Origin: Solimonas terrae
Lineage (GTDB): Bacteria > Pseudomonadota > Gammaproteobacteria > Nevskiales > Nevskiaceae
DNA length: 64,000 nucleotides
Assembly (NCBI RefSeq): GCF_011067135.1
Contig: NZ_JAAMOW010000002.1
Coordinates: 62,001 to 126,000 of the forward strand
Direction of reading: 5' to 3'
In this document: positions 1-64,000 of the stretch, one piece after another
Numbering within the stretch: the stretch's first letter is position 1
Layout: every line of letters starts with the position of its first letter
The notes under the pieces: model-generated
Databases searched by the model: none
What the model was told of the DNA's origin: nothing
What the model saw: the letters and a program-made list of their open reading frames with translations, nothing else
Position numbers and translations under genes: made by a program

Positions 1-2
1 AA

Positions 3-764
3 GTCGCCTGGCTCGCGTGGCGGCGGCGCAGTGGATACGACTGGCGCGAAAGCGGCACGTCGATGGCAATCGCCGCGGGCAATGCGCTGGTCCGTCCGCT
101 CAATGCGCTGCTGCTGGCGCCGGTGTTCGCCTGGGTCTATGCGCACCGCGTGGCGCACATCGAAGTGCAGGGTCCGCTGGCGTTCGCGGCGCTGGTGATT
201 GCCGTCGATTTCATCTACTACGTGTTTCACCGTTGCAGTCACCGATTGCGCTGGATGTGGGCAACGCACGGCGTGCATCACTCGTCGACGCAGATGAATC
301 TGTCGGCGGCCTATCGGCTCGGCTGGACCGAGCTGCTGTCGGGTTCCTGGCTGTTCCTGCTGCTGCCGGTCGCACTCGGCGTTCCGCCGGTTCTGGTATT
401 GGCGGCATTCGCCTTGAATCTGGCGTACCAGTTCCTGCTGCACAGCCGCCTGATCGGTCGGCTCGGCGTGCTGGAACGGGTCTTCAACACGCCAGCGCAC
501 CACCGCGTGCATCACGCGATCAACGAGGGGCTGGTCGATCGCAATTTCGGCGGCATCCTGATCATCTGGGACCATCTGTTCGGCACTTTCGCCGCCGCCG
601 GCGACGAGGTCGACCTGCGCTTCGGCGTGATCGGCCAGACGGCGAGCTACAACCCGCTGCGCATTGTGTTCCTCGAATGGCAGGCGCTGTTCGGCGACCT
701 GCGTGCCGCGCCGGACTGGCGCCAGCGGCTGCGGGTGCTGAGCGGCACCTCGGCGGTATCCTGA
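3..764 (+). CDS. Sterol desaturase / fatty acid hydroxylase family protein, 5' truncated by window edge
   Basis: Membrane-bound di-iron oxygenase-type hydroxylase. The frame is open from base 3, so the gene starts left of the window; the first internal ATG is at 63 but coding-like sequence (YDWRESGTS) precedes it. Histidine clusters typical of the family are visible: HRCSH and HGVHH in the first half, and HRVHH further on, interspersed with hydrophobic segments. These His boxes bind the two irons in known members. Substrate (sterol, carotenoid, lipid) cannot be told. The next gene, a DUF4169 protein, lies on the opposite strand and converges with it. Family call is secure; substrate is not. 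Confidence 0.88.
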   Translation, partial: VAWLAWRRRSGYDWRESGTSMAIAAGNALVRPLNALLLAPVFAWVYAHRVAHIEVQGPLAFAALVIAVDFIYYVFHRCSHRLRWMWATHGVHHSSTQMNLSAAYRLGWTELLSGSWLFLLLPVALGVPPVLVLAAFALNLAYQFLLHSRLIGRLGVLERVFNTPAHHRVHHAINEGLVDRNFGGILIIWDHLFGTFAAAGDEVDLRFGVIGQTASYNPLRIVFLEWQALFGDLRAAPDWRQRLRVLSGTSAVS

Positions 765-805
765 GCGCTCGCACCGCGCCAGGCGTCTTCGCGCAGCGGC
801 CGTGT

Positions 806-994
806 TCAGGACTCGTCGTCGGATTCGAGACGCAGCTGATCGAGCCGGTGTTTCGCGGCTTCGGTCTCCGCAGCATCCTTCTGCCGCTCGGCCTTGCTGC
901 GACCAAAGCGCACGCGGTTGTCGGCGGCGAGGCGCTCGGCTTCGGCGCGTTCCTTCTGCTTGCGATGCTTGTTGAGATTGATGATGTCGGCCAT
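806..994 (-). CDS. DUF4169 family small protein
   Basis: A 62-residue basic/acidic, charge-rich, likely helical protein. It starts MADIINLNKHRK and continues with an alternating K/R/A/E stretch containing NRVRFGRSKAERQ, the pattern of the DUF4169 family of small cytosolic proteins of unknown function. The frame stays open upstream, but the family begins at MADIINL, so this internal ATG was chosen. No function is known. It converges with the hydroxylase gene to its left. Confidence 0.75.
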   Translation of the reverse strand: MADIINLNKHRKQKERAEAERLAADNRVRFGRSKAERQKDAAETEAAKHRLDQLRLESDDES

Positions 995-1158
995 GACGAC
1001 GATGTCGATGACGGGGGAGCCCCGAGCATAACGGAGCCCGGCGCACGGTGTCCTACGCCTGCTGTCAGTGCTTGCTGACAGCGGCGTCGGGGCGGCCCCA
1101 GATGGCGGCGGCGCGCCCGCATCGGACAATCGAGTCACGATTGCGAGCCCCGAGTGCC

Positions 1159-1440
1159 ATGAAAGAGCCGACCGCCGCTGTAGCCCCCGCCCGTCCTGCC
1201 AGCCAGTGGCCGATCGGCATCCGCCTGCGCTTCCACCCGCGCGCGAGCCTGCAGGCGCAGCACCGTGCCCTGCGCGGCAAGCCGGTGCTGGTACTGTCCA
1301 AGCTCAAGCTGATGGGGCCGAGTCACGGTCAGTATTCGTGGCGCCAGCAGGTGCTGGTGCTGAGCACCGGCAAGCTCGGCTGGGCGCGCCCCGAGCAGCT
1401 GGACCTGCCGATCGACGATCTCGACGACGGCATTTTCTAG
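1159..1440 (+). CDS. Hypothetical small basic protein
   Basis: A 93-residue protein beginning MKEPTAAV, with a basic central part (IRLRFHPRASLQAQHRALRGKP split by hydrophobic VLVLSKLKL) and an acidic tail ending DDLDDGIF. I do not recognise a family. The frame is open further upstream, but the ATG at 1159 gives the most protein-like start. No signal peptide or membrane segment is seen. It lies about 95 bp before the thioredoxin-like gene on the same strand. Codon use (G/C at third positions) supports real coding. Confidence 0.45.
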   Translation: MKEPTAAVAPARPASQWPIGIRLRFHPRASLQAQHRALRGKPVLVLSKLKLMGPSHGQYSWRQQVLVLSTGKLGWARPEQLDLPIDDLDDGIF

Positions 1441-1535
1441 TGTGCCTGCGTGCCGCGTTCATCTCGCGCTCGGTTGGCGCGCCTATCCTTGCCGTGTCCG
1501 TCGCTTGGGCCGACGCCGCAGGAAGGGGAGCAGGG

Positions 1536-2423
1536 ATGATGCGTACACGTGCCGGTATCGCGGTTCTGGGGTTCATGCTCGCGTTTCTGATGCCGGTGTC
1601 TCAGGCTGCGCCGGATTTCGCGCCGGCCTGGCATTTGCAGACCCCGGACGGCACCAGCGTGCAGTTTCCGGAAGACGCCCGGCACCAGCCGTCGGTGCTG
1701 CTGTTCTGGCCGTCGTGGTGCCCCTACAGCCGTGCGCTGCAACCCTATGTGCAGGACATCTGGAACGACTACCGCGATGCCGGCGTGCACGTCTGGACCA
1801 TCAACATCAAGGAAACCGGCGATCCCGTGCAGGCGATGAAGGATCGCGGCCTGAGCTTTCCGCTGCTGCTCAACGGTGACGCCCTGATCGACAGCTACGG
1901 CATTGTCCGCACGCCGTGGCTGGTCGTCGTCGACGGCGACAATCGCATCGTCTACACGCGGCCCGGCAACAGCAGCTCGCCGATCGAAGTCGCGCGCAAG
2001 GTTCGCGAGACGCTCAACGGTCTGCTCGGCGCGCGTGCCGTGCCGCTGCCGACCTCGTATCCGCCACCCTACGATCTGCATCTGCGTCAGCAGCATCAGA
2101 CGCCGGTCGCCGATGCCGAGTGGAAGCCCTGGGCAGAAAGGACACTGGCCGGTGTCGGCGACGAGGAGATCGTGACCGACATCGCGCCGCTCGGGCCGGT
2201 CGCCGACGGCCGCGCGGCGATCGAGATGGCGCGCAGCGTGTGGGCGCAGCGCTATGGCGCCGAGCAGGTCGCCATCCAGGCGCCGTTCCGATCGTATCGT
2301 CGCAACCGGTTGTGGGTCGTTTCCGGATCGGCGGTCGCCGGACATCTCGGCGACGGTTTCCAGTTGATCGTCGATGCGGACAGCGGTCGCGTGCGACGCA
2401 TCAGTCCCGGCGCCCTGCACTGA
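1536..2423 (+). CDS. Secreted thioredoxin-like (TlpA-type) protein with C-terminal NTF2-like segment
   Basis: A 295-residue exported protein. An N-terminal signal peptide ([20 protein letters not shown]...SQAA) is preceded by a purine-rich ribosome site, GGAAGGGGAG, at 1521-1530. The next ~140 residues look like a TlpA/AhpC-type thioredoxin fold: [12 protein letters not shown], then a cis-proline-like region with [13 protein letters not shown]. The redox motif reads CPYS, so the second cysteine of CxxC is replaced by Ser, suggesting a monothiol or non-redox role. The last ~70 residues ([16 protein letters not shown]...[10 protein letters not shown]) resemble NTF2-like or immunity-type folds. 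The gene is followed 55 bp later by the PQQ-type dehydrogenase. Function unknown. Confidence 0.7.
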
Positions 2424-2478
2424 AGCGCGGCCGGCGTGCCGCCGCATCCTTGGCTTCCCTGAAGTCCGGAGTCTGCCG

Positions 2479-3789
2479 ATGAGTTGGCCGCGCCGGTCTG
2501 CGCTCCTGCTGATCGTCACTCTCGCGGCCTGCGGCAACACGGCACGGCTGACGGTGGAAGAGGGCAGCGGTCCGCAGCCGAAACTGCCGCCGGCGGACCG
2601 CTCCGTGATTCCGACGGTCGACGTCGCGCAGGCGATCGGCTGGCCCGATGGCGGCAAACCGGTCGCGCCGCGCGGCCTCGAGGTCGCTGCGTTTGCGAGC
2701 GGGCTCGGGCATCCACGCTGGTTGTACGTGTTGCCGAACGGCGATGTGCTGGTCGCCGAAACCCATGCGCCGGCGCAGCCGGACGACGGCAGCGGCATCA
2801 AGGCCCGGGTCACGAAGTGGGTGATGAGGCGCGCCGGGGCGATCGGCGACGGCGACAGTCGCATCACGCTGCTGCGTGATCGCGATGGCGACGGCATCGT
2901 CGATCGGCGCACGGTGTTCATCGACAATCTCGATGCACCGCTCGGCATGGCGATGGTCGGCAGCACGCTGTACGTCGCCGACACCGACGCCGTGCTGGCG
3001 TTTCCGTATCGCGACGGCGAGACGCGGATCAGCGCGGCGCCGCGCGCACTCGTCGAGCTGCCGGCCGGTCGGATCAATCATCACTGGACCAGGAACCTGA
3101 TCGCCAGCGCGGATGGCCGCAAGCTGTACGTCACGGTCGGCTCGAACAGCAATATCGCCGAGAACGGCATGGCCGCCGAGGCCGGCCGTGCAGCGATCTG
3201 GGAGGTCGATGTCGCCAGCGGCGCGCATCGCGTATTCGCGACCGGTCTGCGCAACCCGAACGGCATGGCCTGGGAGCCGGTCAGCGGCAAGCTGTGGGTC
3301 GCCGTCAACGAGCGCGACGGGCTCGGCAGCGATCTCGTGCCCGACTACATGACGTCGGTGCAGGACGGCGGCTTCTACGGCTGGCCGTACAGTTATTTCG
3401 GCCGGCACGTCGATGCGCGCGTGCAGCCGCAGCGGCCGGATCTGGTGGCCGAGGCGATCGTGCCCGATTACGCGCTCGGTCCGCACACGGCGTCGCTGGG
3501 TCTGTGTGCCGCGCAAGGCAACAGCCTGCCGGCGATGTATGGGCAAGGCATGTTCGTCGGCCAGCACGGCTCCTGGAATCGCCGGCCGCGCAGCGGCTAC
3601 AAGGTGATCTTCGTGCCGTTCCGCGACGGCATGCCGAATGGCGCGCCGATCGATGTGCTGGGCGGTTTTCTCAGCGGGGCCGGTCAGGCCCATGGCCGGC
3701 CGGTCGGCGTGGCGATCGACAATTCCGGCGCCCTGCTGGTCGCCGACGACGTCGGCAACACCGTCTGGCGCGTCACCGCAGCGCACTGA
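2479..3789 (+). CDS. PQQ-dependent sugar (L-sorbosone/aldose-type) dehydrogenase-like lipoprotein
   Basis: A 436-residue predicted lipoprotein: [18 protein letters not shown] has a lipobox LAAC with Cys18. The rest is a six-bladed beta-propeller of the soluble glucose/sorbosone dehydrogenase family, with landmarks [26 protein letters not shown]-like [31 protein letters not shown] and [12 protein letters not shown]. In this family the protein binds PQQ and oxidises sugars or alcohols in the periplasm. No PQQ synthesis genes are in the window, so PQQ must come from elsewhere. The true substrate is unknown. Start ATG 2479 was chosen for the signal peptide. Confidence 0.82.
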
Positions 3790-3801
3790 ACCACGCCTTT
3801 C

Positions 3802-4563
3802 TCAGCGTGCGCGCGTGCGCTCGACCAGCTCGTACGCGGCGGTGATCTCGCGCGTCTTCTGCTCGGCCATCTCGCGCATGCTTTCCGGCAGGCCCTTGGC
3901 GGCCAGCTTGTCCGGATGGTTCTGGCTCATCAGGCGGCGATAGGCCTTCTTGACGTCGGCGTCGGATGCGCTGGCCGGCACGCCGAGCACCCGATAGGCG
4001 TCGTCGATGCTGCTTTGTGTCGGCGCGCGGCCGGCACCACTGCCGCCGCGCAGCATCGCTTCGAGCGCCTGCACTTCGGCATCGGAAAGACCAAGTCCGC
4101 GGGCGATGCGCATCAGCATCGCGTGTTCGGCCGGATGGGCGGCGCCATCCGCGGCGATCGCCGACAGCTGCACCTGCAGGAACATCTGATGCAGGACGCG
4201 CTGCCCGCGCGCGGCGAGCACGAAGCGCTGCACCTCGGCGTCGAGATCGAAGCCCGGCGACTTGCCGCGATTGAAGGCCTGCTTCGCCGATTCGCGCGCC
4301 GTGCCGCTCAGATGCAGGCGATCGAACAGCATTTCGGCGACGCGGATCTCGTCGTGCGTGACCTGGCCGTCGGCCTTGCAGATCGCCCCCATCACCGCGA
4401 ACGTCGAATCGAGGAACTGCGACTGGATCCGGGTGGCGGCGCCGATCACCGAGACCTTGACCGACCGCTTGAGGATGTAGGCGATCAGGGCACCGATCAG
4501 CGCGCCGGACCAGCCACCGATGGCGAGCCCGAACAGGGCGCCAATGATGATGAAAGGATTCAT
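3802..4563 (-). CDS. djlA: Co-chaperone DjlA (TerB domain plus C-terminal J domain)
   Basis: A 253-residue membrane-anchored DnaJ-like protein. Residues ~3-30 form a glycine-rich transmembrane helix, residues ~50-170 a TerB-type helical domain (QSQFLDSTFAVMGAICKADGQVTHDEI), and residues ~185-250 the J domain with HPD at 216-218, which stimulates DnaK ATPase. The length and order match DjlA. It converges with the sugar-dehydrogenase gene and lies 54 bp downstream of the end of the esterase gene on the same strand. Recognition is good. Confidence 0.9.
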   Translation of the reverse strand: MNPFIIIGALFGLAIGGWSGALIGALIAYILKRSVKVSVIGAATRIQSQFLDSTFAVMGAICKADGQVTHDEIRVAEMLFDRLHLSGTARESAKQAFNRGKSPGFDLDAEVQRFVLAARGQRVLHQMFLQVQLSAIAADGAAHPAEHAMLMRIARGLGLSDAEVQALEAMLRGGSGAGRAPTQSSIDDAYRVLGVPASASDADVKKAYRRLMSQNHPDKLAAKGLPESMREMAEQKTREITAAYELVERTRAR

Positions 4564-4617
4564 CCGCCAATTTTACGTGACGGGTCCGCGCTGCGGGGAC
4601 TCGACGTCGCTCGGGCG

Positions 4618-5487
4618 CTACTGCCGGTCGCGCAGATGACGATCGAGAAAAACGAGCCCTGCTTTCACGGCCGCACCGTCGGTCAGGAACGCGGTGATGT
4701 GGCCGCGACCGCGCAGGATCACGAGTTCGGCCGGTACGCCGGCGGCATCGAGCATGGCCTTGTAGTCGGTGGCGTGGTCCGGTGGCACCAGTCGATCCAT
4801 GCCGCCGTGGTAGAGGAACACCGGTGGATCGCCGGCGCTCACATAGCTGATCGGCGAGGCGGCCTTGTATTCGGCCAGCTTTTCGCTGCGTGGACCGCCG
4901 ATGAACTGCGGTACCAGCGTACCGCCGGGAAATTTCGTCAGATCGCTGGGCGTGCCGCCGGCGACCACGGCGCCGACCCTTGCATCGGGATCGAACAGCG
5001 CGTCGCCCGGCCCGATGCCCCCGAGCAGCGCGGCCAGATGCGCGCCGGCCGAATAGCCCCAGACACCGATGCGCGTGCCGTCGATCCGGTAATCCGCCGC
5101 CTGCGCCCGCATCCAGCGCACTGCGAGCTGCACGTCGCGCAGTTGTGCCGGAAAAATGTAGGCCGGTGCGAGCCGATAGGTACTCGCGACCGCAACGTAA
5201 CCGCGACGCGCGAGATCCCGGGCGATCGACGACAGTTGTCTGCGGTCGCCGTGTTCCCAGCCGCCACCGTACAGCACGAGTACCGCGGGAAACGGTCCGC
5301 GGCCCTTCGGCTGATAGATGTCGGCCTTCAGTTCCTGGGGCCAGTCGGGCGGCGAGAACGACACATCGCGCGTGATCCGGTAGTCGCTGTGCGTCGGTGG
5401 CGGCGGCGGCGTGCCGGGGCGTCCTTGATGAATCGTGCAGCCACCCGCGAACACTGCGCTGAAAAGTATGCCGAGCCGAGCCAACAT
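4618..5487 (-). CDS. Alpha/beta hydrolase (BD-FAE / carboxylesterase-like) lipoprotein
   Basis: A 289-residue serine hydrolase. ATG 5487 is preceded by a strong AGGAGG on the minus strand. The N terminus MLARLGILFSAVFAGGC looks like a lipoprotein signal with Cys17, followed by a Pro-rich linker. The hydrolase core has an oxyanion motif LYGGGWEHG, the nucleophile elbow GYSAG (Ser), a late Asp region (HGGMDRLVPP) and the catalytic His in GRGHITAF. This resembles esterases of the dienelactone-hydrolase/BD-FAE group that cut small esters in the periplasm or outer membrane. Substrate unknown. Confidence 0.82.
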   Translation of the reverse strand: MLARLGILFSAVFAGGCTIHQGRPGTPPPPPTHSDYRITRDVSFSPPDWPQELKADIYQPKGRGPFPAVLVLYGGGWEHGDRRQLSSIARDLARRGYVAVASTYRLAPAYIFPAQLRDVQLAVRWMRAQAADYRIDGTRIGVWGYSAGAHLAALLGGIGPGDALFDPDARVGAVVAGGTPSDLTKFPGGTLVPQFIGGPRSEKLAEYKAASPISYVSAGDPPVFLYHGGMDRLVPPDHATDYKAMLDAAGVPAELVILRGRGHITAFLTDGAAVKAGLVFLDRHLRDRQ

Positions 5488-5662
5488 GCGGACCTCCTGA
5501 CGGTGCTGCTGCCAATACGCGCGAGAGCGCCGATGGATGCAGATCGCGACCGCAGCGGGGCCTGAATCGCGGCTGACAGCGTGACTCAGTTGTGATTCAT
5601 GCCGCCTGACTACGGTGGTTGCACGGCGCAGCGATGCGCTTTCGCAAAGAGGGGTTTCCATC

Positions 5663-6016
5663 ATGAACAATGTTGCTGCGGGTATTGCAGGTGGTATCGC
5701 GGTTGTCCTCGTCGCCGGTTCGGCGATGGTGTTTGCTTCGCATGTCGGCAAAGACGACAAGGGTACGCATACCGAATGCACGAACGAGCGCGTGGTCACC
5801 GACAAGGATGTCGGGACCAACTCGGTCGCCGGGACCATACTCGGCGGCGTCGCCGGCGGCGTCATCGGCCATCAGATCGGCGGCGGTCACGGCAAGGATG
5901 TCGCGACAGCTGCCGGTGCGGTCGGTGGCGCCTATGCCGGCAACCGGATCGCGAAGAAGGACTTTCCCGATCAGGAAGTGAGCTATCACGAGAAGTGCCG
6001 CGACGTTGCGGGCTGA
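5663..6016 (+). CDS. Glycine-zipper 2TM-domain envelope protein
   Basis: A 117-residue small envelope protein. An N-terminal hydrophobic stretch (GIAGGIAVVLVAGSAMVFA) is followed by the classical glycine-zipper segment GTILGGVAGGVIGHQIGGG...GAVGGAYAGNRI seen in SlyB/PcpY/YmgG-like proteins. No lipobox is visible, so membrane association by the zipper is more likely than lipidation. ATG 5663 was chosen because the upstream residues are not family-like. A strong terminator follows 16 bp after the stop, so it is probably monocistronic. Confidence 0.8.
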   Translation: MNNVAAGIAGGIAVVLVAGSAMVFASHVGKDDKGTHTECTNERVVTDKDVGTNSVAGTILGGVAGGVIGHQIGGGHGKDVATAAGAVGGAYAGNRIAKKDFPDQEVSYHEKCRDVAG

Positions 6017-6031
6017 TCGCCATGCGCAGGA

Positions 6032-6063
6032 GACGAACGGGCCGTCAGGGCCCGTTCGTCTTT
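6032..6063 (+). terminator. Rho-independent terminator after glycine-zipper gene
   Basis: An 11-bp perfect inverted repeat, GACGAACGGGC (6032-6042) with GCCCGTTCGTC (6050-6060), a short loop, then TTT. It sits 16 bp after the stop codon at 6016. Confidence 0.85.
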
Positions 6064-6274
6064 GTGCGGTCCATATTGCCGCCGGTCGCGCACAACCGGC
6101 CACGCCCGGAGCGTGCCTGGCCGCGACCCCGACAAGGTCTGAACCATCACCCGCTTCGTCATGGCGAGGAGCCGGCGGCGACGACGCAATCCGGCGGCTG
6201 CCTGCGCAAACGCTGCATCCGGATCGGCACGGCCGCTTCGCGACCTCGCGATGACGGGCTGTTCAGAGGCGTCC

Positions 6275-6718
6275 CTAGGGTGTGGCGCAGCCCTGCAGGC
6301 CGCTGTAGCCGGCAGCGAAATCGCTCAGCCCGATGCGGCGGAACAGCGGACCGCGGATCGATTCGCTGCCGATCTTGACGTGATGGCTGCTGGAGAAACC
6401 GGCCATCTTGTCGGCCGGAATGGTGGCGATGATCTGCCGGCTGCTCGATGAGGGCTGACCCTGCAACTGCACGGTGCTGCCGTCGTCGAAGCTCAGGGTG
6501 ATGCCGGAGCCGCTGATGAATTCATAGCTTGATTGCACGACCAGGGTGTTCGGCGACGTGAACGTGATGTTCAGGGCGTCGCGCTCCGGCTCCAGACGCA
6601 AGCTGCAACTCGCTCCGGACTTGTTCAGCGCGAAGTGATTGAGATCTTCGAGCAGGGCGCTCGCTTCGAAAGACGCCGCCAGCAGGGCCAGGCCCAGCAC
6701 GATCCGGTAATGCTTCAT
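6275..6718 (-). CDS. Hypothetical secreted protein
   Basis: A 147-residue protein with a clear signal peptide (MKHYRIVLGLALLAASFEASA) and a mature part rich in beta-type sequence (LNITFTSPNTLVVQSSYEF, GITLSFDDGSTVQLQG). It has two cysteines, one near the mature N terminus and one near the C terminus, that could form a disulphide. I do not recognise a family. ATG 6718 has GGAGGT upstream on the minus strand. It stands alone; the ~210 bp to its left hold only the terminator of the preceding gene and nothing else I can name. Confidence 0.6.
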   Translation of the reverse strand: MKHYRIVLGLALLAASFEASALLEDLNHFALNKSGASCSLRLEPERDALNITFTSPNTLVVQSSYEFISGSGITLSFDDGSTVQLQGQPSSSSRQIIATIPADKMAGFSSSHHVKIGSESIRGPLFRRIGLSDFAAGYSGLQGCATP

Positions 6719-7055
6719 TTCGACCTCCATGTAACGCGTCCATGACGGCGCGCAGCGCCGGGCCGCCTCGGCGGCCAGCCCTTTCAGCGGCAATCTGCGT
6801 GCCATGTGCGCGGTCGGAACGCGCTCGCGGTGTTGGCGCGGGGAAGGATTTCGCGCCGGCCCCGATCGGCGCAGGCATGCATCACGGGCAAAGGAGCACG
6901 CGATCCAGTGTCATGCGCCGGATGAAATCGGCGAGGATTTTTCGCGACTGGCCAAGCAGCCCGCCGAGGCATGTCGGGTCATGTGGCCAGGAGGCGTAAC
7001 GCCGCCAGGCGCGAAAAGACCGTCGATTTCGCATGCGAATTTCCGACTCGCGACA
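6719..7055. other. Intergenic stretch, nothing recognised
   Basis: About 340 bp between the secreted-protein start and the ArsR gene end. It should hold the promoter of the secreted-protein gene near 6720-6800. I see no convincing gene, terminator or operator; the small open frames here lack family signals and ribosome sites. Confidence 0.4.
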
Positions 7056-7745
7056 CTAGCCGCCGGCGACACCGAACTCGCGACGCAGCGCCAGTTCTCC
7101 CGGCACGCTGAAACTGACGACGCGCGAACCTTGCACACGGCGTGCCCAGCCCAGCGTGAGGCAGCGCTCGAGGAGCGCCGCGCCGAGCGTGCCGGCGAGA
7201 TGCCGACGTCGCATGCTCCAGTCCAGACAGGCGCGGCACAGCGGGCGCCGCTGCGCGGCCAATGCGTCGATGTCGATGCCGAGTTCGCGGCAAAAGCGCT
7301 GTCCGGCCGGCGCGAGTTGTGGCTGCTCGTCGATCATGTGCAGCAGCTTGCGCTCGATCAGCGCATCGTAGATCAGCACACCGAGTTCGCCGGCCAGATG
7401 GTCGTAGCAGATCCGCGCCTTGCGCAGCGCCGGTTCGCGCGGACTCGAACGCAGGCGCAGCGCGCCGACGCGATAGGCGACGCCCATCAGGCTTTCCAGC
7501 AGTTGCGCGACATCGCGGTCGGCCAGCCGGAAGTAGCGGTGCCGGCCCTGACGCTCGAGTGCAAGCAGCTGCGCATCGAGCAACTTGGCGAGATGGGCAC
7601 TGGCGGTCTGTTTGGTGACGCCGGCGACCGTCGCCAGTTCCGTCGCGGTCAGCGCCTGGCCGGCCATCAGGGCGGTCAGCATCTCGGCCCGCGCGTGATC
7701 GCCGATCAGCGCTGCGATGCCGACGATATTGGGGCCATCCTTCAT
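7056..7745 (-). CDS. ArsR-family (winged helix) transcriptional regulator
   Basis: A 229-residue regulator. Residues ~8-80 form the winged-helix domain typical of ArsR/HTH_20 proteins ([31 protein letters not shown]...GRHRYFRL). The C-terminal half carries [17 protein letters not shown] and a Cys pair region ([11 protein letters not shown]), a layout seen in larger ArsR-like regulators whose effector is not known. It is divergent from the NIPSNAP/ABM pair with a 69-bp gap, so it probably controls them and itself. Confidence 0.85.
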
Positions 7746-7755
7746 GATTCGATGC

Positions 7756-7787
7756 TAGGCGAACCATTCGGGTGCGACAAGCGCCTA
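7756..7787. promoter_or_regulatory. Candidate operator between arsR-like gene and NIPSNAP gene
   Basis: An inverted repeat TAGGCG (7756-7761) and CGCCTA (7782-7787) with a 20-bp spacer lies in the short divergent promoter. Repeat and location are visible; binding by the adjacent ArsR protein is inference. Confidence 0.3.
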
Positions 7788-7814
7788 TCGTGGCCTGGTC
7801 CGACCGGAGCCGGC

Positions 7815-8156
7815 ATGGCCATCACCTGTTTCATCCGCTACCAGATCGATCCATTCCAGCGGGATGCGTTTCGCGAGTACGCCGAGCGTTGGGGACGGAT
7901 CATTCCGCGCTGCGGGGGTACGCTGGTCGGCTACTTCCTGCCGCACGAAGGCAGCAACGACATCGCCTGGGGTCTGATCACATTCGACAGCCTCGCCGCG
8001 TACGAAGCCTACCGCCAGCGCCTGCGTAGTGATGCCGAAGGGCGTGCCAATTTCATGACGGCGCAGTCGCGGCGCTTCATCCTGCGTGAAGAGCGCAGTT
8101 TTCTCGAGCACGTCGACGGCACCATCGGGGTGCCCGCTGTCGGTGCCCGTCCATGA
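7815..8156 (+). CDS. NIPSNAP family protein
   Basis: A 113-residue dimeric alpha/beta-barrel protein. [35 protein letters not shown] and the later [17 protein letters not shown] match the NIPSNAP family, whose members act as small ligand-binding or monooxygenase-like proteins of uncertain function. ATG 7815 is close behind a weak GGAG. Its stop overlaps the start of the ABM gene by ATGA, so the two are translationally coupled. Confidence 0.85.
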
Positions 8157-8500
8157 TCGCGGTCATCTTCGAGGCGCAGCCGCGTAGCGGGCAAGCTGGC
8201 GCCTATCTCGATGCGGCATCGCAACTGCGACCGCTGCTCGCCGGCATCGATGGCTTCATTTCGATCGAGCGCTTCGAGAGTCTGACGACACCCGGCAAGC
8301 TCCTGTCGCTGTCGTTCTGGCGCGACGAACAGGCCGTCCGGCAATGGCGTCAGCTGGAAGCGCATCGTCGTGTCCAGACTGCGGGCCGGCTCACGATCTT
8401 CGACGACTATCGGTTGCGGGTCGCCGAGGTCTTGCGTGATTACGGTCTGCACGAGCGCGACGAGACGCCGCAGGATTCGCGCGCCGTGCACGGCGGATGA
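8153..8500 (+). CDS. Antibiotic biosynthesis monooxygenase (ABM) domain protein
   Basis: A 115-residue ferredoxin-like-fold protein: [10 protein letters not shown]...[37 protein letters not shown] is a typical ABM domain (YgiN/heme-degrading or quinol monooxygenase type). It overlaps the NIPSNAP gene by 4 bp. The pair with a divergent ArsR regulator looks like a small redox or xenobiotic response unit. Activity not predicted. Confidence 0.85.
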
Positions 8501-8660
8501 GGCGCTCGGGCCGCTGTTGCGGGCGCGGGTCCGGACGCCGGTGTCGCCCCTGGCCTCCGGCGTCGGCAAGATGCGGCGAGAGGGTGCGACCGATGCCGTG
8601 CACGGCCCCGGTCGCGGGAAAGGTCTGCGGTCGCACCCGCCGCTGTCGGCCGAGTCGTGA

Positions 8661-9410
8661 TCAGAGCTGGCTCATGCCACCGTCGGCAATGATTTCCGTG
8701 CCGACGATGTAGGCCGATTCCGGCGCCGACAGATGCAGCACGGTCGCCGCCAGTTCTTCCGGGGTGCCGAAGCGGCCGAGCGGGATCTGGCCCTGGATCT
8801 GCGCGGCAGTGGCCTCCAGCGCTGCGGCGTCGAGGCCGAGCTTGCCGTACAGCGGCGTCCGCACCGGACCCGGGCTGACGACGTTGACGCGGATGCCGCG
8901 CGGCAGCAGCTCGGCCGACAGCGTCCTGGCCAGCGAGATCAGTGCCGCCTTGCTCGCCGCGTAGACCGAGGTCTGCGGCATGCCGATGCGGGCGTTGATC
9001 GAGCCGTTGAGGACGATCGCCGCGCCGGCATTCAGATGCGGCAGCAGTGCCTGCAGCTGGAAGTACGGACCTTTGGTGTTGGCGTTGAAGATGCTGTCCC
9101 ACAGCGCTGGCGTCACGTCCGCAAAGTCGGCGAACGTCGCGCTGCCGGCGTTGATGAACACGGCATCGAGCTTGATGCCTTCCTGCGCGATGCGTTCAGC
9201 CAGCGATGCGGCCGACGCGAAGTCGGCGGCGTCGTTGCGGACGGCGATCGTGTCGGCGCCGATCTGCCGACGCGCCGCGGCGAGCGCGGCTTCGTCGCGG
9301 CCGGTGATGACGACGCGGGCGCCTTCCCTGGCGAAAGCCTGCGCGGTGGCCAGGCCGATGCCGCTGCTGCCGCCGGTGACCAGCACCGCCTTGTTCGAGT
9401 AACGATTCAT
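8661..9410 (-). CDS. SDR-family NAD(P)-dependent oxidoreductase
   Basis: A 249-residue classical short-chain dehydrogenase. Cofactor motif TGGSSGIG at residues ~12-19, NAG near residue 90 and catalytic Ser...YAASK (YxxxK) around residues 140-155 are intact. The Arg at the end of beta-2 (ITGRDEA) favours NADP(H). ATG 9410 has AGGAG on the minus strand. It is divergent from the enoyl-CoA hydratase across 194 bp. Alcohol/ketone substrate unknown. Confidence 0.88.
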   Translation of the reverse strand: MNRYSNKAVLVTGGSSGIGLATAQAFAREGARVVITGRDEAALAAARRQIGADTIAVRNDAADFASAASLAERIAQEGIKLDAVFINAGSATFADFADVTPALWDSIFNANTKGPYFQLQALLPHLNAGAAIVLNGSINARIGMPQTSVYAASKAALISLARTLSAELLPRGIRVNVVSPGPVRTPLYGKLGLDAAALEATAAQIQGQIPLGRFGTPEELAATVLHLSAPESAYIVGTEIIADGGMSQL

Positions 9411-9604
9411 GACACGACTCCTTTGCAGTGAACCGGCGTGATTGCCGTGGACTGCATCGTCGGCGCCGGGCTCCGGGTTGCCGTACCACGGAGCCGACGA
9501 ACTCGTGCGAAATCGTCGAACGAGTCATGTGGCGGCCGGTCGGCGGCTCCCGTTGCGTGGGCGCGCCCTGTATCGTGGCGCCACGTCAATCACGAGGAGT
9601 TGCC
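9411..9604. promoter_or_regulatory. Divergent promoter region, SDR / enoyl-CoA hydratase
   Basis: A 194-bp intergenic stretch containing an inverted repeat ACTCGT (9501-9506) and ACGAGT (9520-9525) with a 13-bp spacer. It may be an operator; no regulator can be assigned. Confidence 0.3.
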
Positions 9605-10384
9605 GTGTCCCATATCGAAGTCCGCCGCGACGGTCATGTGCTCGATATCAAGATCAATCGCCCGGAAAAGCTCAATGCACTGTCGCCGGCGATGTACCAC
9701 GACATCGGGCTTGCCTACGCCGAGCTCGACGGCGACCCCGAATTGCGTGTCGGCGTGCTGCATGCCGAGGGCAAGCACTTCACCGCGGGCGTTGAACTCG
9801 ATCTGTGGGCGCCGATCTTCGGCAGCGGACAGGGCTTTCCGCTGCAGGCTCCGGCTTTCGATCCGTTCTGCCTGAAGGGGCCGCGCTGTCGCAAGCCGAT
9901 CGTGTTTGCCGCGCAGGGCTACTGCTACACCTGGGGCGTCGAGATCATGTTGAACACCGACGTGCGCGTGGCAGCCGACGACACCCGCTTCGCGATGCTT
10001 GAGGTCAAGCGCGGCATCTATCCCTGCGGCGGGGCGACCTTGCGTCTGCCGCAGCAGATGGGCTGGGCCAACGCGCAGCGCTATCTGCTGACCGGCGATT
10101 CCTGGACCGCCGCCGAGTCGCATCGTCTGGGGCTGGTGCAGGAAGTCGTGCCGGCCGGCCAGCAATATGCGAAGGCGCGCGAGATCGCCGGACGCATCGC
10201 GGCCGCCGCGCCGCTCGGCGTGCAGGCCTTGCTGAAGGCGACGCGCCTGGCGGCGCTGGAGGGCGAGAAGCCGGCGATCGCGACCTTGTTCGACGACATG
10301 GTGACGGTCATGAAAAGCGACGACGCCCGGGAAGGCGTGCAGTCGTTTCTCGAGCGGCGCGAAGCGAGATTCACGGGGCGCTGA
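9605..10384 (+). CDS. Enoyl-CoA hydratase/isomerase (crotonase) family protein
   Basis: A 259-residue crotonase-fold protein with a GTG start at 9605, preceded by GAGGAG. Signature NRPEKLNALSP near the N terminus, then EGKHFTAGVELD and a second oxyanion region QGYCYTWGVEIMLNTDVRVAA. The two classical catalytic Glu residues of hydratases are not clearly in place (an E occurs at VEI), so isomerase, hydrolase or another crotonase activity is possible. It stands alone. Confidence 0.82.
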   Translation: MSHIEVRRDGHVLDIKINRPEKLNALSPAMYHDIGLAYAELDGDPELRVGVLHAEGKHFTAGVELDLWAPIFGSGQGFPLQAPAFDPFCLKGPRCRKPIVFAAQGYCYTWGVEIMLNTDVRVAADDTRFAMLEVKRGIYPCGGATLRLPQQMGWANAQRYLLTGDSWTAAESHRLGLVQEVVPAGQQYAKAREIAGRIAAAAPLGVQALLKATRLAALEGEKPAIATLFDDMVTVMKSDDAREGVQSFLERREARFTGR

Positions 10385-10405
10385 GCGGCACCGGGTGGTG
10401 CGGTC

Positions 10406-11473
10406 CTAGGACAGATCGGCGGCTTGCGCGAAGGCGTCGAGCGCGCGTACACGGCCGCTGCGACCGATCACCACCACACCGTCGCCGGCGCCGATCACGG
10501 CGTCGGACGGCGGGCGTGTGAGGCTGCTGCCGTCGCGGCGATTGAGCGCGACGATCAGGAAGGCGCCTCCGGCGCGGCGCTCGATCTCGGCGATCGACAG
10601 GCCCACGAACGGGCTGCCTTCGGCGGCGGCGGTGACTTCCAGTTCCAGGCCGAGGCCGTGCAGATCCTGCTCGAAACCCTTGCGCTGCTCGGAGCCGCGG
10701 ACCAGCGTCGTCGAGTTCCGGAACAGGATCATTTCGGCGATGCGTTCGGCGCCGATATGTGCCGGCAACACCACCTCGTTGGCGCCCGCATGCAGCAGCT
10801 TGCCTTCCGTGGTCGGCAGTTCGCCGCGGGCGATGATGCGCAGATTCTTGTTGAGGCTGCGCGCACTGAGCGTGATGAAGACATTGGCCGCGTCGTCCGG
10901 CAGCACGGTCGCGAGAATCGCGGCGCGGTCGATGCCGGCGCTTTTCAGCACGGCTTCGTCGGTGGCCTCGCCCTGCACCCAGAGGTAACCGAGATCACGC
11001 GCCTCGGCGACGCGCGGTTCGCTGCGCTCGATGATCACGAAGCGAGTTTTGCCGGCCTTCAGTTCGCGCGTCAGCATGTTGCCGATGCGACCGAAACCGC
11101 AGACGATGACGTGGGCCTGCAGCTGATCGATTTCGCTTTTCATGCGTTTGATCCCGAGTACCTGCTGAATCTGGCTCAAGGTGAAGAACTGCACCAGCGC
11201 GCCGGTGAGATAGATCACCCCGGTGCAACCGAGCACGATCAGCGCGACCGTGACGGCGCGCAGTTCCGGCGTATCGATCGGCCGCACTTCCTCGTAGCCG
11301 ACCGTGAAGATCGTCACCACGACCATGTACAGCGCGTCGCCGAAGCTCCAGCCGAGCAGCATGTACGCCAGCACGGCGATCGGCGCGAGCACGGCCAGAA
11401 ACAGCAGGCCATTGACCAGATTGCGCGACGGCGAATGCGAGAGGGACATGGGCGGCAGTGCGATTTTCGGCAT
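10406..11473 (-). CDS. Potassium channel protein with TrkA-N/RCK domain
   Basis: A 355-residue two-TM K+ channel. TM1 lies at ~20-40 (NGLLFLAVLAPIAVLAYMLL); the pore loop carries selectivity filter TVGYE at ~57-61; TM2 is at ~70-95. The cytosolic RCK/TrkA-N domain follows (HVIVCGFGRIG, a Rossmann NAD-binding motif) and then a TrkA-C part (SPFVGLSIAEIERRAGG). It resembles Kch/MthK-type channels gated by nucleotides or ions. It is divergent from dbpA across ~230 bp. Confidence 0.9.
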   Translation of the reverse strand: MPKIALPPMSLSHSPSRNLVNGLLFLAVLAPIAVLAYMLLGWSFGDALYMVVVTIFTVGYEEVRPIDTPELRAVTVALIVLGCTGVIYLTGALVQFFTLSQIQQVLGIKRMKSEIDQLQAHVIVCGFGRIGNMLTRELKAGKTRFVIIERSEPRVAEARDLGYLWVQGEATDEAVLKSAGIDRAAILATVLPDDAANVFITLSARSLNKNLRIIARGELPTTEGKLLHAGANEVVLPAHIGAERIAEMILFRNSTTLVRGSEQRKGFEQDLHGLGLELEVTAAAEGSPFVGLSIAEIERRAGGAFLIVALNRRDGSSLTRPPSDAVIGAGDGVVVIGRSGRVRALDAFAQAADLS

Positions 11474-11701
11474 TAGCTAGCGCGATGCATGCCATTTGCT
11501 GCGCTGCGACGTCGCAAGCCGATTCCTCGGATGCGACGGCCTCCTTCGATTTCGGCCATCGGTGCCGGTCCGCACGCATGGACTGAAGAGAGGCGGGTTG
11601 CCGAACGGGATGCGTCGTCCGTGTACCCGCTAAGCTGTCGCCCCTGAAACCTCCAGTCCTCGGCCCGCGCCCGCAGCGCGACACCACCAGCAGGTATCCG
11701 C

Positions 11702-13102
11702 GTGCAAGATCCGGCGTCCCAGAGCGTGTCCCGCCAGCCATTCAGCAGCCTGTCGCTGAATCCCGCGCTGCTGCAGGCGATCGACGTGCTCGGCTTCAAG
11801 CAGATGACCCCCATCCAGGCGGCGACCCTGCCGCCGATGCTCGAAGGGCACGATGTCATCGGCCAGGGACCGACCGGCAGCGGCAAGACCGCGGCCTACG
11901 GCCTGGGCCTGCTGTCGCGCATCGATCCAGCGCTGAGCAGGACGCAGGCGATGGTGCTGTGCCCGACGCGCGAGCTGGCGGATCAGGTCGCGCGGGAAAT
12001 TCGTGCGCTCGCGCGCTTCATGCCCAATATCAAGCTCAGCATTCTCAGCGGCGGCATCGCCAAGCGGCCGCAGCTGGCGTCGCTGGAGCATGATCCGCAT
12101 ATCGTCGTCGGCATGGCCGGGCGCGTGCTCGAACATCTGGACGACGGCATGCTCAAGCTGGCCGATCTGAAGGTTCTGGTGCTGGACGAGGCCGATCGCA
12201 TGCTTGGCGCCGACTTCGAAGCCGAGAGCCGCGCGATCGTCGAGCACGCACCGAAAGCGCGGCAGACGCTGTTCTTCTCGGCGACCTTCCCGGATGCCGT
12301 GCGCGGGCTCAGCCGCCAGCTGCAGAAGAAGCCCAAAGAGATCGTCGTGGCCGGTGACAGTGGCGCGCAGGTCACGCAGACCTTTTTCGAGGTCGCACCG
12401 GAACGGCGTATCGATGCGCTCGCGCATCTGCTCAGCCGGCATCGTCCCGAGTCGGCGCTGGTGTTCTGCTTCACCCGCAATGACGCCAGGGACGTCGAGG
12501 CACAGCTCAAGAAGCGTGGCTTCGAAGTGCTGGGTTTGCATGGCGACATCGAACAGCGCGAGCGCGACGAAGTGCTGGTGCGATTCGCCAACGGCAGCGC
12601 GCGGGTACTGGTCGCGACCGACGTCGCGGCGCGCGGCCTCGACATCAAGGATCTGGCTGCCGTCATCAGTTACGAACTGCCGGAAGATCCGGACCAGCAT
12701 GTGCATCGTGTCGGTCGCACCGGCCGCGCCGGCAAGAGCGGCATCGCGCTGCATCTGTACACGCCGCGCGAACACGAGCGCGTGCGCGACATCGAAGATC
12801 ATCTGCAGATCCGCGCCGACATCGAAAAACTGCCGGCGACGCTGCTGCCGGATCGGCCGATGCCGGCCAATGTCGTCACGCTCTGCGTCGACGGCGGCCG
12901 CCGCGACAAGCTGCGCCCGGGCGATCTGCTCGGCGCGCTGACCAACGAGGTCGGTGTCGTCAAGGAGGCGGTCGGCAAGATCACCAGCTTCGACACACGC
13001 ACCTACTTCGCGATCGAGAAGAAGCTCGCCGAACGCGTGCTCAAGCGGCTGCGCGAAGCGAAGATCAAGGGCCGGAAATTCCGCGTCCGGCCGATCGACT
13101 GA
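11702..13102 (+). CDS. dbpA: ATP-dependent RNA helicase DbpA
   Basis: A 466-residue DEAD-box helicase with a GTG start. Motifs in order: Q motif (GFKQMTPIQ), Walker A GPTGSGKT, PTRELADQ, DEAD within VLVLDEADRML, SATFP, ARGLDI and HRVGRTGRAG. The C-terminal ~80 residues (RDKLRPGDLLGALTNEVG...IKGRKFRVRPI) form the RNA-recognition domain that directs DbpA to 23S rRNA hairpin 92 in known homologues. Its role is large-subunit ribosome assembly. It is followed 22 bp later by the DUF3228 gene. Confidence 0.93.
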   Translation: MQDPASQSVSRQPFSSLSLNPALLQAIDVLGFKQMTPIQAATLPPMLEGHDVIGQGPTGSGKTAAYGLGLLSRIDPALSRTQAMVLCPTRELADQVAREIRALARFMPNIKLSILSGGIAKRPQLASLEHDPHIVVGMAGRVLEHLDDGMLKLADLKVLVLDEADRMLGADFEAESRAIVEHAPKARQTLFFSATFPDAVRGLSRQLQKKPKEIVVAGDSGAQVTQTFFEVAPERRIDALAHLLSRHRPESALVFCFTRNDARDVEAQLKKRGFEVLGLHGDIEQRERDEVLVRFANGSARVLVATDVAARGLDIKDLAAVISYELPEDPDQHVHRVGRTGRAGKSGIALHLYTPREHERVRDIEDHLQIRADIEKLPATLLPDRPMPANVVTLCVDGGRRDKLRPGDLLGALTNEVGVVKEAVGKITSFDTRTYFAIEKKLAERVLKRLREAKIKGRKFRVRPID

Positions 13103-13124
13103 CGGCACCGGGTTCTGCTCTGCC

Positions 13125-13682
13125 ATGACCATCGTTCTCACGCCCTTCGCGCGCGCCCGCCTGTTTCCGAAAGACCGCCGCAGAAACGCGATCCAGGACG
13201 CGACACCGGAAAGCTTCGAGCGCCATCTGAACGAGCACGCGCCGCTCAAGGTGCTCGACGGCTATGCGCCGTTCTGCAAGCTGCACGTACATCGCAACTG
13301 GACCTCGACGCGCTGCCTGACGGTGCCGATCACGGCCGGCAACCGCCATCTGCTGCGCTCGACATACGAGGCGCGCAACAAGCGCGAGTTGCCGGTGCTG
13401 GTGCGCTGGTTCGAGGGCGTGGAAGCGCCGCTTGCCGCTTACCTGCTGGTGATCGTCTACAGCCGCGAGCAGATGGAGAAGGAAGGCACGGCGATCGACG
13501 CCGACTGGGGTATCGTCGGCTGTCTGTATACCGCCGAGCCCGAGGAAATCCCGATGGCCCCGATCACCATGATGCGCAATGCGCTCGGAGTCGAAGAGGG
13601 CGGTTCCGGCGTGCCCCTCGATCACGACGCCTATCGCCGCAGTGTCGCGTTCTGGGATCACAACGCGAACTGGCGGCCCTGA
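13125..13682 (+). CDS. DUF3228 family protein
   Basis: A 185-residue cytosolic protein of unknown function. Conserved landmarks of the family are easily seen: DGYAPFCKLHV, YEARNKRELPVLVRWF, PMAPITMMRNALGVEEGGSG and the C-terminal YRRSVAFWDHNA. ATG 13125 gives the normal length. It lies 22 bp after dbpA and may share its transcript. Confidence 0.85.
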   Translation: MTIVLTPFARARLFPKDRRRNAIQDATPESFERHLNEHAPLKVLDGYAPFCKLHVHRNWTSTRCLTVPITAGNRHLLRSTYEARNKRELPVLVRWFEGVEAPLAAYLLVIVYSREQMEKEGTAIDADWGIVGCLYTAEPEEIPMAPITMMRNALGVEEGGSGVPLDHDAYRRSVAFWDHNANWRP

Positions 13683-13953
13683 GGCCGGCGCGGACCGGCG
13701 ATAGCGGACCGCTCGCGCGTCTGGGTCGGGGCAGCGGCATCGGTCAGACGGCGGTCCCGGTCGGTTCGGCGGCCGCTTCCGCTGCAGGACAGGGCGAAGC
13801 CGCGTTCATTGGCCGGGCCTGCCGTTGGTCGCCCCGCATCAACCGGGTGGGGAATTTCCCGATCCGGCGCCGTTAGGAAATTCATACTTTCCGCACCAAA
13901 ACGGCCCACACGACCTCTACACTATGATCACCAGGGGGAAGCACCACGCCAGC

Positions 13954-15318
13954 ATGAGCAGCGATTCGACCTTCCAGTTCATCGATCTCGATGCCGAGCA
14001 GCATCGCGCCGAGCTGCTGTTCGATGTGCTGGGGCACGAAAAGCCCTGGTATCCGGTGATGGGTTGCCGGCCGGTCTCGTCGGGTTGCGATCATTGCGTC
14101 GGCCTGCAACTGCACAATGACTGGCTGCGCCGCAACGGCCGTCCGACCGTGGCGACGCTGCAGCCGCCGACCCTGCAGCAGGCCGAGATCGGCCGCGTGC
14201 GCGCGTTTGCCCGCGAGGACCACGTCATCGTCGCGCCCGGCTCGGACCTGTTCGATCCGGCGATCAGCGACGAGCAGCTCGACTACATCATCCTGACGAT
14301 CGCATCGCGTCCGGATGTGCTGTTCTACTGGTTCACCAAACACGCCGAACGCCAGCGCGACTACCTGCTCGCCCTGTCCACCTATCCGAACACGCCGGGC
14401 ACCCGGCCACGGCCCAAGTGGCCGCTCGCCAACGTGCGCATCGGCATCTCGGTCGAGGACAACGAAACCTACCGTGCCCGTGCGCCGTACCTGTTCGAGA
14501 CACCGGCGATGTTCCGCATCGTCCGCTTCGAGCCGGTGCTGGGGCCGATCGACGTCGAGAAGATCGAGCTCTGGTCCGGCGACATTCTCTGGCCGCTGCG
14601 CGGCATCGTGCAGGCCTACGGCGGCACGCAGCAGAACGGCGAGCGCTTCTGGCTGCCGCTCGACGAACCGCTGACGCACACACCCAAGCCCGATCTCATC
14701 ATCATCGGCGGCGAACGCGGCGAGAAGGCCCGGCCGCCGCATCCGATGTGGATCCGCAACATCGAGAAGGCCGCGCGCACCTGGGCCGTTCCGGTGTTCT
14801 TCCGCGGCTGGGGCAGCTGCCGGCCGGTGGTGCGGCCCGATCTCGAGAACGATCCGACTCTGGTCATCGTCTCGATCGACGGCTATCACCGCGGCAAGGG
14901 TCTGGGCGGCGCGACCAACTTTCTCGCTACGCAGTCCGGTCTCGGCGGCGATGTCTACTTCACGCGTCCGTCGTCCGAAGCCGATCCGTCGCTGTTCTAT
15001 TACCCCGTCGTCAAGCTGGATGCGCGGCCGGAGTGGTTCGCGCCGAGCCAGAAGCAGCGCATCACCGACATCTCGCCGGCGGCGCGCGATCTGGCCAAGC
15101 TGCACGCGCGCGAGCGCTACCGGCTGATGCAGGAATCGCGCATGCAGACGGAGGAAACGGTCGCGGTCACGCCGCCGAAGATCGCCATGGGCGCACGCCT
15201 GCGCGGCATCCTGAATACCCCGATCAGCGAACTGCCGGTGCGCGAGATCCTCAACACGCCCATCGGCGAGTTGTCGGGCCGGAACCGTCCGCCGAAGTCG
15301 GGCGCCAGCAACGACTGA
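13954..15318 (+). CDS. DUF5131 (phage Gp37/Gp68-like) family protein
   Basis: A protein of about 454 residues. The N-terminal part matches DUF5131: WYPVMGCRPVSSGCDHC, with cysteines in the place of the family's WNPxxGCxxxSxGCxxCY motif, then VIVAPGSDLFDP, FYWFTKHAERQRDYL, GISVEDNETY, FRIVRFEPVLGP and DLIIIGGERGEKARP. The family occurs in phages and scattered bacteria, and its Cys pattern has been likened to radical-SAM-type proteins; activity is unknown. The C terminus carries a short tandem duplication, ILNTPISEL / ILNTPIGEL. ATG 13954 was preferred over the in-frame ATG 13924. No phage genes are near. Confidence 0.7.
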   Translation: MSSDSTFQFIDLDAEQHRAELLFDVLGHEKPWYPVMGCRPVSSGCDHCVGLQLHNDWLRRNGRPTVATLQPPTLQQAEIGRVRAFAREDHVIVAPGSDLFDPAISDEQLDYIILTIASRPDVLFYWFTKHAERQRDYLLALSTYPNTPGTRPRPKWPLANVRIGISVEDNETYRARAPYLFETPAMFRIVRFEPVLGPIDVEKIELWSGDILWPLRGIVQAYGGTQQNGERFWLPLDEPLTHTPKPDLIIIGGERGEKARPPHPMWIRNIEKAARTWAVPVFFRGWGSCRPVVRPDLENDPTLVIVSIDGYHRGKGLGGATNFLATQSGLGGDVYFTRPSSEADPSLFYYPVVKLDARPEWFAPSQKQRITDISPAARDLAKLHARERYRLMQESRMQTEETVAVTPPKIAMGARLRGILNTPISELPVREILNTPIGELSGRNRPPKSGASND

Positions 15319-15344
15319 TCGCGGTGCGGCGACGGCCCGAGGCG

Positions 15345-16307
15345 CTACGGGCGCAGGACGATGCGTTTGCCGTCCGCTGCCATCCGCCAGGCCGATTCGA
15401 CGTCCCGTAACGGCACGCCGATCGCGTCGATTGTCAGGCGCGCCGGTCCGACGGCACGCAGCAGCTTGCCGACGATGCCGACCAGCGCCGCATGCGACAC
15501 GCTGCCGAGGCCGCTGCCCGTCAATTCCAGACCTGAACTGCGCAGCGTGCCGGCAGCGATCGGCAACGAGGCGCCCGCCAGCGAGCCGATGTTGACGAAG
15601 CGGACACGCGGCTGCGCCCGGCTGCCGCCGTGGCCGGCGGCGGCATCGATGATGCAGGCGGCCGGCTGGCCCCAGAGATAGTCGAGCACGACCTCGACGC
15701 CCGCGCCGTGCAGCCGCTCGCGAAACGCCGCGACCAGCCGTTCGCCGGGCTGATCGAGGCAGATGAAATCGTCGGCGCCCAGTGCACGAAGCTCGCTCTC
15801 GACCTGCGGCTTGCGCGCCGTGGCAATCACGCGCGACGCGCCGAGATGGCGGGCGATCTGGATGGCCAGCCGGCCCGAGCTGCCGGCGGCGCCGTTGACC
15901 AGCACGGATTCGCCCGGCCTGAACCCGGCGCGCAACTCCAGCGCGGCCCATGACGACATGCCGGGATTGGCGATCGCCGCCGCCGTGACATCGTCGATGT
16001 CATCCGGCAGCGCGACGCATTGCCCGGCGGCGACCGCGCTGCATTCCGCCATGGCACCGATCGGCGCGCGCGGGAACGCGAAGTAGACACGGCTGCCATC
16101 GGCGAGTCGCCCGACGCCATCGGCGCCCGGCACCATCGGCAGGGTCTTGCCGCTGCTGTAGTGCTTGCCGGATGCCTGCGCGCGTACCAGCTGGCTGATC
16201 GCCGCGCCAGCGACGCGCACCAGCACTTCGCCGTCCCGTGCCTGCGGCGCCTCGATCTCGCCGCAAGTCGGCGCATGTTCGAAATCGCGGACGATCGCGG
16301 CTTTCAT
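15345..16307 (-). CDS. Quinone oxidoreductase-like zinc-independent alcohol dehydrogenase (MDR family)
   Basis: A 320-residue medium-chain reductase. N-terminal GroES-like domain (MKAAIVRDFEHAPTCGEIEAP, VPGADGVGRLADG) and a Rossmann domain with VLVNGAAGSSGRLAIQIARHLGA. The Cys/His zinc ligands are absent, pointing to the quinone-reductase-type, NADPH-using branch. It precedes the thiolase on the same strand (transcribed after it, 80-bp gap). Confidence 0.85.
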   Translation of the reverse strand: MKAAIVRDFEHAPTCGEIEAPQARDGEVLVRVAGAAISQLVRAQASGKHYSSGKTLPMVPGADGVGRLADGSRVYFAFPRAPIGAMAECSAVAAGQCVALPDDIDDVTAAAIANPGMSSWAALELRAGFRPGESVLVNGAAGSSGRLAIQIARHLGASRVIATARKPQVESELRALGADDFICLDQPGERLVAAFRERLHGAGVEVVLDYLWGQPAACIIDAAAGHGGSRAQPRVRFVNIGSLAGASLPIAAGTLRSSGLELTGSGLGSVSHAALVGIVGKLLRAVGPARLTIDAIGVPLRDVESAWRMAADGKRIVLRP

Positions 16308-16387
16308 GGCCGCAACCCTTGAACCGAGCGGTATCGATGGCTCTTGCCGCTCATGTCATCCTCGCAGCCCCGACCTGTCGCAAAGCG

Positions 16388-17575
16388 TCACTGCTGATTG
16401 CGATAGACGGTCACCACGCAGGCGCCGCCAAGGCCGAGATTGTGCTGCAGCGCGACGCGCGCCCCTTCGACCTGCCGCGCACCGGCAGTGCCGCGCAACT
16501 GGTGCACGAGCTCCGTGCATTGCGCCAGGCCGGTGGCACCGAGCGGATGACCCTTGGACAGCAGACCGCCGGACGGATTGGTGACGTAACGGCCGCCATA
16601 GGTGTTGTCGCCATCGTCGACGAACTTCTCGGCGCCGCCTTCCGGGCACAGACCGAGCGCTTCGTAGGAGATCAGTTCGTTGTGTGCGAAGCAGTCGTGC
16701 AATTCGACGACGTCGACATCGTCGGCGCCGATGCCGGCCTCCTCGTAGACCTGGCGCGCCGCTTCCCTGGCCATGCCGAAGCCGACGACCTCGCGCATGT
16801 CGCGGGCGGTGAAGGTCTTCGCCGTATCGGTGGTCATCGCCTGCGCGGCGATCCATACCGCCGATTCGAGGCCGTGGCGCTTCGCGAACGCCTCGCTGCA
16901 CAGCACGGCCGCGGCGGCGCCGCAGGTCGGCGGACAGGCCATCAGGCGGGTCATCACGCCGGGCCACACGGCGGGAGCGGCCATCACGTCATCGACGCTT
17001 ACTTCCTTGCGAAACAAGGCCAGCGGGTTGTTGGCCGCGTGGCGGCTGGCTTTGGCGCGAATCTTCGCGAACGTCTCCAGCCTGGTCCCGTACTGCTGCA
17101 TGTGGGCGAGCCCGGCACCGCCGAAGTAGCGCAGCGCGAGCGGAATCTCGCTGTTGCCGACCAGCTCGTCGGCAGCCGCGTCGAAGCGTTCGAACGGGCT
17201 CGGGCGATCGCCGAACGCCGCTTTCAATGCGCCGGGTGTCATCTGCTCGAAGCCGAGAGCCAGCACGCATTCGGCGGCCCCCGAGGCGATCGCCTGGCGC
17301 GCCAGAAACAGGGCGGTCGAGCCGGTCGAACAGTTGTTGTTGACGTTGACGACCGGGATGCCGGTCATGCCGACCTCATAGAGCGCGCGCTGGCCGGCGG
17401 TCGAATCGCCGTAGACGTAGCCGACATAGGCCTGCTGGATGCGTTCGTAACCGATGCCGGCATCGGCGAGTGCGGCCTGCGTGGCGGCGGCGGCCATGAC
17501 CGGATACGGATCGCTGGCGCCCGGCTTGGCGAACGGGATCATGCCGACACCGGAAACGAGAACTTTTCGACTCAT
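16388..17575 (-). CDS. Thiolase, SCP-X / lipid-transfer-protein type acetyl-CoA acyltransferase
   Basis: A 395-residue thiolase. The nucleophilic Cys is intact: NNNCSTGS at ~79-86 (Cys82). Further landmarks are VDVVELHDCFAHNELISYEALGLC and the C-terminal GGLLSKGHPLGATG and HNLGLGGACV with the second Cys. This subfamily cleaves branched-chain or steroid side-chain 3-ketoacyl-CoAs in known cases. ATG 17575 has AAGGAAG upstream. It is divergent from the aldehyde dehydrogenase. Confidence 0.9.
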   Translation of the reverse strand: MSRKVLVSGVGMIPFAKPGASDPYPVMAAAATQAALADAGIGYERIQQAYVGYVYGDSTAGQRALYEVGMTGIPVVNVNNNCSTGSTALFLARQAIASGAAECVLALGFEQMTPGALKAAFGDRPSPFERFDAAADELVGNSEIPLALRYFGGAGLAHMQQYGTRLETFAKIRAKASRHAANNPLALFRKEVSVDDVMAAPAVWPGVMTRLMACPPTCGAAAAVLCSEAFAKRHGLESAVWIAAQAMTTDTAKTFTARDMREVVGFGMAREAARQVYEEAGIGADDVDVVELHDCFAHNELISYEALGLCPEGGAEKFVDDGDNTYGGRYVTNPSGGLLSKGHPLGATGLAQCTELVHQLRGTAGARQVEGARVALQHNLGLGGACVVTVYRNQQ

Positions 17576-17876
17576 GGCGAAGCTTCCTTGCTGGGCTGGG
17601 GGATCGGCCGGCGATGTTGTCGGTCGCGGCCGGCTGACTTGACGCTGCCGGCCATTATAGTCGCGTGCCATCGCCGGCCAATCCGCGCCAGTAATCGTCA
17701 GCGTTGATTAACATGACCGCCGCCTCTAGGATGCCCGCCAGACGTGCGGCAATGCCTTGAATTCGCGCGATGCGTCGCCTAGCGTGACGATCCGGTCGGC
17801 CGCATTCAGCTGCGATGACAGTCAACAATGTTTGCATGGACCGACGGCAAAGCGGTTCGAGCGAGGAGATTCACGA
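17576..17876. promoter_or_regulatory. Divergent promoter region, thiolase / aldehyde dehydrogenase
   Basis: A 301-bp gap. It contains one TCAACA half-site (17822-17827) of the motif found elsewhere in the window, without a convincing second half, and a near-palindrome GTTGATTAAC around 17700. No gene is seen here. Co-control of the two flanking genes is possible but weakly supported. Confidence 0.3.
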
Positions 17877-19307
17877 ATGAGCGATTTGATGCGCGAGGCC
17901 TGCCTGATCGACGGCCGCTGGGTGACCGGCGAACAGTGGATCACGGTCGACAATCCGGCGAGCGGCGAGCCCATCGGCCGCGTGCCGCGTTGCACTGGCG
18001 CGCAGACCGCGCAGGCGATCGAGGCGGCGGCGCGCGCCATGGTGCCGTGGGCGAAGCGCACCGCCAAGGAACGCGCGCAGGTCCTGCGGCGCTACTACGA
18101 GCTGATCATCGCCAATCAGGAGGCGCTGGCCGCGCTGCTGACGCGCGAGCAAGGCAAACCGCTGGCCGAAGCGCGCAGCGAGATCGTCTATGCCGCCGGC
18201 TTCATCGAGTGGTTCGCCGAGGAGGCGAAGCGCGTCTATGGCGACGTGCTGCCGAGCCACGCGGCCGACAAGCGCATCGTCGTGCTCAAGCAGCCGATCG
18301 GCGTGGTCGCCGCGATCACGCCGTGGAATTTTCCGGCGGCGATGATCACGCGCAAGATCGGCCCGGCGCTGGCCGCCGGTTGCGGCGTGGTGCTCAAGCC
18401 GGCGTCGCAGACACCGTTCTCGGCGCTCGCGCTCGGCGTGCTGGCGCAGGAAGCCGGCTTGCCGGACGGTCTGCTCAATGTCGTCACCGGCAGCGCCGCC
18501 GAGATCGGCGACGTGCTGACCTCCAGCGAGACCGTGCGCAAGCTGTCGTTCACCGGTTCGACCGAGGTGGGCGCGCGGCTCTACGCGCAGTGCGCTCCGT
18601 CGATCAAGAAACTCAGTCTCGAACTCGGCGGCAATGCGCCGTTCATCGTCTTCGACGACGCCGATCTCGACGCCGCCGTGGTCGGCGCCATCCAGTCCAA
18701 GTTCCGCAACGCCGGCCAGACCTGCGTATGTGCGAACCGCATCTATGCGCAGGCCGGCATTCATGACGCCTTTGTCGAAAGGCTGGCGGCCGCGACCGCG
18801 AAGCTGCACGTTGCAGCGGGCACTGAAGCGGGTTCCGAAATCGGGCCGCTGATCGACGAAAAGGCCGTTGCCAAGGTTCGCGAACACATCGCCGATGCGC
18901 TGTCGCAGGGTGCGCGCGTGGTCACCGGCGGTCAGGCTCACGCCCTGGGCGGCCGCTTCTTCACGCCGACCGTGCTGGCAGGCGTCACGCAGTCCATGGC
19001 GATCGCGCGCGAAGAAACCTTCGGCCCGGTCGCGCCGGTGTTTCGCTTCGACAGCGAAGATGAAGTGATCGCGATGGCCAACGACACGCCGTTCGGGCTC
19101 GCGTCGTATTTCTACGCGCGCGATCTGGGCCGCGTCTGGCGGGTTGCCGAAGGCATCGAAGCGGGTATCGTCGGCGTCAACACCGGCCTGATCTCGACCG
19201 AGCTGGCGCCGTTCGGCGGCGTGAAACTGTCCGGCCTCGGACGCGAAGGATCACGCTACGGCATCGACGACTACGTCGAGCTCAAGTACGTCTGCCTGGG
19301 CGTCTGA
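17877..19307 (+). CDS. NAD(P)-dependent succinate-semialdehyde dehydrogenase-like aldehyde dehydrogenase
   Basis: A 476-residue aldehyde dehydrogenase; ATG 17877 follows GCGAGGAG. NAD site ITPWNFPAAMITRK, TGS turn FTGSTEVG, the general-base Glu in LELGGNAP and the nucleophile in AGQTCVCANR are all intact. Best resemblance is to GabD-type succinate semialdehyde dehydrogenases, but nearby genes suggest it could oxidise another semialdehyde of the degradation pathway. Converges with the P450 gene (12-bp gap). Confidence 0.88.
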   Translation: MSDLMREACLIDGRWVTGEQWITVDNPASGEPIGRVPRCTGAQTAQAIEAAARAMVPWAKRTAKERAQVLRRYYELIIANQEALAALLTREQGKPLAEARSEIVYAAGFIEWFAEEAKRVYGDVLPSHAADKRIVVLKQPIGVVAAITPWNFPAAMITRKIGPALAAGCGVVLKPASQTPFSALALGVLAQEAGLPDGLLNVVTGSAAEIGDVLTSSETVRKLSFTGSTEVGARLYAQCAPSIKKLSLELGGNAPFIVFDDADLDAAVVGAIQSKFRNAGQTCVCANRIYAQAGIHDAFVERLAAATAKLHVAAGTEAGSEIGPLIDEKAVAKVREHIADALSQGARVVTGGQAHALGGRFFTPTVLAGVTQSMAIAREETFGPVAPVFRFDSEDEVIAMANDTPFGLASYFYARDLGRVWRVAEGIEAGIVGVNTGLISTELAPFGGVKLSGLGREGSRYGIDDYVELKYVCLGV

Positions 19308-19319
19308 AGCGCCGCGCGC

Positions 19320-20540
19320 TCACCAGCACAGCGGCAGGGCCTTGGGGCCGACCACGCCACCCGGGTAGTACTCGATGCGGCAGCCATCCTGCAACCGGAA
19401 ATCGGGGATGCGGCGCAGGAATTCGCCGATGCAGACGCGCATCTCGAGTCTCGCGAGGTGCGCGCCCATGCAGCTGTGCACGCCGCCGGCGAACGCCAGC
19501 ATCGGCTTGCGCGGACGATCGAAGTCGATCGTCTGCGGATGCTCGAATGCGGCAGGGTCGTAGTTGGCGGCCGGCAGGATGCACGTCAGCTTGTCGCCCT
19601 TCTTCATCTGCACGCCGTGCAGCTCGTGGTCCTGCGTCAGCAGGCGGCCGGCAAAGGTCACCGAGAACACGCGCAGCAGTTCTTCAGTCGCCGCCGCGAG
19701 ATGGTCCGGGCGATCGATGATTTCCTGCCGCCGCCGCGGATTCTCGGCCAGCCACAGAAACACGTTGTTGAGGGTCGCGAACACCGTGTCGAGACCGCCG
19801 ATGAACAGGAAGAACACGAAGCCGAAGACTTCCTTGTCGCTCAGCGGCTCGCCGTCCGGTCGGGTGTGCACGATGGTGCTGATCACGCCATCGTCCGGAT
19901 GGCGCGTCTTGTCGGCGATGACGTCTTTCAGATAGGCCGCGATCGAGCGCATCGAATTGCCGGCGACCTCGCGGCTCTGCGAATGCAGGAGGCCGACGGC
20001 CCAGTCGACGAAAGTGTCGCGCATGTCCTGCGGCAGGCCCATCAGGCCCAGAAACACGGACACCGGCAACGGCCGTCCGAAATCGCGGGTGAACTCGCAT
20101 TCGCGCCGGTCGATGAAGGCATCGATCAGTTCGTTGGCGAGCGCGCGAATCGACGCTTCGAGTTTTGCGATCGCCTTCGGTGAGAACAGCGGATCGACGA
20201 TGCCGCGATATCTGCGATGCTGCGGCGGGTCGATTTCCAGCGGGATGAAATCGAACCAGTCATCGGGGCTGCGCGGAAAGCCGACCGAGCCGCGTGTCGT
20301 GAAGATTTCGGGGTGGCGCAGCACGAAGTAGGCGTCGTCGTAGCCGGTCAGCATCCAGGCGTTGCCGATGTTGTCGCTGGTATTGAAGAACACCGGCGGC
20401 TGTGTGTGCTGCAGTGACGCCATGAACGCGTGTGGCGCGGCGAGAAACTCCGGGCCCTCGGTCAGGCCGATGGCGCGCACGAGTTCCGGCGGAACATGCG
20501 CCGGAATTTCGGTCTTGATCGGTGGCGGTGTCACGCTCAC
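19320..20540 (-). CDS. Cytochrome P450
   Basis: A 406-residue class I bacterial P450. The GTG at 20540 was chosen because GGAGGG precedes it; no ATG fits. I-helix oxygen-activation region FIGGLDTVFA, ExxR as EELLR, and the heme-ligand loop FAGGVHSCMG with Cys near residue 357. It lies 43 bp downstream of its probable electron donor, the [2Fe-2S] ferredoxin, in one operon. Likely hydroxylates a hydrophobic substrate such as a steroid, terpene or fatty acid; not determinable. Confidence 0.92.
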   Translation of the reverse strand: MSVTPPPIKTEIPAHVPPELVRAIGLTEGPEFLAAPHAFMASLQHTQPPVFFNTSDNIGNAWMLTGYDDAYFVLRHPEIFTTRGSVGFPRSPDDWFDFIPLEIDPPQHRRYRGIVDPLFSPKAIAKLEASIRALANELIDAFIDRRECEFTRDFGRPLPVSVFLGLMGLPQDMRDTFVDWAVGLLHSQSREVAGNSMRSIAAYLKDVIADKTRHPDDGVISTIVHTRPDGEPLSDKEVFGFVFFLFIGGLDTVFATLNNVFLWLAENPRRRQEIIDRPDHLAAATEELLRVFSVTFAGRLLTQDHELHGVQMKKGDKLTCILPAANYDPAAFEHPQTIDFDRPRKPMLAFAGGVHSCMGAHLARLEMRVCIGEFLRRIPDFRLQDGCRIEYYPGGVVGPKALPLCW

Positions 20541-20583
20541 GTCGATGCCCTCCGGAACGGCGGATGAAGTCGCCGTGCGCGTA

Positions 20584-20907
20584 TCAGAACTGGGTCGCCG
20601 GCAGGCGCACGACAAGACCGTCCAGTCCCGGTTCGACCGGGATCTGGCAGCTCAGCCGGCTGCCCGGGCGGCGTTCGGCGGCGACGCTTTCCAGCATCTC
20701 CTTCTCGGTGTCGGACGGCGGCGTCAGGCGTTCGATCCAGGCGTCGTCCACATAGCAATGACAGGTCGCGCAGGCGAGACCGCCGCCGCACTCGCCGATG
20801 ATGCCGCGCACCATGTTGCTGATCGCCCCGTCCATCAGCGAGATGCCGTCGTTCACCTCGACCTGATGCTGTTTGCCGTTGTGCTCGATATAGGTGACCG
20901 CCGCCAT
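20584..20907 (-). CDS. [2Fe-2S] ferredoxin (putidaredoxin/adrenodoxin type)
   Basis: A 107-residue electron carrier. Cluster ligands follow the C-x5-C-x2-C...C pattern: CGGGLACATC and the later LSCQIP. Two ATGs lie 6 bp apart; 20907 has the better spacing to GAGGAAG. It sits directly upstream of the P450 gene and presumably delivers electrons to it. No ferredoxin reductase is encoded in the window. Confidence 0.9.
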   Translation of the reverse strand: MAAVTYIEHNGKQHQVEVNDGISLMDGAISNMVRGIIGECGGGLACATCHCYVDDAWIERLTPPSDTEKEMLESVAAERRPGSRLSCQIPVEPGLDGLVVRLPATQF

Positions 20908-20937
20908 TGCCATCTTCCTCGTCTGCTGGATCAAGTT

Positions 20938-20952
20938 GAGAACCATGTTCTC
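20938..20952. promoter_or_regulatory. Candidate TetR operator upstream of ferredoxin-P450
   Basis: Palindrome GAGAAC-CAT-GTTCTC, 31 bp upstream of the ferredoxin start. A related palindrome, GGGAAACAATGTTCCC, lies at 21049-21064 on the other side of this divergent promoter. Symmetry is visible; binding by the neighbouring TetR protein is inference. Confidence 0.5.
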
Positions 20953-21019
20953 GCCATGATACTAGGAAGATGGCAGCTGATATGTCAATTGAAAATAACT
21001 ACTTATGAGATCGTTCTGG

Positions 21020-21064
21020 TTGACAGCGCTGCTGCAAGTTGCGGTAATGGGAAACAATGTTCCC
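21020..21064 (+). promoter_or_regulatory. tetR promoter with overlapping palindrome
   Basis: A consensus -35 TTGACA (21020-21025) is followed 19 bp later by TAATGG (21045-21050) and the palindrome GGGAAACAATGTTCCC (21049-21064). The operator would cover the transcription start, as in an autoregulated repressor. Confidence 0.45.
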
Positions 21065-21794
21065 GGATCATGAGAAACCGATGCGATCCGCTCGCCGTTC
21101 TGTCCCGGACACGCCCGCTGCGGGCACGGTCGGGCATCCGTCATGCTGGGAAGCGCGCTCCGCGAACCGGGTCGTCGAGCTGGGCCGTGACCAGATACTC
21201 GAACGCAGCCGCCGGATCGTCGACGCCGCCTATGAGCTGCTGGAATCCGCAGGCCTGGAAGGGCTGACCATTCGCGCGGTGCTGAACCGGACCGGACTGG
21301 CGCGGCGCGCGTTCTACGAACGTTTCGCCGGCAAGGACGATCTGCTGCTGGCGGTTTTCGAGCAGACCCTGAGCATGGCGAGCCGGCATTTCGCCGAACA
21401 GGTGGAGCACCTCGACGATCCGATGGAGCGTCTGCACCGCATCGTCACCTCGATCGTGCTTGGCAACGGCACGCTGGCGGCGGGTGCGGGTGGTCGTCGC
21501 GGTGCGGCCATGAGCCGCGAGCATTTGCGGCTGGCGGAAGCGCGCCCGGACGATCTGCAGCATGCAATCGGCCCCTTGCTCGAGTTGCTGGTGCAGCAGC
21601 TGTCGGCCGGCATGCAGGCGGGCGTGGTACGGCAGGCCGAGCCGCAGCGACTCGCGGCACTGGTCTACAACCTGGTGTCGACGACCGTGCACACCGAGCT
21701 GCTCGCGCAGGAGAGTGGCCAGTCCGATCAGGCGCACCGCGCGCAACTCGCGGCCGACATCTGGGAATTCTGCCGCCGCGCGATAGCCGCCTGA
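21057..21794 (+). CDS. TetR-family regulator, divergent from ferredoxin-P450
   Basis: A protein of up to 245 residues. The helix-turn-helix lies in GLTIRAVLNRTGLARRAFYERFAGKDDLLLAVF (about residues 70-105), the classical TetR N-terminal domain; the rest is a helical ligand domain. The ATG at 21057 lies inside the palindrome GGGAAACAATGTTCCC; the next in-frame ATG at 21081 is an alternative. It is divergent from the ferredoxin/P450 operon and probably represses it. Inducer unknown. Confidence 0.88.
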   Translation: MFPDHEKPMRSARRSVPDTPAAGTVGHPSCWEARSANRVVELGRDQILERSRRIVDAAYELLESAGLEGLTIRAVLNRTGLARRAFYERFAGKDDLLLAVFEQTLSMASRHFAEQVEHLDDPMERLHRIVTSIVLGNGTLAAGAGGRRGAAMSREHLRLAEARPDDLQHAIGPLLELLVQQLSAGMQAGVVRQAEPQRLAALVYNLVSTTVHTELLAQESGQSDQAHRAQLAADIWEFCRRAIAA

Positions 21795-21827
21795 GCGGCG
21801 AGCACGGAGCCGTGGCGCTTCGCAACG

Positions 21828-21858
21828 AAAAAAGGCGGAGCCGCCAGGCGGCCCCGCC
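21828..21858 (-). terminator. Rho-independent terminator after acuI-like gene
   Basis: Minus-strand reading gives a GC-rich near-perfect hairpin (GGCGG...CCGCC outer arms, 21834-21858) followed by TTTTTT. It ends the acuI-like gene, whose stop is at 21886. Confidence 0.75.
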
Positions 21859-21885
21859 GTCATCATCGGTTCGCCGATGCGCCGA

Positions 21886-22869
21886 TCAGGCGTTCACATC
21901 GACCACGACGCGGCCACGGATCTTGCCGGACACGATGTCGGCGCCGGCAGCGGCGGCTTCGCCGAGGCTGACGACCTTGCTGATCGCTTCCAGCTTGGAT
22001 GCATCGAGGTCGCGGGCGAGGCGCTTCCACGCCGCTTCGCGCACCGCCAGCGGCGCCATCACGCTGTCGATGCCGAGCAGCGACACGCCGCGCAGGATGA
22101 ACGGCGCCACCGAGGCCGGGAAGTCCATGCCCTGGGCGAGACCGCAGGCGGCAACATGGCCGCCGTACCGCGTCTGCGCGCAGGCGTTGGCGAGCGTGTG
22201 GCTGCCGACGCAGTCGACGACCGCGGCCCAGCGTTCCTTCTGCAGCGGCTTGCCGGGGTTCGACAGCTCGTTGCGATCGATGATCTGGCTGGCGCCGAGC
22301 GAGTTCAGATACTCGGCCTCGCCGGCCTTGCCGGACGACGCCACGACCTTGTAGCCGAGCCTGGACAACAGGGCGATCGCCACGCTGCCGACGCCGCCGG
22401 TCGCGCCCGTGACCAGAATCTCGCCGGCTTCCGGCTTCACGCCATTCCTTTCGAGCGCTTCGACGCACAGCGCGGCGGTGTAGCCGGCAGTGCCGATCGC
22501 CATGGCCTGCCTGGCGGTGAATGCGTCCGGCAGCCTGATCAGCCATTCGGCCTTGACGCGGGCCTTCTGGCCCAGACCGCCCCAGTGGCCTTCGCCGACG
22601 CCCCAGCCGTTGAGGACGACGCGGTCGCCGGCCTTCCACAGATCGCTGTCGCTGGATTCGACGACGCCGGCGAAGTCGATGCCCGGCACCATCGGGAACT
22701 TGCGCACGACCGGCGATTTGCCGGTGACGGCGAGGCCATCCTTGTAGTTGATCGTCGAATACTCGATTTTCACCGTGACCGCCGCTTCGGGCAGCTGCGA
22801 CTCGTCGATGTCGGTGACGGCGACCGACTGCGCGGTCTCGTTCTTGGTGATGAGCAGGGCTTTGAACAT
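21886..22869 (-). CDS. acuI: Acrylyl-CoA reductase AcuI/YhdH-like MDR oxidoreductase
   Basis: A 327-residue medium-chain reductase. N terminus MFKALLITKNETAQSVAVTDID, then STINYKDGLAVTGKSPVVRKFPMVPGIDFAGVV and the Rossmann motif VTGATGGVGSVAIALLSRLGY; these are hallmarks of YhdH/AcuI, which reduces acryloyl-CoA to propionyl-CoA with NADPH. AGGAAA precedes ATG 22869. The gene is divergent from the TetR regulator at 23183 and has a perfect TCAACA-N4-TGTTGA site 75 bp upstream. It may process a C3 or enoyl-CoA product of the pathway. Confidence 0.88.
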   Translation of the reverse strand: MFKALLITKNETAQSVAVTDIDESQLPEAAVTVKIEYSTINYKDGLAVTGKSPVVRKFPMVPGIDFAGVVESSDSDLWKAGDRVVLNGWGVGEGHWGGLGQKARVKAEWLIRLPDAFTARQAMAIGTAGYTAALCVEALERNGVKPEAGEILVTGATGGVGSVAIALLSRLGYKVVASSGKAGEAEYLNSLGASQIIDRNELSNPGKPLQKERWAAVVDCVGSHTLANACAQTRYGGHVAACGLAQGMDFPASVAPFILRGVSLLGIDSVMAPLAVREAAWKRLARDLDASKLEAISKVVSLGEAAAAGADIVSGKIRGRVVVDVNA

Positions 22870-22943
22870 GCTTTTCCTATCGGCGCTGTATGTGCGGGTG
22901 GCGTGAGTCCGTCGATGATAACGTAATCGACCGGTCCTGATAA

Positions 22944-22959
22944 TCAACATCGATGTTGA
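22944..22959. promoter_or_regulatory. Perfect TCAACA-N4-TGTTGA operator, acuI / tetR intergenic
   Basis: TCAACATCGATGTTGA, a perfect 16-bp palindrome between the divergent acuI-like and tetR genes. On the minus strand a -35-like TTGATT overlaps its edge, so a bound protein would block acuI. The same motif recurs at 31067 (perfect) and, with mismatches, at 24096, 26206, 40431, 44798, 51475 and 51564. Its position next to a tetR gene suggests autoregulation. Confidence 0.7.
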
Positions 22960-23182
22960 GTCACGGTCCGGAAGTTGTGCGTGAATACATGGAGTTCCGG
23001 GGTTCCGCCGTTGGTGCTTGCGTCCGCAGGCAAGGGCGGGGTCGTGTCGCGTCAGGAGGTCCGGCTTTCCCTGCGCGGGCGGCATGGGCCGTGCAGCCAC
23101 GCAACCCGACATGAACGGCGGATGTCAGTTTCGGGAATATCGGCTAGCATCGCGAAAATTCGTACGCAAGCGGGGGTTGGCA

Positions 23183-23959
23183 TTGAAGAAGAACACTGGC
23201 GGCAGGCCGCGGCGTCGGCGTGATCCCGACGGCACGCGGCTGGCCATACTCGAGGCGGCCGGAACCCTGCTGGCCAAGGACGGCCCGGAAGGCCTCAGTG
23301 TTTCGCAGGTCGCACAGCTGGCCAAGGTCAATCGCGGCACCGCGTACCAGCACTTCCAGACCCGCGAACAGCTGGTCGAGGCGACGACGGTCTGGGTCAG
23401 CGAGCAGTTGTGCCAGTCGGTGTTCGGCAAGACCGCCGCCGGCAAGAATGCGGACGGCAAGCTGACGCCGGAGGAGCAGGCCAAGCTGGCGGACCCGCGC
23501 GGCGGCGTCATCGAGCACATGACGCAGTTCGCGATGGCGAATCCCGAGCTCGGCCGCGCCTGGATGTTCCAGGTGCTGAGTTCGCCGCAACCGGCCAACG
23601 ATCCGTTCTGGAAACTTTATCGGCATCTGTTCGAAGGGTTCGTCCAGACCGACTCGGCGCAACCGGGCATCGATGTCGACGTGCATACCGTGCTGATGAT
23701 CATCGGCACCTTCCTGTGGCCGGTCTGGGCGCGTGCCCATACGCGCACCGCCAAGGAGCGCGAGCAGATGGCGGAGCGCTTCACCAACGAGATCGTGCGC
23801 CTCAGCATGTATGGCACGATGCGGCCGGAGAAGTATCCGGAACTGGCGGCGCGACTGGTCAAGGGCGCGCCGGGCAAGCCGGCCAGGACGGCGGCGAAGA
23901 AGGCGACGAAGAAGGTCGCGAAGAAGCCGGCCGCAAGAAAAGGCCGCGGCGCGAAATAG
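23183..23959 (+). CDS. TetR-family regulator with lysine/alanine-rich tail; candidate master regulator
   Basis: About 258 residues. Start is uncertain: TTG 23183 follows a G-rich stretch, and ATG 23111 is in frame. The N terminus is GGRPRRRRDPDGTRLAILEAAG, followed by a TetR HTH (LSVSQVAQLAKVNRGTAYQHFQTREQLVEA). The ligand-binding domain is helical. The last ~25 residues are a histone-H1-like tail (ARTAAKKATKKVAKKPAARKG), unusual for TetR proteins and possibly adding non-specific DNA affinity. It adjoins the perfect operator at 22944. A terminator follows. Confidence 0.83.
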   Translation: MKKNTGGRPRRRRDPDGTRLAILEAAGTLLAKDGPEGLSVSQVAQLAKVNRGTAYQHFQTREQLVEATTVWVSEQLCQSVFGKTAAGKNADGKLTPEEQAKLADPRGGVIEHMTQFAMANPELGRAWMFQVLSSPQPANDPFWKLYRHLFEGFVQTDSAQPGIDVDVHTVLMIIGTFLWPVWARAHTRTAKEREQMAERFTNEIVRLSMYGTMRPEKYPELAARLVKGAPGKPARTAAKKATKKVAKKPAARKGRGAK

Positions 23960-23982
23960 CCTGCGCCCGGTAGCGGAACACG

Positions 23983-24014
23983 AGCGCCCTGACCCTCGCC
24001 GGCAGGGCGCTTTT
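23983..24014 (+). terminator. Rho-independent terminator after tetR
   Basis: AGCGCCCTG (23983-23991) pairs with CAGGGCGCT (24003-24011), followed by TTTT, 24 bp after the tetR stop. Confidence 0.75.
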
Positions 24015-24095
24015 GCGTGGCGCGGCGCTCCGCAACCCGAAGCGATGTGGCGGTCTTGCCGGCACCGCTCGCCGCTCCTTTTCCTCTATCGCTTT

Positions 24096-24111
24096 TGCAC
24101 ACCGCTGTTGA
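24096..24111. promoter_or_regulatory. Degenerate copy of the TCAACA-N4-TGTTGA motif
   Basis: TGCACA-CCGC-TGTTGA: right half perfect, left half 4 of 6. A further TGAACA half-site abuts it. It lies ~230 bp upstream of the enoyl-CoA hydratase start, in the ~330 bp between the tetR terminator and that gene, where nothing else is recognised. Confidence 0.35.
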
Positions 24112-24342
24112 TGAACAACACGGCGGCGTTCGGCAATTCGTTTAAAGTAAAGGGCGGGCGCGAACGCCCCGGCGCTGCGTCGTCGGCCTGCGCAGGTTCC
24201 GCCGCCGCCGGCTCGCCCCGGATCGCGCGGTGCCGTGGCCTGGAAAGCGCGCTGCAAGCTGCTTCCCGGATGCGATGGCGACACGCCAGCGGCAGCCGAA
24301 GTGCAGCAGTCGATGCCTGAAACGAATGACGAGGAGACCAGA

Positions 24343-25155
24343 ATGAGCGAAGAAGCCCCGCATCTGCTGACCGAGGAAGACGGCGCGATCCTGATCGTGA
24401 CGCTCAATCGTCCCGACAAGCTGAATGCGATCACCGGTTCGATGATGGCGCTGTTCGAAACGGCGTTGCATCACTTCCGCGACACGCCCTCGCTGAAAGT
24501 GATGCTGATCCGCTCGACCGGGCGCTACTTCTGTTCGGGCGCCGACATGCGTGGCCCGGATCAGGGCGGGCCGGCGCGCACCGGCGTGGCGATTCGCGAA
24601 AAGCACAGACGCGGGCTGCACGGCATGCACCGCATCTATGACGAAATGGAGCACATCGAAAAGCCGATCGTCGTTGCGCATCACGCCATGTGCGTCGGTG
24701 GTGGTCTGGAGATGTCGCTGTCCTGCGATTTCCGCCTGGCGGCGAAGAGCGCGGCGTACTCGTTTCCGGAGGGCAAGTTCGGCGTGCTGCCGGCGTCCAA
24801 TGGCGTCAGCCGCCTTGCGCGCATCGTCGGCACGCACTGGACGCGTTACCTGATCATGGCGAACCTGCCGGCCAGTGCCGACAGGGCCTTGATCATGGGC
24901 CTGGTCCACGAGGTATTTCCGGACGAAAGCTTTGCCGACGACGTGATGAAATTCTGCCGGCATCTTGCCGGGCAGAACGGCGAGCAGATGGGCACCGCGA
25001 AGATCGCGATCGAGCTTGCGCACGACGTCGGCCTCGCGCAGGCGCGCCAGGTCGAGCGCATGGCCAACAGCGTGTTGATGCTCAACCCGGACTATCTGGC
25101 CGGCATCGAGCGTTACGTGAAGGGCATCGGCAGCAAGGGCAAGGGCGGCGGCTGA
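24343..25155 (+). CDS. Enoyl-CoA hydratase/isomerase family protein
   Basis: A 270-residue crotonase. NRPDKLNAITGSM near the start, the first oxyanion region YFCSGADMRG, and the second CVGGGLEMSLSCDFRLAA with E in GLEMS, then FPEGKFGVLPASNGVSRL. ATG 24343 follows GAGGAGA; ATG 24313 is also in frame. Likely hydrates or isomerises an enoyl-CoA of the pathway. It converges with cofD (27-bp gap). Confidence 0.88.
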   Translation: MSEEAPHLLTEEDGAILIVTLNRPDKLNAITGSMMALFETALHHFRDTPSLKVMLIRSTGRYFCSGADMRGPDQGGPARTGVAIREKHRRGLHGMHRIYDEMEHIEKPIVVAHHAMCVGGGLEMSLSCDFRLAAKSAAYSFPEGKFGVLPASNGVSRLARIVGTHWTRYLIMANLPASADRALIMGLVHEVFPDESFADDVMKFCRHLAGQNGEQMGTAKIAIELAHDVGLAQARQVERMANSVLMLNPDYLAGIERYVKGIGSKGKGGG

Positions 25156-25182
25156 GTTTTGCGGGCGCCGCGCGGCGCCGGC

Positions 25183-26118
25183 TCAGCGGTGCAGTTTCCC
25201 GATCAGTTCGATGCAGTGGTTCGCCAGCGCGAGCTTTTGCGCCACGGTCTTCATCACGGTCGGCGCCACGGCGAAGCGTGGATTGCCGGCCGCGAGCGCG
25301 GCATCGGCCTCGTCGACGATCACGACATCGACGAAATCCGCGTAGAGATCCGCGATGACACTCGCCTGCGGGTGCACGCCGAGCTCACGCATGATCTTCG
25401 CCGTCGGTCCCTTGATCGCCGCGCCGGCGACGATCGGCGACACCGCGACGACCGGCACCTTGAGCGTGCGCAGTGATTCGCGCAGCTCGGTGATCGCCAG
25501 CATCGGCGCCAGACTCAGATAGGGGTTGGACGGGCAGACGATCACGCCGGCAAGTTCGGGGCTCGCGAGCAGCGCGCGCACCGCAGGCGCCAGCCGCGCT
25601 TTCCCGGCGCCCTCGAAATCGATCGCGCGCAGCGCCGGCTCGCAGCGCAGGCGCACGAAGTAATCCTGGAACGCGAGCGTGCCCTGATCGGTGTGCACGA
25701 TCGTGCGGACCGGTTGATCGCTGATCGGCAACACGCTCGCGGCGACGCCCAGCCGCCGTGCCAGCTCCGCACTCACCGCGCTGAGACTCAGACCTTGCGA
25801 CAGCAACTGGCGGCGCAGCAGGTGCAGCGCGATATCGCGATCCCCGAGCGTGAACCAGCCGTCACCGCCCAGTCGTCGCAGTTCGTCGAGCACGCCGAAG
25901 CTTTCGTCGCCGCGACCCCAGCCCTGCTGTGGATGGACCACGCCGGCCAGCGTGTACAGCACCGTGTCGAGGTCGGGACAGATCGTCAGCCCCAGATGCT
26001 CGAAGTCGTCGCCGACGTTGACGGCGATCAGCAGCGAATCGGGCGGCAGCGCCTGCGCGAGGCCGGCGGCCAATTTGGCGCCGCCGACACCGCCGGACAG
26101 CGCCAGATACCGCTTCAT
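25183..26118 (-). CDS. cofD: 2-phospho-L-lactate transferase CofD (F420 biosynthesis)
   Basis: A protein of about 311 residues. CofD/FbiA transfers the phospholactyl (or related) group from the LPPG-type activated intermediate to FO, giving F420-0. The N terminus MKRYLALSGGVGGAKLAAGLAQ is the CofD nucleotide/substrate loop; NVGDDFEHLGLTICPDLDTVLYTLAG, WFTLGDRD, and VCPSNPYLSLAPML...VVAVSPIVAGAAIKGPTAKI are all family landmarks. ATG 26118 fits the family; ATG 26148 is an alternative with 10 more residues. It stands apart from the other F420 genes but has a near-consensus operator 88 bp upstream. Confidence 0.93.
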   Translation of the reverse strand: MKRYLALSGGVGGAKLAAGLAQALPPDSLLIAVNVGDDFEHLGLTICPDLDTVLYTLAGVVHPQQGWGRGDESFGVLDELRRLGGDGWFTLGDRDIALHLLRRQLLSQGLSLSAVSAELARRLGVAASVLPISDQPVRTIVHTDQGTLAFQDYFVRLRCEPALRAIDFEGAGKARLAPAVRALLASPELAGVIVCPSNPYLSLAPMLAITELRESLRTLKVPVVAVSPIVAGAAIKGPTAKIMRELGVHPQASVIADLYADFVDVVIVDEADAALAAGNPRFAVAPTVMKTVAQKLALANHCIELIGKLHR

Positions 26119-26205
26119 GCCGCCTGCGCTGCCGGCGGCTTCAGCCATGTTCAGGTGCCATTGTTTCGGGTTCCGGTACAAGAAAATCGCAAATGGCGCT
26201 ATCGT

Positions 26206-26221
26206 CCAACAGTGCTGTTCA
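26206..26221. promoter_or_regulatory. Near-consensus TCAACA-N4-TGTTGA operator upstream of cofD
   Basis: CCAACA-GTGC-TGTTCA, 10 of 12 half-site bases matching the perfect copies. It sits between cofD (minus) and the leader ORF/AraC gene (plus), so it could act on both. Confidence 0.55.
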
Positions 26222-26273
26222 AGAATGATGCCGGGCTCGGCGAGGCCGCAGACCGTCAGCGGGAGGAGTCTGA

Positions 26274-26378
26274 ATGACCGCAGTCGAAACTTCCACGCCG
26301 ATCGCCGCGCCGGCGAAATCGGCATCGATCACCGATCGGGCGGCAATGCGCACGTCCCGTGGCGGAGCCGCGGCATGA
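26274..26378 (+). CDS. 34-residue leader ORF translationally coupled to the AraC gene
   Basis: ATG 26274 is preceded by GGGAGGAG with ideal spacing. The frame codes for a 34-residue Ala/Ser/Thr-rich peptide (MTAVETSTPIAAPAKSAS...) and stops at TGA 26376-26378, overlapping the AraC ATG (26375) as ATGA. The AraC start has no good ribosome site of its own, so its translation probably depends on this ORF. No homology is recognised. It could instead be the remnant of a frameshifted N-terminal extension. Confidence 0.5.
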   Translation: MTAVETSTPIAAPAKSASITDRAAMRTSRGGAAA

Positions 26379-27256
26379 ACGCCGAATCGGGCCGGATCAC
26401 GCAGATCGACGCCGATCTGGCGATGCGCGTCGGCCGCGCGCAGCTGGTGCGCAATCGCTGGGAGGCGCCGATCGATCATCGCGGCGCCGCCGATCACCAT
26501 CACCTCGAACTGTCGCTGCTGCCGCGCTCGGGCGAGCCTCAAGGCTGCTTTCCGGATTGCTGGGGGCCGCAACGCTTTGAGCCGATGGGCGAGCTGTTCC
26601 TGCTGCCCGCCGATCAGCTGTTTCATGCCCGCAGCGAATGTCGGCAGCAGGTGTCGGTGATCTGCCGCTTCGATCCGTGCGCGGTCGACGAGTGGTTCGA
26701 AGGCGAGCTGCGCTGGACCGAACGGCGCCTGCGCGGCGGCCTGGACATCACCAGCGAGCGCGTTCGCCGACTGCTGTCCGACATCGCCGACGAGCTGCGC
26801 ACGCCCGGGTTCGCCAGTGCGACGATGGTGGAGTTGCTGGCGGCGCAGGCCGCGATCGAACTGTCGCGGCACCTGATCGGCGTCGAAGCCGGTCGGGTGG
26901 CCGGCGGCCTCGCCGGCTGGCAGCTGCGCCGCATCGAGCAGCGCATTGCCGATGATCCGTCGCCGCCGTCGCTGGCCGAGCTCGCAGAGCTCTGCTGCGT
27001 CTCGTCACGGCATCTGACGCGGGCGTTCCGCGTCAGCCGCGGTTGCTCGATAGGGCATTATCTGGAAACGCATCGCATCGAGCAGTCCAAATGCCTGCTG
27101 GCAGCCGGCCAGAGCGTCAAGGCGGTCGCCTACACGATGGGCTTTACGGCGCCATCCAATTTCGCCGCGGCGTTCCGCCGCGCCAGCGGCGAATCGCCGC
27201 GACAGTATCAGCAGAGAGTGCAGGGCATGCGGCCGGCCTCTGCGCTGTCGCATTGA
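26375..27256 (+). CDS. AraC-family transcriptional regulator
   Basis: A 293-residue regulator. The C-terminal ~100 residues form the double HTH: SLAELAELCCVSSRHLTRAFRVSRGCSIGHYLETHRIEQSKCLLAAGQSVKAVAYTMGFTAPSNFAAAFRRASGESPRQYQQ. The N-terminal part (HHLELSLLPRSGEPQGCF...FLLPADQLFHARSE) looks like a cupin-like effector domain. Its target is unknown; neighbours are cofD and the sulfotransferase unit. Start ATG 26375 overlaps the leader ORF stop. Confidence 0.88.
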   Translation: MNAESGRITQIDADLAMRVGRAQLVRNRWEAPIDHRGAADHHHLELSLLPRSGEPQGCFPDCWGPQRFEPMGELFLLPADQLFHARSECRQQVSVICRFDPCAVDEWFEGELRWTERRLRGGLDITSERVRRLLSDIADELRTPGFASATMVELLAAQAAIELSRHLIGVEAGRVAGGLAGWQLRRIEQRIADDPSPPSLAELAELCCVSSRHLTRAFRVSRGCSIGHYLETHRIEQSKCLLAAGQSVKAVAYTMGFTAPSNFAAAFRRASGESPRQYQQRVQGMRPASALSH

Positions 27257-27271
27257 TGGCCGGACCGCGGC

Positions 27272-27697
27272 TCAGGGTTTCGCGGCCAATACCTTCCAGA
27301 TACCGTCGGCGCTGGCGACGGTCTTGTCGCCCGCCTTGATCAGGCCGCGCACGAACATCATCTGCGAGGTCGCACGCACCAGCTCGGCCTGGCAGCTGAT
27401 GAAGTCGCCGAGCCTGGGGCTGGATACCAGCTGTATCGCCAGCTGTGCGGTGACGCAGCGCGTGTGACCCAGCGCCTCCGCCGCGATCCAGCCGAGCGCG
27501 ATGTCGGCAAAGGTCATCAGTGCGCCGCCGTGGACGGTCTGCTGATAGTTGACGTGTCGCTCGTCGGCAATGAAACCGACGCCACGGCCGCGGCTGGTAT
27601 CGCTGGCATCGAGTATCCACAGGGGCGCGATGAAGCCGGTAAAGCCCTTGGCGTCGCGCGCTTTCCAGCCGGCCACCTGCAATGAAGTCGCATCCAT
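27272..27697 (-). CDS. PaaI-family hotdog thioesterase
   Basis: A 141-residue hotdog-fold protein. The signature HVNYQQTVHGGALMTFADIALGWIAAEAL with HGG and the following Asp is the PaaI/YdiI-type acyl-CoA thioesterase motif. It probably hydrolyses aromatic or medium acyl-CoAs to relieve CoA sequestration. It starts 7 bp after the SDR stop and is the last gene of the minus-strand sulfotransferase unit. Confidence 0.87.
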   Translation of the reverse strand: MDATSLQVAGWKARDAKGFTGFIAPLWILDASDTSRGRGVGFIADERHVNYQQTVHGGALMTFADIALGWIAAEALGHTRCVTAQLAIQLVSSPRLGDFISCQAELVRATSQMMFVRGLIKAGDKTVASADGIWKVLAAKP

Positions 27698-27704
27698 CTC
27701 CGTT

Positions 27705-28484
27705 TTACCGTGGCTGCATGCGGATTGCACCGTCGAGCCGCACGGTCTCGCCGTTGAAATAGCCATTGCGGATCATTTCCAGCGCGAGGCTCGCGTACTC
27801 GGATGCATCGCCCAGGCGCGGCGGAAACGGCACCATTGCGCCGAGTGCTTCCAGCATCTTCGGCGTGGCGCCGGCCATCGCCGGCGTGTGGAAGATGCCC
27901 GGCTGGATGGTATTGACGCGAATGCCTTCACGCGACAGATCGCGCGCGATCGTCAATGTCATGCCGACGATCGCGGCCTTGGCGGCCGAGTAGGCGGCCT
28001 GGCCCATCTGGCCGTCGGTCGCGGCGGCCGAAGCCGTATTGACCATCACGCCGCGTTCGCCGTCCACCGGCTCCAGCGTCATCATGCCGGCGGCCGAGCG
28101 CGTCACGCAGCGGAAAGTGCCGACCGTGTTGAGCTTGAGCACCCATTCGAACTTGTCGGACGGGAATATCCTGATCTCGCCGGTCTCCTTGTCGCGTGAG
28201 GCGGTGCGGATCGCGTTGCCGCCGCCGGCGCAGCAGACCAGCACGCGCTCCTGGCCGATGGCGGCACGCGCCCTGGCGAAGGCCGCATCGACGCTTTCGT
28301 CGCTGAGCACGTCGCATTCGCAGAACACCGAGCCGGTCTCTTCGGCCGCCCTGGCGCCGCTCTCCGGGTTGCGATCGAAGATCGCGACCTTCGCGCCGGC
28401 GGCGCGCAGCGCCTTGACCGTGGCCAGGCCCAGACCCGAAGCGCCGCCGGTAACGACGGCGGCCAGCGATGCGTCAATCTTCAT
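27705..28484 (-). CDS. SDR-family 3-hydroxyacyl-CoA dehydrogenase-like oxidoreductase
   Basis: A 259-residue SDR. Cofactor motif TGGASGLG, Asp at the end of beta-2 (IFDRNPES) suggesting NAD, active-site YSAAK. The pattern resembles the HSD10/3-hydroxyacyl-CoA dehydrogenase group (ASAAATDGQMGQAAYSAAKAAI). It could oxidise the hydroxyacyl-CoA made by a hydratase. It lies between the DUF7064-like gene and the thioesterase in one operon. Confidence 0.87.
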   Translation of the reverse strand: MKIDASLAAVVTGGASGLGLATVKALRAAGAKVAIFDRNPESGARAAEETGSVFCECDVLSDESVDAAFARARAAIGQERVLVCCAGGGNAIRTASRDKETGEIRIFPSDKFEWVLKLNTVGTFRCVTRSAAGMMTLEPVDGERGVMVNTASAAATDGQMGQAAYSAAKAAIVGMTLTIARDLSREGIRVNTIQPGIFHTPAMAGATPKMLEALGAMVPFPPRLGDASEYASLALEMIRNGYFNGETVRLDGAIRMQPR

Positions 28485-28504
28485 GTTTCGTCCTCGAAAA
28501 ATTC

Positions 28505-29551
28505 TTAGCCGACGGTGGTCAGGCTTTCGTGGCTGGAGCGCTCCACCATGCCGTAGGCGCTTTGATCATCCCAGGTGAAGCGCGCACCACCTTGCTGCAG
28601 GTTGAGCCCGCCGATATCCGGGTTGCCGACGCGGAAGGTGGACAGCGCGGTCACGCCTTTGATGTGCGTGTGTCCGAGTTCGGATTGTAGCTCGACCGAC
28701 ACGTCATCGCCTTCAAAAACCAGACGGCGCAGGAACGGTGCCTTGACGATGCGCGCCGGATATAGCTTTCCGTGCTGATAGACAACAGCATCGTTGTATG
28801 AGTACTCGCTCTCGCCGTCGCGCGGCGGATAGGCCAGGCAGCCGAACGCGCGGCCGTCCGGAAACAGGGCCGACAGCCAGCAATGCCCGAAGAAGCCGTC
28901 CAGTCGACGGACGCTCTGGCGATGGATGCGGGTGCCGGTACCGCGGAATGCACGCCGGCGGCCGTCGATCTCGATCGTGCCCTGTGCGCGGAAGTGATGT
29001 TCGAAGCGATAACCCAGGCCCATGGCCTGCGCATTGGCGGCTTCCTGCGCGCTCATTTTCGAGGTGTCGGTCGGCGTTTCCTGAACCCAGGCCGGTGTCG
29101 CCATCGTCATCTCGACTTCGAGCCTGACGGCGGTGGTCACCGTGCCGGTCCTGAAACGGCCATCGAGCTGCTCGGTGACATGGCCGTCCCGCGCCGGACC
29201 GTCGAAGCACATGCTCCAGCGCCGGAACGGCTCGATGCAGCGCAGCGTCAGCGGGCCGGCGCCGATGATGCTGGGGCGGCCGTTTTCGTCGAGCGCCGAC
29301 GGTGCGGCGCCGCGACCGGCGCCGCTCAGCACGCGACCGTCCGCGAACGAGAAGTTGGCCTGCAGCAGGCGCTGATCCCAGGATTGCGATTCGGCCTCGA
29401 TGCCGCCGCGCGGAAAGGCGAACTCGCCGGTCTCGTCGAACAGCCAGACCGACACGCTCTCGCGCATCTCCGGATGTTCGGGCTGACCGGGCAGAACCAG
29501 GTCCTTTTCCAGCGCGAGGCCGCCACTCAGCTGCTGCGGGCTCAGGGTCAT
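28505..29551 (-). CDS. DUF7064/DUF7065-like hypothetical protein (lipocalin-like beta-rich)
   Basis: A 348-residue beta-rich protein with no signal peptide. Recognisable blocks are LPGQPEHPEMRESVSVWLFDETGEFAFPRGGIE, GPLTLRCIEPFRRWSMCFDG, HFRAQGTIEIDG and WDDQSAYGMVERSS. These resemble uncharacterised proteins (DUF7064/7065, AttH-like) that often sit beside sulfotransferases and P450s in hydrophobic-compound degradation clusters. Family name is from memory and less certain than the context. A ligand-binding or cyclase-like role is only inference. Confidence 0.6.
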   Translation of the reverse strand: MTLSPQQLSGGLALEKDLVLPGQPEHPEMRESVSVWLFDETGEFAFPRGGIEAESQSWDQRLLQANFSFADGRVLSGAGRGAAPSALDENGRPSIIGAGPLTLRCIEPFRRWSMCFDGPARDGHVTEQLDGRFRTGTVTTAVRLEVEMTMATPAWVQETPTDTSKMSAQEAANAQAMGLGYRFEHHFRAQGTIEIDGRRRAFRGTGTRIHRQSVRRLDGFFGHCWLSALFPDGRAFGCLAYPPRDGESEYSYNDAVVYQHGKLYPARIVKAPFLRRLVFEGDDVSVELQSELGHTHIKGVTALSTFRVGNPDIGGLNLQQGGARFTWDDQSAYGMVERSSHESLTTVG

Positions 29552-29582
29552 GGTGGTCTCCGGGAAGGCGGCTGCAAACGCT

Positions 29583-30728
29583 TCAGATGGCGACCGCGAA
29601 GCGTTCGCTGTAGAAGCCGAAGCGTTCGCGCAGGCGCGTCACGTCGAGGCCGAAATCGGCGGCGTCGTAATGATGTTCGCCGTGCCGGTCGCGAGGAGTG
29701 TCGCGACGCCAGGCTGCCATGCGCGAACGCGCCAGCGGCGTGAACTCCTCGCCGAGAAAATCATAGAGGCGGGCGAGGATCGGGAAGGGGTCTTCCTGAA
29801 ATGCCGCAAACTGGACATCGAAGAAGCGGTGCTCGTGGCCGGCGTCGCGGAACGCGATGACCTTGCGCATGCCACGCTCGCACCACTCGCTGTTCAGTGC
29901 GCCGAGATAGGTCTTGTCGACGTCGTCGGACGAGGCTCTGATCAGTTCGTGGTAGAGATCGGCGACCGACGGGATCACCTTGCCGATGTCGCGATGGGTC
30001 ATCCAGTAGCGGGCATCCGGAAACACTTCCTGCAGGGCGTCGATGAAGACGATGTGGCTGGGGTTCTTGAGCCGCCAGCGATACGGCGGGCAGCGCCATT
30101 GCAGCAGCTTCAGGACACGCTTCACGTACCGATAGGTGGACACCAGGTCGGCATGGTGATTGAGCCAGTCCGCGTAGCTCGGCACCTGCCACAGCGCCTG
30201 GAACAGATGCGAGCGGAAGTCGTAGGCCATGTAGGTCTGACACTCGGTCGGCATCGTCGCCGACGACGGCAGCATGGCCATCTTGCGCGGAAACATTTCC
30301 TGGCGCTTGAGCACCATGCGATGCGCGACCGCGATGCGCGGATCGCTCAGCTCGCTCGCGGTTTCCGGCGGCGGACAGGGTTTCATCGCCTCCCAGTTGC
30401 GAATCGAGCGTACGGCCGGATCTTCGGCCAGCAGGCAGGACAACGCAGTCGAGCCCGTGCGCGGCAGGCCGAGTCCGATCAGCGGTGCGACGATCTGCTG
30501 TTCGTCGATTTCCGGGTGCCGGCGATACCAGTGTTCCACCTGCAGGCGATTGACGAGCAGGTCGACGATCTGCATTTCGAAGCCGATGCGGCCGCGCTCA
30601 TTGAGGCGCGCCTCGCGCTCGACCGACACGACCAGTCGTTCCAGTCCGTCCCGGAACGAATCGTCGCCGAAATCGTCCAGGGATGCGGTCGATCGCGCGC
30701 GCTGCATCAGATCGGAAACGACGGACAC
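29583..30728 (-). CDS. Sulfotransferase family protein
   Basis: A 381-residue protein. The 5'-phosphosulfate loop LIGLGLPRTGSTALSCLLAEDP lies at ~135-155, and WRLKNPSHIVFIDALQEVFPDARYWMTHRD matches the 3'-phosphate-binding region of the Sulfotransfer_3 group. Such bacterial enzymes may use PAPS to sulfate alcohols, but many in catabolic clusters are uncharacterised. It is first in the minus operon followed by the DUF7064-like, SDR and thioesterase genes, and divergent from the TonB receptor. Confidence 0.87.
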   Translation of the reverse strand: MSVVSDLMQRARSTASLDDFGDDSFRDGLERLVVSVEREARLNERGRIGFEMQIVDLLVNRLQVEHWYRRHPEIDEQQIVAPLIGLGLPRTGSTALSCLLAEDPAVRSIRNWEAMKPCPPPETASELSDPRIAVAHRMVLKRQEMFPRKMAMLPSSATMPTECQTYMAYDFRSHLFQALWQVPSYADWLNHHADLVSTYRYVKRVLKLLQWRCPPYRWRLKNPSHIVFIDALQEVFPDARYWMTHRDIGKVIPSVADLYHELIRASSDDVDKTYLGALNSEWCERGMRKVIAFRDAGHEHRFFDVQFAAFQEDPFPILARLYDFLGEEFTPLARSRMAAWRRDTPRDRHGEHHYDAADFGLDVTRLRERFGFYSERFAVAI

Positions 30729-31066
30729 TGCACCATGCTCCTGTCATGCCGCTCGCCGGCTCCGGAACGGAGCGGGTTCATGAGGCTAGCGAGCGTACCG
30801 ATGCCGGGCAATGCCGGTCGCGAGTCCGAACGGGCCATGCCGATGGCGTCGGGACTTCGTGTGCGCACGGGAAGACGATCGGGCGATGGCAGGAGTTCGA
30901 CAGTTGGCCGGATTTTGATGCAGATTTTTCGACCGCAATCGACGCTGTCGCACTGCAGCATCCCGTACGCTGGATGCAGTTCGGAGGTGGCGCGTCCCCA
31001 GCATTCGAAGGCAAACGCCGCCGCCGAATACCGTTGATCGGCGCGAATCTGCCGTTCGCCGTCAAA

Positions 31067-31082
31067 TCAACAACTCTGTTGA
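31067..31082. promoter_or_regulatory. Perfect TCAACA-N4-TGTTGA operator upstream of TonB receptor
   Basis: TCAACAACTCTGTTGA. Its right edge overlaps a -35-like TTGACT (31079-31084), with TAACGT at 31103-31108 as a possible -10. Repression of the receptor by a protein bound here is a direct reading of the geometry. Confidence 0.7.
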
Positions 31083-31144
31083 CTGGTAACTCCGGGCGGG
31101 CGTAACGTTCACCCCGTTTGTCGAGGCCATGGCAGATGCAATTT

Positions 31145-31162
31145 GTGTCACTCGACTGACAC
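31145..31162. promoter_or_regulatory. Inverted repeat GTGTCA-N6-TGACAC in TonB receptor leader
   Basis: Perfect 6-bp arms around CTCGAC, 66 bp upstream of the receptor ATG and downstream of the presumed promoter. It could be a second operator or a leader hairpin. Confidence 0.4.
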
Positions 31163-31228
31163 GCCAGCGAACGCGCCGCCGAGGCCGGCGACGCGGACGA
31201 AAGATAAAGAACCGTGAGGAGAGACCGT

Positions 31229-33892
31229 ATGGGCAGTAGCATCAGTAAAGGGAAGCTGTGCGCGTTGACCGTGGGTTTGCTGGCCTGCTCGACAGCGGGT
31301 GCCCAGGAACCTGCGACCAGCGAGGCGTCGCAGCCGGCAGCGGAACAGACCGCTCCCGCCGCAAGCGCGACCGCCGACGCAGCGACCGGCACTGAGGCCA
31401 CGGGCAGCGCCGCTGCCGCTTCCGACGAGCTGCCGGAAGTCATCGTCACGGCCCGTCGTGTCGAAGAAAAACTGCAGGACGTGCCGATCTCCATCACGGT
31501 GTTCAACCAGGATCAGCTGTCGAAGCGCAACGTCGTCAGCGCAACCGATCTTGCCAACTTCACGCCCTCGCTGTCGTCGAACAACAACTTCGGCAACGAG
31601 AACACCACTTTCGCGATTCGTGGTTTCGTGCAGGACGCCGGCACTGCGCCTTCCGTCGGCACCTATTTCGCCGACGTGGTCGCGCCGCGCGGCCCGACGC
31701 AGGGCACGACCGCCGGTGACGGCGTGGGCCCCGGCAGCTTCTTCGATCTGGAGAACGTGCAGGTACTGAAGGGCCCGCAGGGTACGCTGTTCGGCCGCAA
31801 CACGACTGGCGGCGCCGTGCTGCTGGTGCCGAAGAAGCCGACCTCGGAATTCGGTGGCTATCTCGAAGATTCGATCGGCAACTACGACATGCACCGCATG
31901 CAGGGCGTCGTCAATGCGCCGCTCAGCAATAGCGCCCGCTTCCGGCTTGCCTTCGATCATCAGGCTCGCGACGGCTACCTGAACAATATTTCCGGCGTCG
32001 GCCCGGATGCCTTCAACGATGTCAACTACGATGCCGTGCGCGCCAGCCTCGTGCTCGACCTGAGCGAAAACGTCGAGAACTACACGATCGCGTCGTACAG
32101 CAAATCCGACACCAACGGCAGCGTGCAGAAGTTGATCGCTTGCAATCCGGCGGGCGCCGATCCGCAGTCGCAGGCGGATGTCGGTACCGGTCTCGGCAAT
32201 TTCTTCGGCGTCTTTTCCTGCGGGCAACTCGATCGCGAGAAGGCGCAAGGTGCCGGCTTCTATGACGTCGAAGGCGCGGCCGACGATCCGATCTCGCGCA
32301 TCACGCAGTGGCAGGTGATCAACACGACGACCTGGATTGCCAGAGACGATCTGACGGTCAAGAACATCGCGAGCTATGCCGAATTCACCGATCTGCAGCG
32401 CTCGCCGCTGTTCGGAACCAACTGGCAGGTCAGCGATCTGTCGCCTGCGTATCAGGGCATCTTCGCCGGCGGCATTCCATCCCTGTTCACCGGCATCTTC
32501 GCTCCGCCCGGACTCAAGAGTGCCGATCAGTCGACCTATACCGAAGAGGTGCAGCTGCAGGGCGCGGCGTTCGATTCACGCCTGACCTACCAGGCCGGCG
32601 TCTACCTCGAATGGAGCGATCCGCTCAGCAAGGTCGGCAATCAGTCGTCGCAGCTTGCGTCCTGCACGGACCTCGCGACGTTCCAGTGCACGGATCCGCT
32701 GGGTGCGACGTTCACGGCGCTTGCGCGCATGCAGGATGCGAACGCGCCGGACACCAACATCGGCGCCGTGAACTACACGGTCGGCGAGACGTCGTATCGT
32801 GACCAGGGTGTCTACACGCAGGCGACCTACGCGATCACCGATCAGTTCAAGGCAACCGGTGGCCTGCGTTATACCTGGGACAAGCAGACCAATGACGCAG
32901 TGCGTCGGACGACCATCTTCCCGGTCTCGGCCGATCAAGGCACGAATCCGATCACGATCTGCACCGATCCGGGAACGACGGCGAATGGCTGCCGCAACAA
33001 GCTGGAGGAGAAGTCCAGCAAGCCGACCTGGATGATCGACTTCGATTACACGCCGGTTCAGGACGTGCTGACCTACGCGAAATATGCACGCGGCTATCGT
33101 GCCGGCGGTGTGTTCTCGAATGCCCCCGTCGACAAGCGTACGTTCAACCCGGAAAAAGTCGACAACTACGAGATCGGCTTCAAGACCAGCTTCGACAAGA
33201 TCGTGCGTGGTACTTTCAATGTCGCGGCGTTCTACAACAACTTCACCAACCAGCAGCTGCAGATCGGCTTCAATGCGCGTGACAACGCGCCGGTGTCACC
33301 GACCACGGGCATCGTCAACGCCGGCAAGTCGCGCATCTACGGCGCCGAGGTGGAGTCGACGCTGGTGCCGACCAAGGGTCTGACGTTCCAGCTCAGCTAC
33401 ACCTATCTCAATACCTCGATCCGTTCGATCGATCCGGTCTCGACCGACGATCCGAACTACGAAGCGCAGGTGTCGCAGATCGCGAAGGGCTCGCCGCTGG
33501 TGCTGTCGCCGAAGAACAAGCTCAGCATCGCCGGCAACTACGTGCTGCCGCTGGAGCGTTCGATCGGCCAGGTTTCCCTGGGGCTGAACTACATCTATAC
33601 CGCCCAGCAGACGACCAGCTACACCTATCAGAACCCGGCGATCCTGGCGGCGCTCGGCGGTACGAACTACGGTGTTCTGGCCAGCCGCAATCTGCTCAAC
33701 GGCAACATCAGCTGGGATCAGATCGCCGGTACGGCACTGGATCTGTCGGTCTTCGCGACCAATCTGACCGGCGAAAAGTATTACCAGTTTGTCCCGGGTC
33801 TGGCTTCGCTGCAGACGGGTCTGGAGTTCGCGACGCTGGGTGAGCCGCGCATGTACGGCCTGCGCCTGCGTTACAGCTTCGGCGACATCTGA
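31229..33892 (+). CDS. TonB-dependent outer-membrane receptor
   Basis: An 887-residue receptor; ATG 31229 follows GAGGAGAG. Signal peptide (KLCALTVGLLACSTAGA), an Ala/Thr/Glu-rich linker, a TonB-box-like ELPEVIVTARR, the plug (VPISITVFNQDQL...VLKGPQGTLFGRNTTGGAV) and a 22-strand barrel ending in the usual aromatic-containing LRLRYSFGDI. This subfamily takes up sterol-, aromatic- or other catabolic substrates in proteobacteria. Energy would come from TonB-ExbBD, not encoded here. A perfect operator in its promoter links it to the F420 regulon. A strong terminator follows. Confidence 0.93.
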   Translation: MGSSISKGKLCALTVGLLACSTAGAQEPATSEASQPAAEQTAPAASATADAATGTEATGSAAAASDELPEVIVTARRVEEKLQDVPISITVFNQDQLSKRNVVSATDLANFTPSLSSNNNFGNENTTFAIRGFVQDAGTAPSVGTYFADVVAPRGPTQGTTAGDGVGPGSFFDLENVQVLKGPQGTLFGRNTTGGAVLLVPKKPTSEFGGYLEDSIGNYDMHRMQGVVNAPLSNSARFRLAFDHQARDGYLNNISGVGPDAFNDVNYDAVRASLVLDLSENVENYTIASYSKSDTNGSVQKLIACNPAGADPQSQADVGTGLGNFFGVFSCGQLDREKAQGAGFYDVEGAADDPISRITQWQVINTTTWIARDDLTVKNIASYAEFTDLQRSPLFGTNWQVSDLSPAYQGIFAGGIPSLFTGIFAPPGLKSADQSTYTEEVQLQGAAFDSRLTYQAGVYLEWSDPLSKVGNQSSQLASCTDLATFQCTDPLGATFTALARMQDANAPDTNIGAVNYTVGETSYRDQGVYTQATYAITDQFKATGGLRYTWDKQTNDAVRRTTIFPVSADQGTNPITICTDPGTTANGCRNKLEEKSSKPTWMIDFDYTPVQDVLTYAKYARGYRAGGVFSNAPVDKRTFNPEKVDNYEIGFKTSFDKIVRGTFNVAAFYNNFTNQQLQIGFNARDNAPVSPTTGIVNAGKSRIYGAEVESTLVPTKGLTFQLSYTYLNTSIRSIDPVSTDDPNYEAQVSQIAKGSPLVLSPKNKLSIAGNYVLPLERSIGQVSLGLNYIYTAQQTTSYTYQNPAILAALGGTNYGVLASRNLLNGNISWDQIAGTALDLSVFATNLTGEKYYQFVPGLASLQTGLEFATLGEPRMYGLRLRYSFGDI

Positions 33893-33910
33893 TCGTCGGC
33901 GAGTGTCACC

Positions 33911-33944
33911 AAAGCGGCGGAGCCTTGCTCCGCCGCTTTTTTTT
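33911..33944 (+). terminator. Rho-independent terminator after TonB receptor
   Basis: AGCGGCGGAG (33913-33922) pairs with CTCCGCCGCT (33928-33937) around a 5-nt loop and is followed by eight T. It also carries A residues before the stem, so it may act on both strands and stop cofE transcripts from the right. Confidence 0.9.
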
Positions 33945-34065
33945 GCACATGGCGGATCGCGCGCGGTCGCAAGCCGATGCGGGCGCACCGGCCGTTGATC
34001 GCCGGGAGCGCCGCTCTGCATCGTTCATGGGGAAAGCGCGCGACCGTGAGCGCGCCGCACCGAGA

Positions 34066-34857
34066 TCAGCGGAACAGATCCTGCTCGCGCGGGCGCAGCA
34101 GATCACGGACGCCGGAGCCTTCCGCCAGATAGGCGCGCGGCACGCCACGCACGACCACCACCGGCTGTCCTTCGGCAGCTTCGCCGCCGACCAGCGTGGC
34201 GCTCGCGCAGATCTGGTCGGCGACTGCGAGCTGGGTGACCTGCAGCACGCGGCCGCTGCGATCGCGGCGGCCGCGCAGATCGACGAGCGCCTGCAGTCCG
34301 GCACAGCCGACGCAGCTGCCGCAGACGCCCAGACGCCAAGCGCGTCCGAAGCTGTCGGAGATCAGCACTGCGAGCCGGATGCCGTAGCGGCGTTCGAGCT
34401 GCGCACGCAGTGCCCGGGCCGAAGCGTCGGGATCGGCGGGCAGCAGCAAGGCGCGCTCGCCATTCGATTCCGGCAGGTTCGACTGGTCGATCGCGGCATT
34501 GGCGACGACGAAGCCCAGCCGGTGGCGCACGATCAGCACGCCAGGCGCGGCGCGCAGGACCTCGCTGGACTCGCGCAGCACCAGCTCGACCAGGCGCGCG
34601 TCCTTGCCGCAGCGCTGTGCCAGCGCTTTCGCCTCATCGCCCGGCACGATGTGGTCGAGCTCGACGTAGCGATTCTCGGCCTTGGAGACGATCTTCTGCG
34701 CGACCACCAGCACGTCACCATCGTGCAGCGCCGGGTTCGGCGGTGTCGCGATGGCCTCGCCGAACAGCGTCGCGAGATCGTCGCCGGGCCGCACCTCGGG
34801 AATGCCGGCGATCGGCAGGAAGCTCAGCGCGCCGGGCGGCGAGGGCGCATCGCTCAC
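34066..34857 (-). CDS. cofE: Coenzyme F420-0:L-glutamate ligase CofE
   Basis: A 263-residue enzyme that adds gamma-linked glutamates to F420-0. The GTG start at 34857 overlaps the fbiC stop as GTGA. Landmarks: LPIAGIPEVRPGDDLATLF, DGDVLVVAQKIVSKAENRYV, VLRAAPGVLIVRHRLGFVVANAAIDQSN, and LISDSFGRAWRLG...LVDLRGRRDRSGR. It is the single-domain form; the C-terminal nitroreductase-like domain of mycobacterial FbiB is absent. Oddity: residues 178-186 read VCGSCVGCA, with Cys179, 182 and 185, where most CofE proteins have an Ala/Ile/Val-rich stretch. Confidence 0.93.
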   Translation of the reverse strand: MSDAPSPPGALSFLPIAGIPEVRPGDDLATLFGEAIATPPNPALHDGDVLVVAQKIVSKAENRYVELDHIVPGDEAKALAQRCGKDARLVELVLRESSEVLRAAPGVLIVRHRLGFVVANAAIDQSNLPESNGERALLLPADPDASARALRAQLERRYGIRLAVLISDSFGRAWRLGVCGSCVGCAGLQALVDLRGRRDRSGRVLQVTQLAVADQICASATLVGGEAAEGQPVVVVRGVPRAYLAEGSGVRDLLRPREQDLFR

Positions 34858-37337
34858 GCCGGCACCGGCGCCGTGCGCCGCGCGATCGGTGCGTTGTAGC
34901 TGGCACTCAGCGGCGCAGCGCGGTGTGCGCACTCGATCCGCTCGGCGCTGACGTCGCCGTACAGCGTGTTGCGCTGTCGCGAGGGCCGGCCGATGGCCGC
35001 GGCCAGCTGCTGCATCTGCGCCGGCGCGAACTCCTGACCGTGCGCGGCACCGGCGGCGCGGCTGATCGACTCGTTCATCAAGGTCCCGCCGAGATCGTTG
35101 GCGCCGGACTGCAGGCAGCGCTGCGCCCAGTCGCCGCCGAGCTTGACCCACGAGACCTGGATGTTGCACAGCAGCGGATCGAGTACCAGTCGCGCGACCG
35201 CATGCATCAGCAGGGTTTCGCGCAGGCTCGGGCCGCGGCGTGCGCGGCCGCGCAGGTACATCGGTGCTTCCATGTGCACGAACGGCAGCGGCACGAACTC
35301 GGTCAGGCCGCCGCTGTCCTGCTGCAGGCGACGCAGGTGCAGGAGGTGACGTGCCCAGTGCACATAGCTCTCGATGTGGCCGAACATGATCGTCGAGGTC
35401 GTCGGCAGCCCGGCGCGATGCGCCTGCGCGATGACGTCCAGCCAGCCCTGCGTGTCGAGCTTGTCGGGCGCGAGTTCGCGGCGGATCGTGTCGTCGAGAA
35501 TTTCCGCGGCCGTGCCCGGCAGCGAACCGAGGCCGGCGTGCTTGAGCTCGGCGAGAAATTCGGCGACGGAAATGCCGAGCGTGTGCGCGCCGTGCGTCAC
35601 TTCGAGCGGCGAGAACGCATGCACGTGCATTTCGGGCACGGCGTCCTTGGCGGCGCGGCAGATGTCGAGATAGGTCTGGCCCGTGAACGACGGATGGATG
35701 CCGCCCTGCATGCAGACTTCGGTGCCGCCGCGTTGCCAGGTCTCCGTCACGCGTCGGCGGATTTCACCGAGATCGACCAGGTAGGGCTTGCCGCGCAGAT
35801 CCTCGTGTGCGCGGCCTTTCGAGAACGCGCAGAAGCCGCATTTGTACAGACAGACATTGGTGTAATTGATGTTGCGCACGACCGCGTAGCTGACGGTGTC
35901 GCCGACCGACTGCCGGCGCTGCCGGTCGGCGGCGGCGCAGACCGCGACGAAGTCGACGCCGCGCGCGGTGAACAGCTCGGCAATCCCGTTTTCGTCGAGT
36001 TCGATGCCGCTCGTTGCACGCGCGATGAGCGCGCCGATTTCCGATCGTCGTCGCGTCGTGCCCGGCAGATTGACGCTCTCCCCGCTCGGCGGGGAGAGGG
36101 AGTCGGCTCCGGAATGCACGACCAGCGGCACGTCGCGCAGATCGTCGGCGCTCGCGGCCACGGCCGAACCCGGCGACCAGTGGCCGACACGGGCGAGGCC
36201 GGCGCCGTCGGCGAGGCGCAGCACCGGGGTCTGCGTTTCTGCCGCCAGCCATTCATCGCGCGCCTGCACGTAGCGCGGATAGACCGTCAGGCGTTCGACC
36301 AGATCACAGTCGGCGCGCGCCGTGTCCGCCGCGAGCCGGTCCAGATGCGGCCACGGCGCTTCCGGATTGACATGATCGGGCGTCAGCGGCGAGACGCCGC
36401 CCCAGTCGTTGATGCCGGCCGCGATCAGCTCGGTAAGGTCGCCGCCATAGAGATTGGGCGGCGCCTGGATGCTCATGCCGGGCCCGAAGATCAGGCGTGC
36501 GACAGCGATCGTCCAGCACAGCTCGTCGCGCGACGGCTCGGGTGCATCGTGCATTCGAGTGCCGGGCTTGGCGCGGAAATTCTGGACGATGATTTCCTGG
36601 ATGTGACCATGCCGGTCCGCTAGTTCACGCAGCGCCAGCAGGGCATCGATGCGTTCGCGGCGTGTCTCGCCGATGCCGATCAGGATGCCGCTGGTCATCG
36701 GCACGCGCGCCTCGCCGGCCAGGCGCAGGGTTTCCAGCCGGTGCGCCGGCAGCTTGTCCGGCGAGCCGAAATGCGGGCCGCCGCGCTCGCAGAGGCGTTG
36801 CGACGCCGACTCCAGCATGATGCCCATCGATGGCGCGACACGGCGCAGCCGCGCGAGTTGCGCGGCGTCCATCAGGCCCGGGTTCAGATGCGGCAGCAGG
36901 CCGGTCTCGCGCAGCACGAGGCCGGCGACGTGTTCGAGATAGTCGAGCGTGGTGGAAAAGCCGAGTCGTGCCAGTGCTTCTCTTGCCCGTGCATAGCGCC
37001 GTTCCGGCTGATCGCCGAGCGTGAACAGCACCTCCTTGCAGCCCAGTGCCGCACCGTCACGCGCGATGCGCAGCACGTCCTCCGGTTCGAGGTAGGGCTT
37101 TTCGAGATGGCGCGGCACTTTCGCGAACGTGCAGTAATGGCAGACGTCGCGGCACAGCTGCGTGAGCGGCACGAAGACCTTGCGCGAGTAGCTGATGCGC
37201 GAGCCCCAGCCGCGTACGCGCAGTTCCGACGCCAGCGGTGCCAGCTCGCGCCAGTGGTGTTCGAGCAGCGCAGGGGCGTCGGCGTCGGACGGGCGCGCGA
37301 CGAGCCAGGATTGCAGCATGATGTCTGAGCGCTTCAT
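34854..37337 (-). CDS. fbiC: FO synthase FbiC (CofG-CofH fusion, two radical SAM domains)
   Basis: An 827-residue enzyme making the deazaflavin FO from tyrosine and 5-amino-6-ribitylamino-uracil. The N-terminal CofG half has radical SAM cysteines CRDVCHYC (62, 66, 69), plus GIGETRRERI and QNFRAKPGT; the C-terminal CofH half has CLYKCGFC (496, 500, 503), CMQGGIHP and HIESYVHWARHL. The fused arrangement is the actinobacterial-type FbiC; archaea use two proteins. The linker near residues 413-422 contains an in-frame palindrome (36076-36098). It overlaps cofE by 4 bp and follows the ligase gene by 114 bp. Confidence 0.96.
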   Translation of the reverse strand: MKRSDIMLQSWLVARPSDADAPALLEHHWRELAPLASELRVRGWGSRISYSRKVFVPLTQLCRDVCHYCTFAKVPRHLEKPYLEPEDVLRIARDGAALGCKEVLFTLGDQPERRYARAREALARLGFSTTLDYLEHVAGLVLRETGLLPHLNPGLMDAAQLARLRRVAPSMGIMLESASQRLCERGGPHFGSPDKLPAHRLETLRLAGEARVPMTSGILIGIGETRRERIDALLALRELADRHGHIQEIIVQNFRAKPGTRMHDAPEPSRDELCWTIAVARLIFGPGMSIQAPPNLYGGDLTELIAAGINDWGGVSPLTPDHVNPEAPWPHLDRLAADTARADCDLVERLTVYPRYVQARDEWLAAETQTPVLRLADGAGLARVGHWSPGSAVAASADDLRDVPLVVHSGADSLSPPSGESVNLPGTTRRRSEIGALIARATSGIELDENGIAELFTARGVDFVAVCAAADRQRRQSVGDTVSYAVVRNINYTNVCLYKCGFCAFSKGRAHEDLRGKPYLVDLGEIRRRVTETWQRGGTEVCMQGGIHPSFTGQTYLDICRAAKDAVPEMHVHAFSPLEVTHGAHTLGISVAEFLAELKHAGLGSLPGTAAEILDDTIRRELAPDKLDTQGWLDVIAQAHRAGLPTTSTIMFGHIESYVHWARHLLHLRRLQQDSGGLTEFVPLPFVHMEAPMYLRGRARRGPSLRETLLMHAVARLVLDPLLCNIQVSWVKLGGDWAQRCLQSGANDLGGTLMNESISRAAGAAHGQEFAPAQMQQLAAAIGRPSRQRNTLYGDVSAERIECAHRAAPLSASYNAPIARRTAPVPA
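36076..36098. repeat. Perfect 10-bp-arm palindrome inside the fbiC linker
   Basis: CTCTCCCCGC (36076-36085) and GCGGGGAGAG (36089-36098) around TCG. It codes in frame for about LSPPSGES between the CofG and CofH domains. It looks like a REP-type palindrome captured in coding sequence. Confidence 0.75.
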
Positions 37338-37451
37338 GGCCGGGCCGCGAAGCCGCTCGCCGTGTCATTCGCCAATGCTGCAGACAACAACGCGTTTTTC
37401 CTGTTCTGTGCCATCGGCGGAATGAGCGGTTCGCGTCTGCTTCCGGTCCGC

Positions 37452-39176
37452 TCAGTTGGCCGCGCCAGCCAGACGTTGCGCGGCGAGCTTGCGCAGCTCG
37501 CTGGACTTGATCTTGGCGCTGCCGGTCGTCGCCAGCTCCTCGTCGCGGAAGAACAGCACGCGACGCGGCACCTTGTAGCTGGCCAGTTTTTCCCTGGCGA
37601 ACTCGCGTATGCCGTTCTCGTCCAGCGAGGCGTGTTCGAACGGCACAATGCAGGCCACGACGATCTCGCCGAGGGTGTCGTGCGGCACGCCGACCGTCAG
37701 CGTGATCTTCACGCCGGGGTGCGCGCGGATGACATCGTCAATCTCGAGCGGCGAGACGTTGGCGCCGCCGGTCTTGATGATGTCGTTCAGCCGGCCCTCC
37801 CAGTAAAGCCGATTGTCCGCATCGACGTGGCCGCCGTCGCCGGTGCGAAAGAAGCCCTCGTCGTCGAGCGTTTCGTCGAGCGGCACGCCCAGATAACCGA
37901 GCATCAGGGTCGGACCCTTGACGGCGATCTCGCCGCGTTCGCCCATCGGCAGCACGACGCCGCTCAGCGGATCGACGATCTTGAAGATGTTGCCGGGCTG
38001 CGGCTCGCCGTGGCTCTTGTTGATCCGTTCGCGTGGCGTGCCGGACGGGAAGATCGACGAGATCGTGAACGTCTCGGTGTTGCCGTACGCCGCCATCGGT
38101 TCCTGCCAGTCGGTTTTCACGCTCGGATGCCGGCCGAGCGGCGTCGTCGGGTCGACGTAGTGCAGCGACGAAAGGTCGACGCTTGCGAAGTTCGGTGCTT
38201 CTTCGAGCTGCTTCCACTGGTGCGGCCAGGCCACCGCCAGCGTGACCTTTTCCTGCTCCATCAGGCGCAGCGCCTCGTCGGCGACGAACGTGCCCTGCAG
38301 CACCAGGCTGCCGCCGCTCGACAGCGCGCCGCCGAAGGCCTGCGCGAAGTTGCCGGACCAGAAGAAGCCGTTTGCCGACCAGCAGCGCACGCCTTGCGCG
38401 GCCCTGGTGTGGTCGCCGTCGGCCGGCAGCATTCCGTAGAAGCGCAACCAGCGCCACAGCTGCAGGCACACGCCGCGATGCGCGTTCATGATGCCCTTCG
38501 GCTTGCTGGTCGAACCGGACGAGAAGAACAGCAGGCCCGGATCGGCCGGCGTCACCGTCGCCGCCGTGGCGTCTATGGTCTCGTCGGCGACTTGCGCGCC
38601 GCGCGCGAGGAACTGCGACCAGCCTTCGACCGCGCCTTCGCCGTCACCGACACAGGCGAGGAACTTGAGGAACGGATATTTCGTGCTGCGCACGGCGCCG
38701 GCGGCGCCGATGCGGATCGCCGGTTCGAGTTCGAACAGAATCTGCACGAAGTCCTTCTTCAGCACGCGGCGCTCGAGCAGCAGCACCGATACGCCGGACG
38801 AGCGCAGCAGGTAGTCGAGTTCGGCCGGCGTCGAGAACGTGCTGATGCCGCTGGCGATGCCGCCGGCCATGGTCGCGCCGAAGCAGGCGCTCAGCCATTC
38901 CGGACGGTTGGTCATCATCACGCCGACGCGCTCGCCCTTGCCGACGCCGCAGGCATGCAGTGCCTTGGCCACGGCCGCGGCCTGCGCCCACAGCTCGGCG
39001 TAGCTCCAGCGCGTGGTGCCGGTCGCCTCGTGCATCACCAGCGCTTCGTTCGCCGCGTAGCGCGTGGTGACGTCGCGCAGATAGGCGGGCAGCGTCAGCG
39101 GGCCGAGGCCGGTTTCCTCGGCGAGCGGCAGACCGCGGATGACGGAGGGCGATGACGGGCTTGCAGCGCTGTTCAT
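37452..39176 (-). CDS. AMP-dependent synthetase/ligase (acyl-CoA ligase-like)
   Basis: A 574-residue adenylate-forming enzyme. AMP-binding motif LLFFSSGSTSKPKGIM, the AYGNTETF adenine region, FFRTGDGGHVDADNRLYWEGRLNDIIKTGGANVSPLEID and the C-terminal catalytic Lys in TTGSAKIKSSEL are intact. Likely activates a carboxylic acid to its CoA ester at the start of the pathway or for a later intermediate. It begins 6 bp after the MaoC stop, in the same unit as fbiC and cofE. Acid substrate unknown. Confidence 0.9.
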   Translation of the reverse strand: MNSAASPSSPSVIRGLPLAEETGLGPLTLPAYLRDVTTRYAANEALVMHEATGTTRWSYAELWAQAAAVAKALHACGVGKGERVGVMMTNRPEWLSACFGATMAGGIASGISTFSTPAELDYLLRSSGVSVLLLERRVLKKDFVQILFELEPAIRIGAAGAVRSTKYPFLKFLACVGDGEGAVEGWSQFLARGAQVADETIDATAATVTPADPGLLFFSSGSTSKPKGIMNAHRGVCLQLWRWLRFYGMLPADGDHTRAAQGVRCWSANGFFWSGNFAQAFGGALSSGGSLVLQGTFVADEALRLMEQEKVTLAVAWPHQWKQLEEAPNFASVDLSSLHYVDPTTPLGRHPSVKTDWQEPMAAYGNTETFTISSIFPSGTPRERINKSHGEPQPGNIFKIVDPLSGVVLPMGERGEIAVKGPTLMLGYLGVPLDETLDDEGFFRTGDGGHVDADNRLYWEGRLNDIIKTGGANVSPLEIDDVIRAHPGVKITLTVGVPHDTLGEIVVACIVPFEHASLDENGIREFAREKLASYKVPRRVLFFRDEELATTGSAKIKSSELRKLAAQRLAGAAN

Positions 39177-39182
39177 GGTGTT

Positions 39183-40382
39183 TCAGCCAACGGGTAGTTC
39201 GACATGTGCGACGGCATCGACCAGCGTGCCGCCGTCCTGATTCCTGAGCTTGACCTTGACGATCACCAGCGGCACGCCCCAGCTGCTCTCGGCCTGAGTC
39301 TCGATGACCTCGGCGTCGAAATAGGTTACATCGCCTTCGAAGGCGGGACCGCGGAAATCCGATTTGGCGTAACGCACGAAACCCTTGTTGCCGGCCCAGT
39401 AGGCAAGGTAGTCGACCACCCAGGCCTGCATCGTGGCGCCGTAGCCGTAGGCGCGCGCCATGCCGATCTCGCCGGCCTTCTCGTCGTCGACATGACCGCG
39501 CGACGGGCCGAGATACAGGCCGTCGCGCTTGCGCGGATCGATCCTGGCGCCTTCCTCGTCGAAGCCGAAGCCTTCGACCCAGCCCGGGTCCTGATTGATC
39601 CACGGGTCTTTCACGCCCGGCACACCGACCCACTCGAAGCTGCCCCAGGCGTTGAAGATGAAGGCGCGATATTCGGTGGAAAACGAGGCGATCGAGTGCG
39701 GGCCGATCACGCGCCGCGGCAGGCGGTCACCGACCTTGACCGAACCGAACACCGGCGAGACGCCCATGCGATTGGAAAGAATCCAGTCGTGGCGCAGCTG
39801 GTCGATTTCGGCGAGCTGCGCCGCCGTCCATTTCGGTTTCGGCGGCAGCTTTTCCGCGTACATCTTGCGCTTCTCGGCTTCGGCGGCGAGATAGCGGATC
39901 GTCGTCGAACGCGATTTCGCGACCGGCGTGCCGTGCTGATTGCGATGCAGGGTATCGCCGCGCTGGAACACGGTCGGGCCGGCGAACCTGGTGTCGGCGA
40001 CCTTGTAATCATGGAAGCGACGCTCCTGGAACAGCTGATCGCCCGGACGCACGCGATAACCGTAGTACCACCATTCCTCGCCGCCGAAGATCAGATGCGA
40101 GCCGGGAATCCTGCCGACGCAGGCCGGTTGGCAGCCGTGGCCGAAGTCCAGCGCCACCGCCATCGACTGCGGCGCCACCAGGCCGCCGAATTCCGAGGCG
40201 CGCGCGAACTGCTGATCCCAGTGGATCGGATTCGGGTAGTCCATCGCCATCACCCAGCGGCGGATGTCGCTCGCGGCGCAAGGCTCCCAGAGCTGTCCGC
40301 CGCCGACGAGCTGGCCGACACGGTGATCGACGTCGCTCAGATCGAGCCTGAGCTCGCTTTCCGCCGCGGCTGAACCGGCCAT
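39183..40382 (-). CDS. MaoC-family double-hotdog dehydratase (FAS1-like dehydratase domain)
   Basis: A 399-residue protein with two hotdog halves. The first half has VMAMDYPNPIHWDQQFA and FGHGCQ; the second has ATMQAWVVDYLAYWAGNKGFVRYAKSDFRGPAFEGDVTYFDAEV, typical of the MaoC/FAS1-like dehydratase group used as enoyl-CoA hydratases in steroid and other pathways. ATG 40382 has AGGAG upstream. It is the first gene of the unit MaoC-ligase-fbiC-cofE, with an operator 49 bp upstream. Confidence 0.85.
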   Translation of the reverse strand: MAGSAAAESELRLDLSDVDHRVGQLVGGGQLWEPCAASDIRRWVMAMDYPNPIHWDQQFARASEFGGLVAPQSMAVALDFGHGCQPACVGRIPGSHLIFGGEEWWYYGYRVRPGDQLFQERRFHDYKVADTRFAGPTVFQRGDTLHRNQHGTPVAKSRSTTIRYLAAEAEKRKMYAEKLPPKPKWTAAQLAEIDQLRHDWILSNRMGVSPVFGSVKVGDRLPRRVIGPHSIASFSTEYRAFIFNAWGSFEWVGVPGVKDPWINQDPGWVEGFGFDEEGARIDPRKRDGLYLGPSRGHVDDEKAGEIGMARAYGYGATMQAWVVDYLAYWAGNKGFVRYAKSDFRGPAFEGDVTYFDAEVIETQAESSWGVPLVIVKVKLRNQDGGTLVDAVAHVELPVG

Positions 40383-40430
40383 GGATGTCTCCTTGTCTTG
40401 TTATGTGAGCGAGTGCTTTCGCCCATATTA

Positions 40431-40446
40431 TGAACAACAGTGTTGA
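40431..40446. promoter_or_regulatory. Near-perfect TCAACA-N4-TGTTGA operator before MaoC-ligase-fbiC-cofE
   Basis: TGAACA-ACAG-TGTTGA, 11 of 12 half-site bases. It is 49 bp upstream of the MaoC start, with a TAATAT that could be a -10 just downstream on the minus strand, so binding would block the promoter. Confidence 0.65.
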
Positions 40447-40452
40447 TACAGG

Positions 40453-41154
40453 CTATCGCCGCCGCCGGCCGGCTTCATCGGCACCGCGGAACGGCACTGG
40501 TGCGCCGGCCAGCGCGGCACGCAGGGCATCGTCGAGGTCGCTGCCTCGGCGGCGCAGCTCGTCGAGATCGTCCGGTTCGTCGAGATCGAGCGACAGGGCA
40601 TCGCTTTCCAGTACACGCGTCCGCAGCTCCCTGCGTCGCGCGGCGGCGAGATGGCGGTGCAGGCTGTCCGGCCCGAACAGCGGCGTGATGGCCGACGGTG
40701 GCGAGCACAGCAGCGCATTGGTGCCGATGCGATGACGATCCGGAACGACGACGACGTCGGCGTCGACGGCTGCCGCGCAAAGCGTCTCGATGGCGGCCGG
40801 GGTCACCAGCGGCAGATCGCCGGCGATCATCAGCAGCGCTTGCGGCTGCCCCGCCTGCAGTTGCGCGATCACCGCCGAGAACGCGGCGGCGGTTCCGGTT
40901 TCAGCGCTCTGCAATATCGGCCGCGCGCCGAGGCTTTGCGCGAATCCGGCGATTTCCGTGCTGGCGGTCGCCACCGCGACCTCCGCGACTGCGTCGGTGG
41001 CCTGCAGTGCGCGGATCACGCGTGTCGCCAGTTCGAACAGCAACCAGCGGCGTTGCGCGGCGTCGAGCTGATCCGCGAGCCGCGTCTTGGCATGCTGCGG
41101 CGACTTCAGGGGGACGACCGCCCATAGCCGATCAGGACGCGGCGCGTCGGGCAT
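40453..41154 (-). CDS. cofC: 2-phospho-L-lactate guanylyltransferase CofC/FbiD
   Basis: A 233-residue nucleotidyltransferase that activates 2-phospholactate (or PEP / 3-phosphoglycerate in other lineages) with GTP for CofD. N terminus LWAVVPLKSPQHAKTRLADQLD is the CofC signature; LLMIAGDLPLVTPAAIETL holds the metal-binding Asp, and VVVVPDRHRIGTNALLCSPP the nucleotide region. Which acid it uses, and so which F420 variant is made, cannot be told. It overlaps the esterase gene by 23 bp and ends the SDR-LLM-fno-esterase-cofC unit. Confidence 0.93.
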   Translation of the reverse strand: MPDAPRPDRLWAVVPLKSPQHAKTRLADQLDAAQRRWLLFELATRVIRALQATDAVAEVAVATASTEIAGFAQSLGARPILQSAETGTAAAFSAVIAQLQAGQPQALLMIAGDLPLVTPAAIETLCAAAVDADVVVVPDRHRIGTNALLCSPPSAITPLFGPDSLHRHLAAARRRELRTRVLESDALSLDLDEPDDLDELRRRGSDLDDALRAALAGAPVPFRGADEAGRRRR

Positions 41155-42130
41155 CGCCGGGTGTCGTGGACGGCTGCGCCGCGAAATATTGCCGCAGCGC
41201 CTGTTTGAACCAGCCGACGAAGAACGCGTTCGCCGCGCGGCTGATCGCGGCCTTCGGCGCGATCACATCGAAGCCGTGGTAGGCGCGCGGGTACAGCTCG
41301 AACGCCACGGGTACGCCCGCAGCCTTGAGCCGCTCGACATAGGCGATCGTTTCGTCGCGGAACGGCTCGAGATCGCCGACGAAGGTGCAGGTCGGTGGCA
41401 GGCCGTGCAGATCGTCGGCGCGCGCCGGTGCCGCGTACGGCGGCACGTCGCCGCCGTGCAGGGCGCCGAGATAGAGCCGCCAGGCCACGTCGTTGGCGGC
41501 CGTGTTCCACACCGGTGCGTCGTTGGCGCGCGCCGACTCGGTGATCGCGCGATCGTCGATCATCGGATAGATCGGCAGCTGGAAGGCGATCTGCACGTCG
41601 CCGCGGTCGCGCGCGTACAGGCTCAGGGCCGCGGTCAGTCCGCCGCCGGCGCTCATGCCGGCCACCGCGATCTGGTCGTCACGAACCCCGAGTTCGGCGG
41701 CATGCGCTTTCAGCCACAGCAGCGCGTCGTGGCAGTCGTGCAATGCCGCCGGATACGGTGCCTCGACGCTGAGCCGGTAGTCGGGCGCGACGATCACGCA
41801 ATCGCCCGCCGCGATCAACTGCCGGTAGGTCGTCACATCCTGCTCCGGCACGCCCATCGCATAACCGCCGCCGTGCAGCCAGAGCACCGCCGGCCGGCCG
41901 GCGCGGGCCTCGCGCGCTCGATAGACGACGAGACGTTGCTCACCACCGTCGCGACGCGGAATCCGGACCTCGGTCGTCCACAGGTCCTTCGGCCTGCGCC
42001 CGGCGAGCAGGCGCTGGTTGAGCCAGTTCAGGCGCCTGAATTTGGCGGGTGTCGGCGCGCCGAGCAGCAGGCCGATGAGGCGCGCCGGCCAGCGCAGTTC
42101 GGGGTCGATCATGTCGGAACGGATATTCAT
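41132..42130 (-). CDS. Alpha/beta hydrolase, HSL (hormone-sensitive lipase) family esterase
   Basis: A 332-residue cytosolic esterase. Oxyanion motif LWLHGGGYAMG, nucleophile GMSAGGG, Asp in CTFVGDLEPFRDE and His in YPRAYHGFDV complete the HSL triad. It sits between fno and cofC and overlaps cofC, so it is certainly co-transcribed with F420 genes. It may open an ester or lactone of the substrate. Confidence 0.88.
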   Translation of the reverse strand: MNIRSDMIDPELRWPARLIGLLLGAPTPAKFRRLNWLNQRLLAGRRPKDLWTTEVRIPRRDGGEQRLVVYRAREARAGRPAVLWLHGGGYAMGVPEQDVTTYRQLIAAGDCVIVAPDYRLSVEAPYPAALHDCHDALLWLKAHAAELGVRDDQIAVAGMSAGGGLTAALSLYARDRGDVQIAFQLPIYPMIDDRAITESARANDAPVWNTAANDVAWRLYLGALHGGDVPPYAAPARADDLHGLPPTCTFVGDLEPFRDETIAYVERLKAAGVPVAFELYPRAYHGFDVIAPKAAISRAANAFFVGWFKQALRQYFAAQPSTTPGDARRAAS

Positions 42131-42153
42131 GGCGTGACGCAGCGTACGTGGTT

Positions 42154-42798
42154 TCAGGCGCCCGTGATGCGGATGCCGACGCTGCGCCCTTTCTGCTGGC
42201 GATTCAGGTGCAACAGCAGCGGCGTCAGCGATTCGATCGCGATCGCATTGCGCAGGGCGCCGACATCGAAGCAGCGCACGCCGAGATCGCGAATCAGCGA
42301 CATGGCCTTTTCGAGGGCCACCTTGTCGTCGGAGCAGGCGAGCACGTCGCAGTCGATCTCGTGCGAGAGATCGCGCAGGTGCACGGCGCTGACGTGATGC
42401 ATGGCGGCGACGACCGGCGTTGCCTCGCCGAGAATGGCTTGCGCCTCCAGCGCCGCGGCCTGCCCGGCAGGCAGGTTCACGGTGCTGATCTTCGGGGGCT
42501 GCAGCGGCACGGTGATGTCGATCAGCACGCGCCCGGCGAGCGCCGGCTGCAGTTCCTGCAGCGTCGCCGCGTGCGCCGCATACGGCACGCTGAGCACGGC
42601 GATTTCGCTGGCCGCGACCGCCCGCTCGTTGCTGCCGCCGCGAATGTCGCGACCGACTGCCTTGCCGAGCTCGGCCGCCGCGGCTTCAGCCTTGGCACTG
42701 TCGCGCGAGCCGACGAAAACCTCGTGGCCGGCGTGCGCCCAGCGCAGCGCCATGCCGCCGCCTTCCTTGCCGGTGCCGCCGATGACTGCAATGCGCAT
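42154..42798 (-). CDS. fno: F420-dependent NADP oxidoreductase (Fno/NpdG)
   Basis: A 214-residue Rossmann protein. [33 protein letters not shown] is the NADP-binding start of Fno/NpdG, with the basic Ser-Arg pair for the 2'-phosphate; [13 protein letters not shown] and DITVPLQPP follow. The enzyme passes hydride between NADPH and F420, recycling F420H2 for reductases. GAGGAG precedes ATG 42798. It is directly downstream of the LLM oxidoreductase, the same pairing as NpdG/NpdI-type systems in actinobacterial picrate degradation. Confidence 0.92.
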
Positions 42799-42902
42799 CA
42801 AGAACTCCTCAATCGAAATACCGGAAACAGGTTCTGCAGGCCGTCATTGCGTTCTCGCGACGACGAACGTGCAGTGCAGGCCGTGCGTCCGCGAACAGCG
42901 GT

Positions 42903-43814
42903 TCAGCCTGGCAGCTTCGCCAGCACGTCGGCTGCGAAGCGCCGTGCGTTGTCGCACCACTCGGCGCGGGTCGCGCCCTTCACGTTGACGGCGCAGCCGC
43001 TGACCCCCATCGCCGCGAACTGGCCGATCTTGTCGATCAGTTCGGCGGGCGACAGCTCGCCGCCGGAGTTGATGCTGGCGAGCTGGATGAGCGGCGTCGT
43101 CGTGCGGCCGATTTTCTCGCAATGCTCGCGCAGATAGGTGAGGCCGCTGGCGAGATCTTCCTCGTCGGCCATCGCCGTGGTGCGCGCGGTGCTCGACAGC
43201 TGCGCCGGCGTGAAGAACGGATTCCAGCCGTCGGCGAGCTCGGCGGCGCGGCGGATCGCGCGTTTCGAATTGCCGCCGACCAGCAACGGCGGGTGCGGCG
43301 TCTGTACCGGGCCGGGTTTGATGCGATTGCCGAGCGCTTCGTAGCCTTCGCCCTTGTGGGTGAATTCCTCGCCGGACAATGCCTTCTTCAGCGCGATCAG
43401 GTAGTCGTCCATGATCTCGTTGCGGCGCTCGAAATCGACGCCGAGCGCCTTGTATTCGCCCTTGAGATAACCGGCACCGAGGCCGAGCGTGACGCGGCCC
43501 TTCGAATACAGGTCCAGCGTCGCCACCATGCGCGCGGTGATGAACGGGTTGCGGTACGGCAGCACGAGGATGCCGGTCTGCAGGCGAAACGTCGTCGTCG
43601 CGGCGGCGACGAACGACAGCATCACGAACGGGTCCTGTGCGTAGTGCCCGCCGCCATCGAGCCAGCGGCCGGTCGGGCAGGGATGGTCGGTGACGTTGCC
43701 ACCGGCAAAGCCGAGCTGCTCGGCGAGCTGAGCGACTTCGACGACGGCCTCCGGCGTCAGGAATTCCTCTGGATGTTCGATGTGGTCGAACGGCAGCGTG
43801 ACATTGATCTTCAT
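42903..43814 (-). CDS. LLM-class F420-dependent oxidoreductase
   Basis: A 303-residue luciferase-like TIM-barrel enzyme. MKINVTLPFDHIEHPEEFLTPEAVVEVAQLAEQLGFAGGNVTDHP, then TGILVLPYRNPFITARMVATLDLYSKGRVTLGLGAGYLKGEY and LLVGGNSKRAIRRAAELADGW match the F420-using branch (Rv2161c-like) rather than FMN luciferases. It would use F420H2 to reduce a substrate double bond, ketone or ring, or oxidise an alcohol. With fno and cofC in the same transcript, it is the most likely F420 consumer here. Confidence 0.9.
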   Translation of the reverse strand: MKINVTLPFDHIEHPEEFLTPEAVVEVAQLAEQLGFAGGNVTDHPCPTGRWLDGGGHYAQDPFVMLSFVAAATTTFRLQTGILVLPYRNPFITARMVATLDLYSKGRVTLGLGAGYLKGEYKALGVDFERRNEIMDDYLIALKKALSGEEFTHKGEGYEALGNRIKPGPVQTPHPPLLVGGNSKRAIRRAAELADGWNPFFTPAQLSSTARTTAMADEEDLASGLTYLREHCEKIGRTTTPLIQLASINSGGELSPAELIDKIGQFAAMGVSGCAVNVKGATRAEWCDNARRFAADVLAKLPG

Positions 43815-43837
43815 CTTGATCTCGTGATCGAAAACTT

Positions 43838-44692
43838 TCAGGACGGGATATCGCCGGTCAGCGTCCACTTGCCGGCGCTGTTGCGCAGCCAGCCGGACGA
43901 GGCCCAGGCGCCGCCGTCGACCGGGATCACGGTGCCGGTGACATAGCTGCTCATCGGCGAGGCGAGAAACACCGCGACATGGCCGCACTCGGTATCGATG
44001 CCCTCGCGGCCCAGCGGCAGGCGGCGTGCGATCGCCGCGCGCTGCGCCGGTGTCGGCTCGATCCATTTCGACGGATCGACCGGTCCGGCGTGATTGCCGC
44101 GAATGCCCGGCGTCGCGGTGATGTCCGGAGCAATCGCATTGACGCGTATGCCGTGATCGGCGAATTCCAGCGCCAGCGTGCGCGTCAGGTTGTTGAGCCC
44201 GGCCTTGCAGGCGGCGTACACGGCGAAGTTCGGCGCCGCGCGGGAAGCCTCGATGCTCGTCACATTGATGATCGTGCCGCCGCGCCCGCCGCGGATCATC
44301 CACGGTACGGCCGCCGAGGTCGCGGCGAGTACGCTGACCAGATTGAGATCGATGTGCCTGCGCCAGGAGCGCTCGGACTGCTCGAGAAACGGCCGGCCGC
44401 TGACACCGCCCGCGTTGTTGACGAGGATATCGATGCGGCCGAACGCCTCGGCCGTGCGCTCGACCAGCGTGCCGATCTGCGTCGTGTCCATGACATCGGT
44501 CGGTACGGCCAGCGCGCGCCGGCCCCGTTCGCGAATGCGGGCGGCAGTTTCCTCGCAGCGTTCGGGAATGATGTCGGCAATCGCGACATCGGCGCCGGCA
44601 TCGGCAAACGCCAGCGCGATCGCCCGGCCGATGCCGCCGCCACCGCCGGTGACGATGGCGACCTGATCGTTCAAGAGCGTATCGGCTTGCAT
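43838..44692 (-). CDS. SDR-family oxidoreductase
   Basis: A 284-residue SDR. TGGGGGIG cofactor motif, Asp after beta-2 (AIADIIPE) suggesting NAD, NNAG and active-site YAACK are intact. ATG 44692 has GGAGAG upstream. It is the first gene of the unit that goes on to LLM, fno, esterase and cofC, so it may act in tandem with the F420-dependent step (for example alcohol/ketone interconversion). Confidence 0.87.
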   Translation of the reverse strand: MQADTLLNDQVAIVTGGGGGIGRAIALAFADAGADVAIADIIPERCEETAARIRERGRRALAVPTDVMDTTQIGTLVERTAEAFGRIDILVNNAGGVSGRPFLEQSERSWRRHIDLNLVSVLAATSAAVPWMIRGGRGGTIINVTSIEASRAAPNFAVYAACKAGLNNLTRTLALEFADHGIRVNAIAPDITATPGIRGNHAGPVDPSKWIEPTPAQRAAIARRLPLGREGIDTECGHVAVFLASPMSSYVTGTVIPVDGGAWASSGWLRNSAGKWTLTGDIPS

Positions 44693-44797
44693 GTCCCACT
44701 CTCCTCGGCGGGTGCAGCGGCCGTACGTCGCGGTGCCTTGACCCAAATGGCCCGTTGCCGTGCCGCTTTTGACCTTATCCGCTCGTCAAGCGGCTGG

Positions 44798-44813
44798 TCA
44801 ACAGCACTGTACA
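44798..44813. promoter_or_regulatory. Degenerate TCAACA-N4-TGTTGA operator upstream of SDR-LLM-fno-cofC unit
   Basis: TCAACA-GCAC-TGTACA: left half perfect, right half 4 of 6. It is 106 bp upstream of the SDR start. Confidence 0.45.
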
Positions 44814-44891
44814 TCAGCATGTCCCGATCGCATGCACATGTCCCGGCCACGCTACCTGCGGGCGCGGCACATCATGACGGCCCCACAAACA

Positions 44892-44926
44892 CCGAGGGAG
44901 CGCCGCATGTTGCGACGCTCCCTCGG
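44892..44926 (-). terminator. Rho-independent terminator after the 44.9-51.1 kb minus operon
   Basis: CCGAGGGAGCG (44892-44902) and CGCTCCCTCGG (44916-44926), followed on the minus strand by TGTTTGTGG. It lies 21 bp beyond the aldehyde dehydrogenase stop. Confidence 0.85.
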
Positions 44927-44946
44927 AAATGGCTGCCGTCCAGGAC

Positions 44947-46413
44947 TCAGGACACGCGCGCGCCGATCGCCTTGATTTCGGTGAATTCCTCGATGCCTTC
45001 GAGGCCCCATTCGCGGCCCATGCCGGACTGCTTGTAGCCGCCGAACGGCAGGTCGCCGGTAATGCTCATGCCGCCGTTGACCGACAGCGCGCCGGCGCGG
45101 ATGCGCTTGCAGACATTCATCGCGCGCTGGTGCGAGCCGAACACCGCGCCGCCGAGGCCGTAGATGCTGTCGTTGGCGATGCGGATCGCGTCCTCGTCGT
45201 CTTCGTACGGAATCACGACCAGCACCGGCCCGAAGATTTCTTCCTGGGCGATGCGCATGTCGTTTCTGACGTCGACGAAGCAGGTCGGCTCGATGAAGAA
45301 GCCGCCGCCCTTGTCGTTGCGGATGTTGCCGCCAGCGAGCAGGCGCGCACCCTCCTTGACGCCGAGATCGACGTAGCCCTTGACGCGCTCGAGCTGACGC
45401 TTGGAGATCAGCGGCCCCATGATGCAGGTCGGCTCGTCGATCTTGCCCCACTTGTCGGCGTAGCCGGCGTAGGCCTTCTCGAGGATCGCGACCGCCATCG
45501 GGTATTTGCTCTTCGGCACCAGCAGGCGCGTCGGATAGGCGCAGCCCTGACCGGCGTGGAACACCACCATCGAGCCGGCGATCACCATCGGGAAGGCCTG
45601 CTCCTGCACATCGTCGAGCACCAGGAACACCGACTTGCCGCCGAGTTCGAGGAACACGCGCTTCAGGGTTTCGGCGCCGTTGGCCATGATCTTCTTGCCG
45701 ACGGCGGTGGAGCCGGTGAACGACACCAGATCGACGCGCGGGTCCTTGGTGAGCATCTCGCCGGCAGTGACGGGGTCGGCGCTGGTGACGACGTTGATGA
45801 CGCCCTTCGGCAGGCCGGCTTCGATCGCCAGTTCGCCGAAGATCGCGCCCATTGCCGGCGTGTCAGGCGCCGGCTTGAGGACGACCGTGCAGCCCGCGAG
45901 CAGCGCGGCGACGACCTTGCCGACGTTGATGTACAGCGGCACGTTCCAGGGCGTGATCGCGGCGACCACGCCGGCCGCTTCGCGCATCACATAACGCTTG
46001 GTGTCGAAGCCCATTTCGTTCTTGACACCGCGATCCTCCTCCCACTTCATGCGCTGGAATTCGGAGATCAGGCCATCGGCGCCGCTCAGCGCGCCATCGA
46101 TCTGCGCACGGTAGGCGGCACCCGGTGCGGCGCCGACTTCGATCTTGGAAATCTCGACGAGACGATCGCGGTTCTTGTAGAGCAGGTCGCGGAAGGTCTT
46201 CATCAGTGCGTAGCGACGGGCGTGGTCGGTGGACCAGTCGGTCGTGTCGAACGCGCGGCGCGCCGCGGCAATGGCGGCGTCGACATCTTCGGCCGAGCCG
46301 TCGGCGGCCTGGCCGATGACCTCGCCGGTCCACGGACCGATGTTGTCGTAGGTCTTGCCGCCCTTGGCCGGGCGCAGCTCGCCGTCGATGAAGAGCAGGG
46401 TGTCGAGTGCCAT
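44947..46413 (-). CDS. Aldehyde dehydrogenase family protein
   Basis: A 488-residue ALDH. ITPWNVPLYINVGKV, FTGSTAVGKK, catalytic Glu in LELGGKSVF and Cys in HAGQGCAYPTR are in place; the QGC context is shared with a group of ALDHs found in hydrophobic-compound degradation clusters. It is the last gene of the minus operon that starts with the SDR at 51088, and the terminator follows. Aldehyde substrate not known. Confidence 0.9.
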   Translation of the reverse strand: MALDTLLFIDGELRPAKGGKTYDNIGPWTGEVIGQAADGSAEDVDAAIAAARRAFDTTDWSTDHARRYALMKTFRDLLYKNRDRLVEISKIEVGAAPGAAYRAQIDGALSGADGLISEFQRMKWEEDRGVKNEMGFDTKRYVMREAAGVVAAITPWNVPLYINVGKVVAALLAGCTVVLKPAPDTPAMGAIFGELAIEAGLPKGVINVVTSADPVTAGEMLTKDPRVDLVSFTGSTAVGKKIMANGAETLKRVFLELGGKSVFLVLDDVQEQAFPMVIAGSMVVFHAGQGCAYPTRLLVPKSKYPMAVAILEKAYAGYADKWGKIDEPTCIMGPLISKRQLERVKGYVDLGVKEGARLLAGGNIRNDKGGGFFIEPTCFVDVRNDMRIAQEEIFGPVLVVIPYEDDEDAIRIANDSIYGLGGAVFGSHQRAMNVCKRIRAGALSVNGGMSITGDLPFGGYKQSGMGREWGLEGIEEFTEIKAIGARVS

Positions 46414-46469
46414 GTTCAGTCCTCTTGGATGTTGCGATTCTTCAGGGGTTCGTTACGGGTGCTGCGTGT

Positions 46470-48107
46470 TCAGTTCGTGCCCTGCAGCGCGTGCTGCGCC
46501 GCGAGCCAGGCCCAGGTCATCGTCGGGCCGATGCTGCCGCCCGGTCCGCCTTCGACCGGACCCATCACGGATGCGGTCGACGTGCCGGTCGCGTACAGGC
46601 CCTCGATCACCGAGCCGTCGTCGCGCAGCACCCGGGCGTGGACGTCGCAGACCAGTCCGCCGAAGGTGCTGACGTCGCCGGGATACATCTGCATCGCGTA
46701 GAACGGGCCTTGTTCGATGGTGCCGAGCGTGCGCGTGTCCGCTTTCAGCGGGTCGCCCGACCATTCGTCGAAGGCGTGTGCGCCGCGCCGGAAATCTTCA
46801 TCGGTACCGCGACGGACTTGCTCGTTGTAGCGTTCGACGGTCGCGCGCAGTGCGTCGGCCGGCAGGCCGCAATCCGTGGCGAGGGCCTCGATCGTCTCGG
46901 CCTTGTGCAGGATCTTGCTGTCGAACCAGGCCTGCGGCTTCTTCGGTCCCGGCATCGAGCCGGCCAGCATGTAGGTGTTGATGTACTGGCTGTCGACGAT
47001 CATGAAGCTCGGCACGGCCGGCGCGGTCTTGTGGCGATCGAGCATCTTGCGGCAGATGTCGGTCGGCGCGCCGCTCTCGCGCATGTAGCGCACGCCGCTG
47101 CCATCGACGACGATGCAATGCGGCTTCGATGTGTCGAGATTCGGTTTCACGGTCTTGTCGCCCGGCGGCAACGTGATCTGCATGCCGATGCGCTGGTCCA
47201 TCTGTGCGACGGCGGCGCCGATGCGCAGGCCGGCTTCGATCATCTCGCCCTTGTCCTCGGCGATCACGCTCGTCCATTCCGACTTCACGCCGGGCTGGTA
47301 CTGGTCGAGCATGCGCTGGTTGCGCGCGAAGCCGCCGGCGTTGAGCAGCACGCCGAGCGTGGCCGTGACGCGTTGTCCGTTGGCGATCACGCCGACGACA
47401 CGATCGTGTTCGACGATCAGCTCGCTGACCGGCGACTGCAGGCGAATCTCGACGCCGGCCTTCAGCGCGGCGTGCAGCATCTGCCCCTGCAGGGCTTGAC
47501 CGGCCGTGGCGCGATGCTTGCCGGTCAGCTTGTCCTTGAGCGCGCGACCGAGGATGCGCAGCAGCACCTTCTTGGCGGCCTTGTCGCGCTTCATCAGCGG
47601 CAGCTGCATGGCCTCGTCGAGGTTCGCCGGCAGCGGCAGGAAGCCGGGCCGCAGTCGCGCCTTCCATTCGCCGAGCTGCTTGATGTCGAACAGTTCGGAC
47701 ACCACGGTGCGGCCGGGCTCCGACGCGCCGGCGACGCTGTAGTGATCCGGGTAATGCGGTATTCGGCGCAGCTTGATGCCTTGCGCGACGAGAAAGTCGA
47801 TCATCTGCGGCGCGGCGTCGACGAAGGCCGCGCGCCGTTCGCGGCTCGCGCCCGGCATGGCGGCGTGATCGCCGACGGCTGCGTCGAGATACGCGATCGC
47901 CTGCTCGCGGCTGTCCGGTACGCCCGCTTCCTTCATGTAGCGGTTGTTCGGAATCCACATCACGCCGCCGGAGGTCGCCGTCGTGCCGCCGACCAGATCG
48001 GCCTTTTCGACGATCAGCACGCGCTTGCCGGCGGCGCGCAGCACCAGCGCCGCGCAAAACGAACCGGCACCGCTGCCGACGATGATGAAGTCGTGGTTCT
48101 CGCTCAT
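46470..48107 (-). CDS. FAD-dependent dehydrogenase, 3-ketosteroid-delta1-dehydrogenase-like (FAD_binding_2)
   Basis: A 545-residue flavoprotein. The N-terminal GSGAGSFCAALVLRAAG dinucleotide-binding motif, GGTTATSGGVMWIPNN, and the C-terminal YATGTSTASVMGP...GGPGGSIGPTMTWAWLAAQHA match KstD/FAD_binding_2 proteins. Such enzymes introduce ring double bonds next to a ketone in steroids. Whether the substrate is a steroid is inference; related proteins act on other alicyclic ketones. It shares the operon with an ALDH and SDRs. Confidence 0.85.
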   Translation of the reverse strand: MSENHDFIIVGSGAGSFCAALVLRAAGKRVLIVEKADLVGGTTATSGGVMWIPNNRYMKEAGVPDSREQAIAYLDAAVGDHAAMPGASRERRAAFVDAAPQMIDFLVAQGIKLRRIPHYPDHYSVAGASEPGRTVVSELFDIKQLGEWKARLRPGFLPLPANLDEAMQLPLMKRDKAAKKVLLRILGRALKDKLTGKHRATAGQALQGQMLHAALKAGVEIRLQSPVSELIVEHDRVVGVIANGQRVTATLGVLLNAGGFARNQRMLDQYQPGVKSEWTSVIAEDKGEMIEAGLRIGAAVAQMDQRIGMQITLPPGDKTVKPNLDTSKPHCIVVDGSGVRYMRESGAPTDICRKMLDRHKTAPAVPSFMIVDSQYINTYMLAGSMPGPKKPQAWFDSKILHKAETIEALATDCGLPADALRATVERYNEQVRRGTDEDFRRGAHAFDEWSGDPLKADTRTLGTIEQGPFYAMQMYPGDVSTFGGLVCDVHARVLRDDGSVIEGLYATGTSTASVMGPVEGGPGGSIGPTMTWAWLAAQHALQGTN

Positions 48108-48134
48108 TGCTGTTTCCCTTGATCTGCATCACGA

Positions 48135-48240
48135 CCGTTCGTCCCGAGTGTTTCGGCGCCAGCCGAAATGTATCGAGGGACCTTTGCGCCAGGCCCCTCG
48201 ATACACCGCACGCGATGCGTGCGGCACTCGGGGCGAACGG
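48135..48240. repeat. Perfect cloverleaf (three hairpins closed by an outer stem), REP-like element
   Basis: Outer arms CCGTTCGTCCCGAGTG (48135-48150) and CACTCGGGGCGAACGG (48225-48240) pair at 15 of 16 positions, the other being G-U capable. Inside lie three abutting hairpins: TTTCGGC/GCCGAAA (48151-48168), TGTATCGAGGG/CCCTCGATACA (48169-48205) and CCGCACGC/GCGTGCGG (48206-48224). No base is left unpaired at the junctions. It sits between the FAD-dehydrogenase start and the SDR stop. Confidence 0.85.
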
Positions 48241-48270
48241 GCCGTCGGGAGTTCATCGACGACGGCCGTC

Positions 48271-49008
48271 TCATGCAGCCTTGCTCGCGTGCAGATGGAC
48301 ATTCGCCATGTGCAGGTCGGGTGGCATGTCGAGGATGGCGTGGAACGCCGCGGTTACCGAGTTGACCTGCGACAGCGGCTGCTCGCGCAGATTGCGGCCG
48401 ATCGCGGCGTTGGCCTGCGCAAAGCGCATCGCCACCTGCGGGTCCCAGTTCGGTGGTATCGGCTCGTCGATCATCATGCCGCAGCGCACGTTGGTGACGC
48501 GGATGCCGGCCGGCTTGAGCTCGTGGTACAGGCCTTCGGAGAAACGGTCGAGTCCGGCCTTGCTGGTCTGATAGGCGACCAGATACGGAAACAGCATGCC
48601 GGCCGATTCGGAGCTGACGTTGATGATGTGGCCGCCGGCCGACATCAGCGGAATCGCCGAACGCGCGCACAGCATCGGTCCGGCGAGGTTGGTCGTGATG
48701 ATGCTCATGATCTGCGCGTCGCTGGCTTCGGCGATCAGGAACGGCTCGTAGACCGCGGCGTTGTTGATCAGCACGTCGATCTTCGGATGCGCGGCGGCGA
48801 TTTCGGCGAAGGCCTTCTTCACCGACGCCGGCGATGCGACGTCGCATTCGACGGCCATCGCCGGCGCGCCGAGTTCATCCGCGACGGCCTTGACCTTGGA
48901 CAGTGTGCGGCCGAGCAGTACCAGCGTCTCGCCCTGCTTCGCGAAACGACGCGCGAGCGCGCGGCCCAGACCGATGCCGGCACCGGTGATGACGATGACC
49001 CTCGACAT
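48271..49008 (-). CDS. SDR-family oxidoreductase
   Basis: A 245-residue SDR with TGAGIGLG cofactor motif, Arg-rich beta-2 end (LLGRTLSK, favouring NADP), NNAAVYE and active-site YQTSK. It lies 28 bp after the EthD-like gene's stop and before the FAD-dehydrogenase gene, separated from the latter by the cloverleaf element. Alcohol/ketone substrate unknown. Confidence 0.86.
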   Translation of the reverse strand: MSRVIVITGAGIGLGRALARRFAKQGETLVLLGRTLSKVKAVADELGAPAMAVECDVASPASVKKAFAEIAAAHPKIDVLINNAAVYEPFLIAEASDAQIMSIITTNLAGPMLCARSAIPLMSAGGHIINVSSESAGMLFPYLVAYQTSKAGLDRFSEGLYHELKPAGIRVTNVRCGMMIDEPIPPNWDPQVAMRFAQANAAIGRNLREQPLSQVNSVTAAFHAILDMPPDLHMANVHLHASKAA

Positions 49009-49036
49009 GCCGCGTTCTCCTCGATTCGTTGTGGGC

Positions 49037-49825
49037 TTACTTGTTCTGCGCAGCGGCGGCCTGCGCCGCCTTGTACGGTGCGAAATCGCCGGCGTAGGCG
49101 ACGCCGCCCTTCCAGAAGCGATCGCCGCTGATCTTGTTGAAATAGTGCACGGTGCGCGCGGTCGAGCCGGACGACGAGCGCGGCTGCATGGCGATGCCGC
49201 TCGGGCTGCGGCCGCCGGCGCGCGCCGAAAAATCGCGGATCGTGAACAGCAGGTCGTCGGTCTGCTGGGCGCACAGCACCAGCTGGTCGCCCGGACAGTA
49301 ACGGCGCGGCTCGATCTGCAGCTCGGACAGCTGGCCGCGCTTCATGCCGACATGGCCGGGTACATTGATGACTTCGCCGCTGTGCACGTTGTCGTACCAG
49401 TCCTGATACTCGGCGTAGCGGCCGATCGTGTAGTTGGCGAGGATGATGCTGATGCCGGACAGCGGTTCGTCGCGCTGCCAGTTCGGGCTGATCTTCCAGT
49501 CCGAATACATGCGATAGCTGTACAGGCGCTCGCTTTCGTCCTCGTCCGCGATCAGGCCGGCGTCGCGGGCTTCGGCAATCAGCGGCCCCAGCGCCGGCAG
49601 ATCGATCGCCGGATTCGGCAGATCGAAATCGTAGAGGCTCACGTAGCGCCAGGGCTGCGGAATGTCCGCCATGATCTGAATCGGCGACACCTCGAAACGC
49701 TCGGCGCCGCCGAAGCCGCGCAGGGCCGCCAGCGCCTTGCGGTGCGGGCCGTCGAACCACGCGGCATATTCGGCCTCGCGGCCGGTCGGGACGTTGTGCA
49801 GATGGATCGTGCAGTAGTGAGACAT
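49037..49825 (-). CDS. Duplicated dimeric alpha/beta-barrel (EthD-like) protein
   Basis: A 262-residue protein made of two related halves: MSHYCTIHLHNVPTGREAEYAAWFDGPHRKALAALRGFGGAERFEVSP and the later IILANYTIGRYAEYQDWYDNVHSGEVINVPGHVGMKRGQL. Each half has the WF/WY...H pattern of EthD-type dimeric alpha/beta barrels, small auxiliary or monooxygenase-like proteins in degradation operons. Function unknown. Confidence 0.7.
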   Translation of the reverse strand: MSHYCTIHLHNVPTGREAEYAAWFDGPHRKALAALRGFGGAERFEVSPIQIMADIPQPWRYVSLYDFDLPNPAIDLPALGPLIAEARDAGLIADEDESERLYSYRMYSDWKISPNWQRDEPLSGISIILANYTIGRYAEYQDWYDNVHSGEVINVPGHVGMKRGQLSELQIEPRRYCPGDQLVLCAQQTDDLLFTIRDFSARAGGRSPSGIAMQPRSSSGSTARTVHYFNKISGDRFWKGGVAYAGDFAPYKAAQAAAAQNK

Positions 49826-49844
49826 GTCGTTTCCCGTTCTCGAA

Positions 49845-50303
49845 TCAGGGTTTTGCCGCGACCGGCTGCAGGTCGAGGTGCAGGCGCGTCAGGCGCGACG
49901 CCGCCAGTTTCCATACGCCGTTCTGCCGGACATAGCGCTCGTGATAGTGGCCGTAGCCGGTCAAGCCGGCCAGGCCGACGCGCGCGGCGTGTTCGGCGCC
50001 GAACAGCACGCGATCCTGCATCGCCCAGATCACGCGCGCCTCGTTGTCGCCGACGAATTCGATTTCCGGCGTATGCACCTGATGCGCGGTGCGCGCGTCG
50101 CCGATCGAAGCTCGGATCTGCGTCAGCGCGGCGTCGCGACCGCGGATCACCGGCAGCGACGAGCCTTCGCTGACGTCGAGTTCGAAGTCGTCGGTGAACA
50201 GCGCCGCGTATTCGGTCCAGTTCTTGGTGTCGAGGAAGCGGCAGTAGCGCGCCTTGACCTGCATGATGGCGAGCTGCGTGGCGATGCGGTCGGTTTCGGT
50301 CAT
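49845..50303 (-). CDS. SnoaL/NTF2-like protein
   Basis: A 152-residue cone-fold protein: IMQVKARYCRFLDTKNWTEYAALFTDDFELDVSEG, then HQVHTPEIEF and GHYHERYVRQNGVWKLAASRLTRL are the SnoaL_4/NTF2 pattern. Homologues include ketosteroid isomerase-like, scytalone-dehydratase-like and hydroxylating-dioxygenase small-subunit-like proteins. It could isomerise or dehydrate a ring intermediate. Encoded 14 bp after the SDR at 50318-51088. Confidence 0.82.
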   Translation of the reverse strand: MTETDRIATQLAIMQVKARYCRFLDTKNWTEYAALFTDDFELDVSEGSSLPVIRGRDAALTQIRASIGDARTAHQVHTPEIEFVGDNEARVIWAMQDRVLFGAEHAARVGLAGLTGYGHYHERYVRQNGVWKLAASRLTRLHLDLQPVAAKP

Positions 50304-50317
50304 GGGGCGATCCGGAT

Positions 50318-51088
50318 TCAGGTCAGCGACGCGCCGGCGTCGACGGTGATCATCTGATTGGTGACATAGCGCGCCGCCGGTGCCGCGAAGAACAGCACGG
50401 CGGCGCCGATGTCCTGCGGCTCGCACATGCCCAGCGGGGGCTTGCGGCGCGCCGGGCCCGCAGTTGCCGGACCGCGCGCGGCGATCGCGCCCGGCGTCGT
50501 CACGCCGCCGGGCAGCACGGTGTTGACGGTGATGCCGTGTTCGACGAGTTCGAATGCGCTGGTCAGGCTCAGCGACAGCAGCGCGCCCTTCGACGAGGCG
50601 TACGACGCCAGGCCGTTGACCGCCGCCGTGCGCGCGCTGTTCGAGGCAATGTTGACGATGCGGCCGCCGTTGCCGGCGGCGACCATCGCGCGACCGATCT
50701 CGCGAATCATCAGCAGCGGCCCGCGCGCATTGACCGCCATCATGCGGTCCCATTCGGCGCTCGTCGTTTCAAGCAGCAGCTCGCGATCCTGAAGGCCGGC
50801 GTTGTTGACCAGCAGCCATGGTGTGCCATGCCCGGCGATGGCTTCGGCGCAGGCCCGCACGATCGAGGCTTCGTCGGCGAGATCGACGACGAGGGCGTGG
50901 GCGCTGCCGCCGCGCTGCACGAGCGCAGTGACGGTGCGGTCGGCAGCCGCAGCATCGCGGTCGGCGATCAGCAGGGTCGCGCCGGCGTCCGCGAGCACGC
51001 CGGCGATGCCGGCGCCGATGCCGCTGCCGGCTCCGGTCACCAGCGCCAGCCTGCCCCGCAGATCGAAACCGGTCGATGCGCCGCTCAT
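50318..51088 (-). CDS. SDR-family oxidoreductase, first gene of the minus operon
   Basis: A 256-residue SDR: VTGAGSGIGAGIAG cofactor motif, Asp at the end of beta-2 (IADRDAAAA, NAD), NNAG and active-site YASSK. ATG 51088 has AGGAG upstream. It heads the unit SDR-SnoaL-EthD-SDR-FAD dehydrogenase-ALDH and is divergent from the plus operon starting at 51717. Confidence 0.87.
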   Translation of the reverse strand: MSGASTGFDLRGRLALVTGAGSGIGAGIAGVLADAGATLLIADRDAAAADRTVTALVQRGGSAHALVVDLADEASIVRACAEAIAGHGTPWLLVNNAGLQDRELLLETTSAEWDRMMAVNARGPLLMIREIGRAMVAAGNGGRIVNIASNSARTAAVNGLASYASSKGALLSLSLTSAFELVEHGITVNTVLPGGVTTPGAIAARGPATAGPARRKPPLGMCEPQDIGAAVLFFAAPAARYVTNQMITVDAGASLT

Positions 51089-51474
51089 GCCTGATGTTCT
51101 CCTCGTCTCGTGGTCGGCAGCGGTGTCCGCTCTGGCAATCCGCGGGGCGCCTGCTGCCGTTGCTGCGTTTGCGTCAGGCGAGGATTTCCCCGCCGATCAG
51201 GAACCTGCGATGCATCATGCGTCCGCTTCGCGGCGCACGCGGCGCACGCGGCGTGACGCAGGCATGACAGCCTGGAGCACGCCGAGCACGCGCCTGCGGG
51301 AGATCGCGGCGCCGCGCCGTTCGAGGGGCCGGCGGATCGTGCTGCCGACAGCGGGCCTCGGGACGATGGTCTGCAAGCTCATGCTACGGTCTCGGTGCTG
51401 CTCGCGGCTGAACGTGCCTGTCCGTCATCCGCGGGGCTATATTAGGCGCCGACCTGCTGCCGGTGCGATCATAA

Positions 51475-51490
51475 TCAACAGAGTCGATTA
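51475..51490. promoter_or_regulatory. Degenerate TCAACA-N4-TGTTGA copy
   Basis: TCAACA-GAGT-CGATTA: left half perfect, right half 3 of 6. It is enclosed by the repeat ATAATC (51471-51476) and GATTAT (51486-51491). Confidence 0.35.
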
Positions 51491-51563
51491 TGACAGTCCA
51501 GCGACCTCGTTCCGCAAGGCAAAACAGCTTGCCTTCAGGTGCAATTCGTCTGCCGGTGGCTGG

Positions 51564-51579
51564 TCGACACTGTTGTTGG
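51564..51579. promoter_or_regulatory. Near-consensus TCAACA-N4-TGTTGA operator upstream of the 51.7 kb operon
   Basis: TCGACA-CTGT-TGTTGG: 10 of 12 half-site bases match. It is 138 bp upstream of the ferredoxin start. Confidence 0.45.
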
Positions 51580-51716
51580 AAAAGCGATTGTAGGATACAT
51601 TTACTTAGCAGGCTCAGCAAATTCAAAATGCGGCGGCCGAAGACGCTCGGAAACCTCGTCGAACGGCTTCGCGGACGATCGCAGATTCGTGCATCCATGT
51701 ACGTCAGGAGGAAACC

Positions 51717-51911
51717 ATGAAGATTCGCATCGAGAAGGCGTCATGCGCCGGCAATGCACGCTGTGCGGCCGTCTCGGAAGAGCTGTTTCCGCTGAACGAA
51801 GACGGCTACATCGCGGTCGACAAGGTGGATGTGCCGGAAGGCAAGGAACAGCTCGCCAGACGCGGCGCGCGGGCCTGCCCGGAACGCATCATCTTCATCG
51901 AAGAAGAATGA
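51717..51911 (+). CDS. Small [3Fe-4S]/[4Fe-4S] ferredoxin, P450 partner type
   Basis: A 64-residue ferredoxin; AGGAGG precedes ATG 51717. Ligands Cys10, Cys16 and Cys54 (SCAGNARC ... ARACPERI) fit the three-cysteine pattern of actinobacterial-type P450 ferredoxins, which usually carry [3Fe-4S]. It probably feeds the P450 at 52868-54109, two genes on. This differs from the [2Fe-2S] donor of the first P450. Confidence 0.88.
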   Translation: MKIRIEKASCAGNARCAAVSEELFPLNEDGYIAVDKVDVPEGKEQLARRGARACPERIIFIEEE

Positions 51912-51979
51912 ATTGCAAGGGATGACCGGCGCGCAGCAGCGCTGGTCGTGACGATCAGACATCAAGGCAGGAGTGCGGG

Positions 51980-52792
51980 ATGACCGACTTTCTCGGGTAC
52001 AAGAACAAGCGGGTGGTGGTAAGCGGCTGCTTTTCCGGCATGGGCGAGGCGACAGCGAAGCTGCTGCTCGCGCAGGGCGCCGAAGTGCACGGCCTCGATT
52101 ACAAGGAGTGCAAGCTGCCGCTGGCATCGTTCACCAACGTCGACCTGCGCGATCCGGCGTCGATCGACGCTGCCGTGCAGAAAGTCGGTGGCAAGGTCGA
52201 TGCGCTGTTCAACTGCGCCGGCCTGCCGCAGACCTTTCCGGCGCTCGACGTGATGAAGGTCAACTTTGCCGGCACTCGCCACCTGACCGAAAAGATGCTG
52301 CCGCTGATGGGCGAAGGCAGCGCGATCGCCAGCATCTCGTCGAACGGCGGCCTCGGCTGGAGCCGTCGCGTGCCGGATCTCATGAAAGCGCTGGGCCAGC
52401 AGGGCTTCGAAGCGTTCATGACGTACTGTGAAGGCAACCCCGAATTCGTGCGCGAAGGCTACTCGACGTCCAAGGAGCTGATCATCGTCTGGACGATGCT
52501 GCTGTCGCAGAGCCTGATCAAGAAGGGCATCCGCATCAATTGCACGCTGCCGGGCCCGACGCAGACGCCGATGATGGCGCACTTCGAATCGGCGACCAAG
52601 GCGTCGGTGCTCGAAGCCGCCGCGCAGCCGATAAACCGCCGCTCGACGCCGGACGAGCAGGCCGGTCCGCTGGCGTTCCTCAACAGCAGCGCGGCCAGCT
52701 ACGTCAACGGTGTCTGTTTCTACGTCGACGGCGGCTTCATGGGCGGCCTGGCGACCGGCCAGATCGACATGCGCTCGTTGATGGGTGGCTGA
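51980..52792 (+). CDS. SDR oxidoreductase resembling 3-alpha-hydroxysteroid dehydrogenase
   Basis: A 270-residue SDR. The cofactor loop is SGCFSGMG, with an Asp after beta-2 (GLDYKE, NAD). After it comes a shortened core (LFNCAGLPQTFPALDVMKVNFAGTRHLTEKMLPLM), then SISSNGG and YSTSK, and IRINCTLPGPTQTPMM. The CAGLP...VNF...LP pattern and an insert before YxxxK recall Comamonas HsdA, a 3-alpha-hydroxysteroid dehydrogenase. The steroid role is inference. Encoded between the ferredoxin and the P450. Confidence 0.82.
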   Translation: MTDFLGYKNKRVVVSGCFSGMGEATAKLLLAQGAEVHGLDYKECKLPLASFTNVDLRDPASIDAAVQKVGGKVDALFNCAGLPQTFPALDVMKVNFAGTRHLTEKMLPLMGEGSAIASISSNGGLGWSRRVPDLMKALGQQGFEAFMTYCEGNPEFVREGYSTSKELIIVWTMLLSQSLIKKGIRINCTLPGPTQTPMMAHFESATKASVLEAAAQPINRRSTPDEQAGPLAFLNSSAASYVNGVCFYVDGGFMGGLATGQIDMRSLMGG

Positions 52793-52867
52793 TCGACCGC
52801 CCGCTTCCCGCAATCAATTTTTCGAATGGCGGATTGCACCGCCGACGATGCAGTTGGAGAGTCACAG

Positions 52868-54109
52868 ATGAGCGCCACCATGAGTCCAGCGGTTCCGAAG
52901 CCCGATCACGTTGCCGACGCGGCGGTCTACGACTTCGACATGTTCGCCGACCCGGCCTACGTGGCCGACCCGCACAAGCGGATTCTCGATCTCGTGAAGA
53001 ATGCGCCGCCGGTATTCTGGACGCCGCGCAACGGCGGCCACTGGATGATCATGAGCCACGAGGCGAACTTCGCCGCGGCGCGCGACATCGAGACCTTCTC
53101 CAGCAACTTCATTCCCAAGGAGCGCCTTGCGGCGATGCAGGCGCAGATGCCGCGCCATCTGCCGATGCCGCTGCCGATCAACGTCGATCCGCCCGATCAC
53201 ACCAAGTACCGCGCGCCGCTGCAGAAGGTGTTCTCGCCGAAGACCATCAACGGTCTCAAGGACAGCATTCGCGAGCTGGCCGGGCAGCTGATCGACAAGA
53301 TCAAGGCCGACGGCAAATGCGATTTCATGACGTCGGTCGCCGAGCCGCTGCCGGTCGTGGTGTTCCTGAAGATGCTCGGCCTGCCGCTCGAGCGCATGGA
53401 GGAGTATCGCGAGATCGTCTCGCAGCATCTGTCGGATCCGACGCCGAATCCGATCGACAGCATCAAGAAGCTGTGGCGCATCGTCGACAGCATCAAGGAC
53501 ACCCTCGAAGAGCGCCGCGTCAATCCGCAGGACGACATCATCTCGATGCTGTGGAAGACCGAGATCGACGGCCAGCCGATGACGATGGCCGACATGGAGA
53601 ACTATTCGGTCGTGCTGTTCATTGCCGGCCTCGATACCGTGATGAACGGCATCGGCCACGGCGTGCGCTATCTGGCGACCGATCTGCCCTTGCAGGATCG
53701 CCTGCGCCAGAACCCGGAACTGGTCGGTGAAGCCTCGGAAGAGATGCTGCGTCGTTTCACGTTCACCGTGCCGCCGCGCATCATCGGCAAGGACGCGGTG
53801 TTCAACGGTCTGGAAATGAAGAAAGGCGAACGCGCGATGCTGTTCCTGCCGGCCGCCGACCTCGACGCCAAGGCGTTCGCGAACCCGGACACCTACAACC
53901 TCGATCGCGAGAACAAGACCCACATCGCGTTCAATGCCGGTGTGCACCGTTGCCTGGGCTCGCATCTGGCGCGCGTCGAACTGCAGGTCTGCTACGAGGA
54001 AATGCTGGCGCGCCTGCCACGGTTCCGTCTCGATCCGGCCAATCCGCCGACCTTCCATTGCGGCCACGTGGTGGGCGTCAGCTCGCTGCATCTGGTCTGG
54101 GATACCTGA
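52868..54109 (+). CDS. Cytochrome P450
   Basis: A 413-residue class I P450; GGAGAG precedes ATG 52868. I-helix FIAGLDTVMNG, EEMLRR (ExxR) and the heme loop FNAGVHRCLG with Cys near 362. It is clearly related to, but not a close copy of, the first P450 (19320-20540). Electron donor is probably the ferredoxin at 51717. Hydroxylation of a hydrophobic pathway substrate is likely. Confidence 0.92.
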   Translation: MSATMSPAVPKPDHVADAAVYDFDMFADPAYVADPHKRILDLVKNAPPVFWTPRNGGHWMIMSHEANFAAARDIETFSSNFIPKERLAAMQAQMPRHLPMPLPINVDPPDHTKYRAPLQKVFSPKTINGLKDSIRELAGQLIDKIKADGKCDFMTSVAEPLPVVVFLKMLGLPLERMEEYREIVSQHLSDPTPNPIDSIKKLWRIVDSIKDTLEERRVNPQDDIISMLWKTEIDGQPMTMADMENYSVVLFIAGLDTVMNGIGHGVRYLATDLPLQDRLRQNPELVGEASEEMLRRFTFTVPPRIIGKDAVFNGLEMKKGERAMLFLPAADLDAKAFANPDTYNLDRENKTHIAFNAGVHRCLGSHLARVELQVCYEEMLARLPRFRLDPANPPTFHCGHVVGVSSLHLVWDT

Positions 54110-54112
54110 GAC

Positions 54113-54535
54113 GTGGCGGGTTACAACACTTCGTCGACGCGGCCGCAGCCGCGGCTGGACGCCGACAACCGGGCGTTCTGGACCGGCGGCGCCAACGGTG
54201 AACTGCTCATTCACCGGTGCGCCGACTGCGGCGGTTACGTGCATCCGCCGCGTCCGGTCTGCCGCCACTGTCTGTCCGACAAGGTCGCGCCGAGCGCCGT
54301 GCCGGGCACCGGCGTCGTCGATACTTTCACCGTCAACCACCAGAAGTGGTTTCCGGCGATGGAAGTGCCGTTCGTGATTGCGCGCGTCGCGCTCGACGGC
54401 GCGCCCGGCGTCTACCTGACCACCAACATCGTCGGCTGCCCGGTCGATGCGGTGGACATCGGCGACAAGGTTCGCGTCACGTTCGAGCAGCACGGCGAGG
54501 TCTGGCTGCCGCTGTTCGAAAAGGTCGACGCATGA
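54113..54535 (+). CDS. DUF35 OB-fold / zinc-ribbon protein, partner of the thiolase-like protein
   Basis: A 140-residue protein with a GTG start 3 bp after the P450 stop. An N-terminal zinc ribbon (HRCADCGGYVHPPRPVCRHC, four Cys) precedes an OB fold (GTGVVDTFTVNHQKWFPAMEVPFVIARVALDG). Such proteins pair with thiolase-fold enzymes, as ChsH2 does with the Ltp2 aldolase in steroid side-chain cleavage. It overlaps the next gene by ATGA, supporting a physical complex. Confidence 0.88.
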   Translation: MAGYNTSSTRPQPRLDADNRAFWTGGANGELLIHRCADCGGYVHPPRPVCRHCLSDKVAPSAVPGTGVVDTFTVNHQKWFPAMEVPFVIARVALDGAPGVYLTTNIVGCPVDAVDIGDKVRVTFEQHGEVWLPLFEKVDA

Positions 54536-55692
54536 AATCGATCGAGGCGTACATCAGCGGCGTCGGCCAGTCCGAAGTCGGCGTCAAGCTGACCCGGCAT
54601 CCGCTGCTGCTGACCGTCGATGCGGTCAAGGAAGCGCTCGCCGAAGCCGGCCTGACGATCGGCCAGATCGACGGCGTGTCGACCTATCCCGGTCGCGTCG
54701 CGGCGATGCCCGGCTTCTCGCCGGTCGGCGCCGATGAACTCGTCGATGCGCTCGGCATTCGGGCGCGCTGGTATGCCGGCGGCGGCGAGATCACCTCGCA
54801 GCTCGGCGCCGTGGTTGCGGCGGCGACTGCCGTGCGTGCCGGACTGGCGCGGCACGTGATCTGCTTCCGAACCGTCTACGAAGCGGCGGCGATGGCGCGC
54901 CCCGACGAATATCCGATGCAGCGCCGCGACAAGGTCGACGGCAACTCGCAGTGGTTCTCGCCATTCAACGCCCTGTCGGCCGTGACCTGGACCGCGCAGT
55001 ACGCGATGCGTCACGTCAGGAAATACGGTCTGACGCGCGAGCAGCTGGCGCAGATCGCGCTGACCGATCGTGCCAATGCGGCGCTGAATCCGCGCGCGCT
55101 GGTGCAGCAGCCGCTGACGATGGACGAGTACATGTCGGCGCGCATGATCAGTTCGCCGATGTGCCTGTTCGACTGCGACCGCTTCACCGATGCCTCGACC
55201 GTGCTGATTGTCTCGGCCGGTGATGCGCTCGATGAGGTGAAGTGCACGCCGGTGCGCATCGCGGCGATGGCCGGCGCGGTCGAGCGCCTGAGCTGGGATC
55301 AGGCCGAGTGGATGGCCTGCTACGCGACCGGCCGCGAGCTGTGGAAGCACACCGACTACAAGCCGGCCGATGTCGATACCGCACAGCTTTACGACGGTTT
55401 CAGCTTCCAATGCCTCGCCTGGCTGGAATCGCTGGGCTTCTGCGAAGTGGGCGAGGGCGGCAGGTTCATCGAAGGTGGCCAGCGCATCGCACTGAACGGC
55501 GAGCTGCCGCTCAACACCTTCGGCGGCCAGATCGGCGCCGGCCGCCTGCACGGGTTCGGTTTTGCGCACGAGGCCGTCGTGCAGTTGCGCGGCAAAGGCG
55601 GCGCGCGTCAGATCGGCGAGGACCCGCGTGTCGCGGTCGCTGCCTCGGGCGGCGGTCCGCTGGCGACCGCGCTGTTGCTGGTGCGGGACTGA
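54532..55692 (+). CDS. Thiolase-fold protein lacking the catalytic Cys; candidate retro-aldolase
   Basis: A 386-residue thiolase-fold protein. Where true thiolases have NNNCSTGS, this one reads YAGGGEITSQ (residues 81-90), so the nucleophile is missing. C-terminal blocks QLYDGFSFQCLAWLESLGFCEVGEGG and GGQIGAGRLHGFGFAHEAVVQLRG match the SCP-X/Ltp2 group. With the coupled DUF35 gene this fits an Ltp2-type aldolase that splits a beta-hydroxyacyl-CoA without CoA attack; the proof would be catalytic Tyr residues, which I can only suspect at YDGF. Confidence 0.82.
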   Translation: MKSIEAYISGVGQSEVGVKLTRHPLLLTVDAVKEALAEAGLTIGQIDGVSTYPGRVAAMPGFSPVGADELVDALGIRARWYAGGGEITSQLGAVVAAATAVRAGLARHVICFRTVYEAAAMARPDEYPMQRRDKVDGNSQWFSPFNALSAVTWTAQYAMRHVRKYGLTREQLAQIALTDRANAALNPRALVQQPLTMDEYMSARMISSPMCLFDCDRFTDASTVLIVSAGDALDEVKCTPVRIAAMAGAVERLSWDQAEWMACYATGRELWKHTDYKPADVDTAQLYDGFSFQCLAWLESLGFCEVGEGGRFIEGGQRIALNGELPLNTFGGQIGAGRLHGFGFAHEAVVQLRGKGGARQIGEDPRVAVAASGGGPLATALLLVRD

Positions 55693-55698
55693 CGCGTC

Positions 55699-56418
55699 GT
55701 GATGCCGCCGCTGCCACTCGATCAGTTGCCCGGTTTTCGCCGACGCTTTCGCGTTGCGACCGGCGCGGGCTGGGTGCGCAGTGCCGTCGAGGACGACTAC
55801 CACTGCATGCGCGTGACCGTGCATCACGACGGTGAGCGCGCGACCGACGTGCAGGGCGAGATGCTGCGTGTGCCGTGGACCACCTGTCCGGGCGCGACCG
55901 CACAGCTGCGGCAGACGTTCACGGGCGTCGCGTTGCGCGATTTTCCGGCGCGCGGCGACAAGCCCGCCAATTGCACGCATCTGCACGATCTGGCGCTGCT
56001 GGCGGCGGCCCATGCCTTCGACACGCAGCCACCGTTCTACGACATTCTGGTGTCCGATCCGGTCGACGGTCGTCGTCACGCCGAGATCCGGCGCGACGGG
56101 CAGCCGGTGCTGTCCTGGACCGAGTCCGACTACCGCATCGTCGAGCCGGCCGGCATCGCCGGCACGCGGCTGGACCAGCTGCGCAACTGGATCGACTCGC
56201 TGGCGCCCGATCGGCAGGAGGCGGCACGCCTGCTGCGCTGGGGCAACATCCTCGCCAACGGGCGACAGATTCCGCTGGAAAAGCAGTCGGATGCGACGCG
56301 CATGCCGCCCAACTGCTACACCTTCCAGCCGGAGCGCAAGACGTCTGCACGGCGCGTCGGCGCGATCCGCGATTTCAGCAGCAACACGATACGGCCGCTC
56401 GACAGCGTTGCGCTCTAG
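55699..56418 (+). CDS. DUF2889 family protein
   Basis: A 239-residue protein (GTG 55699 or ATG 55702), 6 bp after the thiolase-like stop. VRSAVEDDYHCMRVTVHHDGERATDVQGEMLRVPWTTCPGA matches DUF2889, a family of unknown function common in thiolase/DUF35/amidohydrolase clusters. No signal peptide or membrane segment. It bears several conserved His and Cys residues (THLHDLALLAAAHA). Function not known. Confidence 0.75.
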   Translation: MMPPLPLDQLPGFRRRFRVATGAGWVRSAVEDDYHCMRVTVHHDGERATDVQGEMLRVPWTTCPGATAQLRQTFTGVALRDFPARGDKPANCTHLHDLALLAAAHAFDTQPPFYDILVSDPVDGRRHAEIRRDGQPVLSWTESDYRIVEPAGIAGTRLDQLRNWIDSLAPDRQEAARLLRWGNILANGRQIPLEKQSDATRMPPNCYTFQPERKTSARRVGAIRDFSSNTIRPLDSVAL

Positions 56419-56489
56419 CGGAAGCACACCCCGAAAACCTACGCGATCGTCCCACGAGGATCGCCGCATCAGCAGCAAAGGAGGACAGC

Positions 56490-57809
56490 ATGAATATGAA
56501 CGATATGGTGATCATCAGTGTCGATGATCACATCAGCGAACCGCCGACCATGTTCGACAAGCACCTGTCGGGCGACGATCTCGCCAGTGCGCCGAAGTTC
56601 CTGACCACCGACAGCGGCACGAACTACTGGGAATACCAGGGCATGCGCATGCCGTCGGTCGGCCTCAACGCGGTGGTCGGCCGTCCGCTCGACGAGTACG
56701 GCATGGAGCCGACGTCGCTCGAACAGCTGCGCAAGGGCGTCTACGACGTGCACGGCCGCATCGACGACATGAACGTCAACGGCATAGCGGCGTCGCTGAA
56801 CTTCGGCAGCTTCCCGGGCTTCGATGGCGGCCGCTTCCACAAGGTGGCGGACAAGGCCAGGGCGCTGATCCACATGCGCGCCTACAACGACTGGCACATC
56901 GACGAGTGGTGCGGCGCGTATCCCGGCCGTTTCATCCCCTGCGCGATCCTGCCGACCTGGGACATGAAGGCGACCGTTGCCGAACTGCAGCGCATCGTCA
57001 AAAAGGGCTGCACGACGGTTTCGATCAACGAGAACCCGACCGTGCAGGGGTTGCCGAGCATCCACAACGAATACTGGGAGCCGTTCTGGAAGACGGTTGC
57101 CGATCTCGACATCGCGCTGTGCCTGCATATCGGTGCCGGCAACCCGGCGCCGCACGCGTCGATGGAAACGCCGATCGAGGCCTGGATCACGACCATGCCG
57201 ATGTCGATCGCCACCGGCGCCGCCGACTGGTTGAACCTGTCGGCGCTGCAGCGCTATCCGAAGATGAAGATCGCGCTGTCGGAAGGCGGCATCGGCTGGA
57301 TTCCCTATTTTCTCGAACGCGCCGACTTCAGCCACAGCCGGCACCAGTTCTGGACCAACTCGCGTTTCAACTTCAAGGACGAGAAGCCGAGCGACGTGTT
57401 CAAGCGCCACTTCCTGAACTGCTTCATCGACGACGCTTTCGGCCTCAAGAATCTCGACGCGCTGAACGAGGACCTGGTGTCCTACGAGTGCGACTATCCG
57501 CACTCCGACAGCCTCTGGCCGGAAGTGCCGGAACGGCTCTGGGATACCGTCAAGCACCTCACGCAGACGCAGATCGACAAGATCACGCATCGCAACGCGA
57601 TCAACTTCTTCAAGGTCGATCCGTTCCAGCACTGCAAACGCGAGGAACTCACGGTCGGTGCGCTGCGCGCCAAGGCCAGGGCTGACGGCGTCGATATCAC
57701 GCCGAAGTCCTCGGGGGGGGCTGCGCCGCTCGCCGAAGGCGAGACGCCGCGCGTGATCACCTCGGGTGATCTGATGAAGATGTTCTCGCATCACGCGAAA
57801 GCCGCGTGA
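56490..57809 (+). CDS. Amidohydrolase 2 family (TIM-barrel metal-dependent hydrolase/decarboxylase)
   Basis: A 439-residue protein; ATG 56490 follows a perfect AAAGGAGG. SVDDHISEP begins the barrel with the metal-binding DxH-type motif; AAYNDWHIDEWCGAYPGRF-like RAYNDWHIDEWCGAYPGRF, LCLHIGAGNPAPH, LSEGGIGWIPYFLERAD and CDYPHSDSLWP are typical of the ACMSD/amidohydrolase-2 superfamily. It may hydrolyse or decarboxylate a ring-cleavage product. A G8 tract (57713-57720) lies near its 3' end. Confidence 0.88.
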   Translation: MNMNDMVIISVDDHISEPPTMFDKHLSGDDLASAPKFLTTDSGTNYWEYQGMRMPSVGLNAVVGRPLDEYGMEPTSLEQLRKGVYDVHGRIDDMNVNGIAASLNFGSFPGFDGGRFHKVADKARALIHMRAYNDWHIDEWCGAYPGRFIPCAILPTWDMKATVAELQRIVKKGCTTVSINENPTVQGLPSIHNEYWEPFWKTVADLDIALCLHIGAGNPAPHASMETPIEAWITTMPMSIATGAADWLNLSALQRYPKMKIALSEGGIGWIPYFLERADFSHSRHQFWTNSRFNFKDEKPSDVFKRHFLNCFIDDAFGLKNLDALNEDLVSYECDYPHSDSLWPEVPERLWDTVKHLTQTQIDKITHRNAINFFKVDPFQHCKREELTVGALRAKARADGVDITPKSSGGAAPLAEGETPRVITSGDLMKMFSHHAKAA

Positions 57810-57929
57810 TGCAATGAGCCGCGCGGCGCCTGCTCCGATCCGGTGTCGGGTGCCGTGCATGAATCCGGACCGGGCGTCCGTGCAGCGCTGCAAGCGTTGT
57901 GTCGGCCGCCGCGACTAAGAGGTGATGTC

Positions 57930-59204
57930 ATGACTGAAAAAGTTGCCGAAGAAACCGCCGAACTGGCAGGCGCCGCACGCAAGTACTGGTCGGCCGAGGG
58001 CTATACGCCCGGTGGCGTGATCCGCGAGGTCGACTACGCCGCGGCGTCCAAGGGCCTGCATCCGATGCTCAAGGGCATCAAGATCGTCGACTGCGACACG
58101 CATTTCACCGAGCCGCCGGATCTGTTCACGTCACGCGCGCCGGCGTCGATGAAGCACAAGGTGCCGGTCGTGCGCCGCGTCAACGGCGTCGATCGCTGGA
58201 TGGTCGGCGACCGCGACTTCGGTACCCTCGGCGGCAATGTCATTCGCGCCGACCAGAACAAGCTGCTCGGACGTCTGGCGTTTCCGACCATCGAGGAAGG
58301 TCATGCCTGCGCCCACGAGGTCAAGCCGCGTCTGAAGATGATGGACGAGATGGGCGTGCATGCGCAGATCTGCTTCCACAACTCCGGCGTCACGCAGGCC
58401 GGCTCGCTGATGGCGCTCGGCGATCCCGAACTCGCGCTCGCCATCATCAGGATGTTCAACGACGCCGCGGCCGAACGTCAGCGCGAATCGGGCGACCGCC
58501 TGTTCACGCTCGCGCACCTGCCGCTGTGGGACAAGGCGGCGCTGGAAGCCGAAGCGCGCCGCTGCGTCGACATCGGGCTCAAGGGCTTCACGCTGCCGGA
58601 CACGCCGGAGCGGCTGAAGATCCCGTCGTTCATGCACGACTACTGGACGCCATTCCTGGAGATGTGCAACGACACCGGCATGTCGCTGAACTTCCATCTC
58701 AATGCGGCGATCGATCCGACCGCACTGACCTGGGAAGGCTTCGCGTTCGAGCAGACCCTGTCGGTGGTCGCGACGATGTTCTCGATCTGCAATGCCGCGA
58801 CGCTCGGCAACTGGATGGTCAGCGGTCGTCTCGACCGCCATCCCAGGCTCAAGATCGGCCTGATCGAAAGCGGCATGGGCTGGGTGCCGTTCGCGATCGA
58901 AGCGCTGGAGCATCAGTTCAACGAAATGCTGCCGGTCAAGTCGAAGATCCTGCAGCGCCGCCCGAAGGAATACTTCCGCGACCACTTCTGGTGCACCTAC
59001 TGGTTCGAGAGCATCGGGCCGAAGCTGCTGCTGGAAACGATCGGTGTCAACAAGGTGCTGTTCGAGACCGACTTCCCGCATCCGACCTCGCTGTATCCGG
59101 GTGTGCAGGAGCATATCGTCGACACGCTCGGCGGTTATGACGACCACGTGCGCAAGCGCGTGCTCGAACGCAATGCGGTGGAGTTGTACAACCTGCCGTT
59201 CTGA
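57930..59204 (+). CDS. Amidohydrolase 2 family protein, second paralogue
   Basis: A 424-residue amidohydrolase-2 protein with an N-terminal extension (TEKVAEETAELAGAARKYWSAEGY). The barrel starts at IVDCDTHFTEPPDLF; ICFHNSGVTQAG, FHLNAAIDP, IGLIESGMGWVPFAIEALEHQ and FETDFPHPTSLYP supply the metal and acid residues. It is similar in order to the gene before it but not a recent duplicate. It ends the plus operon; a terminator follows. Confidence 0.88.
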   Translation: MTEKVAEETAELAGAARKYWSAEGYTPGGVIREVDYAAASKGLHPMLKGIKIVDCDTHFTEPPDLFTSRAPASMKHKVPVVRRVNGVDRWMVGDRDFGTLGGNVIRADQNKLLGRLAFPTIEEGHACAHEVKPRLKMMDEMGVHAQICFHNSGVTQAGSLMALGDPELALAIIRMFNDAAAERQRESGDRLFTLAHLPLWDKAALEAEARRCVDIGLKGFTLPDTPERLKIPSFMHDYWTPFLEMCNDTGMSLNFHLNAAIDPTALTWEGFAFEQTLSVVATMFSICNAATLGNWMVSGRLDRHPRLKIGLIESGMGWVPFAIEALEHQFNEMLPVKSKILQRRPKEYFRDHFWCTYWFESIGPKLLLETIGVNKVLFETDFPHPTSLYPGVQEHIVDTLGGYDDHVRKRVLERNAVELYNLPF

Positions 59205-59274
59205 GCGCGGACCGTCGCGGCGGCCGGCTGAGCCTCCGCTCGCGGTTCGGCTGCAAACGGAAAACGGGACATCG

Positions 59275-59301
59275 AAAGGGGCGCCGCGAGGCGCCCTTTT
59301 T
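59275..59301 (+). terminator. Rho-independent terminator after the plus operon
   Basis: GGGCGCC (59279-59285) and GGCGCCC (59290-59296) with flanking A/T pairs and TTTTT, 70 bp past the stop at 59204. Confidence 0.85.
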
Positions 59302-59595
59302 GCTGGCCGGCGCGAAAGCTTCGGCGGCGGAGGATTTCATCCAGCCTTTGCTTTTGCGCTGCGGCGCGACTTCCTTCTCTTTGGACAGGCAAAAGAGAAG
59401 AGACCCGCGCCTCAGCGCGGAATAAAGCTCAGATCAGGAAAACAGCGTGCGGTCCAGAACGGCAGCGATGAAGATGCCTTCCGAGCGCGAGTCCGAGCTC
59501 TGACCCGGAGTGCCCCTGATTGGGTGCAACGCAGGACAGGGGCATCGCTTTGTCTCCACGCACGAGGCTCGTCCTGGCCTGGCATGGGCGTCGCC
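59302..59595. other. Intergenic stretch with an isolated hairpin
   Basis: About 290 bp between converging operons. A perfect hairpin CTTCTCTTT (59374-59382) and AAAGAGAAG (59392-59400) may be a repeat family member or a minus-strand terminator remnant. Nothing else is recognised; no gene has support. Confidence 0.4.
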
Positions 59596-60870
59596 TCAAC
59601 CCGCCAACACCGCCTCGACCGCCGCGATCTCCGACTTCAGCCACATCGTCTCGCTGAGATTGCGACTACCACTGTCGCGCAGCAGCATTTCCAGCGCTGC
59701 CTTCTTCGCGGCCAGTGCGGCCGCGTGCCGGGCATCGCCGGCCAGCGCGATGTCGAGCAGATGCAGGGCTTCGAGCGGTGCCCCGGCGGCGAGCTTCCGT
59801 TGTGCGCGCTCGGCAAGTCGGTCGCAGCCGGCGAGTTCGGCGAGTTCGGCGTCGACGCTGGCGCGCGGCACGCCGTACAGGCCGGTCGTCGAATCCTCGT
59901 AGTGGAACCAGCCGGACAGCTCTTCCCAGATGCTGCGCACGGTCCAGCGCACATTGCCGTGGAACTCGCCGATCTGCAGCGCGTCCGGCAGACGGACTTC
60001 GCGCATCAGCTGGTGCACGGTCTGGCCGGCGTTCATGCCGTCGATGACGGCTTGCCGGATGTACGAGACCGCGCCATGCATCTTGTCGAGACTCGCGCGG
60101 ATGTGGCCGGCGCCGCGCACGGGTTCGCCGTGGCCGGTGATCAGCAGCTCGGCGCCGAGATCGCGCACCCGTTCGAGCGAGTGCAGGTAGCGTTGCGCGA
60201 GCCGCGGCCGGTCGCCGCGCATGGTCACCAGATTGGGCATCGCCAGAAATACCGGCCCGAACAGATTGCCGGTGAAGACGACGCGCTCATCCGGCATCCA
60301 GACGACCAGCGATTCCAGGGCTTCGCCGCCCGGCGTCGAGATCACCTCGAAGCGGCGGCCGCCCTGCTCGAAGGCATGGCGTCGGTCGATGACGAGGTCC
60401 GGGACGATTCGCGGCGGCTCCGACGGCGCGCTGCCGCGCTTCAGCGTGTTGGCCCAGAGCTTGGACGATCGGCGCTTCAGGTACGGTCCGAGCCGGTCGA
60501 AGTAGTTCCAGTTGTCGACGAAGCGCTTCTCGGCAAGGATCACGGTGTCCGGTTCGCGCAGCACCGGCACGCCGCCGTAGTGATCGGCATGCGCCTGCGT
60601 CAGGATGATCCGGCGCAGCGGGCCGCTGCGGCGCGGCGCGAGCAGTGCCTTCGTGCGTTCGGCGTTGTCCATGAAGCCGGTATTGACCATCAGGTCGCCG
60701 TCGGCCGTATTGATCAGGTAGGCGTTGGAGATGTCCCTGGCCATGAAGATGAAGTCGGTGACGACCTCGGCTTCGGTCTGCTGGCTGCCGGCCATCACCA
60801 GACCGGCCAGCAGCGGCTTGCCGTCGCCCTTCGCGGCGTCGCCGGAAGCGCTCGCGGATACCTCGCTCAT
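59596..60870 (-). CDS. MBL-fold metallo-hydrolase with alkyl-sulfatase dimerisation domain
   Basis: A 424-residue protein. The metallo-beta-lactamase core has IILTQAHADHYGG, where the usual first His of HxHxDH is Gln (Gln92), then VVWMPDERVVFTGNLFGPVF and ELLITGHGEP. The C-terminal half holds the alkyl-sulfatase-type dimerisation region (SGWFHYEDSTTGLYG...LEALHLLDIALAGDARH). It may hydrolyse a sulfate or other ester. It overlaps the ADH stop by ATGA and is last in its three-gene operon. Confidence 0.83.
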   Translation of the reverse strand: MSEVSASASGDAAKGDGKPLLAGLVMAGSQQTEAEVVTDFIFMARDISNAYLINTADGDLMVNTGFMDNAERTKALLAPRRSGPLRRIILTQAHADHYGGVPVLREPDTVILAEKRFVDNWNYFDRLGPYLKRRSSKLWANTLKRGSAPSEPPRIVPDLVIDRRHAFEQGGRRFEVISTPGGEALESLVVWMPDERVVFTGNLFGPVFLAMPNLVTMRGDRPRLAQRYLHSLERVRDLGAELLITGHGEPVRGAGHIRASLDKMHGAVSYIRQAVIDGMNAGQTVHQLMREVRLPDALQIGEFHGNVRWTVRSIWEELSGWFHYEDSTTGLYGVPRASVDAELAELAGCDRLAERAQRKLAAGAPLEALHLLDIALAGDARHAAALAAKKAALEMLLRDSGSRNLSETMWLKSEIAAVEAVLAG

Positions 60871-61889
60871 GCGCCGGCGCCGTCGAACTCGACCATGACC
60901 TTGGCGGACTGCGGCGTCGCGGCCGCGTCGAACGCGTCGATCACCCTGGCGAACGGGAAACGGTGGCTGATCAGGCTGCCGATCTTGTCGCGCAGACGCG
61001 GCAGCGCGGCGATCACGTCCGGCATCTCGGTCGGATAGCCGACCGCGGTGGTGATCGTCATCTCGGTGGTCAGCATCGCGCCGAGATCGAGCGGCACGGG
61101 CTTGCTGTGCGCGGCGGTGATCACCATGCGCGACTGGAACTTGGCCATGCGCACGACGTCGGACAGGATGTTCGGTGCGCCGGCGGCATCGATGAAGGCA
61201 TCGGTGCCGACGGTTTCGCGGCTGAACACGCGGCCGGTGCCATGCAGTTCGACCAGACGCGCGCGAAGATCTTCCCTGGTGGGATCGAAGGCCGCGCGGG
61301 CACCCAGCGCGCGCGCACGTTCGAGCCGCTCCGGCGCAAGATCGAGCGCGACCACGTCGGTCACGCCGCGATCGACCAGCCACAGCACCATGCCCAGTCC
61401 GATCGGGCCACAGCCGAACACCACGGCCTTGTCGCCGGGCTTGAGCTGCATGCGGTTGACGCCGTGCAGGGCAACGGCGAGCGGCTCGGTCATCGCCGCG
61501 ATGTCGTAGGGCAGGCCGTCGGGAATCGGCAGCAGGCTTTCGCCGAGCTTGCCGCCGCGCACCAGCAGCTCCTCCGTGAACGCGCCTTCCGGGCCACCGC
61601 TGCCGATGTAGCTCGGCGTCATCATCGGATTGATGATCACGCGCTGGCCGACGCCGAGATGCTCGACGTCCTTGCCGACATACATCACCTCGCCGGCCGC
61701 TTCGTGACCGAGCGGAGTGACGCCGCCCGGCTTGCGATGAATGCCGCCGAGCTTGATGTAGGTCAGATCGCTGCCGCAGACGCCGCAGGCCTTGACCTTG
61801 ACGACCACGTCACCGGCGCCGGGTTCGGGCCGCTGATAGGCGTCGAGCCGGAAGTCGTTGACCTCGTGAATGTTGAGTACGTGTCCCAT
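60867..61889 (-). CDS. Zinc-dependent alcohol dehydrogenase (MDR family)
   Basis: A 340-residue MDR dehydrogenase. Catalytic zinc ligands are visible in CGVCGSDLTYIKLGG and LGHEAAGEV; the structural-zinc four-Cys lobe is not evident. The Rossmann motif is AVVFGCGPIGLGMVLWLVDRGV with Asp (VALDLAPE, NAD). It likely oxidises an alcohol of the pathway. It lies between the SDR (32-bp gap) and the MBL gene (4-bp overlap). Confidence 0.87.
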   Translation of the reverse strand: MGHVLNIHEVNDFRLDAYQRPEPGAGDVVVKVKACGVCGSDLTYIKLGGIHRKPGGVTPLGHEAAGEVMYVGKDVEHLGVGQRVIINPMMTPSYIGSGGPEGAFTEELLVRGGKLGESLLPIPDGLPYDIAAMTEPLAVALHGVNRMQLKPGDKAVVFGCGPIGLGMVLWLVDRGVTDVVALDLAPERLERARALGARAAFDPTREDLRARLVELHGTGRVFSRETVGTDAFIDAAGAPNILSDVVRMAKFQSRMVITAAHSKPVPLDLGAMLTTEMTITTAVGYPTEMPDVIAALPRLRDKIGSLISHRFPFARVIDAFDAAATPQSAKVMVEFDGAGA

Positions 61890-61921
61890 GCGTCCTGCTC
61901 CCGTGTCGGCGCGGCCGGTGC

Positions 61922-62707
61922 TTACATCATGACCATGGCACCGCCGTCGACCGTGATGGTCTCGCCGGTGATGAAGGACGACGAATCGCTGGCAAGGAAT
62001 GCCGCGATGCCTTCGAAATCGGACATGTAGCCAGGCCGCGGAATCGCGTTCTTGACCAGCATGTACTTGTCCAGCGCACTGAGCTCGTCGGCAGTTCCGG
62101 TCATGCCGGTCTTGATGTAGCCGGGCGCGACGACATTGGCACGAATGCCGTGCTTGCCGAACTCGGCCGCCATGCCGCGGATGATCGCGCCGACCGCCGC
62201 CTTCGAGCCGGCGTAGTGCGGTTTGCCGGCCAGGCCCTTGAACATCGACAGGCTGCCGCAGGCGATCAGCGAGCCGCCGGGCTCGCCGGCCTCGGCACGC
62301 TTGACCATCGCCCGCGCGCCTTCGCGCAGCGTGTAGAACGCGCCGTGCAGGGCGACATCGAGGAACTTGTGATAGTCGTCGGTCGACAAGGTGAGCGACG
62401 ACTGCGAGGCCGGCGGCGGGCCGGCATTGGCGATCACGGTATCGACGCGGCCGAAGGTCTTGATGACCTCGGCATAGGCATCGACGATCTGCTGTTCCGA
62501 GGACACGTCGACCTGCCGCGTCGCAACGCGCACGCCAAGCGCTTCGAGTTCCTGCCTGGCGGCGGCATTCCTTTCGGCATTGCGTGCCCAGATCACGACA
62601 TCGCCGCCCTGCCTGGCGATGCCGCGCGCGAAGCCGAGTCCCAGACCGCTGTTGCCGCCGGTGATCACCGCCACCTTGCCACTGAGGTCGAACAGGCCCT
62701 TGGCCAT
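61922..62707 (-). CDS. SDR-family oxidoreductase
   Basis: A 261-residue SDR: ITGGNSGLGLG cofactor motif, beta-2 end IWARNAER (NADP-type Arg), NAGPPPAS, and active-site YAGSK. It heads the minus operon SDR-ADH-MBL. Two hydroxyl/ketone steps encoded together (SDR and MDR) suggest sequential oxidation of the same molecule, though this is inference. Confidence 0.87.
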   Translation of the reverse strand: MAKGLFDLSGKVAVITGGNSGLGLGFARGIARQGGDVVIWARNAERNAAARQELEALGVRVATRQVDVSSEQQIVDAYAEVIKTFGRVDTVIANAGPPPASQSSLTLSTDDYHKFLDVALHGAFYTLREGARAMVKRAEAGEPGGSLIACGSLSMFKGLAGKPHYAGSKAAVGAIIRGMAAEFGKHGIRANVVAPGYIKTGMTGTADELSALDKYMLVKNAIPRPGYMSDFEGIAAFLASDSSSFITGETITVDGGAMVMM

Positions 62708-62842
62708 GCATATCTCCGGATCGTGCCGGGCGCGTGGGCCGGCTTGCAGGTTGGAGGACTAGTGTCGATCAGCGGGCAATGGCCCTCAAGCCGCAGCAGT
62801 ATCGACAAGCGGACGCAATGACGAGCGCCAGACACCGCAGGC

Positions 62843-62881
62843 CAAAAAAAACCCGCTCCCCGATGACGCGGGGAGCGGGTT
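62843..62881 (-). terminator. Rho-independent terminator after second TonB receptor
   Basis: On the minus strand: AACCCGCTCCCC/GGGGAGCGGGTT arms (62850-62861 and 62870-62881) then TTTTTTT. It lies 20 bp after the receptor stop. Confidence 0.9.
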
Positions 62882-62900
62882 GGTCAGGTTGCAGGCGCTA

Positions 62901-64000
62901 TCAGATGCCGAAGCTGTAACGCAGGCGTGCGCCGTACATGCGCGGCAGGCCGACCTGACGCGAGTCGAAGCCGAGCGTGTAGTACGTGCCGGAACCGTAG
63001 GTGATGTACTTCTCGTCGAGCACGTTGGTGCCGAACAGCGACAGATCGAACGAGCTGTTGAACATCGAATACCAGTTGACGTTGACGTTCAGCAGGTCGA
63101 ACGGATCGAGCACCGCATCCGGGCTGGAGCCCGACGCCGACGAGCGACGCTTGCCGGTGTACACGTAGGTGGCGCCGAGATCGATGGAACCGATTTCCGG
63201 CGGCAGCGGCAGCGTGTAGGTCAGCGAGGTCACCACCGTGTGGTCGGGCGCGAACGGCAGCGTGTCGCCCTGCACCGCGATCGGCGTTGCCGTGCCCGGG
63301 ATCGCGCCGGCCGCGGTGACTTCCGCCGTACGATCCTCGGCCTTGATCAGCTTGGTGTTGAGGTACGAGTACGAGACCGCCCAGGTCAGGCCGCGCGCCA
63401 GCTGCATGAACGACTCCACCTCGACACCGGCGATCCGCGACTTGCCGGCGTTGGCGATCGTCGTGGTGGTCTGCGCCGTCGGCGAGACGTAGCCGAACTG
63501 CAGCTGCTGGTTCGTCAGATCGTTGTAGAACGCCGCGACGTTGAAGCGGCCCGGGATGAAACCGCGGTAGGTCGTCTTCAGGCCGATTTCGTAGCTGTTG
63601 ACGTGCTCGGGCTCGAAGGTATCGATGCCCGGGTCGGCCGCCAGGATCACGTTGCCCTGGCGATAGCCGCGCACGTACTTGGCATAGCCCATCACGTCCT
63701 TGACCGGCTTGTACGAGAACTCGACCTGCCCGGTCGGTGCCTGGCTGCTGGTCTTCGGCGTCGTGATCTGCTCCTTCGGCGCCAGCGGCACGCTCAGCAG
63801 GTAGGTATAGCGATCCTTGATGCCGTAGCCTTCGGTGCTGTCCCAGGTGTAGCGGGCGCCGATCGTCGTGCTGAACTTGTCGGTGAAGTTGTACGTGCCC
63901 TGTGCATAGACGGCGCGGTTCAGGTACGTGGTCTTGAAGTGCTGTGTCAGCACGCCGCCGAGCACGCCGCCAAGCGGGTCGTAACAGTTGTAACCCGACG
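62901..64000 (-). CDS. TonB-dependent receptor, C-terminal part (5' end outside window)
   Basis: The last ~366 residues of a TonB receptor. The frame continues without a stop to base 64000 (SGYNCYDPLGG precedes the first internal ATG at 63965), so the gene starts beyond the window. Beta-barrel strands (AVYAQGTYNFTDKFSTTIGARYTWD, YAKYVRGYRQGNV, NSYEIGLKTTYRG, RIAGVEVESFMQ) and the C-terminal MYGARLRYSFGI are like those of the receptor at 31229-33892. It probably imports a related substrate. Confidence 0.9.
   Translation of the reverse strand, partial: SGYNCYDPLGGVLGGVLTQHFKTTYLNRAVYAQGTYNFTDKFSTTIGARYTWDSTEGYGIKDRYTYLLSVPLAPKEQITTPKTSSQAPTGQVEFSYKPVKDVMGYAKYVRGYRQGNVILAADPGIDTFEPEHVNSYEIGLKTTYRGFIPGRFNVAAFYNDLTNQQLQFGYVSPTAQTTTTIANAGKSRIAGVEVESFMQLARGLTWAVSYSYLNTKLIKAEDRTAEVTAAGAIPGTATPIAVQGDTLPFAPDHTVVTSLTYTLPLPPEIGSIDLGATYVYTGKRRSSASGSSPDAVLDPFDLLNVNVNWYSMFNSSFDLSLFGTNVLDEKYITYGSGTYYTLGFDSRQVGLPRMYGARLRYSFGI

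Follow-up and report, generated by a model that had tools for sequence, protein, structure and literature searches.

The DNA analysed (hereafter the window) is a stretch of 64,000 nucleotides from Solimonas terrae (GCF_011067135.1, NZ_JAAMOW010000002.1, positions 62,001–126,000 of the forward strand), in which genes for the biosynthesis and use of cofactor F420 are interspersed with catabolic and regulatory genes (Table 1). The main gene assignments of a first-pass annotation were confirmed by Pfam or NCBIfam. The bacterial F420 biosynthesis set is complete, FbiC/CofGH, CofC, CofD and CofE each scoring above the curated cut-off, and has the composition described for proteobacteria in a review of F420, namely an fbiC fusion together with cofC, cofD and cofE (PMC8498797, main text). 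Two KstD-like flavoproteins both fall under the cut-offs of the KstD (3-ketosteroid dehydrogenase) equivalog models.

Table 1. Genes and operator sites of the window (positions are those of the window; roles as target or reader are predicted)
Feature	Position	Strand	Mismatches	Basis or location	Matrix score (bits)
acuI, acrylyl-CoA reductase (putative target)	21886..22869	-		NF051456 above cut-off	
Operator	22944..22959		0 (perfect)	between acuI (-) and TetR gene (+)	30.4
TetR25, TetR-family regulator (candidate operator reader)	23183..23959	+		TetR_N	
Operator	24096..24111		2	between TetR gene and enoyl-CoA hydratase	20.6
Enoyl-CoA hydratase (putative target)	24343..25155	+		PF00378	
cofD, 2-phospho-L-lactate transferase, F420 (putative target)	25183..26148	-		TIGR01819 above cut-off	
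Operator	26206..26221		2	between cofD (-) and araC (+)	18.4
AraC-family regulator (putative target or neighbour)	26225..27256	+		PF12833	
Operator	31067..31082		0 (perfect)	146 bp 5' of TonB receptor	28.8
TonB-dependent receptor (putative target)	31229..33892	+		PF00593, PF07715	
cofE, F420-0:glutamate ligase (putative target)	34066..34857	-		TIGR01916 above cut-off	
fbiC, bifunctional FO synthase CofGH (putative target)	34854..37337	-		NF006687 above cut-off	
Acyl-CoA ligase and MaoC/FAS1-type dehydratase, head of fbiC-cofE operon	37452..40382	-		PF00501, PF13452	
Operator	40431..40446		1	49 bp 5' of MaoC-ligase-fbiC-cofE operon	28.5
cofC, 2-phospho-L-lactate guanylyltransferase (putative target)	40453..41154	-		TIGR03552 above cut-off	
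Esterase, fno (NADPH-dependent F420 reductase), LLM F420 oxidoreductase, SDR; upstream part of cofC operon	41132..44692	-		TIGR01915, TIGR03619 above cut-off; Pfam	
Operator	44798..44813		2	106 bp 5' of SDR-LLM-fno-esterase-cofC operon	21.1
ALDH, KstD-like flavoprotein, SDRs, SnoaL; divergent catabolic genes	44947..51088	-		Pfam; one operon by adjacency	
Operator	51475..51490		3	distal member of pair, between SDR48 operon (-) and ferredoxin-SDR-P450 operon (+)	16.3
Operator	51564..51579		2	proximal member of pair 5' of ferredoxin-SDR-P450 operon	17.4
Ferredoxin, SDR, P450, thiolase, amidohydrolase; divergent catabolic genes	51717..59204	+		Pfam for 5 genes, gene order; one operon by adjacency	

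The first-pass annotation had proposed that eight copies of TCAACA-N4-TGTTGA, all intergenic, link the F420 genes to the catabolic operons. Every coordinate and mismatch count could be reproduced (two perfect copies, one with a single mismatch, four with two and one with three), all eight lie outside genes called by our gene-calling script, and all eight score at least 16.3 bits with a refined matrix. What the sites have in common is a 24-bp palindrome with a variable centre, for which the consensus is TAA-TCAACA-RYRY-TGTTGA-TTA, with a spacing of 6 between AAC and GTT. An apparent second palindrome family, CAACA-N-TGTTG, proved to be mostly the same motif, the variable centre creating an inner palindrome. 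The distance from the site at 24096 to the hydratase start codon is 231 bp, and the pair at 51475 and 51564 is spaced by 89 bp; the end of the site at 26206 is only 3 bp from the called start of the AraC gene, so that this start may be misplaced.

Might such sites arise by chance, or represent some other repeated intergenic element (a mobile or structural repeat) rather than operators? The earlier expectation of about 0.004 exact copies per 64 kb at even base composition was recomputed as 0.0038, falling to 0.0005 at the real composition of the window (66% GC), and the related claim that the perfect copies are unlikely by chance was borne out by 150 dinucleotide shuffles of the window, which gave means of 0.00, 0.02 and 0.75 copies at 0, 1 and 2 mismatches; no shuffle attained the observed 2, 1 and 4. 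With up to three mismatches the excess is weak (17 observed, 9.5 expected; reached in 3 of 100 shuffles), so the site at 51475 is not claimable from the window alone; like that at 26206 it is weak taken singly, which leaves a little room for the chance reading, but it is nonetheless backed by the paired sites conserved at the orthologous ferredoxin/P450 operon of relatives described below.

A pattern search of the genome found six perfect copies, all intergenic. Matrix scans, which span 383 kb of the 4.42 Mb, gave 26 intergenic and four coding sites in this genome with a matrix trained on relatives only; column-permuted matrices gave means of 0.17 intergenic and 0.07 coding sites, with an intergenic maximum of 4 among 200. 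In the 382.8 kb of its own genome that were scanned, the motif was not as common in unrelated coding DNA as in front of genes. Seven two-mismatch copies fall in coding DNA; one control palindrome had up to 24, and three of 59 controls had at least as many as the true motif. When all exact 6+6 palindromes were counted de novo in called-intergenic DNA, TCAACA with spacing 4 was the commonest, both in this genome (6 copies, joint first) and in relatives (17, first). Most of the sites fall within a catabolic island some 180 kb long, with none in 60 kb of the same genome outside it; at a threshold of 16 bits, some 25 promoter regions in the stretches examined bear the operator, at a median distance of 102 bp from the start codon. 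Two one-mismatch matches in called coding DNA (C11:33715 and C14:380341, scoring 9.9 and 9.4) are probably chance occurrences. Two others score highly: C15:341355 lies in called coding DNA, yet reaches 30.0, and C11:272111, at a gene edge, reaches 26.6. When promoter elements at a constant distance from the sites were sought, -10-like hexamers showed no clear spacing, the best offset accounting for 10 of 150 pairs.

The same palindrome recurs at orthologous promoters in other genera. In the relative G029, an identical 16-mer lies 76 bp upstream of the acuI orthologue, and similar sites precede the orthologues of the hydratase gene (L105:12927, 15.6 bits) and the TonB receptor gene (L151:2815, 21.5 bits), while G006, G017, G036 and G040 each have two sites, 69–71 bp apart, before the orthologous ferredoxin/P450 operon. 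Orthologous promoters bore a site for a CoA-transferase III in 7 of 8 genomes, a KstD-like protein in 6 of 7 (6 of 11 copies), an SDR in 6 of 8, an ALDH in 5 of 8 and the ferredoxin in 4 of 4, fractions that are biased upward, many loci having been fetched for a site or for TetR25 (five duplicate loci were dropped). Loci of relatives picked independently of a site contained 18 intergenic matches and no coding ones in 309 kb, a count that leaves out L174, fetched for a known site. The gene caller, trained on the window, fails on G021 (54–57% GC; 22–43% of its loci called coding), so that 'intergenic' is unreliable there; without G021, the site-independent loci give 16 intergenic matches, among which one site (L172) is counted in two registers, and again no coding ones, and the count in the survey of sites at relatives' orthologous promoters is 53/59. 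The F420 loci of relatives lacking TetR25 had no match in 96 kb.

The shuffles, the permuted matrices, the empty control loci and the persistence of a 24-bp palindrome, variable at its centre, at orthologous promoters in different genera all contradict an origin by chance or as a repeat, and we regard such an origin as very improbable, even though genomes without TetR25 do show 0–2 matches each (one of the two in G033 falling in coding DNA). The pattern is that of a single-operator regulon: sites lie in promoters, recur at orthologous promoters and are missing from control loci. The earlier suggestion of one regulon is in this way supported, by computation, through the genome-wide list, the intergenic location, the orthologous promoters and the empty controls.

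The link between F420 and catabolism held in part. It is seen at all three F420 operons of S. terrae, at two of three in G029 and at the LLM-SDR operon of MAG44; it fails at a separate fbiC gene in MAG44 and at the F420 cluster of G057, neither of which has a site, TetR25 being present in G057. The two G029 sites are at the promoters orthologous to those of MaoC-ligase-fbiC-cofE (L151:11157, 20.9 bits) and SDR-LLM-fno-esterase-cofC (L151:15620, 17.8 bits); no site was found at its cofD promoter, a 17.2-bit match falling inside cofD itself. The F420 operons look to have been added to a catabolic regulon within this lineage, and the placement of the sites suggests on-demand F420 synthesis for a breakdown pathway. 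Conceivably, then, F420 in this lineage is inducible rather than a housekeeping cofactor: a single catabolic repressor would switch cofC, cofD, cofE, fbiC, fno and an LLM-type user enzyme, in three operons, together with genes for taking up and breaking down a single class of substrate, and since sister genera possess the regulon in a form lacking F420, the cofactor would have been recruited to it. We hold this view tentatively, at somewhat short of even odds, having lowered it on account of the separate fbiC of MAG44, which has no site.

Transcriptional control of bacterial F420 biosynthesis did not appear in open-access titles and abstract beginnings among the matches listed (subscription journals lie mostly outside that collection); the main text of the F420 review contains none of the strings 'transcriptional regulat', 'regulon' and 'repressor' (PMC8498797), and a literature search with the motif letters listed mostly primer tables. 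With a concrete operator, a list of targets and two candidate readers, such control becomes open to experiment, here in a gammaproteobacterial family where F420 has a patchy distribution, fbiC, or part of it, being present in 8 of 58 genomes. The catabolic island, large and uncharacterised, with its P450, Rieske, LLM and CoA enzymes, would also gain a regulon map, along with a route to its inducer.

Which protein might read the operator? We consider it most probable (at about 0.58) that one transcription factor acts at the roughly 25 promoter regions, mostly within the island, and that TetR25, as a repressor, is the likeliest reader. Its N-terminal helix-turn-helix matches PF00440 (42.7 bits; cut-off 24), its AlphaFold model has the all-helical TetR fold (mean pLDDT 74.8, pTM 0.66), and the best 50 Foldseek matches are TetR-type by title, with TM-scores to the target of 0.45–0.69; these were generic TetR relatives only, giving no hint of a ligand. 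A 6-4-6 operator geometry is compatible with a TetR dimer on a palindrome. TetR25 occurs in 12 of 58 family genomes, of which 8 have at least three sites, compared with 0 of the 46 without it, and the segment VNRGTAYQHF is retained in 20 of 21 aligned copies. Outside the family, a close copy was found in G069 only (59 genomes compared), and at E<=1e-40 no further genome appeared, among the matches listed, in 369 sampled from the class.

In S. terrae a perfect site lies upstream of the TetR25 gene itself. Among 18 copies (identical last 60 residues merged; the TetR gene of G001, missed by the caller, not included), seven have an upstream site of at least 13 bits (Mann-Whitney p=0.011), compared with none of eight IclR-A copies; that the other 11 lack one counts against TetR25. 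In G003 and G001, where neither of the IclR-family rivals considered below was found, the highest-scoring site of the 20-kb locus, a weak one (12.4 and 9.2, respectively), immediately precedes TetR25. It also speaks against TetR25 that in these two genomes its recognition region is unchanged, yet the stretches searched contained no TSAACA or 16-bit site. The candidate regulators are all in the same island, and their co-occurrence may reflect the pathway only.

It is unlikely, in our view, that the same operator and regulon are read instead by IclR-B (C13:224547-225356, about 98 kb past the window end), even though this protein tracks the motif slightly better across 22 genomes, being present in 11 of 13 with at least two TSAACA sites and in none of nine with fewer, G001 and G003 among them (for TetR25, 11 of 13 and two of nine); the two of the 13 in which IclR-B was not found are G025 and G033, each with two matches. 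An upstream site accompanies it in 7 of 11 genomes (at least 22 bits in G006, G017, G021, G036, G040 and G051; 14.8 in G057), but these sites may serve a divergent SDR operon, and there is no such site in S. terrae, G010, G029 or G069. The IclR-B promoter in S. terrae and G029 has instead a different palindrome with A/T-rich arms, AGAAT-N3-ATTCT, to which sequence in G057, G010 and G069 is related by eye, and which looks like a separate operator.

Some other regulator, whether IclR-A (C13:256241-256984), a LysR protein, a different TetR- or AraC-type regulator encoded in the island or a protein beyond those considered here, would also be an improbable reader. Nine of the 58 family genomes have IclR-A, and seven of these carry at least three sites; a LysR gene adjoining the ALDH gene has a 22.9-bit upstream site (one copy, common to the divergent ALDH), and further TetR, IclR and AraC genes are present in the island. 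Against this, IclR-A was not found in the motif-rich G051 and had no 14-bit site within 1.5 kb at any of its nine matched loci (seven distinct), and among the 11 TetR25-positive genomes with at least two sites, TetR_L020 was not found in eight and TetR_L019 had no close match in four. Distribution across genomes thus lowers the standing of IclR-A, TetR_L019 and TetR_L020.

If TetR25 is the reader, it would sit on the operator in these promoter regions as a repressor, controlling its own gene as well, until an intermediate of the pathway bound to it and released it from the DNA; a CoA thioester may play this part, as it does for KstR and FadR. Uptake, oxidation and β-oxidation-like steps would then be switched on together with the synthesis of F420 and its reduction for LLM-type oxidoreductases.

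Among known systems, EdcR of Caenibius tardaugens is an estrogen-dependent repressor, also from a proteobacterium, that acts on a cluster for steroid-type degradation; the opening of the abstract describes it for one cluster and does not mention F420 (PMC8700777). TetR25 shares with KstR and KstR2, the TetR repressors of cholesterol catabolism in actinobacteria, the arrangement of a (candidate) TetR reader, one palindrome, many promoters and a large island with CoA-ester, P450 and KstD-like genes; unlike that system, the present one belongs to another phylum and includes F420 genes. At E<=0.001, 12 families were listed for TetR25, and the KstR model NF033703 was not one of them. The KstR operator is TNNAACNNGTTNNA, with a spacing of 2 between AAC and GTT, a geometry not matched by the spacing of 6 found here. 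In Rhodococcus, the npd genes for picrate degradation encode an F420 reductase as well as F420-dependent hydride transferases, which are under common control with the pathway; F420 biosynthesis genes are not known to be members of that regulon. Both systems would co-regulate F420 functions with a degradation pathway, but in S. terrae cofC, cofD, cofE and fbiC also lie behind the operator.

The first-pass annotation had described eight copies of the palindrome TCAACA-N4-TGTTGA in the window and had proposed them as the operator of one regulon. All eight were found as described (Table), with scores of 16.3–30.4 bits under a refined matrix, and the argument that the perfect copies are unlikely to be accidental was borne out, as only 0.0005 exact copies would be expected at the base composition of the window, against 2 observed. 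Dinucleotide shuffles of the window (n = 150) gave means of 0.00, 0.02 and 0.75 sites with 0, 1 and 2 mismatches, compared with observed counts of 2, 1 and 4, which were reached by 0/150 shuffles. When up to three mismatches are allowed, the excess is weak (17 sites against 9.5 expected), so the case for the site at 51475 rests on conservation: the weak pair to which it belongs has counterparts, spaced by 69–71 bp, in front of the orthologous ferredoxin/P450 operon in four relatives (G006, G017, G036 and G040).

Features discussed in the text (W, window positions; C, contigs of the Solimonas terrae genome; L, examined stretches)
Feature	Position	Remark
Operator sites	W 22944, 24096, 31067
Operator sites	W 26206, 40431, 44798	one at each F420 operon
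Operator sites	W 51475, 51564	weak pair
TetR25	W 23183-23959 (+)	TetR family
IclR-B	C13:224547-225356	beyond the window
IclR-A	C13:256241-256984	second IclR protein
A/T-rich palindrome, core AGAATAATATTCT	L023 ~19410-19440 (C13 ~225.4 kb)	IclR-B promoter; kept in G029
Shared segment of ~20 bases, TTTTGCACACCGCYGTTGATGA	W 24090-24120; L091:10955-10985	3' of TetR25
262-aa protein	W 49037-49825
348-aa protein	W 28505-29551
Three further LLM proteins	L022:10790-11914; L019:12824-13819; L025:11077-12090	within the island
TetR protein of G026	L156:16545-17183	near F420 cluster

The window occupies C13:62001-126000 of a 4.42-Mb genome, which as a whole contains six perfect copies, all six intergenic, and eight with one mismatch; allowing up to two mismatches gives 96 places, compared with 36 for a reversed control pattern, and the form TSAACA-N4-TGTTSA occurs 12 times, with no control matches. 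In the intergenic part of 382.8 kb examined, nine sites have 0–1 mismatch, whereas none of 59 permuted-letter palindromes had more than one; the coding DNA holds four one-mismatch sites. A matrix trained solely on 56 sites of relatives and run over the same 383 kb at a threshold of 16 bits, found 26 intergenic and 4 coding sites, compared with means of 0.17 and 0.07 (maxima 4 and 2) for 200 column-permuted matrices. The consensus of 78 sites from this genome and its relatives is TAA-TCAACA-RYRY-TGTTGA-TTA, with ACA and TGT nearly invariant. Most sites lie within C13:84.9–260.9 kb, with one pair on C4 and singles on C11 and C15; the 160 kb following the window contain 18 (16 intergenic), and C13:2–62 kb (60 kb) contains none.

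The 37 stretches examined from relatives hold 66 sites, of which 60 lie between genes (53 of 59 without G021, in which gene calls fail). The site is kept at orthologous promoters of CoA-transferase III in 7/8 genomes, the KstD-like flavoprotein in 6/7 (6/11 copies), SDR in 6/8, ALDH in 5/8, ferredoxin in 4/4 and acuI in 3/4, in stretches mostly picked for having a site or TetR25. A less biased set of 17 loci (309 kb) from TetR25-positive genomes, picked because they hold fbiC or a regulator gene or fill a gap, has 18 intergenic matches and no coding ones, and the F420 loci of TetR25-negative genomes (n = 5: G015 twice, G026, G055 and G043; 96 kb) have no match. The proposal of a single regulon is supported.

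CofC, CofD, CofE, FbiC and the F420 reductase score above curated cut-offs, as does the LLM protein against an F420 subfamily model, and the F420 genes of the window form three operons. Their link to the operator holds for this genome and is conserved in part. In G029, the fbiC–cofE and LLM–fno–cofC operons keep sites at the same places, altered in sequence (20.9 and 17.8 bits, at a locus outside the training set), and the sole match at cofD falls inside its coding region; the LLM–SDR operon of MAG44 (L093) has a site of 28.9 bits by a matrix not trained on it. The link does not extend to the separate fbiC of MAG44 or the F420 cluster of G057, which have no site. Whole or partial fbiC occurs in 8 of 58 family genomes (this one, G015, G026, G029, G043, G044, G055 and G057); G006, G010, G017 and G021 bear the motif, yet no fbiC was found in them, which implies a catabolic regulon independent of F420; from these comparisons, the F420 genes appear to have been added to it in part of the lineage. 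A search of an open-access collection with few subscription journals yielded no paper that joins F420 biosynthesis to a TetR protein, an operator and a regulon, or Solimonas to F420. The three further luciferase-like (LLM) proteins in the island, a catabolic region of ~180 kb, are possible additional F420 users. The TetR protein of G026 matches TetR25 at 47% identity, and its 20-kb locus contains no operator of this type at ≥12 bits.

The island encodes KstD-like, P450, Rieske, CoA-transferase, acyl-CoA dehydrogenase and LLM proteins, a content that suggests polycyclic, steroid- or terpenoid-like substrates. The 262-aa and 348-aa proteins have close homologues in relatives and no Pfam match at E ≤ 0.001.

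As to what reads the operator, the main choice is between TetR25 and IclR-B, and we favour TetR25 as the candidate, with a probability of a little under 0.6. It is present in 12/58 family genomes, and at least three sites occur in 8 of these 12 against 0 of the other 46 (Fisher 2.6e-7, uncorrected for relatedness). The segment VNRGTAYQHF of its recognition region is unchanged in 20/21 copies, and an upstream site of ≥13 bits accompanies 7/18 copies, compared with 0/8 for IclR-A. Against TetR25, two of the genomes that bear it, G001 and G003, have no good site, though the top-scoring one in their 20-kb loci, albeit weak, is upstream of TetR25. Among 22 genomes, TetR25 occurs in 11/13 with at least two sites and 2/9 with fewer, and IclR-B in 11/13 and 0/9; distribution alone is not decisive, because pathway genes are generally expected to co-occur with their pathway. 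That IclR-B is the reader seems rather unlikely to us, despite a site upstream of its gene in 7/11 genomes: in S. terrae there is none, and the promoter there and in G029 has a different palindrome (on visual inspection, similar sequence is also seen in G057, G010 and G069), perhaps the operator of IclR-B itself.

The fold model of TetR25 resembles TetR proteins generally, including FadR, KstR and KstR2, with no close match. The median distance from site to start codon (102 bp; 150 site–gene pairs) fits repression at the promoter, where the bound regulator would act; the presumed ligand, promoter positions and direction of control follow TetR-family practice. The shared segment 3' of TetR25 is common with Solimonas soli, in surroundings that have diverged. 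Finally, acuI and TetR25, together with operators, are also present in L092 (CAJCJI010000412.1). Its title, which may be wrong, names a Verrucomicrobia bacterium; the record looks identical to contig 412 of G057, a genome assigned to this gammaproteobacterial family.
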